Shown piece by piece: positions 1 to 64,000 of a stretch of DNA of 64,000 nt. The translations under genes were made by a program, and so were the position numbers. Origin of the DNA: Lysobacter sp. KIS68-7 (GTDB lineage Bacteria > Pseudomonadota > Gammaproteobacteria > Xanthomonadales > Xanthomonadaceae); NCBI RefSeq assembly GCF_021284745.1, contig NZ_CP089925.1, forward strand, positions 558,001-622,000, in the 5' to 3' direction. Position 1 is the stretch's first letter. Every line of letters starts with the position of its first letter. The notes under the pieces are model-generated. The model searched no databases. It worked only from the letters and a program-made list of their open reading frames with translations, and was not told the DNA's origin.

Positions 1-741
1 GTAGACCGCGACGCGATCCGGGCGCATGGCCGCGACGATGTCGAGCGTGGTGCCGAAGCCTTCGAGCGTCTGCTTCGGCAGGCCATAGATGAGATCGACG
101 TTGACCGAGCGGAAGCCGTTCGCACGGCACGCCTGGATCACGGCGTCCGTTTCCTCCACGCTCTGCTCGCGATTGACGGCCTTCTGCACCGCGATGTCGA
201 AGTCCTGCACGCCCAGGCTGGCGCGGTTGAAGCCGATGTCGGCGAGCACGGCGATGTCGGCCGGCGTGACGTGGCGCGGATCGAGTTCGATCGACAGGTC
301 CATTTCGCGCGCGTCGCCGAAACGGAAGTGGCCGCGCACCGTCTCCACCACTTCACGCAATTGCACGGGCGAGAGGAAGTTGGGCGTGCCGCCACCGAAA
401 TGCAGCTGGATCAGCTCGCGGTCGCGGTCGAAGCACTGCGAGACCAGGTCGATCTCGCGGAACAGGCGCGCCAGGTAGGCTTCGCCGCGCGCCTTGTCGC
501 GCGTGATGATGCGGTTGCAGCCGCAGTAGAAGCACGGGCTTTCGCAGAACGGCACGTGCACGTACAGCGACAGGCGGCGCGGGATCGGATCGCCGTTGCT
601 CGCCGCGGCCGCTTCGCGGAACTCGCGCTCGCCGAAGCCGCCGTGGAAATGCGGGGCCGTGGGATACGAGGTGTAACGCGGACCCGGCACGTCGTAGCGG
701 CGCAGCAGGTCGGTGTCGCAGAGGGTCGGGGCGATGTCCAT
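1..741 (-). CDS. hemN: Oxygen-independent coproporphyrinogen III oxidase HemN (N-terminal part, runs off window)
   Basis: Radical SAM enzyme that decarboxylates coproporphyrinogen III to protoporphyrinogen IX without oxygen, in the cytoplasm, so haem can be made anaerobically. About 247 residues are visible. The start carries GPRYTSYPTAPHF, the hallmark N-terminus of true HemN, followed by the radical SAM cluster motif in HVPFCESPCFYCGC and the SAM-binding HFGGGTPNFL. The ATG at 741 aligns with known HemN starts; there is no Shine-Dalgarno sequence before it, and a promoter -10 hexamer ends six bases upstream, so the mRNA is probably leaderless. A perfect FNR/Anr box lies just upstream. The C-terminal part is outside the window. 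Confidence 0.96.
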   Translation of the reverse strand, partial: MDIAPTLCDTDLLRRYDVPGPRYTSYPTAPHFHGGFGEREFREAAAASNGDPIPRRLSLYVHVPFCESPCFYCGCNRIITRDKARGEAYLARLFREIDLVSQCFDRDRELIQLHFGGGTPNFLSPVQLREVVETVRGHFRFGDAREMDLSIELDPRHVTPADIAVLADIGFNRASLGVQDFDIAVQKAVNREQSVEETDAVIQACRANGFRSVNVDLIYGLPKQTLEGFGTTLDIVAAMRPDRVAVY

Positions 742-747
742 GGCGCC

Positions 748-789
748 AGACTAGGCAGCGCGCGGGGCACCCGCCTTGATCCGGATCAA
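748..789 (-). promoter_or_regulatory. FNR/Anr-dependent class II promoter of hemN
   Basis: On the minus strand, positions 789-776 read TTGATCCGGATCAA, a perfect match to the FNR/Anr consensus TTGAT-N4-ATCAA. Twenty-two bases further on is TAGTCT (753-748), which fits TAnnnT. If transcription starts at the A of the hemN ATG (741), the box is centred exactly at -41.5 and the hexamer lies at -12 to -7, the standard class II activator geometry. Confidence 0.88.
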
Positions 790-815
790 ACGCATGCCGC
801 GTTCATCCGGCCCCC

Positions 816-1052
816 TCATCCGCCACAGCCGCCGCAACATTCCGAGGCCAGGCGATGCACGCTCGCATGGGGTACGGCGACGCCGGCGCGGGCCAGGACG
901 GTGACGATGTCGTCCTCGACGAGGGACGTGGAGAGTCGCAGGCGCCCCAGGTTGTCGACGTCCACCAGCGCGGCGGGATCGAGCATGCACAACACTTCGC
1001 CGATCGATTGCGCCGCGGCGCCGGCGGCGATGGAGGTCACGAGGTACTGCAT
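816..1052 (-). CDS. Small HMA-like protein with a cysteine-rich C-terminal tail
   Basis: A 78-residue protein I cannot name. Its pattern (MQYLVTSI, helix, VLCMLDPAALVDVDN, LRLSTSL, helix) resembles the beta-alpha-beta-beta-alpha-beta ferredoxin-like fold of heavy-metal-associated (HMA) domains. The usual CxxC metal loop is absent: the loop reads AAGAAAQS. Instead the protein ends in CCGGCGG, three cysteines in seven residues, which could bind metal. The ATG at 1052 is preceded by GGAG at good spacing; upstream in-frame extension has no family support. It lies upstream of hemN on the same strand, and an FNR-like box precedes it, so an anaerobic or metal-handling role is inferred. The start is reasonably sure, the function is not. 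Confidence 0.7.
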   Translation of the reverse strand: MQYLVTSIAAGAAAQSIGEVLCMLDPAALVDVDNLGRLRLSTSLVEDDIVTVLARAGVAVPHASVHRLASECCGGCGG

Positions 1053-1109
1053 GGGCGGGGCTCCACGGATGAGGTGGACGCACAGTGCGGATTCCCCTGC
1101 CCCGGCGCG

Positions 1110-1123
1110 CTGATGCAGGTCAA
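1110..1123 (-). promoter_or_regulatory. Probable FNR/Anr/Dnr-type box upstream of the small HMA-like gene
   Basis: The minus strand reads TTGACCTGCATCAG, 8 of 10 consensus positions of TTGAT-N4-ATCAA. It lies 58-71 bases upstream of the ATG at 1052. A start site near 1075 would put it at -41.5. The corresponding -10 (CACTGT) is weak, so this is less certain than the hemN box. Confidence 0.5.
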
Positions 1124-1213
1124 GCGCACATGACTTCGGGACCGATGACTTCTGCCCCTGTGTGCCACCTCGCGCGATTGCTTCAATGCCGCATTCGACA
1201 CCGGGGATCCACC

Positions 1214-1789
1214 ATGCGTCCTGCTTTCGCGCCGCTCTTCGCCGGCACGGTCCTGCTCGCCCTCGCAACGCCCGCCTTCGCCCAGGCGCAGCCCGACGGC
1301 CCGCCGCCGCAACCGGTGGTCACCACGGTGCCGCCCGCGAAGGATGCCGACGTCGCGACGCTCGATGGCCTCATGGCCGCGCTCTACGACGTGATCTCCG
1401 GCCCCGCCGGACAGGCGCGCGACTGGAACCGCATGCGTTCGCTGTTCATCCCCGGCGGCCGGATGATGCCGGTCGGCGGCAAGACGAAGGACGTCATCGG
1501 CATCCGCCTGATGACGGTGAACGACTACGTGGCGACGTCCGGTCCGCTGCTCCTCGAGAAGGGCTTCCAGGAACGCGAACTCGCGCGCAAGGTCGAGCGC
1601 TTCGGCAACATCGCCACCGTCTTCAGCACCTACGAAGCGTACATCCTGGCGGACGGCCACGTGCTGCGCGGCATCAACACGCTGCAGCTGATGTTCGACG
1701 GCAAGCGCTGGTGGATCGTCTCGCTGATGTGGCAGGCCGAGTCGCCCGACCTGCCACTGCCGAAGGCCTATCTTCCCGAAGGGAAGTGA
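1214..1789 (+). CDS. Secreted NTF2/SnoaL-like protein of unknown function
   Basis: 191 residues. It begins with a cleavable signal peptide (FAGTVLLALATPAFAQA, cleavage near residue 23), then a proline-rich linker and one compact domain of about 150 residues. The pattern (helix with LMAALYDVISG, RMRSLFIPGGRMMP, GFQERELARKVERFGNIATVFSTYEAY, then LQLMFDGKRWWIVSLMWQAE) is that of NTF2-like/SnoaL-like cone-shaped domains, often ligand-binding or enzymatic. The ATG at 1214 follows a GGGGAT stretch; the longer in-frame ORF upstream is not needed. Its TGA (1787-1789) directly abuts the stop codon of the convergent gene. No catalytic residues can be assigned. Confidence 0.8.
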   Translation: MRPAFAPLFAGTVLLALATPAFAQAQPDGPPPQPVVTTVPPAKDADVATLDGLMAALYDVISGPAGQARDWNRMRSLFIPGGRMMPVGGKTKDVIGIRLMTVNDYVATSGPLLLEKGFQERELARKVERFGNIATVFSTYEAYILADGHVLRGINTLQLMFDGKRWWIVSLMWQAESPDLPLPKAYLPEGK

Positions 1790-2617
1790 TTACCAGCGAT
1801 AGACGAACCCGAGCTTCAGGCCCGCATCGATGAAGTCGACGTTGCCGACGAAGTGGCTCTTGCTGGCATCGGCGCTGATCTTGCTGCGCGTGTAATCGAG
1901 CGAGAAGCCCGCCTGTTCCCACGGGAAGTATTCGACGCCGATGCGGCCGAAGGTCACGTTGGCGTCGACATCGTTGATGTTCGCCTTGAAGTAGCCGACG
2001 TCGGCGCCGATGCGCCACGGACCGTGGCCGCCGGGCGTCCAGCGCCATGCGCCACCGAGCGTGATCGACGGCAGGTCCGCCGAGGCTTCTTCGCGGAAGC
2101 CGGCGCCGACCTGGTTGCCGTTGGCATCCACCACCATCTGCAGCGACAGATCGAGGCGATACCAGATCAGGCCGACGCGCGGGCCGAGCGCCCAGTTGTC
2201 GCGCTGCCCCGCCCACCAGACGTAGTACGCCTCGTAGGCGTCGATCCCCGCGTGCGCGTTGACCGTACTGTTGACCGGATATAGCGTGTCCTGGAACTCG
2301 ATGTTGCGCGTGATCGTGCGCGTGGCCTTGGCATCGTCCGTGTAATAGGTGAGCCCGAATTCGTGGCTTTCCCACGGACGCCAGGTCAGTCCGACGTACG
2401 CGATGGTCCCGCTGTCGTCGAGGCCGAAGTCCTTGTGGATGTCCACGTCGGTCCCGCGCGCGGTGCGGCCGTCGGCGCGGACGTTGGTGTCCCACGAGGT
2501 GATGTAGCCGCCGATGCGGGCGCTGAAGACGTCGAGCGGCTCCACTGCGCGCGCCTTCGTCGGTGCGAGCGCGAGCAATGCCAGCGTGAGCGGTGCGAGA
2601 GCTGCTGCGGTCCTCAT
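1790..2617 (-). CDS. Outer-membrane beta-barrel protein
   Basis: 275 residues with a signal peptide (ALAPLTLALLALAPTKARA). The mature part alternates polar and hydrophobic residues and ends in GLKLGFVYRW, a C-terminal aromatic residue as required for BAM insertion of barrels. Strand-like segments rich in Tyr and Trp (FGLTYYTDD, YVWWAGQ, GLIWYRLDLSLQ, GGAWRWTPGG, GVEYFPWEQAGFSLDYTRSK) suggest 8-12 strands. No named family is recognised; it is probably a small channel or structural barrel. The ATG at 2617 has an excellent GAAGGAGG site, so the longer ORF upstream is rejected. It ends flush against the convergent secreted-protein gene with no intergenic base. Confidence 0.85.
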   Translation of the reverse strand: MRTAAALAPLTLALLALAPTKARAVEPLDVFSARIGGYITSWDTNVRADGRTARGTDVDIHKDFGLDDSGTIAYVGLTWRPWESHEFGLTYYTDDAKATRTITRNIEFQDTLYPVNSTVNAHAGIDAYEAYYVWWAGQRDNWALGPRVGLIWYRLDLSLQMVVDANGNQVGAGFREEASADLPSITLGGAWRWTPGGHGPWRIGADVGYFKANINDVDANVTFGRIGVEYFPWEQAGFSLDYTRSKISADASKSHFVGNVDFIDAGLKLGFVYRW

Positions 2618-2699
2618 GACGCCTCCTTCGTAATCGGACATGGGAAACAACGTGGGGTCCGGCATTGCCCGGACAGGCCGGCCGCCCGTTTGCCATCGG

Positions 2700-3389
2700 T
2701 CATGGCGTCCGGTCCCGGGGTTCGGCCGCGATGTGCAGGCTGACCAGCCGCGCCACCATGACCGCCAGGTACAACTGGCCGAAGACCGCCTCGAAGACCG
2801 CGATACCGCGCGCCACGGGGGTGACCGGCACGATGTCGCCGTAGCCCAGGGTCGCCAGCGTCACGAAGCTGAAGTAGATGCCGTCGGGCACCGCCAGTCC
2901 GCCCGCGATCGGTGCACCCCCCGACAGCACCGACCCGGGCCATGCATGGTCCACCACGGCCCAGAGCGCACCGAGGAAGACGCCGACAAGCAGGTAGGCA
3001 TTCAGCGCGGCCATCAGGTGCTGCATGTCCACGCGCCGGCTCGACATCGCGTAGCGCACCGCGCGCGCGGCGGCGAACAGGGCGATGGCCGACCACAGTG
3101 CGAGCGTCGCGGGCCCCGCGTCGCCGACGCCGCCGCCGATCGGCGCGAGCCCGACCAGGATCGTCGCCATGACGAAAACGAAGAACGCACGCGCCACGGT
3201 GCGGTCGCGCATCGGCGCGAGCGTGGTCGCCAGCAGCGTCAGGCCGAGGCAGATATTGAGGACGTGTCCGCTCTTGCCGGTCGCCGCGAGTACGGGCCCG
3301 AGCGCGATGGTGGCCACGAGCATGAAGAACAACACGACATGCCGGTTGCGCCCGAGCCAACGCAATGCAGTGGCGAAAGGCGTGCGCAT
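2700..3389 (-). CDS. Two-pore-type potassium channel family protein (Ion_trans_2)
   Basis: 229 residues and strongly hydrophobic, with about six membrane segments. The last two flank a re-entrant pore loop bearing TLATLGYGDIVP, the potassium selectivity filter TxGYGD. Four N-terminal helices with an acidic/basic loop (ARAVRYAMSSRRVDMQ) precede the pore, as in small bacterial ion-channel proteins that lack a cytoplasmic RCK domain. It lies 29 bp downstream of the outer membrane factor gene and could share its transcript. Selectivity for potassium is inferred from the filter. No voltage-sensor arginine ladder is obvious. Confidence 0.9.
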   Translation of the reverse strand: MRTPFATALRWLGRNRHVVLFFMLVATIALGPVLAATGKSGHVLNICLGLTLLATTLAPMRDRTVARAFFVFVMATILVGLAPIGGGVGDAGPATLALWSAIALFAAARAVRYAMSSRRVDMQHLMAALNAYLLVGVFLGALWAVVDHAWPGSVLSGGAPIAGGLAVPDGIYFSFVTLATLGYGDIVPVTPVARGIAVFEAVFGQLYLAVMVARLVSLHIAAEPRDRTP

Positions 3390-3418
3390 GCGTCATTCCG
3401 GCGCGTGCGGCAATCCGC

Positions 3419-4849
3419 TCACCGCTGCGCCCCGGATGGCGCGGCCTCCGCGTTCGCCGCAGCATCGCCCTGCACGAAGTCGCCCCCGAGCGCGAGGTGC
3501 AGGTCGACGCGGCGCACGAGGCGTTCGCGGCGCACCGCCAGCAGCGCGACTTCCGCCGCGTTGGCGGAGAGCTGGCGGTTCATCACGTCGCGCAGGTCCG
3601 ACTTGCCGATGCGATAGGAGGTCTCGGTGAGGCCCGCCGCGCGACGACTGTCTTCGGTCGCTTCGCGCAACAACTGCTCGCGGGTGGCGAGCGTGTTTTC
3701 GTTGTCGAGTGCGGTCTCCACTTCGTCCAGCGCCTGCAGCGCGAGGCGGCCGTAGTTGGCGATCGCTTCGTGTTGTTCGGCGGTGCGCAGGGCGACGTTG
3801 CCCGTCAACTGGCCGCCGAAGTAGATCGGGACGACGGTCGTTGCGCTGCCGCTCGCGGTGGTTTGATCGACCGAAGCCGCCACCCGCGACCGCCTCGAGA
3901 CGCGACCGTAACCGGCGGAAATCCCCAGCGTCGGCCAGAACGAGGCCTTCGCTTCGCCGACCAGATCGAACGCGGCGGCGACGCGACGCTGTGCGGCGAC
4001 CAGGTCGGGCCTGCGGTCGAGCGCGTCCATCGGCATGCCCGTCGGCACTGGGCCGGGGAACGCATCGAGGTCCTCGCGGGCTGCGATCGCGGCCGAGGGA
4101 TAGCGTCCGACCAGGATCTCCAGCGCACGCAGCGCACTGCGGTGCGCAAGTTCCACCTGTTTCGCTGCGTCCTCGTAGTTCGCCTGGCTGGCGCGGGCCG
4201 CGAGCACATCGGTTTCGTTGCCGGCGCCCACGCGCAGGCGATCGTTGCTCAAGCCGACCAGGCGTTCCGCGTCGCCGGCCATCGTGTTCGCGAGCTTCAC
4301 CTGTTGGGCCGTTTCCGTCGCGACGAACCACGCGCGCGCGACGGACGCCGCCAGCGATTGGCGCGCGAAGCGATAGTCCGCGCCCGACGCATCGCGTTGC
4401 GCGATCGCCGCGTAACGCGCGTAGCGCAGGCGACCCCAAAGATCGATTTCCCAGGTCAGTCGCAGCATCACGCCGCTGAGCATCGCGACGAGATCCGATA
4501 CGGGCTTGGAGCCCGCACGTCCAAGGATGCCGATCGCAGGTTTGAGTTGCGCCGTGGCGAGGTCGACTTGTGCATCGGCCTGTTCGACGCGCGCGGCCGC
4601 AATGGCGAGGTCCGGGTTGTTCGCGAGCGCCTCGTTCACCAGCGCGTCGAGTTGCGGATCGCCGAAGGTCGCGAGCCAACCCGCTTCGACCGGCGCCGGG
4701 TTCGCCTGCATGGACCAGGCCTGCGGCACCGCTACATGCGGAATCGCCAGCGCGCGCACGTCTTCCGCCTTCGGTTCCGGCTTGGTCACGCATCCGACGA
4801 GCACGGTGGCCCCGAGCCCCAGGATCAACGATGCGCGGCATCGGCCCAT
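3419..4849 (-). CDS. Outer membrane factor lipoprotein of NodT/OprM type
   Basis: 476 residues. A lipoprotein signal peptide with lipobox LVGC (Cys20) is followed by two OEP repeats of the TolC fold, for example WLATFGDPQLDALVNEALANNPDLAIAAARVEQADAQVDLA and the second coiled coil TAEQHEAIANYGRLALQALDEVETALDNENT. RPDLVAAQRRVAAAFDLVGEAKASFWPTL is the characteristic NodT signature. It forms the outer-membrane exit duct of tripartite exporters. It sits 10 bp downstream of a YiaV-like periplasmic adaptor. No RND, MFS or ABC pump is encoded nearby, so the inner-membrane partner is either the DUF3302 protein or a pump elsewhere. Confidence 0.94.
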   Translation of the reverse strand: MGRCRASLILGLGATVLVGCVTKPEPKAEDVRALAIPHVAVPQAWSMQANPAPVEAGWLATFGDPQLDALVNEALANNPDLAIAAARVEQADAQVDLATAQLKPAIGILGRAGSKPVSDLVAMLSGVMLRLTWEIDLWGRLRYARYAAIAQRDASGADYRFARQSLAASVARAWFVATETAQQVKLANTMAGDAERLVGLSNDRLRVGAGNETDVLAARASQANYEDAAKQVELAHRSALRALEILVGRYPSAAIAAREDLDAFPGPVPTGMPMDALDRRPDLVAAQRRVAAAFDLVGEAKASFWPTLGISAGYGRVSRRSRVAASVDQTTASGSATTVVPIYFGGQLTGNVALRTAEQHEAIANYGRLALQALDEVETALDNENTLATREQLLREATEDSRRAAGLTETSYRIGKSDLRDVMNRQLSANAAEVALLAVRRERLVRRVDLHLALGGDFVQGDAAANAEAAPSGAQR

Positions 4850-4859
4850 GGCGATGGCC

Positions 4860-6041
4860 TCAGTGCAGCTTCAGCACGAGCAGGTCGAGCTTCGTGCCGA
4901 CGCGCAGGATCACCTTGCGGATGATGTGGACCATGTGGCCGTGCTCGGTGTACACCGCGCCAACACCTTGCGCACCCATCGGCAGGAAGGTTTTCTCGTC
5001 GCGGCCCGATGGAATCAGGCGCACGGCGAACCGGCCCGGCGGGATCGGGTTCGTGCCCGTCTGCGGGACCGTGCCGGACAGCGGCAACTGCCCCGTGCCG
5101 GACGACCAGACGATCGAATCCACGGTGGCCTTGATGATGCGGTTGGGGAAGGTCTTCAGCGCGATCTCGGCATCGTTGCCCGGCTTGATGTTGCGCAGCT
5201 CGTTCTGCGTGTACATCGCCAGCACCATCTGCTCGTTCTCGACGTAGGACATCACCGGCACCAGCGGGATCTGCGCCGCGTAGGAACCGACACGCAGCTG
5301 CAGGTTCACGACCGTGCCGTCGGCGGGGGCGCGGAACACCGTCTGGTCCAGCTCCCACCGCGAATACGCGATCTGCGCCTTGAGCTGCTCGAGCGCGGCG
5401 CGCGCCTGCGCGACTTCCGACAACTCGCCCTGCTTCGTCTTCGCCGACAACTTCTGCTGGACCTGCGACGTGTTGGCGGCGGCCTGTGCGAGGTCGGCGC
5501 GCATGCTCTTCACGTCGGTCTGCGCCTGCTCGTAATCGAACTTCGTACCCGCCCCGGTGCCGGACAGATCGCGGGTCTGGCCCTCGCGCTTGATCGCAAG
5601 CTCCAGCTTGGCCGCCAACGCGGACTGCGTGGACCGCGCAGACTTCAGCTGGTCGCCCAGTTCACGCTGGTAGGCCTCAGCGGTGTCGAGCTTGGCGGTG
5701 AACTCGGGCACCTTCGATTCCAGTTCCGACAGCTTCTGCTTGAACGGCTCCGGATCGATGCGGAACAGCACCTGCCCTTTCTTGATCGGCCGATTGGGCT
5801 CGATCGGCACTTCGATCACGCGCCCCGTCACGCGCGGCGTGACCTGCACGACGTAGTTGAGCACGCGCACGTCGGAGGACGACGGCGCGACGACATTGAG
5901 GTACAGGATCAGCGCCGTCAGCGCGAAGATCGGCAGCGTGATGACGATGACCTGGCTGATGAAATTCCACGGCAGCCATTTGAACTTGAAGAAGATCAGC
6001 CAGACGATGCCGGAGTAGATGAGGAGGAGGATGATTTCCAT
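4860..6041 (-). CDS. yiaV: HlyD-family membrane fusion protein, YiaV-like
   Basis: 393 residues. One or two N-terminal membrane segments (IILLLIYSGIVWLIFF, then VIVITLPIFALTALILYLNV) are followed by a lipoyl half-motif (TPRVTGRVIEVPIEPNRPIKKGQVLFRID), a long coiled coil (about 110-230) and the returning half (VFRAPADGTVVNLQLRVGSYAAQ). The C-terminus VGTKLDLLVLKLH and the stretch ELRNIKPGNDAEIALKTFPNR resemble E. coli YiaV. The ATG at 6041 overlaps the upstream stop by one base and has GGAGG before it. It probably links the inner membrane to the outer membrane factor encoded 10 bp downstream. Substrate unknown. Confidence 0.92.
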   Translation of the reverse strand: MEIILLLIYSGIVWLIFFKFKWLPWNFISQVIVITLPIFALTALILYLNVVAPSSSDVRVLNYVVQVTPRVTGRVIEVPIEPNRPIKKGQVLFRIDPEPFKQKLSELESKVPEFTAKLDTAEAYQRELGDQLKSARSTQSALAAKLELAIKREGQTRDLSGTGAGTKFDYEQAQTDVKSMRADLAQAAANTSQVQQKLSAKTKQGELSEVAQARAALEQLKAQIAYSRWELDQTVFRAPADGTVVNLQLRVGSYAAQIPLVPVMSYVENEQMVLAMYTQNELRNIKPGNDAEIALKTFPNRIIKATVDSIVWSSGTGQLPLSGTVPQTGTNPIPPGRFAVRLIPSGRDEKTFLPMGAQGVGAVYTEHGHMVHIIRKVILRVGTKLDLLVLKLH

Positions 6042-6619
6042 CAGGCGCCTCCGTCCCGTGGCCCTTGCGTGCGGGCCTGCGCCTGCGCGCTCGCGGCGGC
6101 CAGCTGCATTTCGAGCGATGCGATGCGGCGGCGCAGTTCGGCAACATCGTCGGCAGGCGCGACGGGTGCGCGCGCGGCGACCGCGACGGGCGCGGGCTCG
6201 TCCTCGGGTTCCAGGTCCGGCGGCGAGAGCGACACCGCATCGCCACCGTGCCCATGCTCGTCGTGCTTGTCGGTGCCGTACGCGAGCTTGTGCAACACGG
6301 GTTTGGTGTAGGCCCACACCCATGCGATCGGCCACAACATGCCGCCGAACACCAGCGAAAGCAGGCACACGATCTTGATCGCCGCCAACTGCGGATGGTG
6401 GCGCTTCTCCGCGATCTTCTCCGGCATGATGTGGACCCACCAGAACGCCGCGATGAGCACCACGGGCACGATGATGATCGCGATCCACGCGATGACATTC
6501 GCCGCGGTGTCGAGCGCATCACCCGAGAGCAGCGAGGCATGCGCAGGCGATGGCAACGCTGCAGCGAGCAGCGCCATTGCGAGCAGCGGCGACGCAATGC
6601 GCCTTGTGTTCGCAGCCAC
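6041..6619 (-). CDS. yiaW: DUF3302 family inner-membrane protein, YiaW-like
   Basis: 192 residues. A signal-like N-terminus (LLAMALLAAALPSPAHA) precedes two membrane helices (IAWIAIIIVPVVLIAAFWWVH and IVCLLSLVFGGMLWPIAWVW) joined by the conserved basic loop MPEKIAEKRHHPQLAAIK. A His/Asp-rich patch (DKHDEHGHGGD) and a short C-terminal coiled coil (DVAELRRRIASLEMQLAAA) follow. Layout and loop match DUF3302/YiaW, which pairs with YiaV in enterobacteria. It is first in a three-gene set (YiaW-YiaV-OMF), translationally coupled to the next gene by TGATG. E. coli YiaW is shorter; the export signal and the His-rich patch are extra here. Confidence 0.88.
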   Translation of the reverse strand: MAANTRRIASPLLAMALLAAALPSPAHASLLSGDALDTAANVIAWIAIIIVPVVLIAAFWWVHIMPEKIAEKRHHPQLAAIKIVCLLSLVFGGMLWPIAWVWAYTKPVLHKLAYGTDKHDEHGHGGDAVSLSPPDLEPEDEPAPVAVAARAPVAPADDVAELRRRIASLEMQLAAASAQAQARTQGPRDGGA

Positions 6620-6699
6620 GAATCTCTCCCTGCACGCAGGGCGGTGATGCCCAACGGACGGTCGGGATGCTAGGGCGGCGTTCCGCGCGCGGGATATTG

Positions 6700-6714
6700 C
6701 CCCTTGGGGAGGGG
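6700..6714. promoter_or_regulatory. CCCCTTGGGG palindrome in the divergent promoter region
   Basis: The 223-bp gap between the divergent YiaW-like and kinase genes contains CCCCTTGGGGAGGGG. The inner ten bases are a perfect palindrome of a kind bound by some NarL/FixJ-type regulators, and such a regulator is encoded two genes away. A GACCCC/GGGGTC repeat precedes the third gene of the set. This is suggestive only. Confidence 0.3.
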
Positions 6715-6842
6715 TGTCCTTCTGTCCGCCCTCACAATTGACCTCGTCCGTTCGGGTGAAGGGACGGCGTTGGCTTCTTTGCTATTGAGGAAACGGAATT
6801 TCGAACCAGCACGACCACGATACCGAGCGACACGTCGAGACG

Positions 6843-8000
6843 ATGGGTCACATCAGAGATCGATTCGGAAAGTCGAGCGTGCAGGACCTCGCAGTGGATG
6901 CGGGGTCCGGCGTCGTGCACCCGGCGCGCAACAGCGTGAAGGCGTTGTTGACGGCGCCCGTGCGCGCGCCGGTGGTCTGCATCTTCCTTGCGATCGCCAC
7001 CCTGGCCGTCCTCGGCTACGAGGCCGTGTCGACGCCAACCGGTGAATTCGAGCAGCGCTGGACCTGGCTCGTCATTGCCGTCCTCGCCGGCGCCTTCGTG
7101 TGGATGGCCTGGTTGCTTCGCGAACGCAGCCGCGCGCTGGAGCAAGCTCAGCGGTCGCTGGCGGTCACCGCCGGCAGTGCCAGCGTGCTGCGCGGCATGG
7201 TGCGCGAGGCCAGCGCCGATCGTGAAACCACCGAAGACCTGCATGCGCAGCTCGATGCAGAGCGCCGCCGCCACGAACGTGAATCGGCGATGCAGCGCGA
7301 CGAGCTCGCCCATCTTTCGCGAGTGGCCATGCTGGGCGAGCTGTCGGGCGCGCTCGCGCATGAGCTCAACCAGCCGCTGTCGGCCATCCTCAGCAATGCG
7401 CAGGCCGCGCAGCGCCTGCTGCGCCTGGACCCGCCCGAGCTGACGGAGATCGGCGACATCCTCGCCGACATCGTCATCGACGATCGGCGTGCGGGCGAGG
7501 TCATCCAGCGCCTGCGCACCTGGCTGCGCAAGGAGCACGTGGAGCACGTGCCGCTGGCGGTGAACGACATCGTGCTCGACACGTTGCACTTGGTGCGCAG
7601 CGACCTGCTGCACCGCGGGATCGACGTGCAGCTGGAACTCGCCGGCGACCTGCCGCGCGTGGCGGGCGATCGGATCCAGTTGCAGCAGGTGCTGCTCAAC
7701 CTGGTCCTGAATTCCTGCGATGCGATGGACACCGTGCCGCTGCCGCGCGTGCTGCGCGTAAGCACGAGCGAGACGGGCGGCGGCGCGCGCGTGGATGTCG
7801 TGGATCGCGGCGCGGGCATCGCCTCGACGATCCTGGCGACCATGTTCAATCCCTTCGAAAGCACGAAATCCAGCGGGCTGGGCATGGGCCTGGCGGTGTG
7901 CCGCACCATCGTCGACTCGCACGGCGGCCGCATCTGGGCAGACAACCTGCCCGGCGGCGGCGCGCGCGTGAGTTTCGAATTGCCGGAGATGCCGCGATGA
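6843..8000 (+). CDS. Membrane sensor histidine kinase
   Basis: 385 residues. Two membrane helices (about 43-60 and 73-92) enclose a very short periplasmic loop, so there is little external sensor. A coiled coil with a HisKA-type dimerisation domain follows; the phosphoacceptor is His173 in SGALAHELNQPLSAILSN. The HATPase_c domain has the N box (LLNLVLNSCDAMD), G1 box (DRGAGI), F box (FNPFESTK) and G2 box (GLGMGLAVCRTIVDSHGG). The FixL/DctB-like catalytic part lacks PAS domains. Its TGA overlaps the ATG of the response regulator, so the two form a cognate pair. The start at 6843 gives the complete transmembrane region; a later start is not excluded. Confidence 0.93.
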   Translation: MGHIRDRFGKSSVQDLAVDAGSGVVHPARNSVKALLTAPVRAPVVCIFLAIATLAVLGYEAVSTPTGEFEQRWTWLVIAVLAGAFVWMAWLLRERSRALEQAQRSLAVTAGSASVLRGMVREASADRETTEDLHAQLDAERRRHERESAMQRDELAHLSRVAMLGELSGALAHELNQPLSAILSNAQAAQRLLRLDPPELTEIGDILADIVIDDRRAGEVIQRLRTWLRKEHVEHVPLAVNDIVLDTLHLVRSDLLHRGIDVQLELAGDLPRVAGDRIQLQQVLLNLVLNSCDAMDTVPLPRVLRVSTSETGGGARVDVVDRGAGIASTILATMFNPFESTKSSGLGMGLAVCRTIVDSHGGRIWADNLPGGGARVSFELPEMPR

Positions 8001-8638
8001 CCCAGATGACGTCCGCCCCGCCGATTCCGCTGGTGCGCCTGGTCGACAACGATCCGCAGCTGCTCAAGGCCGTCGCGCGCCTGCTCGGCGCCGCGGGACT
8101 GCGCACGCAGGCGAGCACGTCGCCCCAGGAATTCCTGTCGCATTACGACGCTTCGGTGCCTGGTTGCCTGGTCCTCGACCTTGCGATGCCGGAAGGCAGC
8201 GGCCTGGACCTGCAGCGCTCGTTGATCGAACGCCAGGTGGACCTGCCGATCGTCTTCCTCTCAGGCCATGCGGACGTGGCCGCCAGCGTGCGCGCCATGA
8301 AGGACGGTGCGCTCGACTTCCTCACCAAGCCCGTCGATGCCGACGACCTGCTGCTCGCCGTGGACCACGCGCTCGAACTCGACCGTTCGCGTCGCGCGCA
8401 GCTGCGTGAAGAACAAGCCCTGCAGGACCGCCTGGCGACACTGACGCCCCGCGAGCGCGAAGTGTTGCCCTACCTGGTCTCGGGCAAGCTCAACAAGCAG
8501 ATCGCCGCCGAACTCGGCGTTGTCGAAAAGACCATCAAGGTCCATCGCGCGCGCGTCATGGAGAAGCTCGGCGTGCATTGCCTCGCGGATCTCGTTCGCC
8601 TCGCAGCGCGCTTGCGCGTTGGTCCAACGGCCAATTGA
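7997..8638 (+). CDS. FixJ/NarL-type response regulator
   Basis: 213 residues. The receiver domain (about 11-125) has the acidic pair DND (residues 17-19), phosphoacceptor Asp61 in CLVLDLAMPEGSG, the conserved Ser/Thr in VFLSGHAD and the Lys in FLTKPVDADD. The C-terminal LuxR-type helix-turn-helix begins LTPREREVLPYLVSGKLNKQIAAELGVVEKTIKVHRARVMEKLGV. Receiver plus GerE domain in this order is the FixJ/StyR arrangement. The start codon overlaps the kinase stop (ATGA), giving equal expression. Targets are unknown; GC-rich palindromes at 6700 and 8641 are candidate sites, as is the decarboxylase operon downstream. Confidence 0.95.
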   Translation: MTQMTSAPPIPLVRLVDNDPQLLKAVARLLGAAGLRTQASTSPQEFLSHYDASVPGCLVLDLAMPEGSGLDLQRSLIERQVDLPIVFLSGHADVAASVRAMKDGALDFLTKPVDADDLLLAVDHALELDRSRRAQLREEQALQDRLATLTPREREVLPYLVSGKLNKQIAAELGVVEKTIKVHRARVMEKLGVHCLADLVRLAARLRVGPTAN

Positions 8639-8640
8639 AG

Positions 8641-8657
8641 GACCCCCACCCGGGGTC
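8641..8657. promoter_or_regulatory. GACCCC-N5-GGGGTC inverted repeat before the receiver gene
   Basis: A perfect six-base inverted repeat with a five-base spacer starts three bases after the regulator stop codon and ends 13 bases before the receiver gene. It may be a regulator-binding site or a small hairpin controlling the third gene separately. Confidence 0.35.
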
Positions 8658-8670
8658 TAGCGTCCCGCCA

Positions 8671-9048
8671 ATGCCGGGGCGCACGCCAGTAGTCGCTGTG
8701 GTCGAGGACGAACAGCCCGTCCGGCGCGCATTGCAACGCCTGTTGCGCGCCTCGGGTTTCGACGTTCGCCTCTTCTCCACGGGAAGCGAGTTCATGGCGC
8801 ACCTGGAAGGCATCGATTGCGTGATCCTCGACCTGCACCTGCCGGGCATGTCGGGTTTCGAAGTGCAGGAAGCGTTGAGCGCATTGGGCGCCTCGCTCCC
8901 CGTCGTGGTGCTCACCGGCAACGACACCCCCGCCAACCGCACGCGCAGCCTGGCCAATGGCGCACATGCGTACTTGTGCAAACCCGTGGACGACAAGGTG
9001 TTGCTGGACGCGCTCCGGCCACTGACGTCGACCGCCTCCATGCAGTGA
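8671..9048 (+). CDS. Stand-alone receiver (CheY-like) domain protein
   Basis: 125 residues, a single receiver domain with nothing attached. The acidic pocket is VVEDE (Glu12, Asp13), the phosphoacceptor is Asp54 in CVILDLHLPGMSG, the Thr is in VVLTGND and the Lys in LCKPVDDK, so it should be phosphorylatable. It follows the kinase/regulator pair by 32 bp and may act as a phosphate sink or intermediate for the same kinase, or as a protein-binding switch. The ATG at 8671 is chosen because it begins the receiver fold at once; the longer in-frame ORF from 8578 would overlap the previous gene. There is no good Shine-Dalgarno sequence. Confidence 0.85.
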   Translation: MPGRTPVVAVVEDEQPVRRALQRLLRASGFDVRLFSTGSEFMAHLEGIDCVILDLHLPGMSGFEVQEALSALGASLPVVVLTGNDTPANRTRSLANGAHAYLCKPVDDKVLLDALRPLTSTASMQ

Positions 9049-9069
9049 TGCGACCCCCTCGCGCATCAC
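9045..9069. repeat. Inverted repeat GTGATGCG/CGCATCAC before the decarboxylase gene
   Basis: A perfect eight-base inverted repeat with a nine-base spacer overlaps the stop codon of the receiver gene and lies 16 bases before the decarboxylase ATG. It may be an operator or a weak hairpin between the regulatory genes and the decarboxylase operon. There is no T-run, so it is not a classical terminator. Confidence 0.35.
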
Positions 9070-9085
9070 GCCCACCGAGGTTGCC

Positions 9086-11842
9086 ATGAACGATATCGTC
9101 GAACCGAAATCCGCCACCCTGTCCACCGTGTTCGCCGCCGCGATTTCGCGCGAAGACCAATGGCGGCACCTGAATGCCTACGCGCGTGCATGGGCCGACG
9201 CGGCACCGGGCGAGGCGCGCGAGAAGATGCGCGGCAAGGCGCGCGAGCTCCTCGCCACCATCACGCGGCTGGAGCACTGCTGGGCCTATCCCGGCGCCCG
9301 CTTGCTGGATGGGATGCGCGATGCGCTCGCGGGCGGCGAAGCCAAGGCGTTCGCGCGGCTGGTCCAGAAGGTGTCTGGTGCATTGCTGAGCGGCGACTTC
9401 CGCCGCGACGAGCATGCATGGGAGTCCGGCGCCGACGGCGAAGGCCGCCTGCTCGACACGCTGCCGCCCGACCTGGAAGGCGGCGCGCAGGCCAAGCCCT
9501 ACTTCGAAGTGCTGATCGTGACGCCGACGGATTCTTCGACCTGGCTACGCTCGAACGAAGAGCTGCGCCGCATGCATCGCCCGGACGATCCCTTTGATTA
9601 CGCGCCGCTGCACGTGGGCAGCTTCGAGGACGCCGCGCTCGCGGTGATGGTGAATCCGAACATCCAGTCGGTCGTGCTGATCGACGGCTTCCAGTACGCC
9701 TCGCGCCACGACCTGCCGGACCTCAAGGACTTCCTGTCGCGCAATATGCATGTCGACCGCGATTCGGTGGAACCGGGCAAGCTCGCGACCTATCTCGCAG
9801 GCGCGATCAAGGACTTCCGCCCCGAACTCGACCTGTTCCTGCTCTCCGACCGCTCGCCCGAACACCTCGCCGCCAGCGACGAAGCCGCGCCGATCCGCCG
9901 TGTGTTCCACCATCTCGAAGAGCCGATGGAACTGCACCTGGCGATCCTCGACGGCATCAAGGACCGCTACGAGACGCCCTACTTCGACAACCTCAAGAAG
10001 TACGCGATGCGGCCGATCGGCACCTTCCACGCGCTGCCGATCGCACGCGGCAAGTCGGTGTTCGGATCGAATTGGATCCGCGACATGGGCACCTTCTACG
10101 GCACGAACATCCTGTTCGCCGAATCCTCGGCGACCACCGGCGGGCTCGACAGCCTGCTGGAGCCCACCGGCAACATCAAGAAGATGAACGAGGCCACCGC
10201 GCGCGCGTTCGGCGCGAAGCGCGCGTACCTGGGCACCAACGGCACGTCGACGTCGAACAAGATCGTCGTGCAGGCGATCTGCAAGCCGGGCGACATCGTC
10301 GTCGTCGACCGCAACTGCCACAAATCGCACCACTACGGCTTCGTGCTGACCGGCGCACAGCCGTACTACGTCGAAGCCTTCCCGCTCGTGCAGTACTCGA
10401 TGTACGGCGCGGTGCCGCTGCGCACGATCAAGAAGGCGCTGCTGGACTGCAAGGCCGAGGGCACGCTCGATCGCGTCAAGGTCATCGACATGACCAACTG
10501 CACCTTCGACGGCCACATGTACAACCCGCGGCGCGTGATGGAGGAATGCCTGGGCATCAAGCCCGACCTGGTGTTCCTGTGGGACGAGGCCTGGTTCGGC
10601 TTCGCGCGCTTCAGTCCCTTGCACCGCACGCGCACCGCGATGGGCGCGGCGGCGGCGCTCACGCGGCGCTATCGCAGCGAGGCCTATCGCAAGGAATACG
10701 CGGCGTACAAGGAGAAGACCGCGAACCTCGACGACAAGGCACTGCTCGACACCAAGCTGATGCCCGACCCCGACAAGGTCCGCATCCGCGCCTACCAGAC
10801 CAACTCGACGCACAAGTCGATGTCGGCCTTCCGCCAGGGTTCGATGATGCTGGTGTGGGACGAGGACTTCCATGAAGTCGAAGGTCCGTTCGAAGAGGCC
10901 TTCTTCGCGCACACCTCCACCTCGCCCAACCTGCAGCTCATCGCCTCGCTCGACCTGGCGCGGCGGCAGATGGAGCTGGAAGGCTTCGCGCTCACCATGC
11001 GCATGACGCAACTCGCGCTGCGCATCCGCGAGACGATCAACAACCATCCGTTGATCTCGAAGTATTTCCATGTGGCGACGCCCGCCGACATGATCCCGGC
11101 CGAGTTCCGCGAATCGGGCATCACCGATTACGGCCCGCCGCACGGCTCCTGGGCGGACATGATCGAGGCCTGGCGCAACGACGAGTTCGCACTCGACCCC
11201 ACGCGCATCACGCTGGTCTGCGGCGCCGCCGGGTTCGACGGCACGCAGTTCAAGGGCATGCTTTCGGAGAAGTTCGACATCCAGATCAACAAGACCTCGC
11301 GCAACAGCATCCTGGTGCAGACCAACATCAACAACACGCACAGCGATGCGGCGTTGCTGATCAAGGCGCTGGCGGATGTCTCGCGCGACATCGAGTCGCG
11401 CCTGGCGCAGGAAGGCAAGTCGGGCCGCGACGTGTTCGATGCGCGCGTGAAGTCGCTGATGAAGGACGTCCCGGACCTGCCGAACTTCAGCCGCTTCCAC
11501 GACGGCTTCCGCGACAACGCGAAGGCGAAGAGCAACGAGGGCCACATGCGCCCCGCGTTCTTCATGGCCTACGACGAGGACAACTGCGAGTTCGTGCGGT
11601 TGGCCAGCGACGAAGTCGACAAGCGGCTCAAGGAAGGTCCCGAAATGGTCTCGGCCAACTTCGTGATCCCGTATCCGCCCGGCTTCCCGATCATGGTGCC
11701 GGGCCAGGTGATCACCGGCGACACGATCACTTACATGCGCAAGCTCGATGTAAAGGAAATCCACGGCTACCACGCCGCGCAAGGCCTCAAGTTGATCAAG
11801 CCGTCCGCGCTTTCGGGACGAACCCACACCTCCAACCAGTAA
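9086..11842 (+). CDS. Orn/Lys/Arg decarboxylase (long form, PLP-dependent, fold type I)
   Basis: 918 residues, longer than the roughly 715-750 of inducible CadA/AdiA/SpeF-type enzymes. A receiver-like wing domain (FEVLIVTPTDSSTW... VQSVVLIDGFQ) precedes the aminotransferase-like core, with the PLP-binding features GTNGTSTSNKIV, DRNCHKSHHYG, DEAWFGFARFSP and the Schiff-base lysine K577 in NSTHKSMSAFRQGS. The C-terminal domain ends PGFPIMVPGQVITGDTITYM. It decarboxylates a basic amino acid, using a proton and releasing CO2; I cannot tell arginine, lysine or ornithine apart. The extra N-terminal 120 residues are unusual. It leads a five-gene operon with an antiporter 12 bp downstream, the usual pairing for acid resistance or polyamine formation. 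Confidence 0.93.
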   Translation: MNDIVEPKSATLSTVFAAAISREDQWRHLNAYARAWADAAPGEAREKMRGKARELLATITRLEHCWAYPGARLLDGMRDALAGGEAKAFARLVQKVSGALLSGDFRRDEHAWESGADGEGRLLDTLPPDLEGGAQAKPYFEVLIVTPTDSSTWLRSNEELRRMHRPDDPFDYAPLHVGSFEDAALAVMVNPNIQSVVLIDGFQYASRHDLPDLKDFLSRNMHVDRDSVEPGKLATYLAGAIKDFRPELDLFLLSDRSPEHLAASDEAAPIRRVFHHLEEPMELHLAILDGIKDRYETPYFDNLKKYAMRPIGTFHALPIARGKSVFGSNWIRDMGTFYGTNILFAESSATTGGLDSLLEPTGNIKKMNEATARAFGAKRAYLGTNGTSTSNKIVVQAICKPGDIVVVDRNCHKSHHYGFVLTGAQPYYVEAFPLVQYSMYGAVPLRTIKKALLDCKAEGTLDRVKVIDMTNCTFDGHMYNPRRVMEECLGIKPDLVFLWDEAWFGFARFSPLHRTRTAMGAAAALTRRYRSEAYRKEYAAYKEKTANLDDKALLDTKLMPDPDKVRIRAYQTNSTHKSMSAFRQGSMMLVWDEDFHEVEGPFEEAFFAHTSTSPNLQLIASLDLARRQMELEGFALTMRMTQLALRIRETINNHPLISKYFHVATPADMIPAEFRESGITDYGPPHGSWADMIEAWRNDEFALDPTRITLVCGAAGFDGTQFKGMLSEKFDIQINKTSRNSILVQTNINNTHSDAALLIKALADVSRDIESRLAQEGKSGRDVFDARVKSLMKDVPDLPNFSRFHDGFRDNAKAKSNEGHMRPAFFMAYDEDNCEFVRLASDEVDKRLKEGPEMVSANFVIPYPPGFPIMVPGQVITGDTITYMRKLDVKEIHGYHAAQGLKLIKPSALSGRTHTSNQ

Positions 11843-11854
11843 GGAGGACGCGCC

Positions 11855-13555
11855 ATGCAAGGCTTCTTCCAGTTCCTCGCGGACAACCCGTACATCCTGC
11901 TGTTCTTCACCGTCGGCATGGCGGTGTGGGTCGGCAAGTTCTCGGTCAAGGGCTACGGACTCGGCATGGTGGCCGCGGCCGTCGTCGTCGGCGCCGCGCT
12001 CGCCACGTGGGCCTCGACCTACGGTGTGAAGTTGCAACTCGACAACTTCGCCAAGTCGCTCTTCTACTATTTGTTCATGTACGGCGTGGGGTTGCGCGTC
12101 GGTCCGGCGTTCTTCAACAGCCTGAAGAAGGACGGCATCACCTTCACCATCCTCGCGGTGATCTGCGCGGTCCTGGGCCTCGGCCTGGTCGTGCTGACGT
12201 CGAAGTGGTTCGCACTGCCACCGGGCGCCGCGGGTGGCGTGCTCGCGGGGTCGCAAACGATGTCCGCGGCGATCGGTACCGCGGAGATGGCCGTGGAGCA
12301 AGGCGCGTACAAGATGCCGCCGGGGTCCACCGCTGAACAGATCTCCGGCATGATCGCGCTCGGTTACGGCGTGACCTACATCTGGGGCACGGTCGGCATC
12401 ATCCTGGTGTGCAAGTACCTGCCGCGCTGGTGGGGCGTGGATGCGCGCAAGGCCGCGAAGGAATACGAAGCGGCGCACGGCGTCCGCAACGTCGACGATG
12501 CGGGCATCACCGGGTATCGCGCCGGTGGACTGCGTGCGTATCGCCTCGACAATCCTTCGACCTCCGGGCAGAGCATCGCGCAACTGCGCAAGGTGTATCC
12601 GCAGTATCGCGTCGCCAATGTCGTGCGCGACGGCGCGGCGCTCGGCGCCGATCCGGACATCGTCCTGCAGAAGGGCGACGTCATCGCGCTTGGTGGGCGT
12701 CTTGAAGACCTCACGGCGAACCTCGGATTGATCGGTGCGGAAGTCCCGGATGCCACGGCGCTGAACATCCCGCTCGACCAGGCTGAAGTGCTCGTCACCA
12801 ACAAGGCGCTGGAAGGCAAGCCGCTGGTGTCGTTCGCGCAGGAAGCCTTCGCGGGACAAGTGGGCATCAGCCGAATGGAACGCAGTGGCGAACCCTTGCC
12901 GCTCGGCACGGACACCACGCTCAAGCGCTTCGACGTGCTGTACCTGACGGGCCTGAAGAGCGCGGTCGACAAGATCGCCGCCCAGTTCGGCCAGATCGCG
13001 CGGCCGAGCACGTCGACGGACCTGCTGACGCTGTCCGCGGGCATGGTGGTCGGCCTGCTGATCGGCAAGATCAACGTGCCGGTCGGCGACTTCTCCGTCG
13101 GTCTCGGCAACGCGGGTGGACTGCTGCTGTCGGGCATCCTGGTCTCCTCGGTCGTTTCGCGCCTGCGTTTCTTCGGCAGCACGCCGAATGCCGCGCGCAA
13201 CATCCTCGAAGACCTCGGCCTGGTCACGTTCATCGCGATCGTGGGCATCAACGCCGGTGCCACGCTGCTCGAGCAGCTGACCGGTGCGGTCGCCCTGAAG
13301 ATCTTCCTCGCCGGCTTCATCGCGAGCACGATCCCGCCGTTCGTGACCTGGGCGATCGGGTACCACTTCTTCAAGATCAACCCGGCGGTGCTGATGGGTG
13401 GCGTGGCGGGCTCGCGCTCGCACTCCGGCCCTGCCCGCGAGGCAGCGAAGGAGATCGACAGCACCGTGCCGTGGGTGGGCTTCCCGGTCGGTTACGCGGT
13501 GTCGGGCGTGCTCTACACCGTGTTCGGCTACTTCGCGATGGTGCTTTCGCAATGA
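11855..13555 (+). CDS. AspT-like aspartate:alanine exchanger family antiporter
   Basis: 566 residues with a strong AAGGAGG site. Two inverted membrane halves, each with the AspT/YidE/YbjL duplication signature (GLRVGPAFFNSLKKDG with GGVLAGSQTMSAAIGTAE; later LGNAGGLLLSGILVSS and LMGGVAGSRSHSGPAREA), surround a hydrophilic centre with two TrkA_C/RCK_C-like domains (about 215-390). Family members exchange a substrate amino acid for its decarboxylation product, giving net charge movement. The partner here is a basic-amino-acid decarboxylase rather than aspartate decarboxylase, so the exchanged pair may be arginine/agmatine, lysine/cadaverine or ornithine/putrescine; this is inference. Its stop overlaps the next start. 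Confidence 0.9.
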   Translation: MQGFFQFLADNPYILLFFTVGMAVWVGKFSVKGYGLGMVAAAVVVGAALATWASTYGVKLQLDNFAKSLFYYLFMYGVGLRVGPAFFNSLKKDGITFTILAVICAVLGLGLVVLTSKWFALPPGAAGGVLAGSQTMSAAIGTAEMAVEQGAYKMPPGSTAEQISGMIALGYGVTYIWGTVGIILVCKYLPRWWGVDARKAAKEYEAAHGVRNVDDAGITGYRAGGLRAYRLDNPSTSGQSIAQLRKVYPQYRVANVVRDGAALGADPDIVLQKGDVIALGGRLEDLTANLGLIGAEVPDATALNIPLDQAEVLVTNKALEGKPLVSFAQEAFAGQVGISRMERSGEPLPLGTDTTLKRFDVLYLTGLKSAVDKIAAQFGQIARPSTSTDLLTLSAGMVVGLLIGKINVPVGDFSVGLGNAGGLLLSGILVSSVVSRLRFFGSTPNAARNILEDLGLVTFIAIVGINAGATLLEQLTGAVALKIFLAGFIASTIPPFVTWAIGYHFFKINPAVLMGGVAGSRSHSGPAREAAKEIDSTVPWVGFPVGYAVSGVLYTVFGYFAMVLSQ

Positions 13556-14910
13556 GCGCGGCGCACGACAACGCGCGTCGCGTTGCGTGCGGACTGGCCG
13601 CGGCGGGCTTGCTCGCCACGGCCACCGCGGCCGCGCAGACGACCACGACAACGACGACCACCACGACGCCCCCGGGAGACCAGACCGAAGACTCCACCGA
13701 ACAGGGCCACACCAACATCGACACCGCGTTCGGCACGCAAACCCACGACGAGTGGGTGCGCGAAACGCGCCGCAAGGCGTTCGAGGACACCGACTGGAAC
13801 GTGCAGCTGCGCTCCTACTACCTGGACCGCAACAAGTACGACGACAGCGAAAGCGAGGCCTGGGCCATTGGTGGATCGGCAGGCTTCAAGACCGGTTACT
13901 TCCGCGAGCGCGTGTCCTTCGGTGCCACGGCCTATCTGTCCGCACCGCTCTACGCGCCGGACGACAAGGACGGCACGCTGCTGCTGAAGTCGGGACAGGA
14001 CGGCTACGCGGTGCTCGGCGAGGCCTACGCCGAAGTGCTGTTCACCGACGACATCCGCCTCACCCTCGGCGCACGCACCTTCGACACGCCCTACATCAAC
14101 AAGAACGACAGCCGCATGACGCCGAACACCTTCCTCGGCGCGGTTTTCCAAGGCCTGCACGGCGACAAGGAAACGGGTGAGTGGCGCTGGGGCGGTGGCT
14201 ATATCGACAAGATCAAGGAGCGCAATTCCGACAAGTTCGTGTCGATGTCCAAGGACGCGGGCGCCGACATCGATCGCGGCGTGTACGCCGGCGGCGTGAA
14301 CTACACGCGCGGCGAGGCCTCGATCGGCGCGGTGGAGTACTGGAGCAGCAATGTCATCAACATCTTCTACACGGAGGCCAAGTACGGCTTCCCGATCGTC
14401 GGCAACGCGAAGCTGAAGTTCGCTGCGCAGTTCTCCGACCAGCGCAGTGTCGGCGACAACCGCCTCAAGGGCTACGACTTCAGCGCGCAGCAATGGGGCG
14501 CGAAGGCGGAGTTCGCGGCGGGCGGTGCGTTGATCACCGCGGCCTACACGAACGCGCACGGCAACGCGGACATGCAGGCGCCCTGGAGCGGCTACCCGGG
14601 CTACACGAGCGTGCAGGTCGAGGACTTCAACCGCAACGGCGAAGATGCGTGGCTGATCCGCGGGCAATACACGTTCCCGAAGCACACCGGCATGAGCGCG
14701 TACGTGCTGTACGTGGCGGGCTCCGACCCCGACGCCGCGAGCGCTTACAAGCGTGGCGAGACGGACTACAACGTGCAGTGGTCACCGCCGGAAGGCACGC
14801 TGAAGGGATTGATGGTCCGCCTGCGCTATGCGCACGTCGCGCAAAGCGATCCCGGCGACACCGATCTCAATGATTTGCGCGTGATGGTCTTCTACGACCT
14901 TCCGCTTTGA
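13552..14910 (+). CDS. OprD-family outer-membrane porin
   Basis: 452 residues. A signal peptide (VACGLAAAGLLATATAAAQ) is followed by a run of ten threonines, a Pro/Asp-rich linker, and a barrel resembling OprD family proteins: WNVQLRSYYLDRNK, EAWAIGGSAGFKTGYF, FGATAYLSAPLYAPDDKDGT, ARTFDTPYINKNDSRMTPNTF, and a C-terminal strand ending VMVFYDLPL. OprD proteins form narrow channels for basic amino acids and small peptides, which suits an operon with a basic-amino-acid decarboxylase and exchanger. The ATG overlaps the antiporter stop (ATGA). The polythreonine run is odd and is encoded by mixed ACN codons. Confidence 0.88.
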   Translation: MSAAHDNARRVACGLAAAGLLATATAAAQTTTTTTTTTTPPGDQTEDSTEQGHTNIDTAFGTQTHDEWVRETRRKAFEDTDWNVQLRSYYLDRNKYDDSESEAWAIGGSAGFKTGYFRERVSFGATAYLSAPLYAPDDKDGTLLLKSGQDGYAVLGEAYAEVLFTDDIRLTLGARTFDTPYINKNDSRMTPNTFLGAVFQGLHGDKETGEWRWGGGYIDKIKERNSDKFVSMSKDAGADIDRGVYAGGVNYTRGEASIGAVEYWSSNVINIFYTEAKYGFPIVGNAKLKFAAQFSDQRSVGDNRLKGYDFSAQQWGAKAEFAAGGALITAAYTNAHGNADMQAPWSGYPGYTSVQVEDFNRNGEDAWLIRGQYTFPKHTGMSAYVLYVAGSDPDAASAYKRGETDYNVQWSPPEGTLKGLMVRLRYAHVAQSDPGDTDLNDLRVMVFYDLPL

Positions 14911-14924
14911 AAAGGAGGACAGCC

Positions 14925-16409
14925 ATGGAAACGGATCGAGTGCAGGCACCCGCGCGCCGGGACCGCAGGCTCGCGGCGATGCGCATGACCGCGCTGGCCG
15001 CCTGCGTGCTCGCGGCCATGCTCGCGCTGCAGGCGCGCGCCTCGCCGCAGACTGCGCCGCCGACGGAGTACACGTCGTCCTCGACGCAGGCGTCGTCCGC
15101 GCAGGCTTCGACCACGCAGGCATCGGCGACGAAGAACGAAGTGTTTTCCAAGGACGAGATCGCACAGATCGTCGCCCCCGTGGCGCTGTATCCCGATTCG
15201 CTGCTGGCGCAGGTGCTGATGGCGTCCACCTACCCCGGCGACATCGCCGATGCGGCGGCGTGGTCCAAGGCGCACGACAAGGTGAAGGGCGACGACGCGG
15301 TGAAGGCCGTCGCGCAGGAACCCTGGGATCCCAGCGTGCAATCGCTCGTCGCCTTCCCGCAGGCCCTGCAGATGCTCGGCTCGGACATCGCCTGGGTGCA
15401 GAAGCTCGGCGATGCCTTCCTCGCGCAACCCAACGACGTGATGGCGATGGCGCAGGAACTGCGCAGGAAAGCGCAGGATGCCGGCAACCTGAAGTCGAAC
15501 GAATACCAGAAGGTCATGCAGGAGCCCACGACGGTGCCGGGATCGTCGGAGAAGACGATCGTCATCGAATCCACCAATCCCGATGTCATCTACGTGCCTT
15601 CGTACAATCCGACCACCGTGTACGGCACCTGGGGCTATCCGTATTACCCGCCGTACTACTACCCGCCGTCCGCGTATTGGTATCCGGGCGCGGCGTTCGG
15701 CGCCGGCCTCGCGTGGGGCATCGGCATCGGCATCTCGGTCGGGATCTGGGGCGACTGCAACTGGGGTGGCGGCGACATCAACATCAACAGCAGCCGCTAC
15801 AACGAGTTCAATCGCAACATCAATCGCGGCGACCGTCAGATCGGAGACCGAGGCAACGGGAAGTGGCAGCACGATGGATCGCGCCGCGACGGCGTGCCCT
15901 ACCGCGACCAGGCCAGCCGCGACAAATACGGCAATCGCCAGGCCGGCGGTGAAGGGCGCGATCGCTTCCGCGGCGAAGACGCCGGACGTTCGCAGCAACG
16001 CGACCAGGCACGATCGCAGATGGAACGCCAAGGCTTCGAGCCTGCGCGCAACAACCAGCAGGCGCGCGATCGCGCATCGACGGCGCAACGCGATCCGCGT
16101 TCATCGCAGATCGGCGGCGGCGGCGTGAATCGCGGGCCGGGCGGGTCGGCCTCGCCGTCATATCGCCAGAACGGCGCGAACAACATGGGCTCGCGCGATG
16201 CGGCGCGGGGTTCCGGTGGCGGCGGCTACAACGGGTCGTACAGCGGATCCCGCAACAACGCGTTCTCGGGCGCGAGCAATTCGGGTGCCTCGCGGCAGGC
16301 GGCCAGTCGCGGTCGTTCTTCGGGGTCCAGCATGTCGCGCGGCGGCGGCGGCGCCGGGCGATCGATGAGTCGTCCCTCGCGGGGCGGCGGTGGAGGGCGG
16401 CGTCGATGA
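14925..16409 (+). CDS. DUF3300 domain protein, exported, with disordered Gly/Arg/Ser tail
   Basis: 494 residues with an AAGGAGG site. A signal peptide (MRMTALAACVLAAMLALQARA) is followed by a Ser/Thr/Gln-rich linker and the DUF3300 domain, recognisable from IAQIVAPVALYPDSLLAQVLMASTYP, AWSKAH, WDPSVQSLVAFPQALQML and IESTNPDVIYVPSYNPTTVYGTW. A Tyr/Pro segment (YPYYPPYYYPPSAYWYPG) and a glycine-rich hydrophobic stretch come next, then about 230 residues of low-complexity Arg/Gly/Gln/Asn/Ser. The family is envelope-located and its function is unknown. The gene overlaps the DUF2950 gene by four bases, a pair that recurs in proteobacteria, and it is fourth in the decarboxylase operon. Confidence 0.92.
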   Translation: METDRVQAPARRDRRLAAMRMTALAACVLAAMLALQARASPQTAPPTEYTSSSTQASSAQASTTQASATKNEVFSKDEIAQIVAPVALYPDSLLAQVLMASTYPGDIADAAAWSKAHDKVKGDDAVKAVAQEPWDPSVQSLVAFPQALQMLGSDIAWVQKLGDAFLAQPNDVMAMAQELRRKAQDAGNLKSNEYQKVMQEPTTVPGSSEKTIVIESTNPDVIYVPSYNPTTVYGTWGYPYYPPYYYPPSAYWYPGAAFGAGLAWGIGIGISVGIWGDCNWGGGDININSSRYNEFNRNINRGDRQIGDRGNGKWQHDGSRRDGVPYRDQASRDKYGNRQAGGEGRDRFRGEDAGRSQQRDQARSQMERQGFEPARNNQQARDRASTAQRDPRSSQIGGGGVNRGPGGSASPSYRQNGANNMGSRDAARGSGGGGYNGSYSGSRNNAFSGASNSGASRQAASRGRSSGSSMSRGGGGAGRSMSRPSRGGGGGRRR

Positions 16410-17308
16410 ACACGAAACGGACTCTTCGAATGGCCCTGCTCGCGGCGATGGCGTGCGCATTGCCCGCCTTCGCACAACAGGCCTATCCCACGCCGGAAGC
16501 CGCGGGCGATGCGCTCGTCGCCGCGCTGGGCACGACCAAGGCGGACGAAGCGAAACTCGCCAGCCTGCTCGGCAACGACTGGCACGACTACGTGCCCGAA
16601 AACAGCGTCGACCGCGAAGACGTCGATGCCTTCCTGAAGAAGTACCAGGAGTCGCACAAGTACCAGGCGGGCGCCAATGGCGAGATGACCCTCGTCGCCG
16701 GAAAGGACGACTGGGAACTCCCCGTGCCGCTGGCGAAGGGCAGCGACGGTTGGCATTTCGACATGAAGGCAGGCGCGAATGAAATCCGCCTGCGTCGCAT
16801 CGGCCGCAACGAACTCGATGTCGAACAGGCCGTGCGCGCCTACCAGGATGCACAGCTGGATTACGCCGAATCCGACCACGACGGCGACGGCGTGCTCGAG
16901 TACGCGCAGCAATTGGTGAGCACCGACGGCAAGCACGACGGCTTGTACTGGGCCCCCGACGATAGCGGCGAGATCAGTCCTCTGGGTCCGCTGTTCGGCG
17001 ACGACACGCCGAAGGGCGACTACCTCGGTTACCACTACCGCATCCTGAAAGCGCAGGGTCCGTCCGCACCGGGTGGTCAGTACGGCTACATGCTGGGCCA
17101 GAACATGAGCCGCGGCTTTGCGCTCGTCGCGTGGCCGGCCAAGTACGGCGATACCGGCGTGATGACCTTCATGATCGGCCACGACGGCCAGGTGTTCGAA
17201 CGCGACCTGGGGCCGAAGACCGAAGACCTCGTGCGCGCGATGGCGAAGTACGACCCGGACAGCGCGTGGAAGGAAGTGCCGGATACGCCGCCGCTCGCGG
17301 CGCACTGA
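16406..17308 (+). CDS. DUF2950 domain protein, periplasmic
   Basis: 300 residues. A signal peptide (MALLAAMACALPAFAQQ) precedes a DUF2950 domain: PTPEAAGDALVAALGTTKADEAKLASLLG, DDWELPVPLAKGSDGWHFDMKAGANEI, RRIGRNELDVEQAVRAYQDAQLDYA, then YHYRILKAQGPSAPGGQYGYM and GFALVAWPAKYGDTGVMTFMIGHDGQVFERDLG. The acidic segment SDHDGDGVLEYAQ looks like a calcium-binding DxDxDG loop. Function is unknown; the domain travels with DUF3300. The start overlaps the previous stop (ATGA). It is the last gene of the operon, ten bases before a strong terminator. Confidence 0.92.
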   Translation: MNTKRTLRMALLAAMACALPAFAQQAYPTPEAAGDALVAALGTTKADEAKLASLLGNDWHDYVPENSVDREDVDAFLKKYQESHKYQAGANGEMTLVAGKDDWELPVPLAKGSDGWHFDMKAGANEIRLRRIGRNELDVEQAVRAYQDAQLDYAESDHDGDGVLEYAQQLVSTDGKHDGLYWAPDDSGEISPLGPLFGDDTPKGDYLGYHYRILKAQGPSAPGGQYGYMLGQNMSRGFALVAWPAKYGDTGVMTFMIGHDGQVFERDLGPKTEDLVRAMAKYDPDSAWKEVPDTPPLAAH

Positions 17309-17317
17309 GTGGATCGG

Positions 17318-17348
17318 GCGGCCGTCCATGCGACGGCCGCTTCCTTTT
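17318..17348 (+). terminator. Intrinsic terminator of the decarboxylase operon
   Basis: A nine-base perfect stem (GCGGCCGTC at 17318-17326, complement at 17332-17340) with a five-base CATGC loop is followed by TTCCTTTT. It starts ten bases after the DUF2950 stop. The tail runs into the stop codon of the convergent MscS gene. No T-run exists on the other side, so it works in one direction. Confidence 0.9.
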
Positions 17349-18969
17349 AGGGCGAGCGCCCTTCCCAACGCGCCTTCGGCACGACCTTCGCCGACTCGGG
17401 ATCGCCTTCGTAATGCGGCGTCATGATCTGCACGTTCGCATCGTTGAACGCATCCTGGATCTGCGCGTGCAACTCGCTCAGGATGGGCCAGCGCTGCTGC
17501 ACGTCGGCGATGCGCACGCGCAAGCGATACTCGATGCCGAAATCCGAAAGCGCGGTCTGCAGCACCAGCGGCGGCGGGTCGGCCTGCACGCCCTGCGTGG
17601 CATTCGCGGCCTGCAGCAGCAAGCGCGTGACCTGTCGCCACGCTTCGTCGTAACCGATCACGACGACGGCCTGCAGCCACATCCCCGGGCCATCGGCGGC
17701 GCGCGAGAGATTCTCCAGCCGATCTCCGAGCAGCACGTTGTTGGGAAAGCTGACTTCCACGCCCATCGGCGTGCGGATGCGCGTGGTGAACAAGCCGATC
17801 TGCTGCACGATGCCTTCGACATCGCCCGCGCGCACGACATCGCCGACCGCCATCGTGCGTGAATACAACAACGTGAAGCCGCCCGCCGCCTGCCCCACGA
17901 TGCTCGATGCACCGATCGACACCATCAGACCGACGAACACGCTCAGGCCCTTGAACGCATCCGTCCCCGCGCCCGGCAGGTAGGGATAGGCCATCGCGAT
18001 CGCGAACAACCAGATGATGACGACCACGATCTTGCGCGTGGGCTCGGCCAGCTGCGAATCGATGCCGATGAACTGGAAGCGCCCGTGCTGCACGCCTTGG
18101 AAGGTGACGCTGATGGTCTGCGCGACGAGACGGCCGGCGAGCAGGATGACGAACGCGGTGATCAGGCCCGGAATCGAATGCAGGATGGCGCTGCCCCACC
18201 GGCCGAGGCGCCCGCTCATCCACTCGGTCATCGCACCCGCCCACGGCTGCGTGTACGAGAAGTGCGAGAAGCAGAAGCGCAGCCACTCCTCCATCACGAC
18301 GATCACGAAGACCCAGGCGATGAAGCGCCCGAGCCCCCGTCCGCTCGCCGCGAACGCCATGGCCACCTGCCGCGTGTTCGGGCTGGCGATCTTCGACAGG
18401 CGTGCTTTCACATAGGCGTCGACCTGCCGGCGGATGCGCACGGCGATGAAGCGGAACAGCCACAGCACGACCAGCGCGATGAGCGTGGCGATCACCATCC
18501 AGCCGATGCCGCGCAGCACGCGCTGCGGTGCGCGCGCCGTTTCCGCGGCCTGCACCGCATCGTTGAGGTGCGTGAGGATTTCGGCGCGCGCTTGGTCCAT
18601 CGTCTGGCCTTCCAGCGTGTCCAAGTCGCCGGGCGTCACGACGGCGACGAGTTGCCCGTCGAGCAGGACGATCAGGCCCTGCGGCGCCATCTGGTAGCTG
18701 GCCTTCGCAACGCCGGGTTCTTCGACGATGCGCTCGATGTTGTCCTCCGCCGCGCGGGCGCGCCGCTCGGGCGGGTTGCCGAGGAAGCGCGAACGGAAGG
18801 TGACGATGTCGCGGTTGAAGAAATGCGCGGTGGCGGTGGCGGCCGGCGCCTGCACCGTGGCGGGTGCAGCCATGGTCGTCGCCGGCGCGGCGGCATGCGC
18901 GAGGCCGCAGGCGAGCGCGAACACCGCGAGCACGCGGCGGACGAAAGCGATGGGGGCATGCACGGTCAT
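17347..18969 (-). CDS. Small-conductance mechanosensitive channel family protein (MscS-like)
   Basis: 540 residues. A signal peptide (FALACGLAHAAA) leads to an exported N-terminal domain of about 120 residues, then four or five membrane helices (GIGWMVIATLIALVVLWLF; FIAWVFVIVVMEEWLRF; IPGLITAFVILLAGRLVAQ; IVVVIIWLFAIAMAYPYLP). The pore helix GLMVSIGASSIVGQAAGGFTLLYSRTMAVGDVV matches MscS TM3, and the beta domain has GIVQQIGLFTTRIRTPMGVEVSFPNNVLLG. It releases solutes on hypo-osmotic shock from the inner membrane. The periplasmic extension makes it longer than E. coli MscS (286 residues). It is monocistronic, convergent with the DUF2950 gene. Confidence 0.93.
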   Translation of the reverse strand: MTVHAPIAFVRRVLAVFALACGLAHAAAPATTMAAPATVQAPAATATAHFFNRDIVTFRSRFLGNPPERRARAAEDNIERIVEEPGVAKASYQMAPQGLIVLLDGQLVAVVTPGDLDTLEGQTMDQARAEILTHLNDAVQAAETARAPQRVLRGIGWMVIATLIALVVLWLFRFIAVRIRRQVDAYVKARLSKIASPNTRQVAMAFAASGRGLGRFIAWVFVIVVMEEWLRFCFSHFSYTQPWAGAMTEWMSGRLGRWGSAILHSIPGLITAFVILLAGRLVAQTISVTFQGVQHGRFQFIGIDSQLAEPTRKIVVVIIWLFAIAMAYPYLPGAGTDAFKGLSVFVGLMVSIGASSIVGQAAGGFTLLYSRTMAVGDVVRAGDVEGIVQQIGLFTTRIRTPMGVEVSFPNNVLLGDRLENLSRAADGPGMWLQAVVVIGYDEAWRQVTRLLLQAANATQGVQADPPPLVLQTALSDFGIEYRLRVRIADVQQRWPILSELHAQIQDAFNDANVQIMTPHYEGDPESAKVVPKARWEGRSP

Positions 18970-19036
18970 GGCAAAGGAGCCAACGCGACCCGGCCGCTTT
19001 CACGGCCGACCGCCCGGCGCCTGCCGACCCGCGGGG

Positions 19037-20518
<1,482 letters not shown>

Positions 20519-20594
20519 GCGGGCGTCACACCGGTCCGGGAGAATCGAAGGCCATCGCAAGGACGACGGACGGAAGCAGGATCGCTTCCACGAG

Positions 20595-20629
20595 GGCCGA
20601 TGCCGCAAGGCATCGGCCTTTGCTTTTTT
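20595..20629 (+). terminator. Strong plus-strand terminator between trpE and rpe, antisense to both
   Basis: A ten-base perfect stem (GGCCGATGCC, 20595-20604, complement 20609-20618) with a GCAA tetraloop is followed by TTTGCTTTTTT. The T-run is on the plus strand although both flanking genes are on the minus strand, and it overlaps the rpe stop codon. For minus-strand transcripts the hairpin has no T-run behind it. Confidence 0.75.
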
Positions 20630-21302
20630 ACTTGCGCGTGGCGGCGACCGCGTCCTTCATGCGCTTCACGACATCGGCGTATTCGGCCTGGCCGAAGATC
20701 GCCGAACCGGCGACGAAGGTATCCGCGCCCGCACGGGCGATCTCCGCGATGTTGTCCGGCTTCACGCCGCCGTCGATTTCCAGGCGGATCGGCTTGCCGG
20801 TGGCATCGATGCGTTCGCGGATGCGGCGCAGTTTTTCCAGCGCCGAGGGAATGAAGGCCTGCCCGCCGAAGCCGGGATTCACCGACATCACCAGCACCAT
20901 GTCGAGTTCTTCGAGGACATAGTCGAGCACGTCGATCGGCGTCGCCGGATTGAGCACCACGCCCGCCTGGCAGCCGTGCGACTTGATCAACTGGATCGTG
21001 CGGTGCACATGGCGACTTGCTTCGGGATGGAAGGTGATCATCGACGCGCCGGCCTTCGCGAAGTCCGGGACGATGCGGTCGACCGGTTCGATCATCAGGT
21101 GCACGTCGATCGGCGCGGTCACGCCATGCTTGCGCAGCGCTTCGCACACCAGCGGGCCGATGGTCAGGTTCGGCACGTAGTGGTTGTCCATGACGTCGAA
21201 GTGGACCCAGTCGGCGCCGGCGCGCAGGACGTTGTCGACCTCCTCGCCGAGCTTGGCGAAGTTCGCCGAGAGGATGGACGGGGCGATCACAGTCGATTGC
21301 AT
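20628..21302 (-). CDS. rpe: Ribulose-phosphate 3-epimerase
   Basis: 224 residues, the usual family length. Interconverts ribulose 5-phosphate and xylulose 5-phosphate in the pentose phosphate pathway, as a metal-dependent TIM barrel. Visible motifs: [34 protein letters not shown] (metal-binding His and Asp), [41 protein letters not shown] (catalytic Asp) and [14 protein letters not shown]. It sits upstream of trpE, a common arrangement in xanthomonads, and 24 bp downstream of a J-domain gene. Confidence 0.97.
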
Positions 21303-21326
21303 GGCGTCAGGGTCCGTAGCTTGGGG

Positions 21327-21662
21327 TCAGCGGCGCTTGCGCAGCGCCTGGATGCGGTCGTAGGCGGCATTGATCTCGCCGGCGCGGGCGGCGGCCTGGC
21401 GTTGCAGGTCGCTGGCCGCGTTGGCGAGGCGGTCGGGGTGGTACTGGGCGATCAGGCGGCGGTAGGCCAGGTCGATCTCCGAATCCGTGGCTTCCTCGGT
21501 GAGGCCGAGCACCCGGTACGGGTCCTCCTTCGGGCCGCTGAACCAGTCGCGATCCAGCGCATGGCCGATCAGCAGGCCGATGAGGAGCCCGAGCAGCGGG
21601 TTGGACCGCAGGAGCGCGGCCCCGGCGAAGGCGCCGAGCAGCTTTCCGTACCAACGATTCAT
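21327..21662 (-). CDS. Small membrane-anchored J-domain protein
   Basis: 111 residues. The N-terminus is a glycine-rich membrane segment ([30 protein letters not shown]) like that of DjlA, and the C-terminal 65 residues form a J domain ([34 protein letters not shown]) with an intact HPD tripeptide. The TerB domain that separates these parts in DjlA is missing. It should recruit and stimulate DnaK at the inner membrane. It lies just upstream of rpe on the same strand and is divergent from purC. Confidence 0.9.
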
Positions 21663-21738
21663 GCGCGCAGTCTACAGGCGCGCAGCCGGGGGCCGGCGTA
21701 CACTACGGCGCCCTGCGTCAGAGTGGCTGCGCTTGGCG

Positions 21739-22647
21739 ATGTCCTTGTCGACCCGACCCTCCCTCCTCCAGGCCGACCTGCCCGGGCTCAAGCTCCGGCA
21801 CCGCGGCAAGGTGCGCGACGTGTTCGAGCTGCCGGGCGACCGGCTGCTGATCGTGGCGACCGACCGCCTTTCGGCCTTCGATGTCGTGCTCCCCGATCCG
21901 ATCCCGGGCAAGGGCGAGATGCTCTGCCAGATCAGCAACTTCTGGTTCGACAAGACCAGCGCGCTCATGCCGAACCATCTCACCGGCGTGGACGTGGCGA
22001 GCGTGCTGCCCGCGGGTGTCGATGCCTCGCTGTATGCGAAACGCGCCGTGGTCACCAAGCGCCTGAAGCCGGTGCCGGTGGAAGCGATCGCGCGCGGTTA
22101 CCTGATCGGCAGCGGCTGGAAGGATTACCAGCGCACCGGGCGCGTCAGCGGCATCGCGCTGGCCGACGGCCTGCGCCAGGCGGAACAACTGCCGCAACCG
22201 ATCTTCACCCCGTCGACCAAGGCCGCCGTGGGCGACCACGACGAGAACATCGACTTCGACACGATGGTGCGCATCGTCGGCGCCGACCTCGCCGAGCAGG
22301 TGCGCGACGCCACGCTGCGCCTGTACGAATATGCACGCGACCATGCCGCGGCGCGCGGCATCATCCTGGCCGACACCAAGTTCGAATTCGGCACCGATGA
22401 AGACGGTCGCCTGTACGTGATGGACGAAATGCTCACGCCGGATTCCTCGCGCTACTGGCCTGCCGACGAATACAAGGTGGGCATCAGCCCGCCGAGTTAC
22501 GACAAGCAGTTCGTGCGCGATTACCTGGAACAGGTGGGCTGGGACAAGACGCCGCCGGGCCCGCGACTGCCGGCCGATGTCATCGAACGCACGCGCGCGA
22601 AGTACGCCGAGGCGCTGCAGCGCCTGGCCGGGATCTCGGTCGACTGA
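21739..22647 (+). CDS. purC: Phosphoribosylaminoimidazole-succinocarboxamide synthase
   Basis: 302 residues. Joins CAIR and aspartate using ATP to give SAICAR in purine synthesis, in the cytoplasm. Motifs include [69 protein letters not shown] and the SAICAR synthetase signature [13 protein letters not shown]. The length fits the eukaryote-like/proteobacterial single-domain form (about 300), longer than the 237-residue E. coli form. The ATG at 21739 begins the conserved region; the longer upstream ORF overlaps the J-protein gene on the other strand. Confidence 0.97.
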
Positions 22648-22664
22648 TCACAACGGGAGGCGCC

Positions 22665-23165
22665 ATGGACACCGTGCATGACGACAGCGCTTTGCAGGCG
22701 CGCCCCATCGACCGTTGGTTCGACAGTTATTCCGGCGACCACCGCAACACCATCAACCAACGCATCCACGTGATCGCCGTGCCGGCGATCCTGTGGAGCG
22801 TGATCGCGCTGCTGTGGTGCATCCCGGTTCCGCCGGGCGGCTGGTTCCGCCCCGGCATCTTCGCGGGCCTGGCGATGGTGGCCGCGGCGATGTTCTACCT
22901 GAAGGCCTCGCGGATGCTGGGGCTGTGGATGGTCGCGGTGTTCGTCGTCATGGGCGCGGTGACGTGGTGGCTGTATGCCGCCTTCGGTGCGCGCACGGTG
23001 TTGTCGCTGGCGATCGGCGTGTTCGTCGTCGCCTGGATCGCACAGTTCATCGGCCACAAGTTCGAAGGGCGCAAGCCCAGCTTCCTCACCGATCTCACCT
23101 ACCTGCTGATCGGTCCCGCCTGGGTGGTCGCCAAGGGCCTGCGCAAGCTGGGCATCGCGTGGTAA
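22665..23165 (+). CDS. DUF962/Mpo1-like membrane protein
   Basis: 166 residues with four to five membrane helices. It carries the family histidines in WFDSYSGDHRNTINQRIHVIAVP and IAQFIGHKFEGRKPSFLTDLTYLLIGPAWV, the pattern of DUF962/YGL010w/Mpo1. Yeast Mpo1 is an iron-dependent dioxygenase acting on 2-hydroxy fatty acids; the spaced histidines are conserved here, so a lipid alpha-oxidation role is possible but unproven. The ATG at 22665 has GGGAGG before it. It follows purC by 17 bp and its end overlaps the EamA gene. Confidence 0.88.
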   Translation: MDTVHDDSALQARPIDRWFDSYSGDHRNTINQRIHVIAVPAILWSVIALLWCIPVPPGGWFRPGIFAGLAMVAAAMFYLKASRMLGLWMVAVFVVMGAVTWWLYAAFGARTVLSLAIGVFVVAWIAQFIGHKFEGRKPSFLTDLTYLLIGPAWVVAKGLRKLGIAW

Positions 23166-24073
23166 ACGGCGCGCAGGGCGGCGGCCTGCGCGGCCGCGAT
23201 CTCGCGCTCGTGCTCGTGATCTGCGTTGCATGGGCCTGCAACTTCCTGACCTCCGCCTTCGCGCTGCGCGAGATTCCGCCGTTCCTGTTCACCGCGGTGC
23301 GACTGTCGATCCTCGCGCTCGCGCTCGTCTGGTTCGTGAAGGCACCGCCGGCCGGACAGTGGCCGCGACTGATCGCGGTGGCGCTGTGCAACGGCGTGCT
23401 GCATTTCGGATTGAGTTTCTGGTCCTTGCACTTGGCCGGCGATCTCGCCTCGCCTGCGATCGCGATGCAGAGTTACGTGCCCATGGCGGCCCTGCTCGCG
23501 TGGTGGTTGCTCGGCGAACGTTTTGGTTGGCGCACGGGCCTGGCGATCGCGATCAGCTTCGCGGGCGTGCTGGTGCTCGGCTTCGATCCGATCGTGCTCG
23601 ATTCGCCGATCTCGCTCGTGCTGATGCTGGTGTCCGCGGTGTTCCTGGCGATCGGCACCGTGCTCATGCGCGGGCTGAGCGGCGTCAACATGATCAGCCA
23701 GCAAGGCTGGACGGCGATCATCAGCGTGGTGCCGCTGCTGTTGCTGAGCACCGTGTTCGAACCGGGCAACTGGCATGCGCTGCGCGAGGCCACGTGGATC
23801 GGCTGGGGCGGCGCGGTGTATTCCGCGGTGTTCGCCTCGATGCTCGGGCACGGCTTGTATTACGTGCTCGTGCAGCGCCATCCGGTCGCGCAGGTGACGC
23901 CGTGGCTATTGCTCGCGCCGATGCTCGCGGTCGTGCTCGGCCTGGTGTTCTGGGGCGACCATCCGGGCCCGCGCCTGTGGATCGGCGGCGCGATGGTGCT
24001 CGGCGGCGTGCTGATCATCGCGCTGCGCGCGCTGGCGAAGATGCGGCCCTTGCAGGTGCCGGAAGAGATCTGA
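23159..24073 (+). CDS. EamA (DMT superfamily) transporter
   Basis: 304 residues with ten predicted membrane helices in two EamA repeats: RDLALVLVICVAWACNFLTSAFALREIPPFLFTAVR begins the first and SPISLVLMLVSAVFLAIGTVLMRGLSGVNM the second; a Pro-rich loop (QRHPVAQVTPWLLLAPM) precedes the last helices. Relatives export amino acids or metabolites (YedA/EamA type). The start is GTG at 23159, overlapping the DUF962 stop by seven bases; it leaves just enough residues before the first helix. No substrate can be named. Confidence 0.88.
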   Translation: MVNGAQGGGLRGRDLALVLVICVAWACNFLTSAFALREIPPFLFTAVRLSILALALVWFVKAPPAGQWPRLIAVALCNGVLHFGLSFWSLHLAGDLASPAIAMQSYVPMAALLAWWLLGERFGWRTGLAIAISFAGVLVLGFDPIVLDSPISLVLMLVSAVFLAIGTVLMRGLSGVNMISQQGWTAIISVVPLLLLSTVFEPGNWHALREATWIGWGGAVYSAVFASMLGHGLYYVLVQRHPVAQVTPWLLLAPMLAVVLGLVFWGDHPGPRLWIGGAMVLGGVLIIALRALAKMRPLQVPEEI

Positions 24074-24077
24074 CGGG

Positions 24078-24455
24078 TCAGCGGCCCGTGCGGAGGTCGC
24101 GCAGCAATCCGTTGAGCCAGGTCGCGCTGTCCATCTCGCGGCCATCGGCCAGGCGCACGCGATAGGGCTTGCCGCTCATCGAGGATCGGGAACCGAGCAC
24201 GTCGATGAACTGTTCCGGCGTGCGCACCTTGGCGCCCGCGGCCTCGCGCTTGCGCTGCAGGTGCGCGGCGGCTTCGGTCGCGGTGTATTCGCTGCCGTTG
24301 CGGATGAAGACGACGCCCTTTGCGTGGGCGACGCGATCGATCAGGGCATCGATCTCCGCGGCGGGCGTGCGCGCGCTGGTCGCAGCGGGTTGGGCGGCGT
24401 GCGACGCGAACGGCAGGCCGGCGAGGAGTGCGGCAATCAGGATGAAGGTGCGCAT
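24078..24455 (-). CDS. DUF5329 family periplasmic protein
   Basis: 125 residues. A signal peptide (ILIAALLAGLPFASHAA) precedes a small domain: AEIDALIDRVAHAKGVVFIRNGSEYTATEAAAHLQRKREAAGAKVRTPEQFIDVLGSRSSMSGKPYRVRLADGREMDSATWLNGLL. The FIRNG(S/T)xY, AAxHLxxK and SSxSGxPY elements match DUF5329. Function unknown. The ATG at 24455 opens the signal peptide; the long in-frame extension is a shadow of the next gene. It is last in a possible five-gene minus-strand run. Confidence 0.85.
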   Translation of the reverse strand: MRTFILIAALLAGLPFASHAAQPAATSARTPAAEIDALIDRVAHAKGVVFIRNGSEYTATEAAAHLQRKREAAGAKVRTPEQFIDVLGSRSSMSGKPYRVRLADGREMDSATWLNGLLRDLRTGR

Positions 24456-24478
24456 GCGGGGAGTCTGCGGGCGCGTGT

Positions 24479-25339
24479 TCAACGCTGCATGAACATCGCC
24501 GCGGTCGGACGGAAGGCGCGGGGCGCGTAGCCGAAATCCTGTTGCGCGGGCGCGAGGTCGAACACCAGGTCGCTGCGCATGCGGGCGACGGCGGCATCGC
24601 CGAAACCGCCGATGCGCCCCATCGCGTGGGCGCCGAGCAGGGCGAGGCCGAACAGGGGGCCGGGAACTTCGTACAAGGTCGGGGGCGGATCGAGGACCGC
24701 GAGCACGCGTTGCACCATGTCGCGGTAGGCGAGGCGTTCGCCCCCCGGCAAGGCATAGGCCTTCCCACCCGCGGCCGGCGCATCGCACGCGGCGAAGGCG
24801 GCCTGCGCGAGGTCGGCGACATGCACGGGCTGGCGCAGCCCCTTCGCACCGCGCGGCAGCACGAAGCGACCCCAGCGATGCGCGAGCGATGCGATGCGCG
24901 TGAGCGTGTGGTCGCGGCCGACGCCGTACACGAGCGTGGGGCGCAGCATCGTGGCCTGCGCGCCGACCGACGCAGCGCGATCGAACACGCGGCGCTCGCC
25001 CTCGCGCAGCCGTTCGGCGACTTCGCGTTCCTTCGGATCCGACGATCCGCGCTTCACGTCGATGCTCGTCGATCCGAAAGCCACCACGCGCGGGCATTCG
25101 ATCGCGGCCCGCGCATACCACTGCGCGAATGCGTCCAGCGGCCCGCAACTGAAGATCGTATCGACCTCGCGCGGCGCGCCATCGAACGCAGGCAGGCTGC
25201 CTTCCAGCCAATGCAGGCCCGGGCGATCGCGCTGCGCGTGTCGCGACACGGCGGTGACGCGCCAGCCATCCGCTTCCAGCAGATCGATCAGCGGCTCGCC
25301 GATCTGTCCGGTCGCGCCGAAGACGAGGGCATGCCGCAC
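24479..25339 (-). CDS. NAD(P)-dependent epimerase/dehydratase family protein (atypical SDR)
   Basis: 286 residues, Rossmann fold. The N-terminus VRHALVFGATGQIGEPLIDLLEADGWRVTAVSR has the GxxGxxG dinucleotide-binding loop. FGSTSIDVKRGSS replaces the usual SSxxxYG region, and no classical YxxxK is evident (the later LVYGVGRDHTLTR is at the equivalent of the substrate region), so this is an atypical, possibly non-catalytic SDR. The start is GTG at 25339 with GGAG upstream, one base after the nhaA stop. Substrate unknown. Confidence 0.87.
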   Translation of the reverse strand: MRHALVFGATGQIGEPLIDLLEADGWRVTAVSRHAQRDRPGLHWLEGSLPAFDGAPREVDTIFSCGPLDAFAQWYARAAIECPRVVAFGSTSIDVKRGSSDPKEREVAERLREGERRVFDRAASVGAQATMLRPTLVYGVGRDHTLTRIASLAHRWGRFVLPRGAKGLRQPVHVADLAQAAFAACDAPAAGGKAYALPGGERLAYRDMVQRVLAVLDPPPTLYEVPGPLFGLALLGAHAMGRIGGFGDAAVARMRSDLVFDLAPAQQDFGYAPRAFRPTAAMFMQR

Positions 25340-25340
25340 C

Positions 25341-26567
25341 TCAGGGCTCCGCGCGCTCGGGCAGCACGGCGCGCAACCACGCGATGCCGAGCACGGCCGA
25401 GATGACCGAAGCGACGAAGATGCCGAGCACGGCTTCCTCGTAGCGCACCGCGTCCACGTAGGCCAGCGAACCGATGAACAGGCTCATCGTGAAGCCGATG
25501 CCGCACAACAGGCCCAGGCCGAGCATCGCGCGCACGTCCATGCCGCGCGGGAACGGCGCCCAACCCAGCGCGCGCAAGGCGAGCGCGGCGCCGACGATGC
25601 CGATCGGCTTGCCCACCAGCAGGCCGAGCGCGATGCCCAACGGCAACTTGTCGAACGCCTGCGAGACTTCCAGGTCGCCGAATTCGAGCCCGGCATTGAA
25701 GAACGCGAACACCGGCAGGATCGCGAAGGCGACCCACGGATGCAGCGCGTGCTCCAGCGTTTCCAGCGGCGAGTGCTCGGTGGCATCGTCGATCTTGTTG
25801 CGCTTGTCGACATGCGGAATGAGCAGGCCGGTGGCGACGCCGGCCAGCGTGGCGTGCACGCCGGATTTCAGCACGCACACCCACAGCACCGCGCCGATCG
25901 CCAGGTAGGGCACCAGCGATTTCACACCCAGGCGGTTCATCGCGAACATCGACACGATTGCCGCCACCGCGAGCGAGAGCGCCCACACCGACAGGCCATG
26001 CGAATAGAAGACCGCGATGATCACGATCGCGATCAGGTCGTCGACCACCGCGATCGTCGACAGCAACAGCTTCATCCCGATCGGCACGCGCGAGCCAAGC
26101 AGGGCGAGCACGCCCAGTGCGAACGCGATGTCGGTGGCCGTCGGCACGGCCCAGCCGCGCATGGCCGAGGAGTCTTCGCTGTTGAGCGCATAGAAGATCA
26201 GCGCCGGCACGGCGACGCCCGCCACGGCGCACACCATCGGCATGATGACCTGCGCGCGCCCGGCGAGTTGCCCGCCCACCATTTCGCGCTTGATCTCCAG
26301 CGCGACGAGCAGGAAGAAGATCGCCATCAGGCCGTCGTTGACCCACAACAGCAAGGGCTTGGCGATGCCCACGTTGCCCGCGCTGACTTCCACTGGCAGG
26401 TCGAGCAGCGCGTGGTAGGTCTCGCGCCAGGGCGAATTGACGAAGAGCAGCGCGACCACGGCCGCGACGATCAGGACGATGCCGCCCGCCGCCTCGTAGC
26501 GGAAGAATTCGGCGAACGCGCGCATGGCGCGTGCGAGGACGGGCGCGGGGACGTTCGATGCGGTCAT
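25341..26567 (-). CDS. nhaA: Na+/H+ antiporter NhaA
   Basis: 408 residues with twelve membrane segments. Exchanges two protons for one sodium ion across the inner membrane for pH and salt homeostasis. The ion-binding aspartates are present in TIAVVDDLIAIVII (paired Asp, equivalent to D163/D164 of E. coli NhaA) and in VPTATDIAFALGVLALLG (D133 equivalent). Other signatures: FFLLVALEIKREMVGGQL, GVHATLAGVATGLLIPH, FAILPVFAFFNAGL and GIGFTMSLFIGSLA. It lies 30 bp after a cation antiporter gene and one base before the SDR gene. Confidence 0.97.
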   Translation of the reverse strand: MTASNVPAPVLARAMRAFAEFFRYEAAGGIVLIVAAVVALLFVNSPWRETYHALLDLPVEVSAGNVGIAKPLLLWVNDGLMAIFFLLVALEIKREMVGGQLAGRAQVIMPMVCAVAGVAVPALIFYALNSEDSSAMRGWAVPTATDIAFALGVLALLGSRVPIGMKLLLSTIAVVDDLIAIVIIAVFYSHGLSVWALSLAVAAIVSMFAMNRLGVKSLVPYLAIGAVLWVCVLKSGVHATLAGVATGLLIPHVDKRNKIDDATEHSPLETLEHALHPWVAFAILPVFAFFNAGLEFGDLEVSQAFDKLPLGIALGLLVGKPIGIVGAALALRALGWAPFPRGMDVRAMLGLGLLCGIGFTMSLFIGSLAYVDAVRYEEAVLGIFVASVISAVLGIAWLRAVLPERAEP

Positions 26568-26597
26568 GCGCGGGAGTCTAACCGCGACCCGACGCGA

Positions 26598-27551
26598 TCA
26601 AAGCGACCTCGCTACCAGCACGAACGCAAGCCATGCCGCGTAGGCAACGACCAGGATGCCGCCTTCCAGCTTGCTGATGCGCAGGTCGCCGCGCAGCATC
26701 GGATACAGCGCGAGTGCGAAGACCACGGCCGCGGGCATTTCGAAGGCGACGAAGGACGCAGGCAGGGGCAAGGGACGAAACGCCGCCATGCCGCCGAGCA
26801 CGAGCGTCAGGTTGCACAGGCTCGATCCGATCACGTGGCCGACGACCAGTTCACCCTGCCCGCGCCGCGCCGCGAGTACCGCCGCCGCGATTTCCGGCAG
26901 CGCCGTGCCGATGGCGACCGGCACCAGGCCCGTGAGGAGCGGTCCCATGCCGAGCGAGGCGCCGACTGCAGGCGCGCTGGACACGATCCACTTCGCGCCG
27001 TAGCAAAGCACGATCGCCGCGATGACGAATCGCGCGATGTTCATGCCGAGTCCGCCGCGCGTCTCGGAGTATTCGTCGAGCACCTTGCGCACTTCGTCGC
27101 TGTCGCTGCGCGAACGCGCGAAGGCGAAGGCCACGACGGCGACGAACGCGAGCAACAGCAGCATGCCGTCCATGCGCGACAGCACGCCGTCGTAGCCCAG
27201 CCCGATCGTCGCGATGCCGAGCACGATGAAACAGACGAGCAGCGGCGACAGCGCGCGCCAGCGCACGACCAGCGGCGCGGTGAGCGCGGCCAGGCCGAGG
27301 GTCAGGCCGAAGTTGACGAGGTTGCTGCCGACCGCGTTGCCCAGCGCCAGCGACTGCGCGCCGACGAAGGCCGCGCGTGCATTGACGACGAGTTCGGGAA
27401 TGGAGGTCGCGAAGGCGACGAGGACCAGGCCGGTGGCGAACGGCGACAGCCCGTAGTGCTTCGCGAGCCCGTTGGCTCCCTTCACCACCGAATCGCCGCC
27501 CAGCATCAGGAACGCGAGGCCGAGCACGAAAAAACCCCAGACTTCGAACAT
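26598..27551 (-). CDS. CaCA-family sodium/calcium antiporter (YrbG-like)
   Basis: 317 residues, ten membrane helices in two inverted repeats. The alpha-repeat motifs are GLVLVAFATSIPELVVNARAAFVGAQSLALGNAVGSNLVNFG and GLVPVAIGTALPEIAAAVLAARRGQGELVVGHVIGSSLCNL, each with the ion-coordinating Glu and Asn/Ser. A cytoplasmic loop rich in Arg/Asp/Glu lies between the halves. The start at 27551 is the second of two close ATGs, the one correctly spaced from GGAGGG. Exchange of calcium (or another cation) for sodium or protons is expected; with nhaA downstream this is a cation-homeostasis pair. Confidence 0.94.
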   Translation of the reverse strand: MFEVWGFFVLGLAFLMLGGDSVVKGANGLAKHYGLSPFATGLVLVAFATSIPELVVNARAAFVGAQSLALGNAVGSNLVNFGLTLGLAALTAPLVVRWRALSPLLVCFIVLGIATIGLGYDGVLSRMDGMLLLLAFVAVVAFAFARSRSDSDEVRKVLDEYSETRGGLGMNIARFVIAAIVLCYGAKWIVSSAPAVGASLGMGPLLTGLVPVAIGTALPEIAAAVLAARRGQGELVVGHVIGSSLCNLTLVLGGMAAFRPLPLPASFVAFEMPAAVVFALALYPMLRGDLRISKLEGGILVVAYAAWLAFVLVARSL

Positions 27552-27590
27552 CGGCATCCCTCCGGTGGACAAGGCGGTGCGAGTCTAACG

Positions 27591-28241
27591 TCAGGAACAA
27601 CCTTCCACGTAATCCACCTGCGGAGGCACGCCGACGCGCCAGGCGGTCGCCTTCCCCTGCGCGTCGAGCTCGAACAGGATCACGCCCGGCCCGCCCTGCG
27701 GATCCATCGCGCGCAGGTTGAGCGCGCCTTCGACGTACTTGTGCTTCTGCTCGGTGATCGCCGGGTACAGGCGATGCAGCTCGGCCTTGTCCATGCCCAC
27801 GCGACCACCGCCGGGCGCGGCGATCTCGGGAACGCGCACGTCGATGCGCCCGAGCTTCGATGTTTCCATCATGAAGGCGATGCGATATCCGCTTTCCGTG
27901 CGTGGCTGCGGGAAGAGGTAGTAGCAGCCGTTCGGTTCGGTCTGCGCGCCTTCCAGATCCCTGCCCCACGCCTGGCGGACCTGTTCTTCGCTCGCGCCCC
28001 AGGGCGCGGGGCCGAAGCCATTGAAGGTGATCGCGCCTTCGGCGGGCATGGGGCCGGTCGCGGGCGGCGCCACGGTGGTGGCTGCGGGCGCCGCGGTGGT
28101 GACGGCCGGGGGCGCGATGACCGTGGCGGCCGTGGGTGCGGCAGCGGTCGACGACGCAGGCGTCGTTGCGCTCGGGGCTTCGCGCCCCGTGCAGGCGGTG
28201 CAGGCGATGGCGAGGCTGGTCGTCAGCAGCAGGGCGCGCAT
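27591..28241 (-). CDS. Putative lipoprotein of unknown function
   Basis: 216 residues. The N-terminus LLLTTSLAIACTACTGREA contains overlapping lipobox-like cysteines (Cys14 and Cys17), then a 50-residue Ala/Thr/Pro linker and a compact C-terminal domain from FNGFGPAPWGASEEQVRQAWG, including NGCYYLFPQP, YRIAFMMETSKLGRIDVRVPEIAAPGGGRVGMDKAELHRLYP and ending in a cysteine (VEGCS). The GxxPxGxSxxxVxxxWG start resembles small envelope proteins of unknown role. Two internal cysteines could form a disulfide. It precedes the CaCA antiporter by 39 bp. Confidence 0.78.
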   Translation of the reverse strand: MRALLLTTSLAIACTACTGREAPSATTPASSTAAAPTAATVIAPPAVTTAAPAATTVAPPATGPMPAEGAITFNGFGPAPWGASEEQVRQAWGRDLEGAQTEPNGCYYLFPQPRTESGYRIAFMMETSKLGRIDVRVPEIAAPGGGRVGMDKAELHRLYPAITEQKHKYVEGALNLRAMDPQGGPGVILFELDAQGKATAWRVGVPPQVDYVEGCS

Positions 28242-28284
28242 TCGAATCTCCTTGGTCGAATGCGCGGAGCCTACAGGGCGCGTG

Positions 28285-29580
28285 TCAACGCGGCGCCACG
28301 AAGTGCTTCTTCAGACCGGTCCAGCAGTGCTGGTAGTCGCGCTGGCGGTGCGCAGCGTCCATGGCCTGTTGCGTCGGGCGGATCACCGCGCGCGTCTCGA
28401 ACATGAAGGCCATCGTGTCCTTGATGACGTCGGGCTTGGCGAGGTCGGCGTTCGATGCTTTTTCGAACGTCGCCGCATCCGGCCCGTGGCCGCTCATGCT
28501 GTTGTGCAGCGAAGCGCCGCCCGGTGCGAACCCTTCTGCCTTCGCGTCGTACACGCCCGTCACCAGGCCCATGAATTCGCTCGCGACGTTGCGGTGGAAC
28601 CACGGCGGGCGGAAGGTGTCCTGCGCGACGAGCCAGCGCGGCGGGAACACGACGAAATCCAGGTTCGCCGTGCCGGGCGTATCGCTCGGCGAGGTGAGCA
28701 CGGTGAAGATCGACGGATCGGGATGGTCGTAGCTGATCGAGCCGATCGTGTTGAATCGGCGCAGGTCGTATTTGCACGGCGCGTAGTTGCCGTGCCAGGC
28801 CACGACGTCGAGCGGCGAATGGCCGATCGATGCGCGCCACAGGTGGCCCTGGAACTTGGCGATCAGTTCGAATTCGCCTTCGCGGTCTTCGAAGGCCGCG
28901 TTCGGCGTCATGAAGTCGCGTGGATTGGCCAGGCCGTTGCTGCCGATCGGACCGAGGTCCGGCAGGCGCACCAGCGCACCGAAGTTTTCGCACACATAAC
29001 CGCGCGCTTCGCCATCGGGCAAGGCAACGCGGAAGCGGATGCCGCGCGGAATGAGCGCGATTTCCTGCGGCTCGATGTCCAGCACGCCGAGCTCGGTTTC
29101 GATGTGCAGGCGGCCCTGCTGCGGGACGATCAGCAGCTCCGCATCGGCGTCGTAGAAGTAACGATCGGCCATGTCGCGGTTGGCCGCGTACAGGTGGATG
29201 CCGACGCCATGCTGGCTCGCGGCCGAGCCATTGCCGGCCATCGTGAAGAGGCCTTCGATGAAGTCCGCCGACGCCGACGGCATCGGCAGCGGGCTCCAGC
29301 GCAACTGATCGGGGGACACCGGGCCATCGCCGAAATCATTGTGGAAGCGAGGCTGGACGAACGCTTCGAACGTTCCGTGCATCGCCGCCGGACGCATGCG
29401 ATACAACCAGCTGCGGCGGTTCTCGCGACGCGGCGCGGTGAACGCCGTGCCGCTGACCTGTTCGGCATACAAGCCATGCGCCACCTTCTGCGGCGAGTTG
29501 CGCCCGACGGGCAAGGCGCCCGCGACCGCTTCGGTGGCGAACTCGTTGGCGAAGCCCGTCTGGTAACCGGTCGATTGCAT
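28285..29580 (-). CDS. hmgA: Homogentisate 1,2-dioxygenase
   Basis: 431 residues, the usual length. Fe(II) cupin enzyme that opens the homogentisate ring to maleylacetoacetate in tyrosine and phenylalanine breakdown, in the cytoplasm. Signatures: [109 protein letters not shown], and the metal site region [16 protein letters not shown] with [15 protein letters not shown]. The start at 29580 has an AAGGGG site. It follows hppD by 23 bp in one operon. maiA and fahA for the later steps are not in this window. Confidence 0.97.
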
Positions 29581-29603
29581 CCTCGTCCCCTTCGAGTGCG
29601 TTC

Positions 29604-30695
29604 TTACAGCACGCCGCGGCGCATCTGGTCGCGTTCGATGCTCTCGAACAACGCCTGGAAGTTGCCTTCGCCGAAGCCTTCGTTGCCCTTGCGCTGGATG
29701 ATCTCGAAGAAGATCGGGCCGATGGCGTTCTGCGTGAAGATCTGCAGCAGCTTGCGCTGCTTGGTTTCCGGGTCGGCGTCGATCAGGATCTTGTTTCGCG
29801 CCAGGCGCGGCACGTCTTCGCCGTGGTTCGGAACGCGCTGGTCGATCACGTCGAAATAGGTTTCGGGCGTGTCGAGGAATTCGACGCCCTGCGCGCGCAT
29901 CGCTTCCACGGTGTCGTAGATGTTGTCCGTGAAGCACGCGATGTGCTGGATGCCCTCGCCCTTGTAGGCGTCGAGGTATTCGTTGATCTGCGACTTCGGA
30001 TCGCTGGATTCGTTGAGCGGGATGCGCACGACGCCATCCGGCGCGGTCATCGCCTTGGACACCAGGCCGGTCTTCGCGCCCTTGATGTCGAAGTAGCGAA
30101 TCTCGCGGAAGTTGAACAGGCGCTCGTAGTAATCCGACCACTTCTGCATGTTGCCGAAGAAGAGGTTGTGCGTGAGGTGGTCGATGAAGGTCAGGCCGAA
30201 GCCCTTCGGGTTTTGGTCCGCGCCCTGCACCGGCAGGAAGTCTTCGTACATCGAGCCCTTGTCGCCGTACTTGTCGACCAGGTACAGCATGCAATCGCCG
30301 ATGCCCTTCACCACCGGCGCGTCGACGGCCTTGGACTGCGGCTTGTGCGAAATCGCTTCGCCGCCGTTGCCAAGCACGACCTTGCAGACTTCATCGGCCG
30401 GCTTCTTGAAGCGGATCGCGAAGCCGCAGGCGCTCGGGCCGTGCGCGGCCGCGAAATCGGCGGCGAAGGAATCGGGATCCTCGTTCACGAGGAAGTTGAC
30501 GCCGCCCTGGCGGTACACCGTGATCGGGCGGGTCTTGTGGCGCAGCACGGCGGTGAACCCCATGCGGCGGAAGTAGTCGTGCAGCATGTCGCCCTGGCCC
30601 TGCGGCGCGGCGAACTCGACGAACTCGAACCCGTCGATCCCCATCGGGTTCTCGAAGGTGGTGACCTGCATGCCGAGGTTGGGCTGGGCGTTCAT
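29604..30695 (-). CDS. hppD: 4-hydroxyphenylpyruvate dioxygenase
   Basis: 363 residues. Converts 4-hydroxyphenylpyruvate to homogentisate with O2, directly upstream of the hmgA step. Two vicinal-oxygen-chelate domains; the iron facial triad is visible as His in [14 protein letters not shown], His in [15 protein letters not shown] and Glu in [21 protein letters not shown]. It has the C-terminal [15 protein letters not shown] helix that closes the active site. It is divergent from a MarR regulator gene with a palindromic operator between them. Confidence 0.97.
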
Positions 30696-30737
30696 GGCAT
30701 TGTTCCGGCTGAACTGAAAGGTGGCATCCTACACCCC

Positions 30738-30759
30738 CATAGTTTCAGATGAAACCATG
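30738..30759. promoter_or_regulatory. MarR-type operator in the hppD/marR divergent promoter
   Basis: GTTTCA-GA-TGAAAC (30742-30755) is a perfect six-base inverted repeat; allowing one mismatch it extends to ten bases per arm (CAT...ATG), ending on the marR start codon. It lies 43 bases upstream of the hppD start. Position and symmetry fit a dimeric winged-helix repressor controlling both itself and hppD-hmgA. Confidence 0.75.
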
Positions 30760-31251
30760 AGCGCTGAACCGACCAAAACCAGCGTCCCACCCAGCCCGGA
30801 GGACCACGCCGAGCTCGACCTCGACCGGTTCCTGCCCTACCGGCTGAGCGTCCTGTCCAACCGCATCAGCCAGGCGATCGCCCGGCTTTACCAGGCGCGC
30901 TTCGGCTTCGGCATCACCGAGTGGCGGGTGATCGCGGTGCTCGGGCGTTACCCCGAGTTGAGCGCGAATGCGGTGGCCGAACGCACGGCGATGGACAAGG
31001 TGGCGGTGAGTCGTGCGGTGGCGCATTTGCTCGAGCGCGGGTTGCTGACGCGCGAGATGCACGGCGACGATCGCCGCCGTTCGGTGCTCACGTTGAGCGA
31101 GGCGGGCATTCGTATCTACGACGAGATCGTGCCACTCGCATTGGGCCGCGAGCGCAAGTTGCTCGCGACGCTGGATGCGGAGGAGCGTCGGCAGCTGGAG
31201 CGGATCCTGGAAAAACTCGCGAACGAAGGTTTGCCCGCGATGCTCGAATGA
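30757..31251 (+). CDS. MarR-family regulator, probably of homogentisate pathway genes
   Basis: 164 residues. Helical dimerisation ends surround a winged helix-turn-helix: FGITEWRVIAVLGRYPELSANAVAERTAMDKVAVSRAVAHLLERGLLTREMHGDDRRRSVLTLSEAGIRIYDEI. The DDRRR wing motif and overall length are typical of MarR. The ATG at 30757 is chosen; a GTG at 30721 would add twelve residues that lack family support and would lie inside the promoter. Its operator overlaps the start codon, so it probably represses itself and hppD-hmgA, with homogentisate or 4-hydroxyphenylpyruvate as the likely ligand (inference from context). Confidence 0.92.
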   Translation: MSAEPTKTSVPPSPEDHAELDLDRFLPYRLSVLSNRISQAIARLYQARFGFGITEWRVIAVLGRYPELSANAVAERTAMDKVAVSRAVAHLLERGLLTREMHGDDRRRSVLTLSEAGIRIYDEIVPLALGRERKLLATLDAEERRQLERILEKLANEGLPAMLE

Positions 31252-31271
31252 CGCCGTTTTAAAAGCGTCAT
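31248..31271 (+). terminator. Weak hairpin at the marR stop codon
   Basis: ATGACGC and GCGTCAT form a seven-base stem around a loop containing TTTTAAAA. It starts at the marR stop codon but has no T-run after it, so terminator function is doubtful. Confidence 0.3.
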
Positions 31272-31312
31272 CGGCTCCGGGGAGGCCGGACCGACCCGCC
31301 CTCGGTTATCGC

Positions 31313-31589
31313 GCCTGTCGGAGCGCCTTCAAGCCGCATCCATGCAACCGGAGCTCCGCCCGGGTGGCCATCCATGGCCGCCCTGCAGTCGCGACAACCG
31401 AGTGCGTGCCGGTCCTCCACCGCGATTTGCGAGTGCGCTGCGTTAGATGCTTTTCACCGAAGCCGCAGAAGGTGAACTGCGGTGGAGGCCTGGCACACGC
31501 TCGATGGGCATGACTGCAGCCCCGCCATGGATGGCGAGGCGGGCGGAGCTCCGGTTGCATGGATGCGGCTTGGAGGCGCTCCGACAGGC
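31313..31589. repeat. 277-bp imperfect palindrome (dispersed-repeat-like) between convergent genes
   Basis: The outer 66 bases (31313-31378 and 31524-31589) are reverse complements at 62 of 66 positions. Symmetry continues inward without gaps, for example CCTCCACCGC (31414-31423) against GCGGTGGAGG (31479-31488), all centred on 31451. A further copy of TGCCCATCGAGC follows at 31591-31602, matching GCTCGATGGGCA at 31498-31509. No gene is seen from 31252 to 31645; short ORFs here only translate the repeat. It lies between the convergent marR gene and the 15-gene operon. Lysobacter-type genomes carry families of such repeats (from memory, unverified), so it is probably one copy of a dispersed, non-autonomous element. 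Confidence 0.85.
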
Positions 31590-31645
31590 GTGCCCATCGA
31601 GCGGGTGACAGGCCGTCCTTCCGAAGCCGAGGCTTTTGCTCTCCG

Positions 31646-32233
31646 CTACCACCGCCCCAAAACGTTCAACTCAGCCCCGGTGTAGATCACCTGGTATGCA
31701 AGCAAGCCGACTGCGAGCACCTGCTGGACGCGCCTGCTTTCCGAACGCATGCCGACGATCACGCCGACCGTCGTCGTCGTGAACCAGATCAGATACAAGG
31801 GACGAAACGCCCATGCACTGCTCTTCACCCAGGAATCGAGGATGTCCAGCACGTTGGCGACGATGATCATCGAGAAGAACCAACGCCTGTCGGCCATGAA
31901 CCACGCGTAGGAATCGTCGAGGTCCTTCATGCCGCGCGGCACGAGGATCACCGCGAGCAGGAACAGCACCATCGCGTACACCAGGACGAACAGGTACAGC
32001 CCGTACGTCCAGGTCGTGCCGAGCTCGTCGAATTTGAACTCCCACCACCAGAACGACACGATCCACACGAGCACGTAAGCGGCCCACGAGAGGAAGACCA
32101 CTTCCAGGTGGATCGGTTTGCCATGCCCGCGCAGCCGGTTCACCGCGACGCCGAGCGCAGCGAGGATGTGCCCGATCGCCAGGCCGACCACGATCGACAC
32201 CGGCGCCATCACGTAGTCGAACTGGTTGTTCAC
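31646..32233 (-). CDS. Multi-pass membrane protein of unknown function
   Basis: 195 residues with five or six membrane helices: YVMAPVSIVVGLAIGHILAALG, VVFLSWAAYVLVWIVSFWWWEF, WTYGLYLFVLVYAMVLFLLAVILVP, FFSMIIVANVLDILDSWV, PLYLIWFTTTTVGVIVGM and VLAVGLLAYQVIYTGAEL. The Trp-rich core and the MKDLDDSYAWFMADRRWFFS loop recur in uncharacterised proteins I cannot name. The start is GTG at 32233 with GGGGG upstream; the longer in-frame ORF enters the previous gene. It is the last gene of the 15-gene run, 40 bp after the second FAD oxidoreductase, so it may or may not belong functionally. Confidence 0.75.
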   Translation of the reverse strand: MNNQFDYVMAPVSIVVGLAIGHILAALGVAVNRLRGHGKPIHLEVVFLSWAAYVLVWIVSFWWWEFKFDELGTTWTYGLYLFVLVYAMVLFLLAVILVPRGMKDLDDSYAWFMADRRWFFSMIIVANVLDILDSWVKSSAWAFRPLYLIWFTTTTVGVIVGMRSESRRVQQVLAVGLLAYQVIYTGAELNVLGRW

Positions 32234-32273
32234 CGCTGCCCCCGCGCAGGTCACTGCCGGGGGAACGTGATGC

Positions 32274-33782
32274 TCAGGCTTTCTCGGCCAACACCTTCGT
32301 TGCCGCGTTGCGCCCGGCCGCACCGCTGATGCCTGCGCCGCCATGCACGCCGTTGCCGCACAGGTACAGGCCATCGATCGGCGTGGCGTGGTTCGACCAG
32401 CCCGGCAACGGGCGCATGAAGAACATCTGGTCGAGGATCAGCTGGCCGTGGTTGAGGTCGCCTTCGGTCAGCGCGTACTCGCGTTCCAGGTCCACCGGCG
32501 TGAGCGTGCGGACTTCGCGGATCGAGGACTTCAGCGAAGGGAACTGCTCCGCCAGCGTTTCGATCGCGATGCGTTCGACTTCCGCGTGCGCGTCGTTCCA
32601 GTTGGTGCCGCGCAGTTTGTACGGCGCAGACTGCATGTGGATCGAAACGACGTCGCCTGCGGTCGTGACTTCCAGGTAGGGCTTCTGCGCGAGCTCGCCG
32701 TACTTCGCCGCGTCGAACGCGCGCTCCAGGTACTTGAGCGTCGGCGCCAATGCGAGCGTGCCCGCCGGAATGCCATGACTTCCGTCCGTGCGCAGGTGCA
32801 CCTTCGCCAGCGAGCCGCGCATCTTGATCGACTGCACGTGCCAGACGAATTCGGTCGGCAGTTCGGGCGCGCCGACGAGCTTCAGCAGCGTGTTGCGCGG
32901 ATCGGCGGCGGAAAACACGTTCGCCGCGCGGATCTCTTCACCGTTCTCGAGTTGCACGCCCGCCGCGCGCGAACGCTCGACGAGGATGCGCTTCACGCCC
33001 GTGGCCGTGCGCAGCTCGCCGCCGTTCGCCTTGAGCGCCGCAACCAGCGCGTTGGCGATCTGCGCGCTGCCGCCCGCGCGATGCGCCAGGCCGCCGCGGT
33101 TGAGCCAGTTGTGCATCAGCGTGTAGCCGGTGCCCGCCGACATCGAACCAAGCGTGAAGCCATGGATGCCGACCGCGGCGATGGCGGCCTTCAGTTCCTC
33201 GGATTCGAACCACTCTTCGGTGAACTCCACCGTCGACATCGACATCATGCGGATGACGCGGAACATGTCCTTGCCACCGAGGCGACGCAGGGTCCATGCG
33301 AGCTTCGCCAACGGCCAGCCCTCGGCCAGCGTGACGTGCGGCAGGCGCGGCATCGGCGTGCGATACGCAGCGTCGAGGAACGCGGCGGCGCGGTCCATGA
33401 AGGCGACGAACTCGGGCCAGCGCTGAGCGTCGTTGGCGGAGAACTGACGAATGGATTCGCGCGTGGCGGCTTCGTTCGCCGTGTCGAGCACGAGGCGGCG
33501 GCCATCGGGCAGCAGCGAGACGTAAGGCGCGGGCTTGCCGGTCGCGAGCCCGTGCTTCGCCAGGTCTAGGTCGCGCACGATGTCCGGGCGCAACTGTCCA
33601 CCGGCATGCAGCGGATCGAAGGCGGCGCCGTCGAACGCTTCACCTGCGAGCTGTCCGCCCGCGCGATCGCGCCGTTCGAGCACCAGCACCTTCCTGCCGG
33701 CCTTCGCGAGGTAGTTCGCAGCGACCAGGCCGTTGTGGCCCGCGCCGACGATGATCGTGTCGTACTGCTTGTTCGCGCTCAT
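32274..33782 (-). CDS. NAD(P)/FAD-dependent oxidoreductase, CrtI/PYROXD2-like (copy 2)
   Basis: 502 residues. The N-terminal dinucleotide fold YDTIIVGAGHNGLVAANYLAKAGRKVLVLERRDRAGGQ binds FAD, and the C-terminus GWSNHATPIDGLYLCGNGVHGGAGISGAAGRNAA closes the flavin site, as in phytoene-desaturase-like amine oxidases and PYROXD2. It is a diverged paralogue of the gene three bases upstream; both share GAGHNGL and the C-terminal GGG(I/V)xGAAGxxAA block. No membrane anchor or signal peptide. Probably oxidises a C-N or C-C bond of an intermediate of the surrounding pathway; substrate unknown. Confidence 0.88.
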   Translation of the reverse strand: MSANKQYDTIIVGAGHNGLVAANYLAKAGRKVLVLERRDRAGGQLAGEAFDGAAFDPLHAGGQLRPDIVRDLDLAKHGLATGKPAPYVSLLPDGRRLVLDTANEAATRESIRQFSANDAQRWPEFVAFMDRAAAFLDAAYRTPMPRLPHVTLAEGWPLAKLAWTLRRLGGKDMFRVIRMMSMSTVEFTEEWFESEELKAAIAAVGIHGFTLGSMSAGTGYTLMHNWLNRGGLAHRAGGSAQIANALVAALKANGGELRTATGVKRILVERSRAAGVQLENGEEIRAANVFSAADPRNTLLKLVGAPELPTEFVWHVQSIKMRGSLAKVHLRTDGSHGIPAGTLALAPTLKYLERAFDAAKYGELAQKPYLEVTTAGDVVSIHMQSAPYKLRGTNWNDAHAEVERIAIETLAEQFPSLKSSIREVRTLTPVDLEREYALTEGDLNHGQLILDQMFFMRPLPGWSNHATPIDGLYLCGNGVHGGAGISGAAGRNAATKVLAEKA

Positions 33783-33785
33783 CGT

Positions 33786-35369
33786 TTACTTCCAATCCTT
33801 GAGGACTTCCTGTGCGGCCAGCTTGCCGGCCGCGCCCATGACGCCACCGCCCGGATGCGCGCCGGACGCGCCGAAGTAGTAACCCGGCAGCGGCGTGCGG
33901 AAATCGGCCCATTGCGGCGCCGGGCGCAGGAAGAACAATTGGTGCAGCAGCAATTCGCCGTGGAAAATGTTGCCGCCCGTGATGCCGGCGATCATCTCGA
34001 TGTCCTTCGGCGTGATCACCTGCTTGCCGACGATGGCGCGGCGGATGTTCGGCGCATAGCGCTCGATGGTGGAGATCACCGTCTCGCCGAAGGCATCGCG
34101 CTTGGCATCGTCCCAACCGCCTTCGATGTCGTAGGGCGCGTACTGCACGAAGCACGACATCACGTGGTGGCCCGGAGGCGCCATGTCGCGGTCGATCATC
34201 GAGGGGATGATCATGTCGATATAAGGGTTCTTCGCGAACTGGCCGTACTTCGCTTCATCGTAGGCGCGTTCGATGTATTCCATGCTCGGGCTGATCGAGA
34301 TCGCACCGCGATGCAACGGGCCTTCGCCCGGCAGGCAGGTGAAGTCCGGCAGCTCGCTGAGCGCGATGTTGACCTTGCCGGACGAGCCGCGCACACGGAA
34401 GTTCTTGATCTGCTCGACGAACTCGCCGGGCAGGTGCTTCTGCTCGACGAACTGCAGGAAGCTGCGCTTCGGGTCGGCGGCGGAGATGACGACCTTCGCC
34501 TGCAGCTCATCGCCGTTGGCCAGCGCCACGCCCGCGGCGCGGCCGCCCTTGACGATGACCTGCTGCACGGAGGCATTGGTGCGGATCTCGACGCCGAGCG
34601 CACGCGCGGAACTCGCGATCGCCTGCGTCACGCCGCCGTTGCCGTTCTTGCAGAAACCCCAGGCGCGGAACGCGCCGTCGATCTCACCCATGTAATGGTG
34701 CAGCAGCACGTAGGCCGTGCCCGGCGAATTCGGACCGAGGAAGGTGCCGATGATGCCGCTCGCCGACTTGGTGCCCTTGAGCGGATCGAATTCGAACCAG
34801 TCGTTAAGCAGGTCCGCCGCCGACTGCGTGAGCAGCTTGGCGATCTGGTACAGCTCCTTTTCCGACAGGCTCTTCGCGTACTGGCCGACCTTGAGCATGC
34901 GCAGCATGTCGCGCGGGCTCATCGACGAGGGATCCGGCGGTACCAGGCCGAGGATCGGTTTGATCGCCTTCGCGGCGCGCGCCATCACGCGGCCGTATTC
35001 GTCGCTCGCTTCGGCATCGCGCGGCGAGTGGCGATACAGCTCCTGACGCGTCAGGTCATGGTCGTCCCATGCGGCGAGGTAATCACCGTTGTCCATCGGC
35101 GTGACCGTGCTCGGCAGCGGCAGGATCTTCAAGCCGTGCCGCGGCAGTTCGAGGTCGCGGATGATCTCCGGACGCAGCAGGCTGACGACGTAGGAGAACT
35201 GGCTGAAGCGATAGCCGGGGAACGGTTCGGCCGTGACCGCGGCGCCGCCGACGACTTCGCGGCGTTCGAGTACGCAGACCTTCTTGCCCGCGCGTGCGAG
35301 GTAGGCCGCTGCGATCAGACCGTTGTGGCCGGCGCCGATGACGATGGCGTCGTATTGGTTGCTGCTCAT
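33786..35369 (-). CDS. NAD(P)/FAD-dependent oxidoreductase, CrtI/PYROXD2-like (copy 1)
   Basis: 527 residues. FAD-binding fold YDAIVIGAGHNGLIAAAYLARAGKKVCVLERREVVGGAA, middle region NSPGTAYVLLHHYMGEIDGAFRAWGFCKNGNGGVTQAIASSARALG, and C-terminal FRTPLPGYYFGASGAHPGGGVMGAAGKLAAQEVL. It resembles PYROXD2/beta-carotene-ketolase-like oxidoreductases. The ATG at 35369 overlaps the GcvT-like gene's stop by four bases, so the two are translated together. Along with copy 2 it may act on successive N-demethylated or unsaturated intermediates. A carotenoid role is unlikely because no other crt genes are nearby. Confidence 0.88.
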   Translation of the reverse strand: MSSNQYDAIVIGAGHNGLIAAAYLARAGKKVCVLERREVVGGAAVTAEPFPGYRFSQFSYVVSLLRPEIIRDLELPRHGLKILPLPSTVTPMDNGDYLAAWDDHDLTRQELYRHSPRDAEASDEYGRVMARAAKAIKPILGLVPPDPSSMSPRDMLRMLKVGQYAKSLSEKELYQIAKLLTQSAADLLNDWFEFDPLKGTKSASGIIGTFLGPNSPGTAYVLLHHYMGEIDGAFRAWGFCKNGNGGVTQAIASSARALGVEIRTNASVQQVIVKGGRAAGVALANGDELQAKVVISAADPKRSFLQFVEQKHLPGEFVEQIKNFRVRGSSGKVNIALSELPDFTCLPGEGPLHRGAISISPSMEYIERAYDEAKYGQFAKNPYIDMIIPSMIDRDMAPPGHHVMSCFVQYAPYDIEGGWDDAKRDAFGETVISTIERYAPNIRRAIVGKQVITPKDIEMIAGITGGNIFHGELLLHQLFFLRPAPQWADFRTPLPGYYFGASGAHPGGGVMGAAGKLAAQEVLKDWK

Positions 35370-36562
35370 TTCTTCTTCCACTCCGGCTCATAGAACGGCA
35401 GCTTCACGACCTTGCCAGGCGCCTGCAGGCGCTTGTGCTCGACGGTGACTTCCATCGTCAGCGCCGTGCCGGGTTCGTAATACGGTTTCTGCAAATGCAC
35501 CAGCGCGATGTAGGTCTTCAGCACCGGCGACCACGTGCTGGTCGATGCATAACCGACCTGCGTTTCACCCTGCTTCACCGGCAGGCTGCCGCGCACCGCC
35601 ATCGCGGGAATCTGCGGCGGCAAACCGACCTTCGCGAACAGCGGCTCCATGCCTGCCCAATCGACTTCGAAGCCCATGAGCTTCCACGCCGAACCCGCCT
35701 TCTGTTCGCGCTCCAGCGCGCGGCGGCCGACGAAGTAACCGGGCTTGTCCAGATGCACGGCCCAATCCAGGCCCATCTCCAGCGGCGAGGATTTCTGGCC
35801 TTCGATCCACGCGTGGTTGGCCGCGGTGTAGTCGACGTCGATCATGAACAGACCAGCCTCGACGCGCGCCATGTCCATCGCGAGGATGCCGCAGGGCACG
35901 ATGCCGTAGTCGCGGCCCGCTTCCATCAGCGCATCCCACACCGCCAATGCGTCGGCGACTTCCATCCAGATTTCGAAGCCGAGGTCGCCGGTGTAACCGG
36001 TGCGCGAGATCGTCACTTTCTTCCCGGCGAGCGTGTTCTCCATCACCCGGAAGTACTTCAGCTTGTCGAGCGTCTTGCCGCACACCTTGTTGAGCACGGT
36101 GCGCGCTTTCGGGCCCTGCAGGCTCAGCGCGCCCATCTTCTCGGTGACTTCGGTGATCGACACGTCCATGCCGACCGCGTTCATCGACAGCCAGCGCAAC
36201 GAGGGCTCGGCCGACGTGAGCCGGAATGTCTGCTCGCCCAGGCGCGAGATCGTGCCGTCGTCGAGCAGCTTGCCTTCGTCGTCGCACCAACCGGTGTAAC
36301 CGACCTGGCCGACGGCCATCTTGCCGATGTCGCGCGGCGTGAGCTTGTCGAGCAGGCGCGCGGCGTCGGGGCCTTCGATCATGTACTTCATCAAGGGCGA
36401 GACATCGATCAGCGCGACCGCGTCGCGAATCGCCCAGTACTCGCGTTCGACATGCAGGTCGTAGGAGCCGACCACGATGTGGCCGGCCCAGCGCCGCCAG
36501 TTCTGCGGCAGGCTGAGCTTCGACGTGCGCTCGTGGAAGGGCGTGTGTTTGAGCTGGAACAT
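35366..36562 (-). CDS. GcvT-like aminomethyltransferase family protein
   Basis: 398 residues. Folate-binding GcvT fold: VALIDVSPLMKYMIEGPDAARLLDKLTPRDIGKMAVGQVGYTGWCDDEGKLLDDGTISRL, then MGALSLQGPKARTVLNKVCG, ISRTGYTGDLGFEIWMEV, and the C-terminal barrel with GYFVGRRALEREQ and QVGYASTSTWSPVLKTYIALVHL. GcvT relatives pass one-carbon units from amines or methyl donors to tetrahydrofolate; the family includes glycine-cleavage T protein, DMSP demethylase DmdA and the O-demethylase LigM. No gcvH or gcvP is nearby, so ordinary glycine cleavage is unlikely. Placed between a Rieske oxygenase (23 bp upstream) and FAD oxidoreductases, it probably captures C1 units from a demethylation. Confidence 0.88.
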   Translation of the reverse strand: MFQLKHTPFHERTSKLSLPQNWRRWAGHIVVGSYDLHVEREYWAIRDAVALIDVSPLMKYMIEGPDAARLLDKLTPRDIGKMAVGQVGYTGWCDDEGKLLDDGTISRLGEQTFRLTSAEPSLRWLSMNAVGMDVSITEVTEKMGALSLQGPKARTVLNKVCGKTLDKLKYFRVMENTLAGKKVTISRTGYTGDLGFEIWMEVADALAVWDALMEAGRDYGIVPCGILAMDMARVEAGLFMIDVDYTAANHAWIEGQKSSPLEMGLDWAVHLDKPGYFVGRRALEREQKAGSAWKLMGFEVDWAGMEPLFAKVGLPPQIPAMAVRGSLPVKQGETQVGYASTSTWSPVLKTYIALVHLQKPYYEPGTALTMEVTVEHKRLQAPGKVVKLPFYEPEWKKK

Positions 36563-36585
36563 CGGGTTTTTGATTCCGGAATGGA

Positions 36586-37905
36586 TCAGGGGTGTTCCGA
36601 CATTTCGCAGGAACTGGTGCGGTGCGCGCGCACGGTGGGCGGCACCACGGTGAAATCGCCGGACAGCGCGTGCAGGTACCAATCGACGAAACGCTTGGGC
36701 GTGTCCTCGAATTCGGGATGTTGGGGGCCCGGCTCGAAGAAGCGCGAATTCACGCCCGCGGCATTGAGCGTCATGATCCGCTTGTCTTCCAGCGTGGTGA
36801 CGTGCCACAGCCACACCAGCTTCTCGCGGTCGTAGTCGACGCCTTCCACCGCATCGCCGTTGACGAACCAAACGATCTCCATGTCCGTCTTGTCCTTCCC
36901 GAAGGGGACGTAGCGGAACAGGATGCAGTGGTCCGGGTAGTTGAGCATGTAGGTCAGCGGGCCGAGCTGGTAGTCGCCCGCGCCGCCGTCGTAACCCTTG
37001 AACTCGCCCATCAGCGGCGCGACCGGCGTGCCGTCGCGGCTGCCCGTCACGTAGCCGTCGAACAAGGCATAGCGGCTCGTGTAGACGCAGGACCCGAAGC
37101 CCGGCGCCTCGCGGAACATGCGATACAGCGCTTTTTCGATGTCGTGCACGCCGGTCTCGCGCTCGGCGCGTTCCCACATCGCACGGTTGATCGGCGCGAC
37201 GACCGCTTCGCGTTCCTTGAAGGTGTGGAGCTTCGAGTACGCACGATGCGCGGTGTCGCAGTGGTAGCACTCGAGGTAGTTGCCCAGCGCGATCTTCCAG
37301 TTCGCGTCGACCGAATAGGTCTCGCGGTGCGCGATCTTCGCGTTCTCCAGGCGATACGGGCCAAGCTGCGCGTCGAGCTGCGCCAGCGCGACGTTGTAGT
37401 CGTAGGCGTCCGGATCGAAGTTGATGAAGATCAGGCCGAAGCGCACGGCCACGCGCGCCTGCTTCAGCCCGTGGTCTTCCTTGCGGAATTCCGGCATCGC
37501 ATCCATGTGGCGCGCTGCGCGCAGGCTGCCGTCGGTGCCGTACACCCAACCGTGGTACGGGCAGACGAAGGTCTTGCAGCTGCCCTGTCGTTCTTCGCAT
37601 ACACGCGAACCGCGGTGGCGGCAGGAATTGATCAGCGCGCGGATCTCGCCATCGTTGCCGCGCGCGACGATCACCGACTCCTCGCCGATCTCGTACAGGA
37701 AGTAATCGCCCGGATTCGGGACCTGGCTGACATGCCCCGCCCACAACCAGCTCTTGAAGAACAGGTTGTCGAGCTCCTGCTGGTACACCACCGAGGAGCG
37801 GTAGAAGTACTGCATGAGGCCGGCGTCGCGGTCGCGCATCTGCACGGCCACCGCTTCGCCCATGCGGGCGTGGTTGTCTTCGCTGTCGGCGACGAAAGTG
37901 TTCAT
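36586..37905 (-). CDS. Rieske non-haem iron oxygenase alpha subunit, quaternary-amine type
   Basis: 439 residues. The Rieske 2Fe-2S cluster is bound by Cys95 and His97 (SCRHRGS) and Cys115 and His118 (CPYHGW). The mononuclear iron site is in WKIALGNYLECYHCDTAH: Glu212, His215 and His220, spaced exactly as D205/H208/H213 of naphthalene dioxygenase but with Glu instead of Asp. That substitution is seen in carnitine oxygenase CntA, and the LECYHC string recurs in GbcA- and stachydrine-demethylase-like proteins. This points to a methylated amine or betaine rather than an aromatic ring. No ferredoxin or reductase is encoded in the window. It follows an APC permease by 12 bp. Confidence 0.9.
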   Translation of the reverse strand: MNTFVADSEDNHARMGEAVAVQMRDRDAGLMQYFYRSSVVYQQELDNLFFKSWLWAGHVSQVPNPGDYFLYEIGEESVIVARGNDGEIRALINSCRHRGSRVCEERQGSCKTFVCPYHGWVYGTDGSLRAARHMDAMPEFRKEDHGLKQARVAVRFGLIFINFDPDAYDYNVALAQLDAQLGPYRLENAKIAHRETYSVDANWKIALGNYLECYHCDTAHRAYSKLHTFKEREAVVAPINRAMWERAERETGVHDIEKALYRMFREAPGFGSCVYTSRYALFDGYVTGSRDGTPVAPLMGEFKGYDGGAGDYQLGPLTYMLNYPDHCILFRYVPFGKDKTDMEIVWFVNGDAVEGVDYDREKLVWLWHVTTLEDKRIMTLNAAGVNSRFFEPGPQHPEFEDTPKRFVDWYLHALSGDFTVVPPTVRAHRTSSCEMSEHP

Positions 37906-37917
37906 ATCTTCAGGATT

Positions 37918-39240
37918 TTAAGCCACTGCGGCTTCGCGGCGGCGACGCAGGAGCATGAGCACGTAGAGCGGAAGGCCCGCCGCCGCGAGCACCAGGCCCA
38001 GCATGAAGGGCTCGTGGCCCAGGCCGACGAAGGCGAAGGTCGCGTAGCCGGCGCCCAGCAGCGCGATCGGCAACATCCCGCGCACGCCGGCCTTGTCGCC
38101 GCGATGCCACAGCACCGCCAGGGCGAGCGAGCAGCACAGGTACAGGGGCAGGTTCGCCGCCGTCACCACCTTGGTGAGGAAGGTGAAGCCCTCCACCAGC
38201 GACTTGCTGTAACTCATCAGGACCATGCCGGTGCCGAGCACACCGGTGACCAAAAGCGCGATCGCAGGGGCGCCGCGGCCGTTGTTGCGCGCCAGCACCT
38301 TCGGCATCACGCCGTTGACCGCCATCGTGCGCGTGAGCTCGCCGACCAGCAGCGTCCACCCGTTGAGCGCGCCGAGGCCGCTCACGACCACGAACAGCGC
38401 GAGCCAGCGCCCGACGCCCGCACCCGCGAAGCGGTCCATCACCATCGCGAACGGCGCCGTGGCGCTGGCGAGTTCTTCCTGCGGGATCAGCATCATCGGG
38501 ACGGTCGACACGATGATGTAGACCACGGCGGTGAGCACCGTACCGGCGACCGTCGCGCGCGGAATGGTGCGTGCGGGGTCATGGACGCGCGAGGCCGGCA
38601 CGGTGGCCGACTCCAGGCCGAGCATCGCGAACAAGGCGATCGTCGAGGCGGTGACGATATCGCCCAGGTGCACGGGCGCGGTCGGCGGATGCGCGGTGTA
38701 GACCGCCGGCTGCGTGAGCAGCAACCAGATGCCGAGCAACGCGACGGCCACCATCGGCACGAGCTTGAGCGCGGTGGTCACCACCTGCACGCGGCCGCCG
38801 GTGCGCACGCCGAACAGGTTGACGATGACGAAAAACCACAGCAGCGCCAGCGCGACCAACGCCGGCGACATCGTCGCCACGGCGGGAAACACCGAGCCGA
38901 GGTAACCGACCACGCCGGTGGCGATCGCCGCGTTGGTGATCCACAGCGACACCCAGTAACACCAGATCGACAGGAACGCGGGGATGTCGCCGAGCGTCGC
39001 GCGGATGTAACCGTAAGGCCCGTCGGACTGCGGCATCTCGCGCGCCAGGCGCGCGAAGACCCGCGCGAGCGCCACGCAACCGAGCACCGTGACCAGCCAC
39101 CCGATCGTGGCATTGAACCCGTAGGGCGCCAGCGATGCCGGCAGGAGGAAGATGCCGATGCCGATCGTGTTGCCCACCACCAGCGCCGTGCACATCCAGA
39201 AGCCGAGCTTGCGCTGGCCGTTGTCGATCTCACTGCTCAT
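37918..39240 (-). CDS. APC-family amino acid/amine permease (AdiC/PotE-like)
   Basis: 440 residues, twelve membrane helices. The first helix LGFWMCTALVVGNTIGIGIFLLPASLAPYG carries the GxxxGxGIF substrate-binding break of APC transporters. ALFAMLGLESATVPASRVHDPARTIPRAT is the TM6 signature, with Glu in LGLESA. Closest in feel to AdiC/PotE/YjeM, which move basic amino acids or polyamines. It probably imports the operon's substrate or a periplasmic hydrolysis product across the inner membrane. Three bases separate it from the amidohydrolase gene. Confidence 0.92.
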   Translation of the reverse strand: MSSEIDNGQRKLGFWMCTALVVGNTIGIGIFLLPASLAPYGFNATIGWLVTVLGCVALARVFARLAREMPQSDGPYGYIRATLGDIPAFLSIWCYWVSLWITNAAIATGVVGYLGSVFPAVATMSPALVALALLWFFVIVNLFGVRTGGRVQVVTTALKLVPMVAVALLGIWLLLTQPAVYTAHPPTAPVHLGDIVTASTIALFAMLGLESATVPASRVHDPARTIPRATVAGTVLTAVVYIIVSTVPMMLIPQEELASATAPFAMVMDRFAGAGVGRWLALFVVVSGLGALNGWTLLVGELTRTMAVNGVMPKVLARNNGRGAPAIALLVTGVLGTGMVLMSYSKSLVEGFTFLTKVVTAANLPLYLCCSLALAVLWHRGDKAGVRGMLPIALLGAGYATFAFVGLGHEPFMLGLVLAAAGLPLYVLMLLRRRREAAVA

Positions 39241-39243
39241 TGC

Positions 39244-40572
39244 TTACTGCCCCTGTTGCGGCGGACCGCATTCATCCGGGCCGTCGCAGACCCGCTTGCC
39301 ATTCTGGATCACGGCCTGCACGAAGCGCAGGGTCTCGATGTTGGAAAGCGGATCACCCGTGACTGCGATCACGTCCGCCGCCTTGCCCGGCGCGATGGAA
39401 CCCAGCTCTTTTTCGCGCCCGAGCAGCCGCGCCCCGTTGATCGTCGCCGACTGGATGGCCTGCATGGGCGTCATGCCGTAGCGAACCATGTAGGCGAACT
39501 GGCGGCCGTTGTCGCCGTGGGGATACACGCCGCTGTCGGTGCCGTAGGCGATGTTGACGCCCGCGGCCACGGCCTTGCGGAAGCCGTCGCGCTGGGTCTG
39601 GGTGGTTTCGATGTTCTTGCGCAGCGTTTCTTCGGACCAGCCCTGCGCGCGTCCCACGGTGTCGATGTAGTCGCCGTTGTAGATGTCGGCGACGAGCCAG
39701 GTGCCGTGCTGCTTCATCAGCGCGATGCCTTCGTCGTCGATCAGCGAGCCGTGTTCGATCGAGCGAACGCCCGCGCGCACGGCGTTCTTGATGCCTTCCG
39801 CGCCATGCGCATGCGCGGCGACGAAGCTGCCGTGGCGCGCAGCCTCTTCCACGGCGGCGCGGATCTCGTCCTCGGTGTATTCCGGCGTGCCCGGTTCGGT
39901 GCCGGCGGTGAGCACTGCGCCCGTGGCGATGACCTTGATGAAGTCGGCGCCGTGGTCGAAGAGATAGTTCACCTTCGTGCGCACCTGGTCCGCGTTGTCG
40001 GCCACGCCGCGGCGGAACTCGTCCGGCACCACGGTGCCCTTCGGCAAGCCGGTGACTTCGCCGCCGCCTCCGGTACGCGTTATGTAGGCGCCCGCCACGA
40101 ACATGCGCGGCCCGGGGATGTCCCCGGCCTTGATCGCATCGCGCAACGCCACGTCCGCGAAGCCGCGGTACACGCCGACATCGCGCACGGTGGTGAAGCC
40201 CGCGCGCACCGTGTCCCACGCGTTCTTCGCGCCGATGAAGGCATCGCGCACCGGCGTGCTTTTCAGGGGAAGACTTGGATCCTTGGTCTGGATCTCGTCG
40301 GCGATGTGCGTGTGCATGTCCATCAGGCCGGGCAGGACCGTGTACTTCGTCCAGTCGATGACCTTTGCGTCGCGGCCGGCGGCGTCGGACCACGGCGTCA
40401 CGCTGACGAACTTCCCGTCTTCGATGCGGATGGCGCGATCAGTCAGCACCTCGCCCTTGTCGACATCGACCATGCGGCCGGCGTGGATGACGATCGGTTG
40501 CGCGGCGAAGGCGCTGGTGGACAGCGTGGCCGCGATGGCCAGCGCGAGCGTGGACAGCAGTCTGGTATTCAT
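39244..40572 (-). CDS. Exported amidohydrolase (imidazolonepropionase/Xaa-Pro dipeptidase-like)
   Basis: 442 residues. Signal peptide LALAIAATLSTSAFAAQ. TIM-barrel amidohydrolase with the metal motif DMHTHIAD, a probable bridging Lys in ADFIKVIATGAVL, His in VAAHAHGAEGIKNAVRAGVRSIEHGSLID, and catalytic Asp in NIAYGTDSGVYPHG. This subgroup hydrolyses Xaa-Pro and other dipeptides or carbamates in the periplasm. The C-terminus CDGPDECGPPQQGQ has a cysteine pair. The start overlaps the P1 peptidase stop (ATGA). It is one of four consecutive exported hydrolases in the operon. Confidence 0.93.
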   Translation of the reverse strand: MNTRLLSTLALAIAATLSTSAFAAQPIVIHAGRMVDVDKGEVLTDRAIRIEDGKFVSVTPWSDAAGRDAKVIDWTKYTVLPGLMDMHTHIADEIQTKDPSLPLKSTPVRDAFIGAKNAWDTVRAGFTTVRDVGVYRGFADVALRDAIKAGDIPGPRMFVAGAYITRTGGGGEVTGLPKGTVVPDEFRRGVADNADQVRTKVNYLFDHGADFIKVIATGAVLTAGTEPGTPEYTEDEIRAAVEEAARHGSFVAAHAHGAEGIKNAVRAGVRSIEHGSLIDDEGIALMKQHGTWLVADIYNGDYIDTVGRAQGWSEETLRKNIETTQTQRDGFRKAVAAGVNIAYGTDSGVYPHGDNGRQFAYMVRYGMTPMQAIQSATINGARLLGREKELGSIAPGKAADVIAVTGDPLSNIETLRFVQAVIQNGKRVCDGPDECGPPQQGQ

Positions 40573-41762
40573 TTTTTCCCTGGAGAGTAACGGCCGTACT
40601 GCTTGAGGAGGCGCACCAGCGCATCGTGCGGGATCGCCTTGGCGTAATGCCCACCTTCGCCGCGCATGTCGCGGGCGGCGACCATCGCGTTGACGATGGC
40701 TTCCTCCGTTGCCTGCACGGTGCCTTCGAACAGGCCATCGAGGTGATCGTTCCCGATGAATTGGGCCTGGTTGATGTCGGCGCCCGCGGCCGCCGCGGTA
40801 TTGGCGGTCGAGAACGCAACGAAGATGTCACCCGAACCGTTGCCCGCGTAGCTGCCCATGCGCGCCAGCCCCATGCCCGCGCGCTTGGCGATGCGCTTGA
40901 GCTGGTGCGGCAGCAACGGCGCGTCGGTGGCGACGACAATGATGATGGAGCCCGTGTCGCCGCCTGGAAGCGCGTGGCCCGCGCTCGCGAGCGCCGGATC
41001 GGTGTACACGCGATCCGCGCGCAGTTTCTGGCCGACCGGCACGCCGGCAATGCGCAGCGTGTCGCGCACGCCGTAATTGGCCTGCACGAGCACGCCGACG
41101 GTGTAAGTCGACTTGCCGTCTTCGGACGGGATGCGGCGCGAGGCCGTGCCGATGCCGCACTTGAACTCGTGGCAGATCATGCCGGTGCCGCCGCCGACGT
41201 TGCCTTCCGCCACGTCGCCATCGTTCGCCTCGCGCAGGGCCTGCGCGACGTGTTCGGGCTTCACGTGGAAGCCGTTGATGTCGTTGAGGTGCCCGTCCCA
41301 GGTTTCCGCGACCACGGGCAGCGACCACCAGTAGCCGCTCGCATCCGCACCGCCGGCTTTCACGCGCTCGGCGATCACGGCATCGCGCACCACGCCGACG
41401 CTGTGCGTGTTGGTCAGCATCACCGGGCCTTCGAGCTGCCCGGACTCCTCCAGCCATGCGGTGCCGGTCATCTCGCCGTTGCCGTTGAGCGCGAACCAGC
41501 CGCCGAAGACCGGCGTGTCGAAGCTGCCATGGCCGCGCGGCAGGATCGCGGTGACGCCGGTGCGCACCTTGTGCCCGTCGGCGAGATCCTCGATGAGCGT
41601 GACCTGCCCGACCGTGACGCCCGCGACATCCGTGATCGCATTGCGCGTGCCGGGCGTGCCTTCGAAGGGAACGCCGAGTGCGCGCGCGCGTTCGGCGGCG
41701 AACGCGGACATGCTCGCCGCAACGGCGATGGCCAGCGTGAGGACGCGCAGGCGCATGTGCAT
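40569..41762 (-). CDS. P1-family (DmpA/BapA-like) aminopeptidase, exported
   Basis: 397 residues. Signal peptide RVLTLAIAVAASMSAFA (about 23 residues), leaving about 375, the length of mature DmpA. This N-terminal nucleophile hydrolase self-cleaves before a serine: here GGDTGSIIIVVATDAPLLP places the cut at Gly271-Ser272, giving a beta chain of 126 residues as in DmpA. Other family blocks: RNAITDVAGVTVGQVTL, PVMLTNTHSVGVVRDAV, EGNVGGGTGMICHEFKCGIGTASR, GVLVQANYGVRD, SYAGNGSGDIFVAFST. P1 enzymes remove N-terminal beta-amino, D- or Gly/Ala residues, so a beta-peptidase role is possible. One-base overlap with the S9 peptidase gene. Confidence 0.93.
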   Translation of the reverse strand: MHMRLRVLTLAIAVAASMSAFAAERARALGVPFEGTPGTRNAITDVAGVTVGQVTLIEDLADGHKVRTGVTAILPRGHGSFDTPVFGGWFALNGNGEMTGTAWLEESGQLEGPVMLTNTHSVGVVRDAVIAERVKAGGADASGYWWSLPVVAETWDGHLNDINGFHVKPEHVAQALREANDGDVAEGNVGGGTGMICHEFKCGIGTASRRIPSEDGKSTYTVGVLVQANYGVRDTLRIAGVPVGQKLRADRVYTDPALASAGHALPGGDTGSIIIVVATDAPLLPHQLKRIAKRAGMGLARMGSYAGNGSGDIFVAFSTANTAAAAGADINQAQFIGNDHLDGLFEGTVQATEEAIVNAMVAARDMRGEGGHYAKAIPHDALVRLLKQYGRYSPGKK

Positions 41763-43756
41763 CACTGGGCTCCCTTCAGGAATCGCGAATACCAAGCGAG
41801 GTTCCGCATCATGCGGTCTTTCAGGTAGCTCGGCACGGTGAGGCCGTGGCTTTCGCCCGGATAGACGACCAGCTGCGTCGGCACGTTGCGCGAGCGCAAG
41901 GCCTGGTACATCTGCTCGGCGCCCAGGCAGGGGACGTTGGCATCGGCTTCGCCGCACTGGAACAGCGTGGGCGTGGTGATGCGATCGGAATGCAGGAAGG
42001 GGAAGCTGGCGCGATCGTACTGATCGCGGTTGCCCCAGGGCGTCCCGAGCTCGAGCTCGTATTCGCGGATGTACTGGTCGTGCCCGTACATGCCGTACAT
42101 GTTGGAGGCGCCCGCGCCGCTGATCGCCGCCTTGAAGCGCGTGTCGGTGGCGATCACCGCATTGGTGAGGATCGCGCCGTAGCTCCACCCGCCGATGCCG
42201 AGGTGGTCCGGATCGGCGATGCCCATCCCGACGACGTGGTCCACGCCGGCCAGCACATCGCGCGCGTCGACGTTGCCCCAGTCGGCATAGATCGCCTTCG
42301 CGAAATCGAATCCGCGCCCCGAACTGCCGCGCGGATTGAGCGCGACGACGACGAAACCATTCGCCGCATAGACCTGCCAGTCGGGCATGAACTCGCGGGA
42401 GAACTGGTACACCGGGCCGCCGTGCAGCCGCACGATGGTGGGATAGCGGCGGCCTTCGACGTAGCCGATCGGCTTGACGATGAGGCCGTCGAGTTCGACG
42501 TCGCCGTTGCGATACGTGAAATGCTCGTATGGGGCGAGCGTGCGCTTCGCCAGGATTTCGTTGTGGTCGGCGAGCGTGCGCAGGCCCGAAGGTTCGACGG
42601 CCGAAATGCTGTACGGGTGCAGGTCATCGCCACCGAGGACCACGATGCGGCCGTCGTGCGACACGTCGAGGTCGTAATCGAAGCGCTGCCCGCTCGTCAC
42701 CGCGGTGACCTTGCCGTCGGCGAGATCGATGCGCGAGAGCAAGGTCACGAAGTTCTGTTCGACCAGCGCGTACACGCTCTTGCCGTCCGGCGACCAGCGC
42801 GGCTTGGTGAAGCAACGGTCGATCGGCGCGGGAATGCGTTCCTGCCCCGTCGCGAGATCGACGATGGCCAGCTGCCACGGCGCGTAGTAGATCCACTTGT
42901 CCTCACCGCTGCGCAGGTAGGCGATCTGCTTGCTGTCGGGACTCCAGGTCGGGCGGGTTTCCCAGTACGGGTCGAGGTCGGAGCCGGTGAACGTGGTGAG
43001 CTGCCGTTCCTTTGCGCCGGCCTTGGGCTCGACGACGTAAATGTCGTAGTTGAGGTGACGATCGGGATCGACGCCGCGCTTGGTCACGTAGGCGAGCAGC
43101 TTGCCGTCCGGCGACCACGCGGGCAGTTGCTCGTCGTGCGCACCGGGCGTGAGCACGTCGGTCTTGCCGGTGGCGATGTCGAAGACGTAGAGATGATTGC
43201 GACGCTGGTCCAGGTAACCCACGCCGTCTTCGCGGAACTGGTAACGCTCGGTGACGATCGGCGGCGGCTGCTTCGGCTTCTTCGCACCGAAGGGCCGCTC
43301 CGGATCGCGCGCGATGAAGGCCAGGCGCTTGCCGTCCGGCGACCACACGAAGTCGGCGATGCTCTCGCCGAACTTCGTGAGCCGCTTCGGCTCCCCGCCA
43401 CCGGCGGGCATCAGCCACACCTGCGTCGTCGCGTCTTCGCCGCCGCGATCGGACAGGAACGCGATCGACTTGCCATCGGGCGACCACTGCGGGCGCGATT
43501 CGTCGAACTTCGGCGTCTTCGTCAGACGGACGCGATGGCTTCCGTCGTAATCGACGCGCCACAGGTCGGACTGGCTCTGGTCGTCGGGCAGGTTCGCGGA
43601 CGTGGCCGTGTACACGATCGTGCGGCCGTCCGGCGAGAACGCGGGCTCGGTGAGATCCACCAGGCGCGCGAGGTCGTCGGCGCCGAAGCGCGTGGGTGCG
43701 TCCGCCGCGTGCGCGGACCAGGCCAGCAAGCCGACGAGCAAGCCCCATGCACGCAT
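41762..43756 (-). CDS. S9-family prolyl oligopeptidase-type peptidase, exported
   Basis: 664 residues. Signal peptide LLVGLLAWSAHAA. A seven-blade beta-propeller made of PD40 repeats (WSPDGKSIAFLSDR, WSPDGKRLAFIAR, WSPDGKLLAYVTK, WSPDSKQIAYLRS, WSPDGKSVYALV) guards a C-terminal alpha/beta hydrolase. The catalytic triad is visible: Ser525 in GGWSYGA, Asp605 in GEADANVP, His637 in GESHGL, with oxyanion-region RLHGGPVYQF. It cleaves short peptides, likely in the periplasm. The stop overlaps the P1 peptidase start and the start overlaps the CehA-like stop, each by one base. Confidence 0.95.
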   Translation of the reverse strand: MRAWGLLVGLLAWSAHAADAPTRFGADDLARLVDLTEPAFSPDGRTIVYTATSANLPDDQSQSDLWRVDYDGSHRVRLTKTPKFDESRPQWSPDGKSIAFLSDRGGEDATTQVWLMPAGGGEPKRLTKFGESIADFVWSPDGKRLAFIARDPERPFGAKKPKQPPPIVTERYQFREDGVGYLDQRRNHLYVFDIATGKTDVLTPGAHDEQLPAWSPDGKLLAYVTKRGVDPDRHLNYDIYVVEPKAGAKERQLTTFTGSDLDPYWETRPTWSPDSKQIAYLRSGEDKWIYYAPWQLAIVDLATGQERIPAPIDRCFTKPRWSPDGKSVYALVEQNFVTLLSRIDLADGKVTAVTSGQRFDYDLDVSHDGRIVVLGGDDLHPYSISAVEPSGLRTLADHNEILAKRTLAPYEHFTYRNGDVELDGLIVKPIGYVEGRRYPTIVRLHGGPVYQFSREFMPDWQVYAANGFVVVALNPRGSSGRGFDFAKAIYADWGNVDARDVLAGVDHVVGMGIADPDHLGIGGWSYGAILTNAVIATDTRFKAAISGAGASNMYGMYGHDQYIREYELELGTPWGNRDQYDRASFPFLHSDRITTPTLFQCGEADANVPCLGAEQMYQALRSRNVPTQLVVYPGESHGLTVPSYLKDRMMRNLAWYSRFLKGAQ

Positions 43757-46284
43757 CAATGTTCTCCGGCCATCTTGCGGAACTTGTCCTGCGCCTCGCG
43801 CAGGTACGCAAGTGTCGCGTCCTTCTCGGCGGCGTCGTTGTAATCGTCGCGGGCGGAGGCGGCTTCGATCACGCGATCGAGCCACGCGACGAAGTACGTC
43901 GCATCGGCGCGCGCGTCGGGCGCGGTGCCCTGCAGCCACACCGGATTGGTGGTCGCGTACGGATACAGGTCGAGCACGGCCGGATCGGCGATGTCGTTCC
44001 ATGCGCGCAGCAACAGCCAGCCGCCGCGTGGCAGTTCGATTTCGCCTTGCGCGTCGAAGTGCGTGCGATCGCCGGTGAGATCGAAGCGCTGCACGACCTC
44101 GCCGTTGGACACGAGCTCCAGGTGATCCACCGACACCGGTGAACGCAGCGCCACGCGATACGGCACCTTGCGCCCCGCCGCGATCGATTCGCCTGGCTTA
44201 TGGCCATCGAGCAGCAAACCCAGCAGCGGTCCATTGCTGGCAAACCCGTGGCCGGCCTTCAGCGCCGCGAGCACGTGGTCGTCGTCGAGCTTGCCGTCCG
44301 TGTCGAGGAACACACGCACCAGCCCCACCGGACCGCGCAGCGATGCGTAGTTCGCCATCGTGTCCGAACCTGCGCCGGCGGGCAGGTGGAAGCCGAGGTT
44401 CAACAGGCGATACCAGACGGTCGCCGTCGACTTGTGGTCGGAGAACCCGAGCACTTCGATGTAATCCACCTTGCCGTGCGCGACATCCGCCGGCAGTCCG
44501 TGGGTGATCACCGGATCCTTCGCGGGATCGGGCACGGTGTCGAACGGATGCACGTAACCGACCACGCCGCCCTGCGCGTGCGCGAGGTCGGCGATCGTGC
44601 CGTTGTGCGGGAACGGGCTCGCCATCGCCGTGTGGCGGTAGGCGGCGAAGTCCGGCGTGATGTAGTGGTCCTGCAGGTGCAGCAGGCCGAGGTGGCCCCA
44701 GAAGCTGGTGTGGAATTCCTGCGCGTGCGCGATGCGCGGCCGCGTGTCTGCAGTTGGCTGGCCGAAGTACGCGATGTCAGGGATGCGTTCTTCCTTGTTG
44801 ACGATCAGGTTCTCGACCAGGTCCAGGTCTTCGGCCTGCGCCTGCCACGCCAGGTGCGTCGGCGTGTTGCGGTAGTGCCCGCCGTAGTTCATGTGCACGT
44901 GCAGGTCGGCGCTGACCCAGTGGCCGAAATCGCGCGGCAAGGGTTGCGCGACGAGCGCGACCTGCAGCGGCGTTTCGCGTCCTGCGGCAAGGGTGACGTG
45001 CTGCTTCCAGATCGCGTGTGCGAAGCCGTGCTGCACGGTGACGTCAGTGGCGCCCGCGGGCACGTCGAGCGTGCAGGGCGAGGCGCAGTGGAAGTAGTGC
45101 ACTTCGGTCGCGAGTTTGTCGCGGTCGAAGCCATCATCGGCATGCATCCACGCCGCGTCGGGCGCATGCGCGCGTGCGTCGCTGCCCATCACGGAGACGC
45201 GCGCCGGCACGCGTTGGCCGGCCTCGTCCTTGATATCGAGCGTGAGGCGCGCGGTCGGCGCCAGCGTGCGCCGGCGCTTTGCTTCGATGACGCGGCTCGC
45301 GCCGCCGAGCGGCTCCATCACGACGAGCTCTGTATTGCCGTCCGCCCCTGCGTTACCGATGTAGGCGATGCGCTTGCCGTCGGGCGACCAGCGCGCATTG
45401 CGGCGTTCGCTGTCGCCGAAGGTGAGCGGCAGCGGCGCGGCGCCTTGCACGTTCGTCAGCCACAACTGGTGCGTCTGGCGCCCGTGGTAGCTGGCGAACA
45501 ACACGCGCTTGCCGTCGGGCGCGAACTCCGGTCGCGCATCCCAACTCGTTTCCTCGGACAGCAGCTTGCGTCGCTGGTCCGGCGCATCGACCGGCACGAC
45601 GAACAGATCGCCCGTGCCCCAGCCGATTTCCGGATTGGACACGTACAGCAGCGAGCGGCCATCCGGCGACCACGACGGATTGATGGCGTGGTCGAACGGC
45701 GAGTAGTAATACCGATCCAGCGTGGTGCGGCGTTCGCCGAGCAGCGGGTGCGGGTTGTGCAGGCCGTCTTCGCCGATGTCCGCAATGAACAGGTTGAAGT
45801 GACCCGTGCCTTCGGTGGACACCCAGGCGATGCGCTTGCCATCGGGCGACAGGCGCGGCTCGACGTTGACCGCGTTGCCCTGCGTCAGCGCATGCGCGCG
45901 GCCGCTGGCGAGGTCGAGTTGCCACAGCTCCGTTCCCTTGCCGTCGTAGCGCGAGAACACCACGCTGCGGCCATCGCGCGCGACGTCGGGCTGGTAGTCG
46001 TACGCACCGCTGGCATGCGTCAGTTCGACCGCCTCGTCGTCGCCGATGCGCTGGCGCCACAGCGATCCGGCCATGCTGTACACGAGCGTGTTGCTGTCCG
46101 GCAGGAAGCTCGCCGACGACGGTCCCGTGGTCAGCTGCGGCAGGTACAACTCGCGCCAGTAATAGTCGTGCGGCAGCTTGATCTGCTTGAGCACGGGCTC
46201 GCGGCCACTGGCCGCGGCCACGGCCGATGCCAGCAGAGCGACAACGACCGTCGCTCTCCGGATGCGCATCCCCCCAGTGCGCAT
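43756..46284 (-). CDS. CehA/McbA-like PHP metallohydrolase with N-terminal PD40 propeller, exported
   Basis: 842 residues. Signal peptide VVVALLASAVAAASG. The N-terminal half is a TolB-like propeller (SPDGKRIAWVSTEG, WSPDGRSLLYVSNPE, FAPDGKRVLFASY, WSPDGKRIAYIGN). The C-terminal half is a PHP-type metal-dependent hydrolase: GHWVSADLHVHMNYGGHYRNTP, VVGYVHPFDTV, YIEVLGFSDHK, PAGAGSDTMANY and GFASNGPLLGLLLDGHKPGE. CehA and McbA hydrolyse carbamate insecticides, but most relatives have no known substrate. A propeller fused to PHP is distinctive. Two ATGs are possible (46284 and 46269); I chose the first, four bases after the upstream stop. Confidence 0.9.
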   Translation of the reverse strand: MRTGGMRIRRATVVVALLASAVAAASGREPVLKQIKLPHDYYWRELYLPQLTTGPSSASFLPDSNTLVYSMAGSLWRQRIGDDEAVELTHASGAYDYQPDVARDGRSVVFSRYDGKGTELWQLDLASGRAHALTQGNAVNVEPRLSPDGKRIAWVSTEGTGHFNLFIADIGEDGLHNPHPLLGERRTTLDRYYYSPFDHAINPSWSPDGRSLLYVSNPEIGWGTGDLFVVPVDAPDQRRKLLSEETSWDARPEFAPDGKRVLFASYHGRQTHQLWLTNVQGAAPLPLTFGDSERRNARWSPDGKRIAYIGNAGADGNTELVVMEPLGGASRVIEAKRRRTLAPTARLTLDIKDEAGQRVPARVSVMGSDARAHAPDAAWMHADDGFDRDKLATEVHYFHCASPCTLDVPAGATDVTVQHGFAHAIWKQHVTLAAGRETPLQVALVAQPLPRDFGHWVSADLHVHMNYGGHYRNTPTHLAWQAQAEDLDLVENLIVNKEERIPDIAYFGQPTADTRPRIAHAQEFHTSFWGHLGLLHLQDHYITPDFAAYRHTAMASPFPHNGTIADLAHAQGGVVGYVHPFDTVPDPAKDPVITHGLPADVAHGKVDYIEVLGFSDHKSTATVWYRLLNLGFHLPAGAGSDTMANYASLRGPVGLVRVFLDTDGKLDDDHVLAALKAGHGFASNGPLLGLLLDGHKPGESIAAGRKVPYRVALRSPVSVDHLELVSNGEVVQRFDLTGDRTHFDAQGEIELPRGGWLLLRAWNDIADPAVLDLYPYATTNPVWLQGTAPDARADATYFVAWLDRVIEAASARDDYNDAAEKDATLAYLREAQDKFRKMAGEH

Positions 46285-46288
46285 CCCG

Positions 46289-47638
46289 TCAGGCCCTGCG
46301 GCCGTCGAGCGCTTCGGCGAGGCTCGTTCGCAAGAGCGCGAGCGCCTCGTCGATCTCCTCGCGCGTGACGTTGAGCGGCGGCATGAAGCGCACCGTGCTC
46401 GCACCGCAGGAGAGCAGCAGCAGTCCGTTGTGGAAGGCGCGGGTGATCACGTCGTCGCACAGCGCGCGGGCCGGCGTGTGGGCCGCATCGCTTTCCACGA
46501 GTTCCATGCCGATCATCAGGCCCTTGCCGCGCACCTCGCCGATGCACGGGAAGTCGCGCTGCAGTTCCTGCAAGCCCGCCAGGAAGTGCGCACCGACCGT
46601 GGCGGCGTTGCCGACCATGCCGCCTTCCACCAGGTCGATCGTCGCGTTGGCCGCGGCGCAGGTGATCGGATTGCCGCCGTACGTGTTGCCGTGCGCGCCG
46701 CGCTTCCACTGCGAGATCAAACGCCTCTTCGCGACCATCGCACCGATCGGCAGGCCCGAGCCCATGCCCTTCGCGAGCGTCATGATGTCCGGGGACACAC
46801 CCCAGTGCTGGCTCGCGAACATGCGACCCGTGCGGCCGACGCCGGACTGCACTTCGTCGAAGATCAGCAGGATGCCGTGCTCGTCGCACAGCGCGCGCAG
46901 GCCGGCGAGGAAGCCGTCCGGCGGCACGATGTAACCGCCCTCGCCTTGCATCGGCTCGACCAGGATCGCCGCGACTTCCGACGGCGGCACCGAGCGTTCG
47001 AACAGCATGCGGATGTAATCCAGCACCGCGGCGCCCTGGTCGTCGCCGGCGAAGATCGGGCGATACGGATTCGGGTACGGCACGTGCGTCACGCCGGGCA
47101 TCGTGGCGAAGAAGCCCTTCTGCTGCGTGTACTTGCTGGACGTGAACGCGAGCGAGCCCATCGTGCGCCCGTGGAAGCCGCCGAGGAAGCCGATGAAGCG
47201 CGAGCGCCCGGTGACGTAGCGCGCGAGCTTGATCGCCGCTTCCACCGCTTCGGTGCCCGACTGGCACAGGAAACTCATCGCCGGCTCGCCCATCGGCGCG
47301 ATGCGCGCGAGGCGTTCGCCGAGGCCGACCATCTGCTCGTGCCAGTAATCGCTGGAGATGTGCAGGAATTTGTCCGCGGCGTCCTTCACCGCCGCGACGA
47401 CCTGCGGATGCGCGTGGCCGGTGCTGCACACCGCGATGCCGGCAGCGAAATCGAGGAAGCGATTGCCGTCGACATCCCACACTTCGGTGCCGCGGCCATG
47501 CGACATCACGAAGGGATAGTCGCGCGGATACGACGGCGAAATCACTTCCGCGTCGCGTGCGATCAGCGCGCGCGCGTTCGGGCCAGGGAGTTCGGTGCGG
47601 ATGTGCGGATTGGACATGGCGGGGGACATGCGGGTCAT
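46289..47638 (-). CDS. Class III PLP-dependent aminotransferase (copy 1)
   Basis: 449 residues. Fold-type I: FLDFAAGIAVCSTGHAHPQVVAAV, FLCQSGTEAVEAAIKLARYVTGR, FHGRTMGSLAFTSSK, EPMQGEGGYIVPP, LLIFDEVQSGVGRTG (PLP Asp) and the Schiff-base Lys in MTLAKGMGSGLPIGAM. It resembles GABA/omega-amino-acid and beta-alanine aminotransferases, which use amines that are not alpha. Start choice: the ATG at 47638 overlaps the CoA-transferase stop (ATGA); ATGs at 47629 and 47617 are alternatives. It should deliver a semialdehyde or a 3-oxoacid to the other enzymes of the operon. Confidence 0.92.
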   Translation of the reverse strand: MTRMSPAMSNPHIRTELPGPNARALIARDAEVISPSYPRDYPFVMSHGRGTEVWDVDGNRFLDFAAGIAVCSTGHAHPQVVAAVKDAADKFLHISSDYWHEQMVGLGERLARIAPMGEPAMSFLCQSGTEAVEAAIKLARYVTGRSRFIGFLGGFHGRTMGSLAFTSSKYTQQKGFFATMPGVTHVPYPNPYRPIFAGDDQGAAVLDYIRMLFERSVPPSEVAAILVEPMQGEGGYIVPPDGFLAGLRALCDEHGILLIFDEVQSGVGRTGRMFASQHWGVSPDIMTLAKGMGSGLPIGAMVAKRRLISQWKRGAHGNTYGGNPITCAAANATIDLVEGGMVGNAATVGAHFLAGLQELQRDFPCIGEVRGKGLMIGMELVESDAAHTPARALCDDVITRAFHNGLLLLSCGASTVRFMPPLNVTREEIDEALALLRTSLAEALDGRRA

Positions 47639-48444
47639 GGGGTCACTCTCGTCTTTGCGCCGGCCGGCAGGACGACGGGTTGTGCATGCGCCGCGCGCGT
47701 GCGGGCATGCAGCGCGCGCAGCGTGTTGAGTTCGTGGTCGGTCGGCGGCGCCAGCGTGTCGATGACGTCGGCGACGGCCAGCGGCCAGCCGACCGCGGCG
47801 CGCGCTTCTTCGACGGTGGCATCGGCGAACAGCGCAGTGAGTTGCAGCTCGTCGGTTTTCGGCCGCGGCGCGAGGATGCCGAAATCGGTGATCACCGCAC
47901 GCGGGCCGCCGCCCCGCGCATTCGTGCGCGCGCGCGCGCCACCGCCGGTGCCGAAGCCGGCGCTCGTGCAGAAGTCGAGTTGCTCGACGAAGCTGCGCGG
48001 CGTGGCCTTCGCCATCACGAAGGTCTCGCGGGCGTGCGCGGCGATCTCGGGCGCACCGCCTGCGCCGGGCAGGCGCGTCGCCGGATGCACGTAGGGGCCG
48101 ATCACGGTGCTGTTCAAGTTGCCGAAACGATCGACCTGCGCGGCACCGAGGAAGCCGACATCCACGCGCCCGCCCTGCAGGTAATGCGAGAACACTTCCG
48201 GCAAGGGCACGACGAACGCAGCGGTCTCGGCCAGTTCGCCGTCGCCGATCGACAAGGGCAGCACGTCCGGGCGCGTGCCGATCGTGCCGGATTCGTAGAT
48301 CAGCACGATGTCCGGCGCATGCGTGAGCCGCGCCAGGTTGCACGCCGCACTCGGCAGGCCGATGCCGACGAAGCACACGCAGCGGTCGCGCAACATGCGC
48401 GCGGCAGCGACGGTCATCCATTCATCGCGGGTCGCCTGCATCAT
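47635..48444 (-). CDS. CoA-transferase subunit B (CatJ/IpdB-like)
   Basis: 269 residues. Second subunit of a family I CoA-transferase: CVCFVGIGLPSAACNLARLTHAPDIVLIYESGTIG with the conserved catalytic-region ESGTIG (Glu in the S-E-x-G position), VDVGFLGAAQVDRFGNLNSTVIG and GAGGAPEIAAHARETFVM. CatI/CatJ activate 3-oxoadipate with succinyl-CoA; IpdAB relatives act on ring-opened steroid CoAs. Both start and stop overlap neighbours by four bases, so A, B and the aminotransferase are tightly coupled. Substrate probably a 3-oxoacid because a thiolase is encoded across the promoter. Confidence 0.9.
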   Translation of the reverse strand: MMQATRDEWMTVAAARMLRDRCVCFVGIGLPSAACNLARLTHAPDIVLIYESGTIGTRPDVLPLSIGDGELAETAAFVVPLPEVFSHYLQGGRVDVGFLGAAQVDRFGNLNSTVIGPYVHPATRLPGAGGAPEIAAHARETFVMAKATPRSFVEQLDFCTSAGFGTGGGARARTNARGGGPRAVITDFGILAPRPKTDELQLTALFADATVEEARAAVGWPLAVADVIDTLAPPTDHELNTLRALHARTRAAHAQPVVLPAGAKTRVTP

Positions 48445-49289
48445 GCGGCCCTCTTCTCCAGGCTCGCGAGGAAGCCCGCGTGGTCGGCGGTCTCCAGCAC
48501 GTGGCGTTGCATCCATGCCTGGAACACTTCGCGATTGCGGGCGATCGCATCCCACTGTTGGTAGAAGGCGTTGTCGCGTCCGTAGAAGCCATGCGCATAC
48601 GAGGGGTAGGCGCCACCCGGGCAATGCACCACCGCGCTGACGATGAAGTGCGGCAGCACGATCGCGTTCATCGCCGGCGACAGCGTGTCGACGATTTCTT
48701 CGACGGTGACGATCACGCGCGAGGCCGCCATCGCAGCTTCGCGCAATGCACCGACGATGCCGTGCAGCGCGACGTTGCCCGCGCGGTCCGCGCGTTGCGC
48801 GTGCAGGATCGTGACATCGGGATTCAACGCGGGCACCGCGGCCAGGCGCTCGCCGGTGAAGGGACATTCGACGCGGCGGATGCGTGGATTGACGTGGTCC
48901 AGGTCGTTGTCCAGATACCCGCGCAGCGTGCCGAACGGCAGGTGCGCCGCGCCCGCGCAGAAGGCCGCGGCCATGCCGGCGTGGCTGTGTTCGTCCAGTT
49001 CCAGCGGACGCGGCCACGCGTGCTCCACCGCATCGCGCAAGCGATGCAGCGACCCCACGCCCGGATTGCCCCCCCACGAGAACGTCAGCTTGCGCGCGCA
49101 GCCCATGCCGATCAGCTGGTCGTAGATCAGGTCCGGCGTCATGCGGATCAGGTGCAGGTCGCGCTTGCCCTGGCGGATCAGCTCATGGCCGGCCGCGAAT
49201 GGAATCAGGTGCGTGAAGCCTTCCAGCGCCACGCTGGCGCCGTCGGCGACATGGGTCTGGATCGCTTCGCGGAGCGAGGTCACAGGCAT
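48441..49289 (-). CDS. CoA-transferase subunit A (CatI/GctA-like)
   Basis: 282 residues. CoA-binding subunit: LREAIQTHVADGASVALEGFTHLIPFAAGHELIRQG, LIRMTPDLIYDQLIGMGCARKLTFSWGGNPGVGSL, CPFTGERLAAVPALNPDVTILHAQRADRAGNVALHG. The layout matches glutaconate/3-oxoadipate CoA-transferase A chains. Together with subunit B it transfers CoA from succinyl- or acetyl-CoA to an organic acid in the cytoplasm. Its start lies ten bases after the aldehyde dehydrogenase stop with only a weak ribosome site. Confidence 0.9.
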   Translation of the reverse strand: MPVTSLREAIQTHVADGASVALEGFTHLIPFAAGHELIRQGKRDLHLIRMTPDLIYDQLIGMGCARKLTFSWGGNPGVGSLHRLRDAVEHAWPRPLELDEHSHAGMAAAFCAGAAHLPFGTLRGYLDNDLDHVNPRIRRVECPFTGERLAAVPALNPDVTILHAQRADRAGNVALHGIVGALREAAMAASRVIVTVEEIVDTLSPAMNAIVLPHFIVSAVVHCPGGAYPSYAHGFYGRDNAFYQQWDAIARNREVFQAWMQRHVLETADHAGFLASLEKRAA

Positions 49290-49299
49290 CGTTGCGCGC

Positions 49300-50868
49300 T
49301 CACTCCACCACGGTGCGCGACTGCTCGCGCAGGTATTGCTGCAGGTAGTAGAACGAGGCGATCGCCTTGCCCGTCGAACCCGATCCCTTCCATCCACCGA
49401 AGGGTTGGTAGCCGGGCCATGCGCCCGTGGTCGCGCCCTGCGGGCGATTGGCGTAGGTCACGCCCGCTTCGATGTGGTCCTGGAACCACGGCACTTCGCC
49501 TGCGTCGCCGTAGAAGCCGGCGGTCAGGCCCATGTCGGTGTCGTTGGCCAGGCGCATCGCGTCGTCGCGATCGCGGTAGCGATGCAGCATCACGATGGGC
49601 AGGAACATCTCCTGCTTCCACAGCGGATGCGCAAGATCGGCCTCCGCAAGGACCGGCTCGACGTAGTACCCGCGCGCGGCATCGGCATTGCGCAGTTGCT
49701 TGCCGCCGCGCAACAGCTTCGCGCCGCCGGCTTCGAGGTCGAGCACGAAGCGCGCGTAGTTGGCATACGCGGAGGCGTTGACCACCGGGCCCAGCCAGTG
49801 CTCGCGCTTGCGCGCATCGCCGATGTTGATCGCGTCGATCTGCGCCGTGAGTTTTTCGATGAGCGCGTCGGCGACCTTTTCATGCACGTACAGGCGGGAA
49901 AGCGCCGAACATTTCTGCCCGCCCATGCCGAAGGCCGAACGCGCGATGCCGGCGGCGGCGCGATCCAGGTCGGCGTGTTCGGTGACGATGCAGGGATTCT
50001 TGCCGCCCATCTCGGCGATGCACGGGCGCGGATACGCACCGCCCGCCATCTTCTGCAGCAACTGGCGGCCGACCGGCACCGATCCGGTGAAGGTGATGCC
50101 GGCCGTCAGCGGATGCTTGGCCAGCGCTTCGCCGGCTTCGCTGCCGGCGCCCGACAGGTAATTGAAGGTCCCGACCGGGAAGCCCGCATCGCGCAGCACT
50201 TCGGCCAGCAGGCGCCCGGACCACGGCGTATCGGTCGCCGACTTGAAGACCACCGTGTTGCCCGTGACCAGCGCCGCTGCGACGGGACCGCCGGCGAGCG
50301 CGAACGGAAAGTTGAACGGCGCGATCACGACCCACGCGCCATAGGGGCGCATGACGCTGCGATTGTGCGAGGCCACGCCTTCGATCGGATCGTCGGGCAG
50401 CGGATGGTCGAAGCCGGAATGCTTTTCGAAGTCGTCGGCGTAGTGATGGAAGAAGTCGACGGTTTCCTGCGCTTCGCCCAGCGCCTCCATGCGGTTCTTG
50501 CCGACTTCCAGCGTGAGCGCCGCGGCGATGTCGTACACGCGCTGCTGCATGAGGTCGCCGGCTTTGCGCAGCAATGCGGCGCGTTCGGCGACGGGCAGCG
50601 CGCGCCATGCGGGATACGCCGCGTTTGCGGCGCGCATCGCGGCATCCACGTCGCCGGCATCAGCCAGCGGGAATTCGCCGAGTGCCACGTTCGTGTCGAT
50701 GGGGCTGTGCTTGGTCGCCCAGGCAGCGGGCTGGCGATCCGCGCCGCCCACGAACAACGGATGGCGCTGGCCGAACATGGCTTCGAGCCTGGCCAGGGCC
50801 GCCTCGAACTGCACGTGCATTTCCGCCGGCGGGTTGAACATCGTGGCGTAAGTCAGGCGAAAGCTCAT
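49300..50868 (-). CDS. Aldehyde dehydrogenase, P5C (glutamate semialdehyde) dehydrogenase-like
   Basis: 522 residues. NAD(P)-dependent ALDH with the Asn in VIAPFNFPFAL, general-base Glu286 in AEMGGKNPCIV, and catalytic Cys320 in GMGGQKCSALSR. The GQKCSAxSR context is typical of 1-pyrroline-5-carboxylate dehydrogenases (RocA/PutA type) rather than of betaine or succinate semialdehyde enzymes. It may oxidise an amino- or oxo-acid semialdehyde made by the aminotransferases or released from a cyclic amine. The ATG at 50868 overlaps the aminotransferase stop (ATGA). No proline dehydrogenase lies nearby. Confidence 0.92.
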   Translation of the reverse strand: MSFRLTYATMFNPPAEMHVQFEAALARLEAMFGQRHPLFVGGADRQPAAWATKHSPIDTNVALGEFPLADAGDVDAAMRAANAAYPAWRALPVAERAALLRKAGDLMQQRVYDIAAALTLEVGKNRMEALGEAQETVDFFHHYADDFEKHSGFDHPLPDDPIEGVASHNRSVMRPYGAWVVIAPFNFPFALAGGPVAAALVTGNTVVFKSATDTPWSGRLLAEVLRDAGFPVGTFNYLSGAGSEAGEALAKHPLTAGITFTGSVPVGRQLLQKMAGGAYPRPCIAEMGGKNPCIVTEHADLDRAAAGIARSAFGMGGQKCSALSRLYVHEKVADALIEKLTAQIDAINIGDARKREHWLGPVVNASAYANYARFVLDLEAGGAKLLRGGKQLRNADAARGYYVEPVLAEADLAHPLWKQEMFLPIVMLHRYRDRDDAMRLANDTDMGLTAGFYGDAGEVPWFQDHIEAGVTYANRPQGATTGAWPGYQPFGGWKGSGSTGKAIASFYYLQQYLREQSRTVVE

Positions 50869-52214
50869 GTCGGCGCCTCTGCGGAACGTGTTTCGGGGGA
50901 TGGGGTGAAGTGGCGCGCCAGCAGGCGGTCGAGCAGCGCGATCGCATCGGCGAGTTCGGCGTCTTCGATGACCAGGGGCGGCGCCAGCAGGATCAGGTTG
51001 CCGCGCGTGGCGAAGGACACGCCCGCGGCCATCGCTTCGTCCACCAGCGCCTTGAGCGCAGGCGGCGTCTGCGGCCACGGGGCCAGCGGTGCGCGCGTGG
51101 CGCGGTCGGTGACCAGTTCGATGACCGCGAACAGGCCGTGGCCGCCGCGCACGTCGCCGATCACCGGGTGTTTGGATTGCAGGCGCTGCACGGCGGTGAG
51201 CAGGTCCGCGCCGCGCGAACGCGAGCGTTCGATCAAACCTTCGTCGGCGTAGGCCTGCATCGCGGCGACACCGGCCGCGCAGGCGAGCGGATGCCCGCAA
51301 TACGTCAGGCCCGTGTAGAGCATTTCGTGTTCGATGCGCGCGGCGACATCGCGGCTCAGCACCACGGCGCCGAGCGGCAATGCCGCACCGGTCAGGCCTT
51401 TCGCCAGCGTCATCATGTCCGGACGCCCGGCCTCGCCATGGCGTTGCCAGGCGAACCACTCGCCGCAACGACCGAAGGCGCTCATCACTTCATCGGCAAT
51501 CAGATACACGCCGCGCTCCGCCGTGGCACGACGCAACGCAGGCCAGTACGTGTCCGGCGCGACGATGCCATTGGTGCCCGCATTGGGTTCCATGAGCACC
51601 GCGGCGACCGTGTCGGCGCCGAGGATGTCGATGCGATCGGCGACGGCCTGCGCCGCGCGATGGCCGCATTCGTCCGCATCGCGCGTGCCGAACGGGCAGC
51701 GGTACGCATACGGCGGCGGCACGTGCTGCACGCCGAAGGCACTGGCATCGACCTGCGCCTGCGTGCGCGAATCCCCCGACAACGCCATCGCCAGATGCGT
51801 CGCCCCGTGGTACGAGCGATCGCGTGCGAGCACCGTGCCGCGCGGCCTGCGCGAGGCCTGGCGCGCGATCTTGACGGCGTTCTCGTTGGCATCGGCGCCG
51901 CCGAGCGTGAAGAACACGCGGCCGCCTTCGAAGCCCGAACGTTCGAGCAGCATCGCGGCAAGTTCGGCCCGCGGTTTCGCGCCCCAGGCATTGCTGACGA
52001 AGCACAGGCGCTCGGCCTGTTCGCGGATCGCCGCGACCAGGCGCGGATGCTGGTGCCCGAGGTTGCTGCACTCGGCCAAGCTGCTCATGTCCAGGATCGA
52101 GCGCCCATCGGCCAGGTGCAGCCGGGCGCCCTGGCCGCCGACCACGGTCGGCGCATTCCAGTCGGCCTGGACCGACCAGCTATGCAGCACCGACGCGCGT
52201 TCGTTGATGGTCAT
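50865..52214 (-). CDS. Class III PLP-dependent aminotransferase (copy 2), first gene of the operon
   Basis: 449 residues. Motifs: ILDMSSLAECSNLGHQHPRLVAAI, FFTLGGADANENAVKIARQ, SYHGATHLAMALSGDSR, LMEPNAGTNGIVAPDTY, YLIADEVMSAFGRCG and Schiff-base Lys in MTLAKGLTGAALPLGAVV. It resembles taurine/beta-alanine-pyruvate-type transaminases more than copy 1. Two starts are possible: ATG 52214 (used) or GTG 52226. It is the first gene of the 15-gene run and reads out of the promoter region with the twin palindromes. Confidence 0.92.
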   Translation of the reverse strand: MTINERASVLHSWSVQADWNAPTVVGGQGARLHLADGRSILDMSSLAECSNLGHQHPRLVAAIREQAERLCFVSNAWGAKPRAELAAMLLERSGFEGGRVFFTLGGADANENAVKIARQASRRPRGTVLARDRSYHGATHLAMALSGDSRTQAQVDASAFGVQHVPPPYAYRCPFGTRDADECGHRAAQAVADRIDILGADTVAAVLMEPNAGTNGIVAPDTYWPALRRATAERGVYLIADEVMSAFGRCGEWFAWQRHGEAGRPDMMTLAKGLTGAALPLGAVVLSRDVAARIEHEMLYTGLTYCGHPLACAAGVAAMQAYADEGLIERSRSRGADLLTAVQRLQSKHPVIGDVRGGHGLFAVIELVTDRATRAPLAPWPQTPPALKALVDEAMAAGVSFATRGNLILLAPPLVIEDAELADAIALLDRLLARHFTPSPETRSAEAPT

Positions 52215-52252
52215 CGACCGGAACACCTCGTATGGCGACTACGTGGGCATTT

Positions 52253-52287
52253 GTGCGCTATGCGCACTCACTGTGCGTATTGCGCAC
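52253..52287. promoter_or_regulatory. Twin palindromic operators in the divergent promoter, probably for the IclR regulator
   Basis: Two 15-base sites, GTGCGCTATGCGCAC (52253-52267) and GTGCGTATTGCGCAC (52273-52287), share GTGCG-N5-CGCAC exactly and are 20 bases apart centre to centre, so they face the same side of the helix. They lie between the divergent aminotransferase (52214) and iclR (52350) genes. Tandem binding is usual for IclR-family tetramers. Confidence 0.82.
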
Positions 52288-52349
52288 CACTCTATGGAGC
52301 CCTTACCCTCGGCGTCAATCCACCGCAAACAGGGATGCCAGGGACCAGC

Positions 52350-53165
52350 ATGGCCAAGGCAGTGCGCAACGACCCGACGTTCGAGGACAGCCGCGATTAC
52401 GTGCAGTCCCTGGCCCGCGGCTTGTCCGTGCTGCGTGCGTTCGATGCGGAGAACACACGCCTGAGCCTGGCCGACATCGCCGCACGCACCTCAATGTCGC
52501 GCGCCGCTGCGCGTCGGCTGGTGATGACGCTGGAACACCTGGGCTACGTGCGCAGCGGCGGCCGCGAATACGTGCTGAGCCCCAGCGTGCTCGAGCTCGG
52601 CTTCGGCTACCTCGGCTCGCTCAACCTCACCGACCTCGCCCAGCCCCTGCTGGAAGATCTCGCGCGCACCGTCAACCAGAGCAGTTCGATGGCGGTGCTG
52701 GAAGGCCAGTCGATCGTGTACGTGCTGCGCGTGCCGGGCCGCCGGATCATGAGCGTGACGCTCGGGGTCGGCGCACGCTTGCCGGCGTTTTCCGCTTCGA
52801 TGGGGCGCGTGCTGCTGTCGGGCCTGGACAATGCCGCGCTCGACCAGTGGATGGGCGACTGCCGGCCGATCGCGCACACGCCGCATACCGTCACCGATAC
52901 GCGCCGGCTGCGTCGCATCGTCGACGAGGTGCGCGCACAGGGGTACGCCTACGTCGAACAGGAACTCGAACTCGGGTTGTGCTCGGTCGCCGTGCCGGTG
53001 CACAACGCCGATGGCCGCATCGCCACGGCGATCAACGTGAGCATGCCCTACCACCCGGATGCCGGGCGCGAGGCGCTGGCCACGGTCCTGCCGCAACTGA
53101 AGCTCACTGCATCCGCCATCGAGCACTGCATGCCGTCGCATCGCCTGCCCGCCGTGAGCCCGTGA
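52350..53165 (+). CDS. IclR-family transcriptional regulator (PcaR-like)
   Basis: 271 residues. N-terminal winged helix (YVQSLARGLSVLRAFDAENTRLSLADIAARTSMSRAAARRLVMTLEHLGYV) and C-terminal IclR effector domain (SSMAVLEGQSIVYVLRVPGRRIMSVTLGVGARLPAFSASMGRVLLSGL, QGYAYVEQELELGLCSVAVPVHNADGRIATAINVSMP). The YVQSLxRGLxVLxAF opening and general run resemble PcaR/PobR regulators of 3-oxoadipate metabolism, matching the CoA-transferase and thiolase nearby. The ATG at 52350 has AGGG at good spacing; an ATG at 52335 is the alternative. Probably senses an intermediate and controls both divergent operons. Confidence 0.93.
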   Translation: MAKAVRNDPTFEDSRDYVQSLARGLSVLRAFDAENTRLSLADIAARTSMSRAAARRLVMTLEHLGYVRSGGREYVLSPSVLELGFGYLGSLNLTDLAQPLLEDLARTVNQSSSMAVLEGQSIVYVLRVPGRRIMSVTLGVGARLPAFSASMGRVLLSGLDNAALDQWMGDCRPIAHTPHTVTDTRRLRRIVDEVRAQGYAYVEQELELGLCSVAVPVHNADGRIATAINVSMPYHPDAGREALATVLPQLKLTASAIEHCMPSHRLPAVSP

Positions 53166-53175
53166 GCCGGGCCGC

Positions 53176-54363
53176 ATGAAGGGGGCGCGCGCGGTCTATC
53201 TCTGCGACGGCGTGCGCACGCCGTTCGGCCGCTATCGCGGCGGCCTGTCTTCGATCCGCACCGACGATCTCGCGGCACTTCCGCTGCGGCAGTTGATGGA
53301 ACGCCATCCGGGGCTTGCCGAGAAGATCGACGAGGTCATCCTCGGGTGCGCCAACCAATCCGGCGAGGACAACCGCAACGTCGCCCGCATGGCGGCGTTG
53401 CTCGCGGGGCTGCCCGTGTCGGTGCCTGGCGTGACGGTGAATCGCCTGTGCGCCTCGGGCCTGGAAGCGGTGGGCCAGGCGGCGCGCGCGATTGCGCTCG
53501 GCGAGGCGGAGCTGGTGCTGGCCGGCGGCGTGGAAGGCATGTCGCGCGCGCCCTACGTGATGGGCAAGGCCGACGTGCCGTTCGGGCGCGAGCAGAAACT
53601 CGAGGACACCACGCTGGGCTGGCGCTTCGTCAATCCGGCGATGGCGGCGCTGCACGGCGTGGATTCGATGGCGCAGACCGCGGAAAACCTCGCGCGCGAA
53701 CACGGCATCGCCCGCGCCGACCAGGATGCATTCGCATGGCGGTCGCAGCAGCGCGCCGCGCGCGCGATCGCCAGCGGTCGCCTCGCCGAAGAACTCATGT
53801 CCGTGGGCAAGTGCGTCGCCGACGAACAACCGCGCCCCGACTCCACGCCGGACAAGCTCGCCACGCTCTCGCCCCTGCTCGGCGCTGACGGCACGATCAC
53901 CGCAGGCAACGCCTCCGGCCTCAACGACGGCGCCTGCGCGCTGTTGCTCGCCTCCGAAGAGGCCGTGGCACGTTTTGGCCTGGTGCCCCGTGTCCGCGTG
54001 CTCGGCATGGCGGCCGCCGGCGTGCCGCCGCGCACCATGGGCATCGGTCCGGTCCCGGCCATCGGGCGATTGTTCAAACGCCTGGATTGCAACCTGGAGG
54101 CCTTCGATCGCATCGAGATCAATGAAGCATTCGCCGCGCAGGTGCTGGCCTGCACGCGCGCCCTGGGGCTGGCCGACGACGCCGATCGGGTCAATCCGAA
54201 CGGCGGCGCGCTGGCCCTCGGGCATCCGCTCGGCGCAAGCGGTGCACGATTGGTGCTGACAGCGATGCACGATCTACAGCATGCTGCACGCGACCGGGCC
54301 CTGGTCGCGATGTGTGTCGGCGTGGGCCAGGGGGTGGCTTTCGCCATGGAGCGCGTGCGATGA
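53176..54363 (+). CDS. Acetyl-CoA acyltransferase (thiolase), PcaF-like
   Basis: 395 residues. Nucleophile Cys in VNRLCASGLEAVGQAARAI, then VLAGGVEGMSRAPYVMGK, the His/Asn region RIEINEAFAAQVLA and NPNGGALALGHPLGASGARLV, and the second Cys in VAMCVGVGQGVAFAME. The Ser-Arg-Ala-Pro motif and length fit 3-oxoadipyl-CoA thiolases such as PcaF, but substrate chain length cannot be fixed. It would cleave a 3-oxoacyl-CoA to acetyl-CoA and a shortened acyl-CoA. It follows iclR by ten bases and overlaps the TPR-sulfotransferase by four. Confidence 0.93.
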   Translation: MKGARAVYLCDGVRTPFGRYRGGLSSIRTDDLAALPLRQLMERHPGLAEKIDEVILGCANQSGEDNRNVARMAALLAGLPVSVPGVTVNRLCASGLEAVGQAARAIALGEAELVLAGGVEGMSRAPYVMGKADVPFGREQKLEDTTLGWRFVNPAMAALHGVDSMAQTAENLAREHGIARADQDAFAWRSQQRAARAIASGRLAEELMSVGKCVADEQPRPDSTPDKLATLSPLLGADGTITAGNASGLNDGACALLLASEEAVARFGLVPRVRVLGMAAAGVPPRTMGIGPVPAIGRLFKRLDCNLEAFDRIEINEAFAAQVLACTRALGLADDADRVNPNGGALALGHPLGASGARLVLTAMHDLQHAARDRALVAMCVGVGQGVAFAMERVR

Positions 54364-56273
54364 ACACGGTGTCCGAAACGACTGCTTCGCTCGATGTCGC
54401 GCTGGCGCATACCTCGCGCCTGCTCGGCACGGACCCTGCGCTTGCCGCTGAACAGGCCAACGAGATCCTGCGTGTCGTCGGTGCGCATCCCACGGCCACG
54501 CTGTTGCTCGGGCTTGCCCTGGATCGGACGGGTCGCGCGGACGAAGCCCTGGTGGCGCTCAAGCGCGCGGTCTCGCTCGATCCTGCGCAGCCGGGCGCCT
54601 GGCTCGCCCTGGCCGACCACCTGGCCGCGACCGGCGACGCCGCCGGCGCCGATGACGCCTACGTCCGCTACGTGGCCCGCGCCAATCGCGACCCCGCCCT
54701 CATGCAGGCCGGCGCCGCGCTCGCCGCCAATCGCCTGCCGGAAGCCGAGTCGCTGCTGCGCGCGCGCCTGGAGCGCCTGCCCACCGACGTCGCCGCGATG
54801 CGCATGCTCGCCGAACTCGCCGCGCGCCTGGGCCGCAGCGAAGATGCCGAACACCTGCTCGCGCGCGCACTGGAACTCGCACCGGGCTTCCACGCCGCGC
54901 GCCAGCACTACGCGCTGGTCCTGTACCGCGGCAACAAGCCGACCGAAGCGCTGGCGGAAGTCGACACGCTGCTGCGCCTGGACCCGAACAACCCCGGCTA
55001 TCGCAACCTGAAGGCCGTGGTGCTGTGCCGCATCGGCGACTTCGCGCCCGCGCTCGAGATCTACGCCGACATCCTGCGCCAGCATCCGGGCCAGACGAAG
55101 ATCTGGATGAGTTACGGGCACGCGCTCAAGACCGCCGGACGCCAGGACGACGCGATCGCCGCCTATCGTCGTTGCATCGCGCTCGATGCGTCCTTCGGCG
55201 AAGCGTGGTGGAGCCTGGCGAACCTGAAGACCTTCCGCTTCGAAGCGGACGATCTCGCGCTGATGCGCCGCCAGCTCGCGAACGAATCGCTCGCCGTCGA
55301 ACACCGCCTGCACCTCGGCTTCGCGCTGGGCAAGGCGCTGGAGGACACGGAAGCGTTCGCCGAATCCTTCGCGCATTACGACAAGGGCAATGCGCTGCGC
55401 CGCGGCCAGCTCATGTACACGCCCGAAGACAACACCTCGCGCGTGCGCAAGATCAAGCGCAGCTACACGCGCGAGTTCTTTGCCGAACGTGCAGGCAGCG
55501 GCTGCCAGGCCGCCGATCCGATCTTCATCGTCGGCATGCCGCGCGCCGGCTCCACGCTGATCGAACAGATCCTCTCGAGCCATTCGGCGGTCGAGGGCAC
55601 GATGGAACTGCCCGAGATCATTTCGATGACGCGCGACCTGCGCCGCCAGGTCGACGCCGGGCAGGCACATCCGTACCACGACGCGCTCGCCGCGCTCGAC
55701 GGCGACGCGCTGCGCGCGCTCGGCGAGCATTACCTGGAACGCACGCGCATCCACCGCAAGACCGGTGCGCCGCGTTTCATCGACAAGATGCCGAACAACT
55801 TTGCGCACATCGGCCTGATCCAGCTGGTGCTGCCCAACGCGAAGATCATCGACGCACGCCGGCACCCGCTCGCGTGCTGCTTCTCGAACTTCAAGCAGCA
55901 CTTCGCCCGCGGGCAGGCCTTCAGCTACGGGCTCGACGACCTCGGCCGCTATTACGCCGACTACGTCGAGCTCATGGCGCACTTCGACGCCGTGCTGCCC
56001 GGCCGCGTCCATCGCGTGGTGTACGAGCGCATGGTCGAGGACACCGAGGCCGAAGTGCGCCGCCTGCTCGACTACTGCGGCCTGCCGTTCGAAGAGCAGT
56101 GCCTGCGCTTCTACGAAAACGACCGCCCTGTGCGCACCGCGAGTTCCGAACAGGTGCGCCGGCCCATCTATCGCGACGGCGTCGACCAATGGCGCCATTA
56201 CGAACCCTGGCTCGAACCGCTGAAGGCGGCGCTGGGCCCCGTGTTGGAGGCATACCCCGAAGCACCGTTCTGA
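54360..56273 (+). CDS. TPR-repeat sulfotransferase
   Basis: 637 residues. About ten TPR-like helical repeats (1-340; for example GRADEALVALKRAVSLDPAQPGAWLALADHLAATGD and GNKPTEALAEVDTLLRLDPNNPGYRNLKAVVLCRIGD) precede a sulfotransferase domain. The 5'-phosphosulfate loop IFIVGMPRAGSTLIEQIL lies at about 388-405, and RFIDKMPNNFAHIGLIQLVLPNAKIIDARRHPLACCFS gives the 3'-phosphate region. It should use PAPS to sulfate an acceptor, or be a degenerate relative. No signal peptide. It overlaps the thiolase and precedes a TonB receptor by 38 bp; such TPR-sulfotransferase/receptor pairs recur in related bacteria (from memory). Confidence 0.9.
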   Translation: MNTVSETTASLDVALAHTSRLLGTDPALAAEQANEILRVVGAHPTATLLLGLALDRTGRADEALVALKRAVSLDPAQPGAWLALADHLAATGDAAGADDAYVRYVARANRDPALMQAGAALAANRLPEAESLLRARLERLPTDVAAMRMLAELAARLGRSEDAEHLLARALELAPGFHAARQHYALVLYRGNKPTEALAEVDTLLRLDPNNPGYRNLKAVVLCRIGDFAPALEIYADILRQHPGQTKIWMSYGHALKTAGRQDDAIAAYRRCIALDASFGEAWWSLANLKTFRFEADDLALMRRQLANESLAVEHRLHLGFALGKALEDTEAFAESFAHYDKGNALRRGQLMYTPEDNTSRVRKIKRSYTREFFAERAGSGCQAADPIFIVGMPRAGSTLIEQILSSHSAVEGTMELPEIISMTRDLRRQVDAGQAHPYHDALAALDGDALRALGEHYLERTRIHRKTGAPRFIDKMPNNFAHIGLIQLVLPNAKIIDARRHPLACCFSNFKQHFARGQAFSYGLDDLGRYYADYVELMAHFDAVLPGRVHRVVYERMVEDTEAEVRRLLDYCGLPFEEQCLRFYENDRPVRTASSEQVRRPIYRDGVDQWRHYEPWLEPLKAALGPVLEAYPEAPF

Positions 56274-56311
56274 GCCACTTCGTTTTGTTCAACTATCTGG
56301 GAGGGAGTTGG

Positions 56312-58825
56312 ATGCATCGTTCACGTCAGACACCGCAGCGCAACCGGGCGAACCTGACCCGTTTGCCACTCGCGGCCGCGATCTACCTCGCCTTCGGCAC
56401 TGCGTTCGCGCAGGACGCCGCGGCGCAGCAGGATCCGGCACAACAGTCCACGCAACCGGCGACCACCACGCAGACCGCGCCGGCGCAAAAACAGGCGGTG
56501 CTCGAAACCGTCACCGTCACGGCGCAGAAGCGTACGGAAGACGTCCAGAAGGTGCCGATCAGCATCCAGGTGCTCGGCCAGCAGAAGCTCAACGAGCTCG
56601 ACCTCCAGGACTTCAGCGACTACGCGCCCTTCATCCCGGCCTTGTCGTTCGACACGGGTGAAGGCGGCGGCTCGGTGCCGTACTTCCGCGCGGTCGCCAG
56701 CGGCGAAAACAGCAACCACTCCGGCCCGCAGCCGAGCGTGGGCGTGTACCTCGACGAACAACCGGTGACGACCATCGGCGGCGTGCTCGACGTGCACCTG
56801 TACGACATCGACCGCGTCGAAGCACTCGCCGGCCCGCAGGGCACGCTGTACGGCGCAAGCTCGCAGGCCGGTACGCTGCGCATCATCACCCGCAAGCCCG
56901 ATCCGACCGGCTTCTCCGCCGGCTATGCGATCGGCGCGAACGGCATGACGGGCGGCGACATGGGCTGGGGCCTGGATGCCTTCGTCAACGTTCCCTTCTC
57001 CAAGGACATCGCGCTGCGCGTCGTCGCCTGGGACAAGAAGGACTCCGGTTACGTCGACAACGTCCCCGCCACGCGCACCTTCCCGTCCTGGAACGCCGAT
57101 TCCGGCGGCAATGGCACCATCACCAACGTCGGCACGGTGGCGGAAAGCAACTACAACGACGTGTTCACCCGTGGCGCCCGCGCCGCGCTGCGCTTCAACA
57201 TCGGTGAGAACTGGACCATCACGCCCGGCGTGATGACGCAGAAGCAGGACTCCTACGGCAACTTCTCCAGCGACGACCACCTCGGCCGGTACAAGGTCAA
57301 CAAGTACTACCCCGAGTTCGCGCACGACGACTGGACGCAGGCCTCGCTGACGGTCGAAGGCAAGATCGGCAACTTCGACCTGACCTACGCCTACGCCCAC
57401 CTCAAGCGCGACATCGATTCGGCCGCGGACTACTCCGACTACTCGTTCTGGTACGACACGCTGGACGGGTCCGGCGCGTACTTCTACGACGACTCCGGCG
57501 CGCTGATCAATCCGTCGCAGGTCATCTGGGGCGACGACCGCTTCACCCTGTCGAGCCACGAACTGCGCATCGCATCGCCCGCCGACCAGCCGTTCCGCTT
57601 CGTCGCCGGCCTGTTCTGGCAGAAGCAGACGCACGACATCCTGCAGCGCTACCTGACAGTCGGCGACCTGGCCACGCCCCTGGAAGTGGCAGGCTGGACC
57701 GACACCATCTGGCTGACGCAGCAGGGCCGCCGCGACCAGGACGACGCGATCTTCGGTGAAATGTCGTACGACTTCACCGATCACTGGACCGGTACCGTCG
57801 GCGCGCGCCACTTCAGCTACGACAACAACCTGCGTGGCTTCTTCGGCTACAGCGATGGCTACAGCAGCCACTACGGCGTGGCGCTGTGCTTCAACGACAT
57901 GCAGTTCCGCGGCGCGCCGTGTGTGAACCTGGACAACACGGTCAAGAAGAGCGACACGGTCTATCGCGCGAACCTGACCTACAAGTTCGACGACCACAAG
58001 CTGGTGTACGGCACCTGGTCGGAGGGCTACCGTCCCGGCGGCCTGAACCGCAACGGCACCGTTCCGCCGTACCTGCCCGACTACCTGACCAACTGGGAAC
58101 TCGGTTGGAAGACGACCTGGCAGGACAATCGCCTGGCCTTCAACGGCGCGATCTTCCAGGAGAACTGGGACGACATCCAATACTCGTTCCTGCCTCCGAG
58201 CGGCTCGGGCCTGACGGTGATCCGCAATGCAGGCAACGCACGCATCCGCGGCATCGAAATGGATGCGAACTGGGCGGCGACCTACAACCTGCTGCTCAGT
58301 GGCGGCATGGCGTTCTACAAGGCGGAGCTCACGAAGCCTTACTGCGGTTTCAACGACCTCGCCGGCAATCCGGTGAAGGAGTGCCCGGCCGGCACGGTCA
58401 ACCCGAACGACCCGAACGATCCGGATGACGATGAGATCGTCGACGGGCCGCAGGCGCCGGTCGGGACGCGACTGCCGGTGACGCCGCGCTACAAGGGCAA
58501 CCTGACGGCGCGCTACTCGTTCGACATCGGCGAGTACGAGTCCTACGTGCAGGGTGCCGGGGTGTATGTCGGCGATCGCCGTGCGGCGTTGATCCGCGAG
58601 GACTTCGACGCCTACGGCAACCTCGCTGCGTACACGCAGGTCGACTTCGCGGCGGGCATCCGCCGCGGCAACTGGTCGATCGATTTCTTCCTGAAGAATG
58701 CGTTCAACGAAGCGGCCCAGCTGTCGCGCTTCTCGCAGTGCGCCACGGACACTTGCGGCTTCCAGCCGTACACGGTCCACAGCGCACCGCGTTCGTTCGG
58801 CCTCCGCTTCTCGCAGGAATTCTGA
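56312..58825 (+). CDS. TonB-dependent outer-membrane receptor
   Basis: 837 residues. Signal peptide (LPLAAAIYLAFGTAFAQ), a Gln/Thr/Ala linker and a TonB box-like VLETVTVTAQKRTEDVQKVPISI. The plug has SVGVYLDEQPVTTIGGVLDVHLYDIDRVEALAGPQGTLYGASSQAGTLRIITRKP. The barrel ends APRSFGLRFSQEF with a C-terminal Phe. It imports a large or scarce ligand with energy from TonB/ExbBD. A disulfide-capable insert (YCGFNDLAGNPVKECPAG) and an Asp/Asn/Pro run (NPNDPNDPDDDE) suggest calcium-binding loops. It is the last gene of the iclR operon, followed by a terminator. The ligand is probably the substrate of the divergent operon. Confidence 0.95.
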   Translation: MHRSRQTPQRNRANLTRLPLAAAIYLAFGTAFAQDAAAQQDPAQQSTQPATTTQTAPAQKQAVLETVTVTAQKRTEDVQKVPISIQVLGQQKLNELDLQDFSDYAPFIPALSFDTGEGGGSVPYFRAVASGENSNHSGPQPSVGVYLDEQPVTTIGGVLDVHLYDIDRVEALAGPQGTLYGASSQAGTLRIITRKPDPTGFSAGYAIGANGMTGGDMGWGLDAFVNVPFSKDIALRVVAWDKKDSGYVDNVPATRTFPSWNADSGGNGTITNVGTVAESNYNDVFTRGARAALRFNIGENWTITPGVMTQKQDSYGNFSSDDHLGRYKVNKYYPEFAHDDWTQASLTVEGKIGNFDLTYAYAHLKRDIDSAADYSDYSFWYDTLDGSGAYFYDDSGALINPSQVIWGDDRFTLSSHELRIASPADQPFRFVAGLFWQKQTHDILQRYLTVGDLATPLEVAGWTDTIWLTQQGRRDQDDAIFGEMSYDFTDHWTGTVGARHFSYDNNLRGFFGYSDGYSSHYGVALCFNDMQFRGAPCVNLDNTVKKSDTVYRANLTYKFDDHKLVYGTWSEGYRPGGLNRNGTVPPYLPDYLTNWELGWKTTWQDNRLAFNGAIFQENWDDIQYSFLPPSGSGLTVIRNAGNARIRGIEMDANWAATYNLLLSGGMAFYKAELTKPYCGFNDLAGNPVKECPAGTVNPNDPNDPDDDEIVDGPQAPVGTRLPVTPRYKGNLTARYSFDIGEYESYVQGAGVYVGDRRAALIREDFDAYGNLAAYTQVDFAAGIRRGNWSIDFFLKNAFNEAAQLSRFSQCATDTCGFQPYTVHSAPRSFGLRFSQEF

Positions 58826-58837
58826 GTCGCACCATCG

Positions 58838-58870
58838 CCGGCGGCGGCTTCGGCCGCCGCCGGTTTTTTT
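58838..58870 (+). terminator. Intrinsic terminator after the TonB receptor gene
   Basis: An eleven-base perfect stem (CCGGCGGCGGC, 58838-58848) with a TTCG tetraloop is followed by seven T. It closes the iclR-thiolase-sulfotransferase-receptor operon. Confidence 0.93.
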
Positions 58871-58890
58871 CAGCCTGAAGGAACCACCCC

Positions 58891-60294
58891 ATGTCCCGAA
58901 CGTTGTTGAGCGCGCTGATCGCGCTCGCGATCGCCGCGCCCTGCGCCGCCGCCACCAATGCGAAGACGACCCTCACGCCGGAACAGGCGCGCGGGCGCGA
59001 GATCTACAGCAAGCTGATTTCCTACAAGACCTCCGAAGGCAACGGCCAGGTGCCGGTGATGGCGGCGTGGCTCGCGCAGCAGTTCCGCGACGCCGGCATT
59101 CCCGATGCCGACATCCACCTGTTGCCGGTCGGCGAGACCGCGTCGCTCGTCGTGCGTTATCGCGGCGACGGCACGGGCGGAAAACCCATCCTGCTGATGG
59201 CACACATGGACGTCGTGGCCGCCGATCCGAAGGACTGGACGCGCGATCCGTTCACGCTCATCGAAGAGAACGGCTACTTCTTCGGTCGCGGCACCAGCGA
59301 CGTGAAGGATGGCGTGGCCACGTTGTCGTCCACTTTCCTGCGCCTGAAGAAAGAGAAGTTCGTGCCCACGCGCGACCTCGTCATCGTCTTCACGGGCGAC
59401 GAGGAAACGCAGATGGCCACCACGCAGGACCTGGTGAACAACCACAAGGACCTGCTCGACGCCGACTACGCGCTCAACTACGACGGCGGCGGCGGCACGC
59501 TCGAAGAGACCGGCCAACCGCGCACCTACAGCATCCAGACGGCCGAGAAGACCTACGCCGACTACGAGCTCACCGTGCACAACCCCGGCGGCCACAGCTC
59601 CTGGCCGCGGCCCGACAACGCGATCTACCAGCTCGCCGATGCGCTGAAGAAGGTGCAGGCCTACAAGTTCCCGACGATGTGGAACGACACGACGCTGGCG
59701 GAGTTCACGGCCGAGGGCAAGGTCGCGCCGGGCGAACTCGGTGCGGCGATGCGCGACTTCGCGAAGAACCCGCGCGACGAAGCGGCGGTCGAACGCCTCA
59801 CGCGCGACACCTCGCAGATCGGCCGCACGCGCACCACGTGCGTGGCGACGATGCTGCGCGGCGGCCATGCGAAGAACGCGTTGCCGCAGTCGGCCGTGGC
59901 GAACATCAATTGCCGCATCTTCCCGGGCGTGGCGATCGAGGACGTGCGCAAGACACTGCAGGAACAGGTCGGCCCCGGCGTGGAAGTCACGACCACCGAC
60001 CATCCGACCGCGAGCGACGCCTCGCCGCTGCGTCCGGACGTGATGGAAGCGGTGACCCGCGCGATCCACAAGATCCACCCGGGCGTGCAGGTCGTGCCGA
60101 ACCAGGCGTCCGGCGCGAGCGACGGCCTGTACTTCCGCGCGGCCGGCATCCCGACCTACGGCGTCGGCGGCATGTTCATCAAGGACAGCGACTCCTTCGC
60201 GCACGGCCTCAACGAACGCGTGCCGGTGAAGGGCTTCTACGATGGGCTGGATTACTGGTACGCGCTGATGAAGGACCTGGGCGGCAAGCACTGA
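58891..60294 (+). CDS. M20/M25/M40 family metallopeptidase, exported
   Basis: 467 residues. Signal peptide LLSALIALAIAAPCAAAT. Di-zinc site residues are visible: His and Asp in LLMAHMDVVAA, bridging Asp in GRGTSDVKDG, catalytic Glu in IVFTGDEETQM, further Asp in LNYDGGGGT and the last His in SFAHGLNERVPV. The dimerisation/lid domain has VHNPGGHSSWPRPDNAIYQLADAL. It removes single residues from short peptides or acylated amino acids in the periplasm. It lies 20 bp after the terminator of the TonB operon, is probably transcribed alone, and converges with a peptide transporter. Confidence 0.95.
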   Translation: MSRTLLSALIALAIAAPCAAATNAKTTLTPEQARGREIYSKLISYKTSEGNGQVPVMAAWLAQQFRDAGIPDADIHLLPVGETASLVVRYRGDGTGGKPILLMAHMDVVAADPKDWTRDPFTLIEENGYFFGRGTSDVKDGVATLSSTFLRLKKEKFVPTRDLVIVFTGDEETQMATTQDLVNNHKDLLDADYALNYDGGGGTLEETGQPRTYSIQTAEKTYADYELTVHNPGGHSSWPRPDNAIYQLADALKKVQAYKFPTMWNDTTLAEFTAEGKVAPGELGAAMRDFAKNPRDEAAVERLTRDTSQIGRTRTTCVATMLRGGHAKNALPQSAVANINCRIFPGVAIEDVRKTLQEQVGPGVEVTTTDHPTASDASPLRPDVMEAVTRAIHKIHPGVQVVPNQASGASDGLYFRAAGIPTYGVGGMFIKDSDSFAHGLNERVPVKGFYDGLDYWYALMKDLGGKH

Positions 60295-60310
60295 TCCCCG
60301 CTTCGATCCG

Positions 60311-60350
60311 GAAAAGAAAAACGGCGGCCAATGGCCGCCGTTTTTTTGTT
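60311..60350. terminator. Bidirectional terminator between M20 peptidase and POT transporter
   Basis: A nine-base perfect stem (ACGGCGGCC at 60321-60329, complement at 60333-60341) has seven T on the plus side and an A-rich flank (GAAAAGAAAAA) giving a U-tract on the minus strand, so it can serve both convergent genes. Confidence 0.92.
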
Positions 60351-60367
60351 GCGCGTTTGCCGCTGCG

Positions 60368-61867
60368 TTACTTCACGCCGTGCATCAGCTTCTGGATCAG
60401 CGGAGCCACCAGGAACAGCGACACGCCACCGATCATCAGGATGATGAAGCCCTGCGTGTAGCTCGCGTTCGCCGAGGCGACGGTCATGCCCGTCTCGCCG
60501 CTCGCGTGGCTGGCGAAGATGCCCGACAGGTTGTTGCCGATGCCCGTGGACAGGAACCAGCCGCCCATGCCGAAGCCGACCAGGCGCACCGGAGCGAGCT
60601 TGGTGGTCATCGACAGACCGATCGGCGACAGGCACAGCTCACCCACCGACTGGATGACGTAGACCATGAACAGCGTCCAGAACGGAATCTTGCCGGCCGC
60701 ATCCACCATGCCCGACAGCGCCGCCATCAGCAGCAGGAAGGCCAGGCCGTTGAAGATGATGCCGATGCCGAACTTGCGCGGGATGGACGGGTTGTTGCGG
60801 CCCATCTTGATCCACGTCCAGGCCACGATCGGCGCGAGCGTGATGATCGCCAGCGAGTTCACCGACTGGAACCAGCCCACCGGGAAGATCCAGTTGAACA
60901 TCTCGCGGTCGACGATCTTGTCGGCGAGGAAGTTGAAGGAGCTGCCGGCCTGTTCGAAGAAGCACCAGAACAGGATGTTGAAGGTGAAGATGATCAGCAT
61001 CGCGATGGCGCGGTCACGGGCCACGGGGCCTTCGCGGAAGCCTTCGACCAGCAGCATGCCGCACAGCGCCAGGAACATCACGGTCAGCACGTACTGCAGG
61101 TTGCTGGCGTCGATCGCCAGCAGGAAGTAGTACACCGGCACGGAGAGGATGCAGAACAGCAGCACCCACAGCACCTTGCCCTTGCCGCCGTCGCCTTCCG
61201 GCGGACGGCCGATGCCACCGAGCTGGCGGCGGCCGAACCAGAACCACACCAGGCTGATCAGCATGCCGATGCCCGAGGCGATGAACACCGACTTGTACTG
61301 CGGCATCGCGGCAGTGCCGAACACCATGTCGGAGAGGATGCCGGTCAGGATCGGCGCGATGAACGCACCGGCGTTGATGCCCATGTAGAACAGGGTGAAG
61401 CCCGAGTCGCGGCGTTCGTCGCCCTGCGCGTACAACTTGCCCACCATCGTGGAGATGTTCGGCTTGAACAGGCCGTTGCCCGCGATCACCGTGGCCAGGC
61501 CGATCTTGAAGATCGTCTGGTCGGGCCACGCGATCATGAACAAGCCGGCCGACATGACGACCGCGCCGAGCAGGATCGATCGCTGGTAACCGATGATGCG
61601 GTCGGCGATGTAACCGCCGAAGATCGCCGCGGCGTACACGAGCGCGAGGTAGGCGCCGTAGATCTTGCTGGCCGGGGCTTCACCCTCGCCGGCGCCGCCG
61701 TAGAACTGCTGCACGATGTACAGCGTGAGCGCCCAGCGGATGCCGTAGAACGCGAAGCGCTCCCAGAACTCCGTCATGAACAACATCCACAACGGCCTGG
61801 GGTGCCCCAGGACCTGTCGGAATTCCGGAATAGGCGCGGGTGCGCCCGTCGTCGCCGCTGTACTCAT
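60368..61867 (-). CDS. POT (PTR2) family proton-dependent oligopeptide transporter
   Basis: 499 residues, about twelve to fourteen membrane helices. Signatures: FMTEFWERFAFYGIRWALTLYIVQQF (the ExxERFxYY-type helix 1), AAIFGGYIADRIIGYQRSILLGAVVMSAG, FKPNISTMVGKLYAQGDERRDSGFTLFYMGINAGAFIAPI and, near the end, VIQSVGELCLSPIGLSMTTKLAP. Imports di- and tripeptides with protons across the inner membrane. It converges with the M20 peptidase, giving a peptide-use pair beside the TonB operon. Confidence 0.96.
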   Translation of the reverse strand: MSTAATTGAPAPIPEFRQVLGHPRPLWMLFMTEFWERFAFYGIRWALTLYIVQQFYGGAGEGEAPASKIYGAYLALVYAAAIFGGYIADRIIGYQRSILLGAVVMSAGLFMIAWPDQTIFKIGLATVIAGNGLFKPNISTMVGKLYAQGDERRDSGFTLFYMGINAGAFIAPILTGILSDMVFGTAAMPQYKSVFIASGIGMLISLVWFWFGRRQLGGIGRPPEGDGGKGKVLWVLLFCILSVPVYYFLLAIDASNLQYVLTVMFLALCGMLLVEGFREGPVARDRAIAMLIIFTFNILFWCFFEQAGSSFNFLADKIVDREMFNWIFPVGWFQSVNSLAIITLAPIVAWTWIKMGRNNPSIPRKFGIGIIFNGLAFLLLMAALSGMVDAAGKIPFWTLFMVYVIQSVGELCLSPIGLSMTTKLAPVRLVGFGMGGWFLSTGIGNNLSGIFASHASGETGMTVASANASYTQGFIILMIGGVSLFLVAPLIQKLMHGVK

Positions 61868-61962
61868 GCGGTGGCCCCTGTAGTTCGAATCGTGCGGTCG
61901 CTAGCCGGGATGGCAGGACATCCGGGCGAGCATCACCGACCCGCCGCGCGCGCGTCAAACCT

Positions 61963-61986
61963 CTGCAATGGCTTGCTGCATTGCAG
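61963..61986. repeat. Inverted repeat CTGCAATG/CATTGCAG between kynA and the POT gene
   Basis: A perfect eight-base inverted repeat with an eight-base spacer lies 96 bases upstream of the POT transporter start and 19 bases beyond the kynA stop. It may be an operator for the transporter or a hairpin at the kynA 3' end; there is no U-tract. Confidence 0.35.
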
Positions 61987-62004
61987 CAGGAAGCTGAATT
62001 GGGG

Positions 62005-62880
62005 TCAGTAAGGCTTTTCGCCGGGCGGAAGGCCAATGACGGTGCGCACTTCGAACAGCTCCGGGAAGAACGTGAGTTCCAGCGCCTGCTTGAGGAACCC
62101 CACGCCGCTCGACCCGCCCGTGCCCTTCTTGAACCCGATGATGCGCATCACCGTGCGCATGTGGCGGAAGCGCCAGAGCTGGAACTGCGACTCCAGGTCC
62201 ACCAGGTCCTCGCACAGGTGGTAGGCCTCCCAGTGCTCGCGCGTGTTCTCGTAGATGCGCTCGAACACCGGGACCAGATCGGGCGAGAAGGCATGCGGCT
62301 GCGACCAGTCGCGGTCGAGGTGGTGCGCCGGCACCGCGTGGCCGCGGCGCGCGAGGAAACGCAGCACCTCGTCGTACAGCGCCGGCGCTTCCAGCACGTT
62401 GCGCAGCTCGGCCTGCCCCTGCGGATCGTGCGCGAACACGCGCAGCATCGAGGCGTTCTTGTTGCCGAGCAGGAATTCGATGGTGCGGTACTGCAGCGAC
62501 TGGAAACCCGACGAAGGCCCGAGGATTTCGCGGAATTCCATGTATTCCGACGGCGTGAGCGTCTCCAGCACCGACCACATCTCGGTGAGCTGGCGGATCA
62601 CCTGCTTGCAGCGCGCGAAGATCTTCTGGCACGGGTCGAGGCGGTCGGCGCGCAGGTGTTCCAGCGCCGCGCTCAGTTCGTGAATGAGGAGCTTCATCCA
62701 CAGCTCCGAGACCTGGTGCTGCACGATGAAGAGCATTTCGTCGTGGTGCGGCGGCGACGACAGGGGCTTCTGCGCATCGAGCAGGCGCCCGAGCTGCAGG
62801 TAGCCGCCGTAGGTCATGCGGCCTTCGAGGTCGGTGTGGATGCCCGCTTCGAGCGGGCGCAGGTTGTCTTCGGTGCTCAT
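62005..62880 (-). CDS. kynA: Tryptophan 2,3-dioxygenase
   Basis: 291 residues. Haem enzyme that opens the tryptophan indole ring to N-formylkynurenine in the cytoplasm. Signatures: [45 protein letters not shown] (active-site His and substrate residues), [27 protein letters not shown], and the proximal haem His in [30 protein letters not shown], ending [10 protein letters not shown]. The ATG at 62880 matches family starts; the upstream in-frame ATG at 62898 adds six residues and is less likely. Divergent from the E1 alpha gene, 107 bp apart. No kynB or kynU in the window. Confidence 0.97.
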
Positions 62881-62987
62881 GCGGAAAGGGTAGCGCACCG
62901 ACGCCCCGGCCGGCCCCCCACGTCATCCGCTTGCAGCGGCAGCGGGTATCATGCGGGGCTCTGAGTCGCCCAGGGATCGAAGTCCGC

Positions 62988-64000
62988 ATGACCCTCGCCG
63001 CACAGTTCCAGATCGAGTACCTGCAGTACCTCGGGCCCGACGGTAAACCCGTCGCCGAACTGCCGCAGGCGTTCCGCGACCCGGCGGCGCTGGTGCCGCT
63101 GTTCAAGCAGATGTTGTACGTGCGCACCTTCGATGCGAAGGCCATCGCGCTGCAACGCACCGGCAAGCTCGGCACCTATGCCGCGTGCCTGGGCCACGAG
63201 GCCACGCACGTGGGCATCGGCGCTTCGATGCAGCCCGACGACGTCTTCGCCCCCAGCTATCGCGAATACGGCGCGCAGTTCATGCGCGGCGTCAAACCGC
63301 GTGAAGTGCTGATGTACTGGGGCGGCGACGAACGCGGCAACGATTTCTCCGGCCCGAAGCACGACTACCCGTGGTGCGTGCCGATCGCCACGCAGTGCCT
63401 GCACGCCGCAGGCGCCGCGCTCGCGTTCAAGCTGCGCGGCGAGAAGCGCGTGGCCGTCACCTGTTGCGGCGACGGCGGTTCTTCGAAGACGGATACGTAC
63501 GCGGCGATCAACTCCGCCGGCGCGTACACGCTCCCCTTCATCCAATGCATCATCAACAACGGCTGGGCGATCTCGGTACCGCGCAATGCGCAGACCGGCG
63601 CGCAGACGCTCGCGCAGAAGGGCCTGGCCGGCGGCCTGCATTGCCTGCAGGTGGACGGCAACGACCTCATCGCCGTGCTCGAAGGCATGCGCCGGGCCAT
63701 CACCCGCGCGCGCAACGGCGAAGGCGGCAGCTGCATCGAGTTCATGACCTACCGCCTGCACGACCACACCACCGCCGACGACGCCCGCCGCTACCGCGGC
63801 GAGGACGAAGTGAAGGCGGCCTGGGCCCGCGAACCGGTGATGCGCCTGCGCAATTACCTCGTGTCCGCCGGCGCCTGGAACGAAGCGACCGAAGCGGCGT
63901 GGATCGAGGAGTGCGCCAAGCTGGTCGACGTGGAAATCAACGCCTACCTCGAGAGCAAGGTGCAGCCGGTGACGGCGATGTTCGATTACCTCTACGCCGA
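62988..64000 (+). CDS. 2-oxoacid dehydrogenase E1 component alpha subunit (runs off window)
   Basis: 337 codons are visible. Thiamine-diphosphate-dependent E1 alpha of a pyruvate or branched-chain 2-oxoacid dehydrogenase complex: MLYVRTFDAKAIALQRTGKLGTYAACLGHEATHVGIGASM, VFAPSYREYGAQFMRGV, and the ThDP motif from GDGGSSKTDTYAAINSAGAYTLP to NNGWAIS. TYRLHDHTTADDARRYR contains the phosphorylation-loop region of E1 alpha. Pyruvate and branched-chain enzymes cannot be told apart from this part alone; the tyrosine-rich N-terminus (FQIEYLQYLGPDG) and the kynA neighbour recall xanthomonad pdhA/bkdA. A TATCAT hexamer lies about 35 bases upstream of the ATG. Confidence 0.94.
   Translation, partial: MTLAAQFQIEYLQYLGPDGKPVAELPQAFRDPAALVPLFKQMLYVRTFDAKAIALQRTGKLGTYAACLGHEATHVGIGASMQPDDVFAPSYREYGAQFMRGVKPREVLMYWGGDERGNDFSGPKHDYPWCVPIATQCLHAAGAALAFKLRGEKRVAVTCCGDGGSSKTDTYAAINSAGAYTLPFIQCIINNGWAISVPRNAQTGAQTLAQKGLAGGLHCLQVDGNDLIAVLEGMRRAITRARNGEGGSCIEFMTYRLHDHTTADDARRYRGEDEVKAAWAREPVMRLRNYLVSAGAWNEATEAAWIEECAKLVDVEINAYLESKVQPVTAMFDYLYA

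Follow-up and report, generated by a model that had tools for sequence, protein, structure and literature searches.

What a bacterium consumes with a gene block that runs from an outer-membrane receptor to a thiolase is the question raised by a region of about 27 kb in Lysobacter sp. KIS68-7. It lies within the window, the whole stretch of 64,000 nucleotides that was analysed and to which all positions refer. The reading preferred here, held tentatively and with somewhat less than even confidence, is that a PcaR-like regulator governs these genes as a single catabolic unit, and that its substrate is an amide-bound, basic and probably N-methylated amino compound degraded via β-ketoadipate.

Fifteen minus-strand genes, with starts as re-chosen here, occupy positions 31646-52214. 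The dense packing claimed by the original prediction (junctions of 40 bp or less) was borne out, the 14 junctions ranging from -4 to +40 bp, and ten of them, rather than the nine first counted, measure 5 bp or less. A simple codon-position G+C filter applied to the longest open reading frames passed 12 of the 15 genes. Those of the GcvT-fold protein, the aminotransferase AT1 and CoA-transferase subunit B failed because their longest frames have long upstream extensions, and they were given inner starts. Four genes diverge on the plus strand, encoding an IclR-family regulator, a thiolase, a TPR-repeat sulfotransferase-domain protein (54360..56273; PF13469 and TPR models) and a TonB-dependent outer-membrane receptor (56309..58825; PF00593, PF07715). 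The third of these is a correction; the family calls made earlier for the TonB receptor, four hydrolases, APC permease, Rieske oxygenase, GcvT-like protein, two FAD proteins, two class III transaminases, aldehyde dehydrogenase (ALDH), two CoA-transferase subunits, thiolase and IclR regulator agree with ours. The divergent gap, first given as 135 bp, is about that size with an inner ATG and 120 bp from the start of the aminotransferase AT2 to the IclR start at 52335. A small membrane protein of no family (31646..32233, minus strand) was found in one of three Lysobacter relatives and probably lies outside the unit. Beyond the interval first described, an M20 peptidase gene (58891..60294, plus strand; PF01546) starts 65 bp after the receptor gene; it sits in the same place in both Lysobacter relatives whose contigs extend there, and an M20 gene of 37-42% identity is found elsewhere in the cluster in 16 of 18 sister clusters. 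A POT transporter and a tryptophan dioxygenase flank the block, and HPPD is also near.

The gene set and its conservation follow directly from computation. The block is syntenic in all three named Lysobacter genomes, although in one of them the contig end truncates it, and the core of AT2, ALDH, CoA-transferase A and B and AT1, with the divergent IclR gene, keeps its order and strand in each of the 18 genomes read, a set found through the ALDH; this supports the proposal of a single unit. Though well conserved, the unit is not widespread: of 397 genomes searched in the order, 20 have the ALDH, its own genome included. A sampled search of the class returned the ALDH in 1 of 274 genomes, its own only, and missed the distribution seen in the order search. 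Co-occurrence of the two halves, the test set by the original prediction, holds for the stretch from AT2 to the APC permease together with the plus-strand genes but not for the Rieske-GcvT-FAD2-FAD1 end, a separable module that stands apart from the rest in G290, in L036 and in marine bacteria; GcvT, FAD2 and FAD1 are absent from 16 of 18 sister clusters. Relatives also occur on plasmids: of the ALDH in 12 records (37-44% identity), of AT2 at up to 44% identity (best 20 of 32 records) and of AT1 at up to 51% (best 20 of 72). Neither the CoA-transferase pair nor the thiolase was found in the four plasmid ALDH neighbourhoods read of the 12. In three of these four, an aminotransferase (class III or "aspartate family") and a FAD-binding oxidoreductase lie close to the ALDH; the Mesorhizobium plasmid among the three adds a Rieske oxygenase, a reductase and an amidohydrolase.

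The regulator (52335..53165, plus strand) is placed in the PcaR/PcaU/PobR subfamily by a score over the family cut-off (TIGR02431, 292 bits against 284.75) and by a predicted site of the consensus type. Two putative palindromic operators lie in the divergent promoter, GTGCGCTATGCGCAC at 52253..52267 and, 20 bp from it, GTGCGTATTGCGCAC at 52273..52287, both on the plus strand. Both match the consensus of the PcaR/PcaU group, GTNCG-N5-6-CGNAC, as it stands in the available part of PMC8222616. Among 16 sister clusters the core of the PcaU site is exact in five, and the first box deviates from it by 1-4 bases in 11. In the window, the pattern with at most two mismatches is not rare, with 9 matches against a shuffled mean of 3.5 and 4 of 100 shuffles reaching 9. 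Genome-wide, at most one mismatch gives 20 matches at 14 places (6 for a reversed control pattern), and two of the three exact matches are in this promoter. As predicted sites, these conserved palindromes support the idea of one regulator for two divergent transcripts, both of which the IclR protein would control. A second Rieske gene of the genome, 55% identical to the sister-cluster Rieske, was set aside as a regulon member, since its one-mismatch site about 300 bp upstream appears to sit inside a pcm-like coding frame.

Kinship computed from the proteins identifies the lower end of the unit as a β-ketoadipate cassette. The thiolase (53176..54363, plus strand) exceeds the equivalog cut-off for 3-oxoadipyl-CoA thiolase PcaF (TIGR02430, 613 bits against 597) and so classes with the β-ketoadipate lower pathway. 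CoA-transferase subunit A (48441..49289, minus strand) is 70% and 64% identical to the subunits of two annotated pca clusters, from Azospirillum and Pseudomonas, one of which has the order IclR-CoAA-CoAB-PcaF; subunit B (47635..48444, minus strand; PF01144) matches GctB 1poi at 126 bits. The two are proposed to form a single β-ketoadipate CoA-transferase of the Gct-like form. Scores under the cut-offs of the classic PcaI/PcaJ models are expected for this form, which the available text of PMC4682078 identifies, by deletion and complementation, as the β-ketoadipate CoA-transferase of Xanthomonas campestris. In the genome the best PcaB score is 104 bits, under the cut-off of 356, muconolactone isomerase (PF02426) has no match, and the one intradiol dioxygenase is isolated as far as its neighbours were judged by eye; by its muconate/carboxymuconate branch enzymes the genome does not class with the aromatic β-ketoadipate pathway. 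With no PcaB over cut-off and no isomerase match, the two transaminases and the P5C-dehydrogenase-like ALDH are the probable source of 3-oxoadipate. The original prediction had missed the β-ketoadipate identity of this part, which narrows the chemistry.

AT1 (46289..47638, minus strand) is a class III aminotransferase of the acetylornithine/ornithine type (NF004426, 585 bits against a cut-off of 552). The ALDH (49300..50868, minus strand) lies nearest to L-glutamate-γ-semialdehyde (P5C) dehydrogenase and falls outside that family by score (NF002852, 382 of 648 bits). AT2 (50865..52214, minus strand), also of class III, has taurine:2-oxoglutarate aminotransferase 6jix as its best solved relative (265 bits) and is proposed to be a β-transaminase. 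AT2, the ALDH, the GcvT-fold protein and the Rieske oxygenase each score too low to pass any specific NCBIfam model among those listed.

Four minus-strand hydrolases have signal-like N-termini, as judged by eye. AMH, an amidohydrolase dipeptidase (39244..40572; NF051886, 539 bits against 500), has L-arginine carboxypeptidase Cc2672 as its best solved relative (333 bits), and its NCBIfam name, "Xaa-Pro dipeptidase", was set aside on that account. The S58 (P1) aminopeptidase of the DmpA/BapA family (40569..41762; PF03576) is, by its matches to solved proteins (5tzb 322, 1b65 318 and the BapA-type 3n2w 284 bits), nearer to DmpA/D-aminopeptidase than to BapA; family membership makes BapA-type cleavage of N-terminal β-amino acids a candidate function. 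The others are an S9 prolyl-oligopeptidase-like hydrolase (41762..43756; PF00326) and a PD40 propeller joined to a CehA/McbA-family metallohydrolase (43756..46284; NF038032, 229.5 bits against 80). The APC-family permease (37918..39240, minus strand) resembles basic amino acid/polyamine antiporters (TIGR00905, 275.5 bits, the cut-off of 409 not being reached). This permease, the ornithine-type AT1, the arginine-carboxypeptidase-like AMH and a histamine-dehydrogenase-like enzyme of the sister clusters all hint at a basic amine.

Such a set might also be a peptide and amino-acid scavenging island that draws on common basic amino acids (ornithine, lysine, GABA, β-alanine), its CoA-transferase and thiolase acting on generic β-keto acids. 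The peptidase families are broad, the flanks carry the POT transporter and tryptophan dioxygenase, and the transaminases hit many GABA and ornithine models. However, thiolase and regulator exceed specific β-ketoadipate cut-offs, the promoter boxes resemble PcaR/PcaU sites, and the unit is uncommon and well conserved, so that this explanation is unlikely, though it survives best among the rivals.

The separable module consists of four minus-strand genes. Its Rieske oxygenase (36586..37905) belongs to the glycine-betaine/stachydrine demethylase group; it stays outside GbcA proper, with 281 of 670 bits and no GbcB-type reductase in the cluster. No Rieske reductase was found among the cluster genes, and PF00970 matches a single time in the genome. 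The GcvT-fold, folate-dependent demethylase-like protein (35366..36562; PF01571, 203 bits) is nearest to models of TMAO demethylase, GcvT and DMSP demethylase, all under cut-off. An Asp-Asp motif that has a role in GcvT is invariant in five of five aligned proteins, and the fold makes folate-linked N-demethylation of the DMGDH type a candidate function. FAD2 (33786..35369; PF01593) and FAD1 (32274..33782; PF01593, 69 bits) are CrtI/amine-oxidase-type flavoproteins that are paired in relatives. The AlphaFold model of FAD2 (pLDDT 86.7) has carotenoid desaturase 4rep as its best PDB fold, with nicotine oxidoreductase and putrescine oxidase at lower ranks. In 15 of 18 relatives the module is replaced by a carnitine-oxygenase-like Rieske and the histamine-dehydrogenase-like flavoprotein, whose NCBIfam assignment is a mycofactocin-OYE name alone (376 of 793 bits). 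The latter has Asp at the position where trimethylamine dehydrogenase presumably carries Trp355, which would favour primary-amine oxidation over demethylation. The module is common in marine gammaproteobacteria: PurU and a PotF-like binding protein (329 of 636 bits) lie near the copy L043, and a γ-glutamylputrescine-synthetase-like protein (210 of 650 bits) and an agmatinase over cut-off near the copy L103. Hints of N-methyl groups thus come from a Rieske near GbcA or carnitine monooxygenase and from PurU beside L043. The literature searched yielded no assignment of the module's substrate.

The best solved relatives of the Rieske protein are 3n0q, 3vca and 4qup, the last two of which we take to be stachydrine demethylases. 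Together with the P5C-like ALDH, the Xaa-Pro name of AMH and the carnitine-oxygenase-like Rieske of the sister clusters, they would suit a peptide-bound α-amino acid betaine (proline betaine, trimethyllysine or similar), with demethylation and P5C-type oxidation as the core and the β-ketoadipate cassette as a neighbour or an outlet for a side product. We know of no steps from α-amino acids to 3-oxoadipate, and in each of the 18 genomes read ALDH and AT1 flank CoAA-CoAB on the same strand, which leaves the betaine quite improbable. Catabolism of polyamines or N-methylated polyamines, suggested by the neighbours of L043 and L103 and by the type of permease, is less probable again, since the polyamine routes we know of need no 3-oxoadipate cassette and the exported peptidases would be left without a role. 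An aromatic source of 3-oxoadipate, with the Rieske enzyme hydroxylating an anthranilate-like amide or aromatic amine and ring cleavage encoded elsewhere, draws on weak matches to anthranilate and benzoate dioxygenases, the one intradiol dioxygenase and the nearby HPPD and tryptophan dioxygenase, but is very improbable given the lack of a PcaB over cut-off and of a muconolactone isomerase match, a Rieske score of 281 bits for GbcA against at most 125 for the aromatic-ring models listed, and two transaminases and an ALDH without a role.

For degradation of an amide-bound amino compound via β-ketoadipate, the preferred reading, we infer the following order of steps from the protein families. The TonB receptor would bring the substrate into the periplasm, where the S9, S58, PHP and AMH hydrolases (and M20) would release the amino compound for import by the APC permease. 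The Rieske, GcvT-fold and two flavoproteins may then strip N-methyl groups and pass the carbon to tetrahydrofolate. AT1 would convert the ω-amino group to an aldehyde, the ALDH would oxidise this to a dicarboxylic β-amino acid, and AT2 would yield 3-oxoadipate, which the CoA-transferase and PcaF would turn into succinyl-CoA and acetyl-CoA. The uptake-to-acetyl-CoA logic first proposed is thereby supported, as, by inference, is an amide-linked, amine-bearing and probably N-methylated substrate. The best candidate for the amino acid is β-lysine (3,6-diaminohexanoate), via 3-aminoadipate.

We know of no N-methylated β-lysine as a substrate, and no paper in the literature searched was recognised as describing the gene set. 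Homarine catabolism was considered as a lead and set aside, no paper with this set having been recognised there. A further and doubtful idea is that the locus encodes an undescribed pathway to β-ketoadipate for N-methylated, amide-bound β-lysine-type compounds, such as peptide antibiotics from soil or pieces of them. Its PcaR-type regulation would then have been taken over from the catabolism of aromatics, and demethylation would fall to a new system of four proteins (Rieske, GcvT and the twin CrtI-like flavoproteins) that is also common among marine OM60/NOR5 and SAR92 bacteria. To our knowledge the β-ketoadipate route is otherwise known just as the end of aromatic breakdown; if the preferred reading is true, that end also serves a nitrogen-rich, amide-bound substrate, and the names "pca" and "glutaconate CoA-transferase" mislead in such genomes. 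Hosts of the Lysobacter cluster are in culture, and the chemistry predicted for it is specific. In the accessible part of PMC9854754, β-lysine/3-aminoadipate degradation appears in a reference title alone.

Compared with the β-ketoadipate lower pathway (PcaR/PcaU, Gct-like PcaIJ, PcaF) of Xanthomonas campestris and of the Azospirillum and Pseudomonas pca clusters, the regulator subfamily, predicted operator type, CoA-transferase form and thiolase are alike; the block differs in having no ring-cleavage, PcaB, PcaC or PcaD genes, and its cassette is coupled instead with genes for the two transaminases, the ALDH, the exported hydrolases and the TonB receptor. With GbcA, Stc2 and CntA the module shares the Rieske subgroup and, as predicted, methylated-amine chemistry, whereas it has no adjacent reductase, its partners are GcvT and two CrtI-like flavoproteins, and it scores under the GbcA cut-off. 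The S58 enzyme agrees with DmpA and BapA in family and overall length and is closer to DmpA. Ornithine is converted to glutamate by ornithine δ-aminotransferase and P5C dehydrogenase, and AT1 and the ALDH are nearest to the families of these enzymes; unlike that route, the proposed path is one carbon longer, carries a β-amino group and ends at 3-oxoadipate. Lysine fermentation via β-lysine, as set out in the available part of PMC3149608, uses an acyl-CoA β-transaminase (Kat), a CoA-transferase and a thiolase, and shares with the block the proposed logic of a β-amino acid, a class III transaminase, a CoA-transferase and a thiolase, but it is aminomutase-based, proceeds at the level of acetoacetyl-CoA and employs other enzymes.

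The block is a real, conserved catabolic unit, the single parts of which belong to known families and which as a unit is probably new; this gene combination was not found described in the open-access literature searched. It lies in a genome assembled as one contig of 3,251,132 bases. The minus-strand row, described as tight in the original prediction, does contain fifteen genes (52214 to 31646) with 14 junctions spanning -4 to +40 bp, 10 of them of 5 bp or less, and the protein families assigned earlier agree with those found here. These are a class III aminotransferase (AT2), an aldehyde dehydrogenase (ALDH), CoA-transferase subunits (CoAA, CoAB), a second class III aminotransferase (AT1), a CehA/McbA-family metallohydrolase (PHP), the S9 and S58 peptidases, an amidohydrolase (AMH), an APC permease, a Rieske protein, a GcvT-like protein, and the oxidoreductases FAD2 and FAD1. 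Signal-like hydrophobic N-terminal stretches, judged by eye and with no predictor, occur on the four hydrolases. The row is closed by a family-less membrane protein (31646-32233) that one of the three Lysobacter relatives also has. Divergent from it are genes for an IclR regulator, a thiolase, a TPR-sulfotransferase and a TonB receptor, with an M20 peptidase 65 bp beyond the receptor in the same series.

Judged by the Rieske protein, the closest named relatives are Lysobacter gilvus, L. lactosilyticus and L. dokdonensis. In all three, both the AT2-FAD1 row and the series starting with IclR keep their gene order, and the flanks are shared too: a MarR/HPPD pair on one side and a POT transporter/tryptophan-dioxygenase pair on the other. 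The series was seen through to the M20 and POT genes in two of them; the L. dokdonensis contig stops within the thiolase gene, cutting the comparison there. Another genome of the genus, G274, has no ALDH orthologue (best match 34% identity), and the search with the Rieske protein found nothing there within the cut-off applied.

ALDH was found in 20 of 397 genomes of the order, including its own, with 64-80% identity in the other 19. One of these is a 4.9-kb contig only, and the other 18 were read as 30-50 kb stretches; these sister clusters were picked by ALDH, so it is the presence of its neighbours that constitutes a finding. In 18/18, AT2-ALDH-CoAA-CoAB-AT1 run collinearly on a single strand, IclR lies on the opposite one, and S9, AMH and the TPR-sulfotransferase are each present. 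Thiolase and APC each occur in 17, M20 in 16 (37-42% identity, at a position differing from that in the window), S58 in 15, PHP in 14 (one apparently just a weak 25% match), and the TonB receptor in 12, where the remaining stretches may stop too early to show it.

The part of the unit that varies is its oxidative end. As a unit with a predicted common IclR regulator, the proposed 27-kb region holds up in relatives for the block from AT2 to APC together with the plus-strand genes; its Rieske-GcvT-FAD2-FAD1 end is exchangeable. GcvT-FAD2-FAD1 occurs in only two of the 18 sister clusters (G282 and G655), with a Rieske protein of another kind, 32% identical to that of the window, beyond FAD1. In the other 16, GcvT and FAD genes are absent within the stretch read, and a Rieske protein 29-33% identical to that of the window is encoded between S9/S58 and AMH. 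These Rieske proteins are 77-100% identical to that of G239, for which carnitine monooxygenase is the closest protein of solved structure (154 bits). A second Rieske gene in the window's own genome, outside the cluster (C1:1775004-1776296), is 55% identical to the sister-cluster form; for two Rieske proteins in need of an electron donor, the genome has only one PF00970 match.

An extra gene comes after APC in 15 of the 18 sister clusters, split in two pieces in G246. Among solved structures it is closest to histamine dehydrogenases (785 bits) and next to trimethylamine dehydrogenase (576 bits); the only NCBIfam name on offer, a mycofactocin-OYE one, scores 376 of 793 bits. At E <= 1e-40 it is missing from 8 of 10 genomes tested, including that of the window, the three Lysobacter relatives, G282 and G655, and is found in both sister-cluster genomes among the ten. 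This flavoprotein (L198:4851-6926 and orthologues) was never seen alongside GcvT-FAD2-FAD1 in those 10 genomes. All 15 sequences carry Asp at the position of Trp355 in trimethylamine dehydrogenase, which suggests a primary rather than a methylated amine for this step. Conversely, G290 and metagenome contig L036 carry Rieske-GcvT-FAD2-FAD1 at 69-95% identity with no ALDH orthologue in either genome (best about 31-34%). A Rieske match (E <= 1e-60) occurred in 31 of 299 genomes, own included, and the window's own genome is the only overlap with the 20 ALDH genomes, seven of which lay outside this first draw and were looked at for Rieske at the locus only.

Rieske relatives in named genomes amounted to at least 554 stretches, of which the best 80 loci were kept; by record titles most of these belong to OM60/NOR5 (Halieaceae, Luminiphilus), SAR92, Porticoccaceae and other marine gammaproteobacteria. 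GcvT lies on the same strand within 10 kb of Rieske in 67 of the best 80, and GcvT plus two FAD relatives lie near it in 58. Neighbouring genes were scanned in three marine loci. L043 (module at 5473-11269) encodes PurU, above cut-off, which fits methyl groups feeding the folate pool, and a binding protein resembling PotF (329 of 636 bits); in L103 an agmatinase scores above cut-off and another protein resembles γ-glutamylputrescine synthetase (210 of 650 bits); and L106 encodes an S58 peptidase and an amidohydrolase. Polyamine-type genes lie beside the module in both loci scanned for them (L043 and L103). A second GcvT-FAD-FAD set is present on the opposite strand at L043:17184-21238, and likewise in L038, L039 and L044. 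Two Luminiphilus MAGs (L105:7604-9607 and L112:15766-17769) carry a histamine-dehydrogenase-like gene (48% identity to the sister-cluster form) close to both a second Rieske gene and an FAD-GcvT-Rieske module, so the two alternative oxidative sets can co-occur at one locus. The structure model of FAD2 (38-row alignment, mean pLDDT 86.7) has a carotenoid desaturase as its closest solved fold (TM 0.75); next come an archaeal oxidoreductase, phytoene desaturase and nicotine oxidoreductase, with putrescine oxidase lower in the list, so FAD2 may act as an amine oxidase.

Judged from sequence, the lower end of the unit is a β-ketoadipate cassette. The thiolase scores above the PcaF cut-off and the IclR regulator above that of PcaR/PcaU/PobR. 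CoAA has matches in 147 plasmid records, of which 104 fall in the 60-80% identity range; both plasmid neighbourhoods read (69.7 and 63.8% identity) are pca clusters, one with consecutive IclR-CoAA-CoAB-PcaF. A Gct-like form of this kind is reported, from deletion and complementation, to be a β-ketoadipate succinyl-CoA transferase in Xanthomonas campestris, and Lysobacter is listed among its carriers (PMC4682078).

The AT2-IclR promoter region contains two palindromes at a spacing of 20 bp. The window shares them with its three Lysobacter relatives, apart from a single base in L. lactosilyticus, and in G282 and G655 they recur at 19 bp. At the same place the other 16 sister clusters have GTTCGATAATCGAAC-like boxes, then TTCGTATTGCGAAC, exact in 15 of 16 by our reading. 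Two publications give GTTCGATAATCGCAC as the PcaR site, TTTGTTCGATWATCGMACAMA plus an external half-site as the PcaU site, and GTNCG-N5-6-CGNAC as the group consensus (PMC12455658; PMC8222616). Both boxes of the window match this consensus, and by our count the first box is the exact PcaU core in five of the 16 sister clusters and one to four bases off in the other 11. Exact sites of the window's pattern number only three in its genome, two of them in this promoter. As signals for PcaR, β-ketoadipate and succinate are both named (PMC12455658).

A β-ketoadipate cassette without adjacent aromatic genes was not found described in the open-access literature searched. The window's genome has no PcaB above cut-off (best 104 of 356 bits), no match to muconolactone isomerase, and one intradiol dioxygenase, around which no pca genes were seen by eye. 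Both transaminases and ALDH share one gene row with the CoA-transferase.

The substrate of the unit is a prediction. Hints of a basic amine come from the permease family, the nearest solved relative of AMH and the histamine-dehydrogenase-like enzyme of the sister clusters. Of four plasmid loci read around distant relatives of ALDH, three contain an aminotransferase and an FAD-binding oxidoreductase; the fourth does not show this combination. In one of the three, on a Mesorhizobium plasmid (NZ_AP023251.1, 8845-18478), the ALDH relative lies with an aminotransferase, an FAD oxidoreductase, a Rieske oxygenase and reductase, and an amidohydrolase, possibly a simpler cousin of the window's system. 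Counting against a β-lysine route, neither AT2 nor ALDH passes any specific model, the S58 enzyme is closer to DmpA than to BapA, and the conserved Asp of the histamine-dehydrogenase-like enzyme points to a primary and not a methylated amine for that step. On paper, β-lysine could lead to 3-oxoadipate: an ornithine-type ω-transaminase would convert 3,6-diaminohexanoate (β-lysine) into 3-amino-6-oxohexanoate, a P5C-dehydrogenase-like ALDH would oxidize this to 3-aminoadipate, and the second class III transaminase would yield 3-oxoadipate. Compared with the conversion of ornithine to glutamate, the proposed β-lysine route would be one carbon longer.
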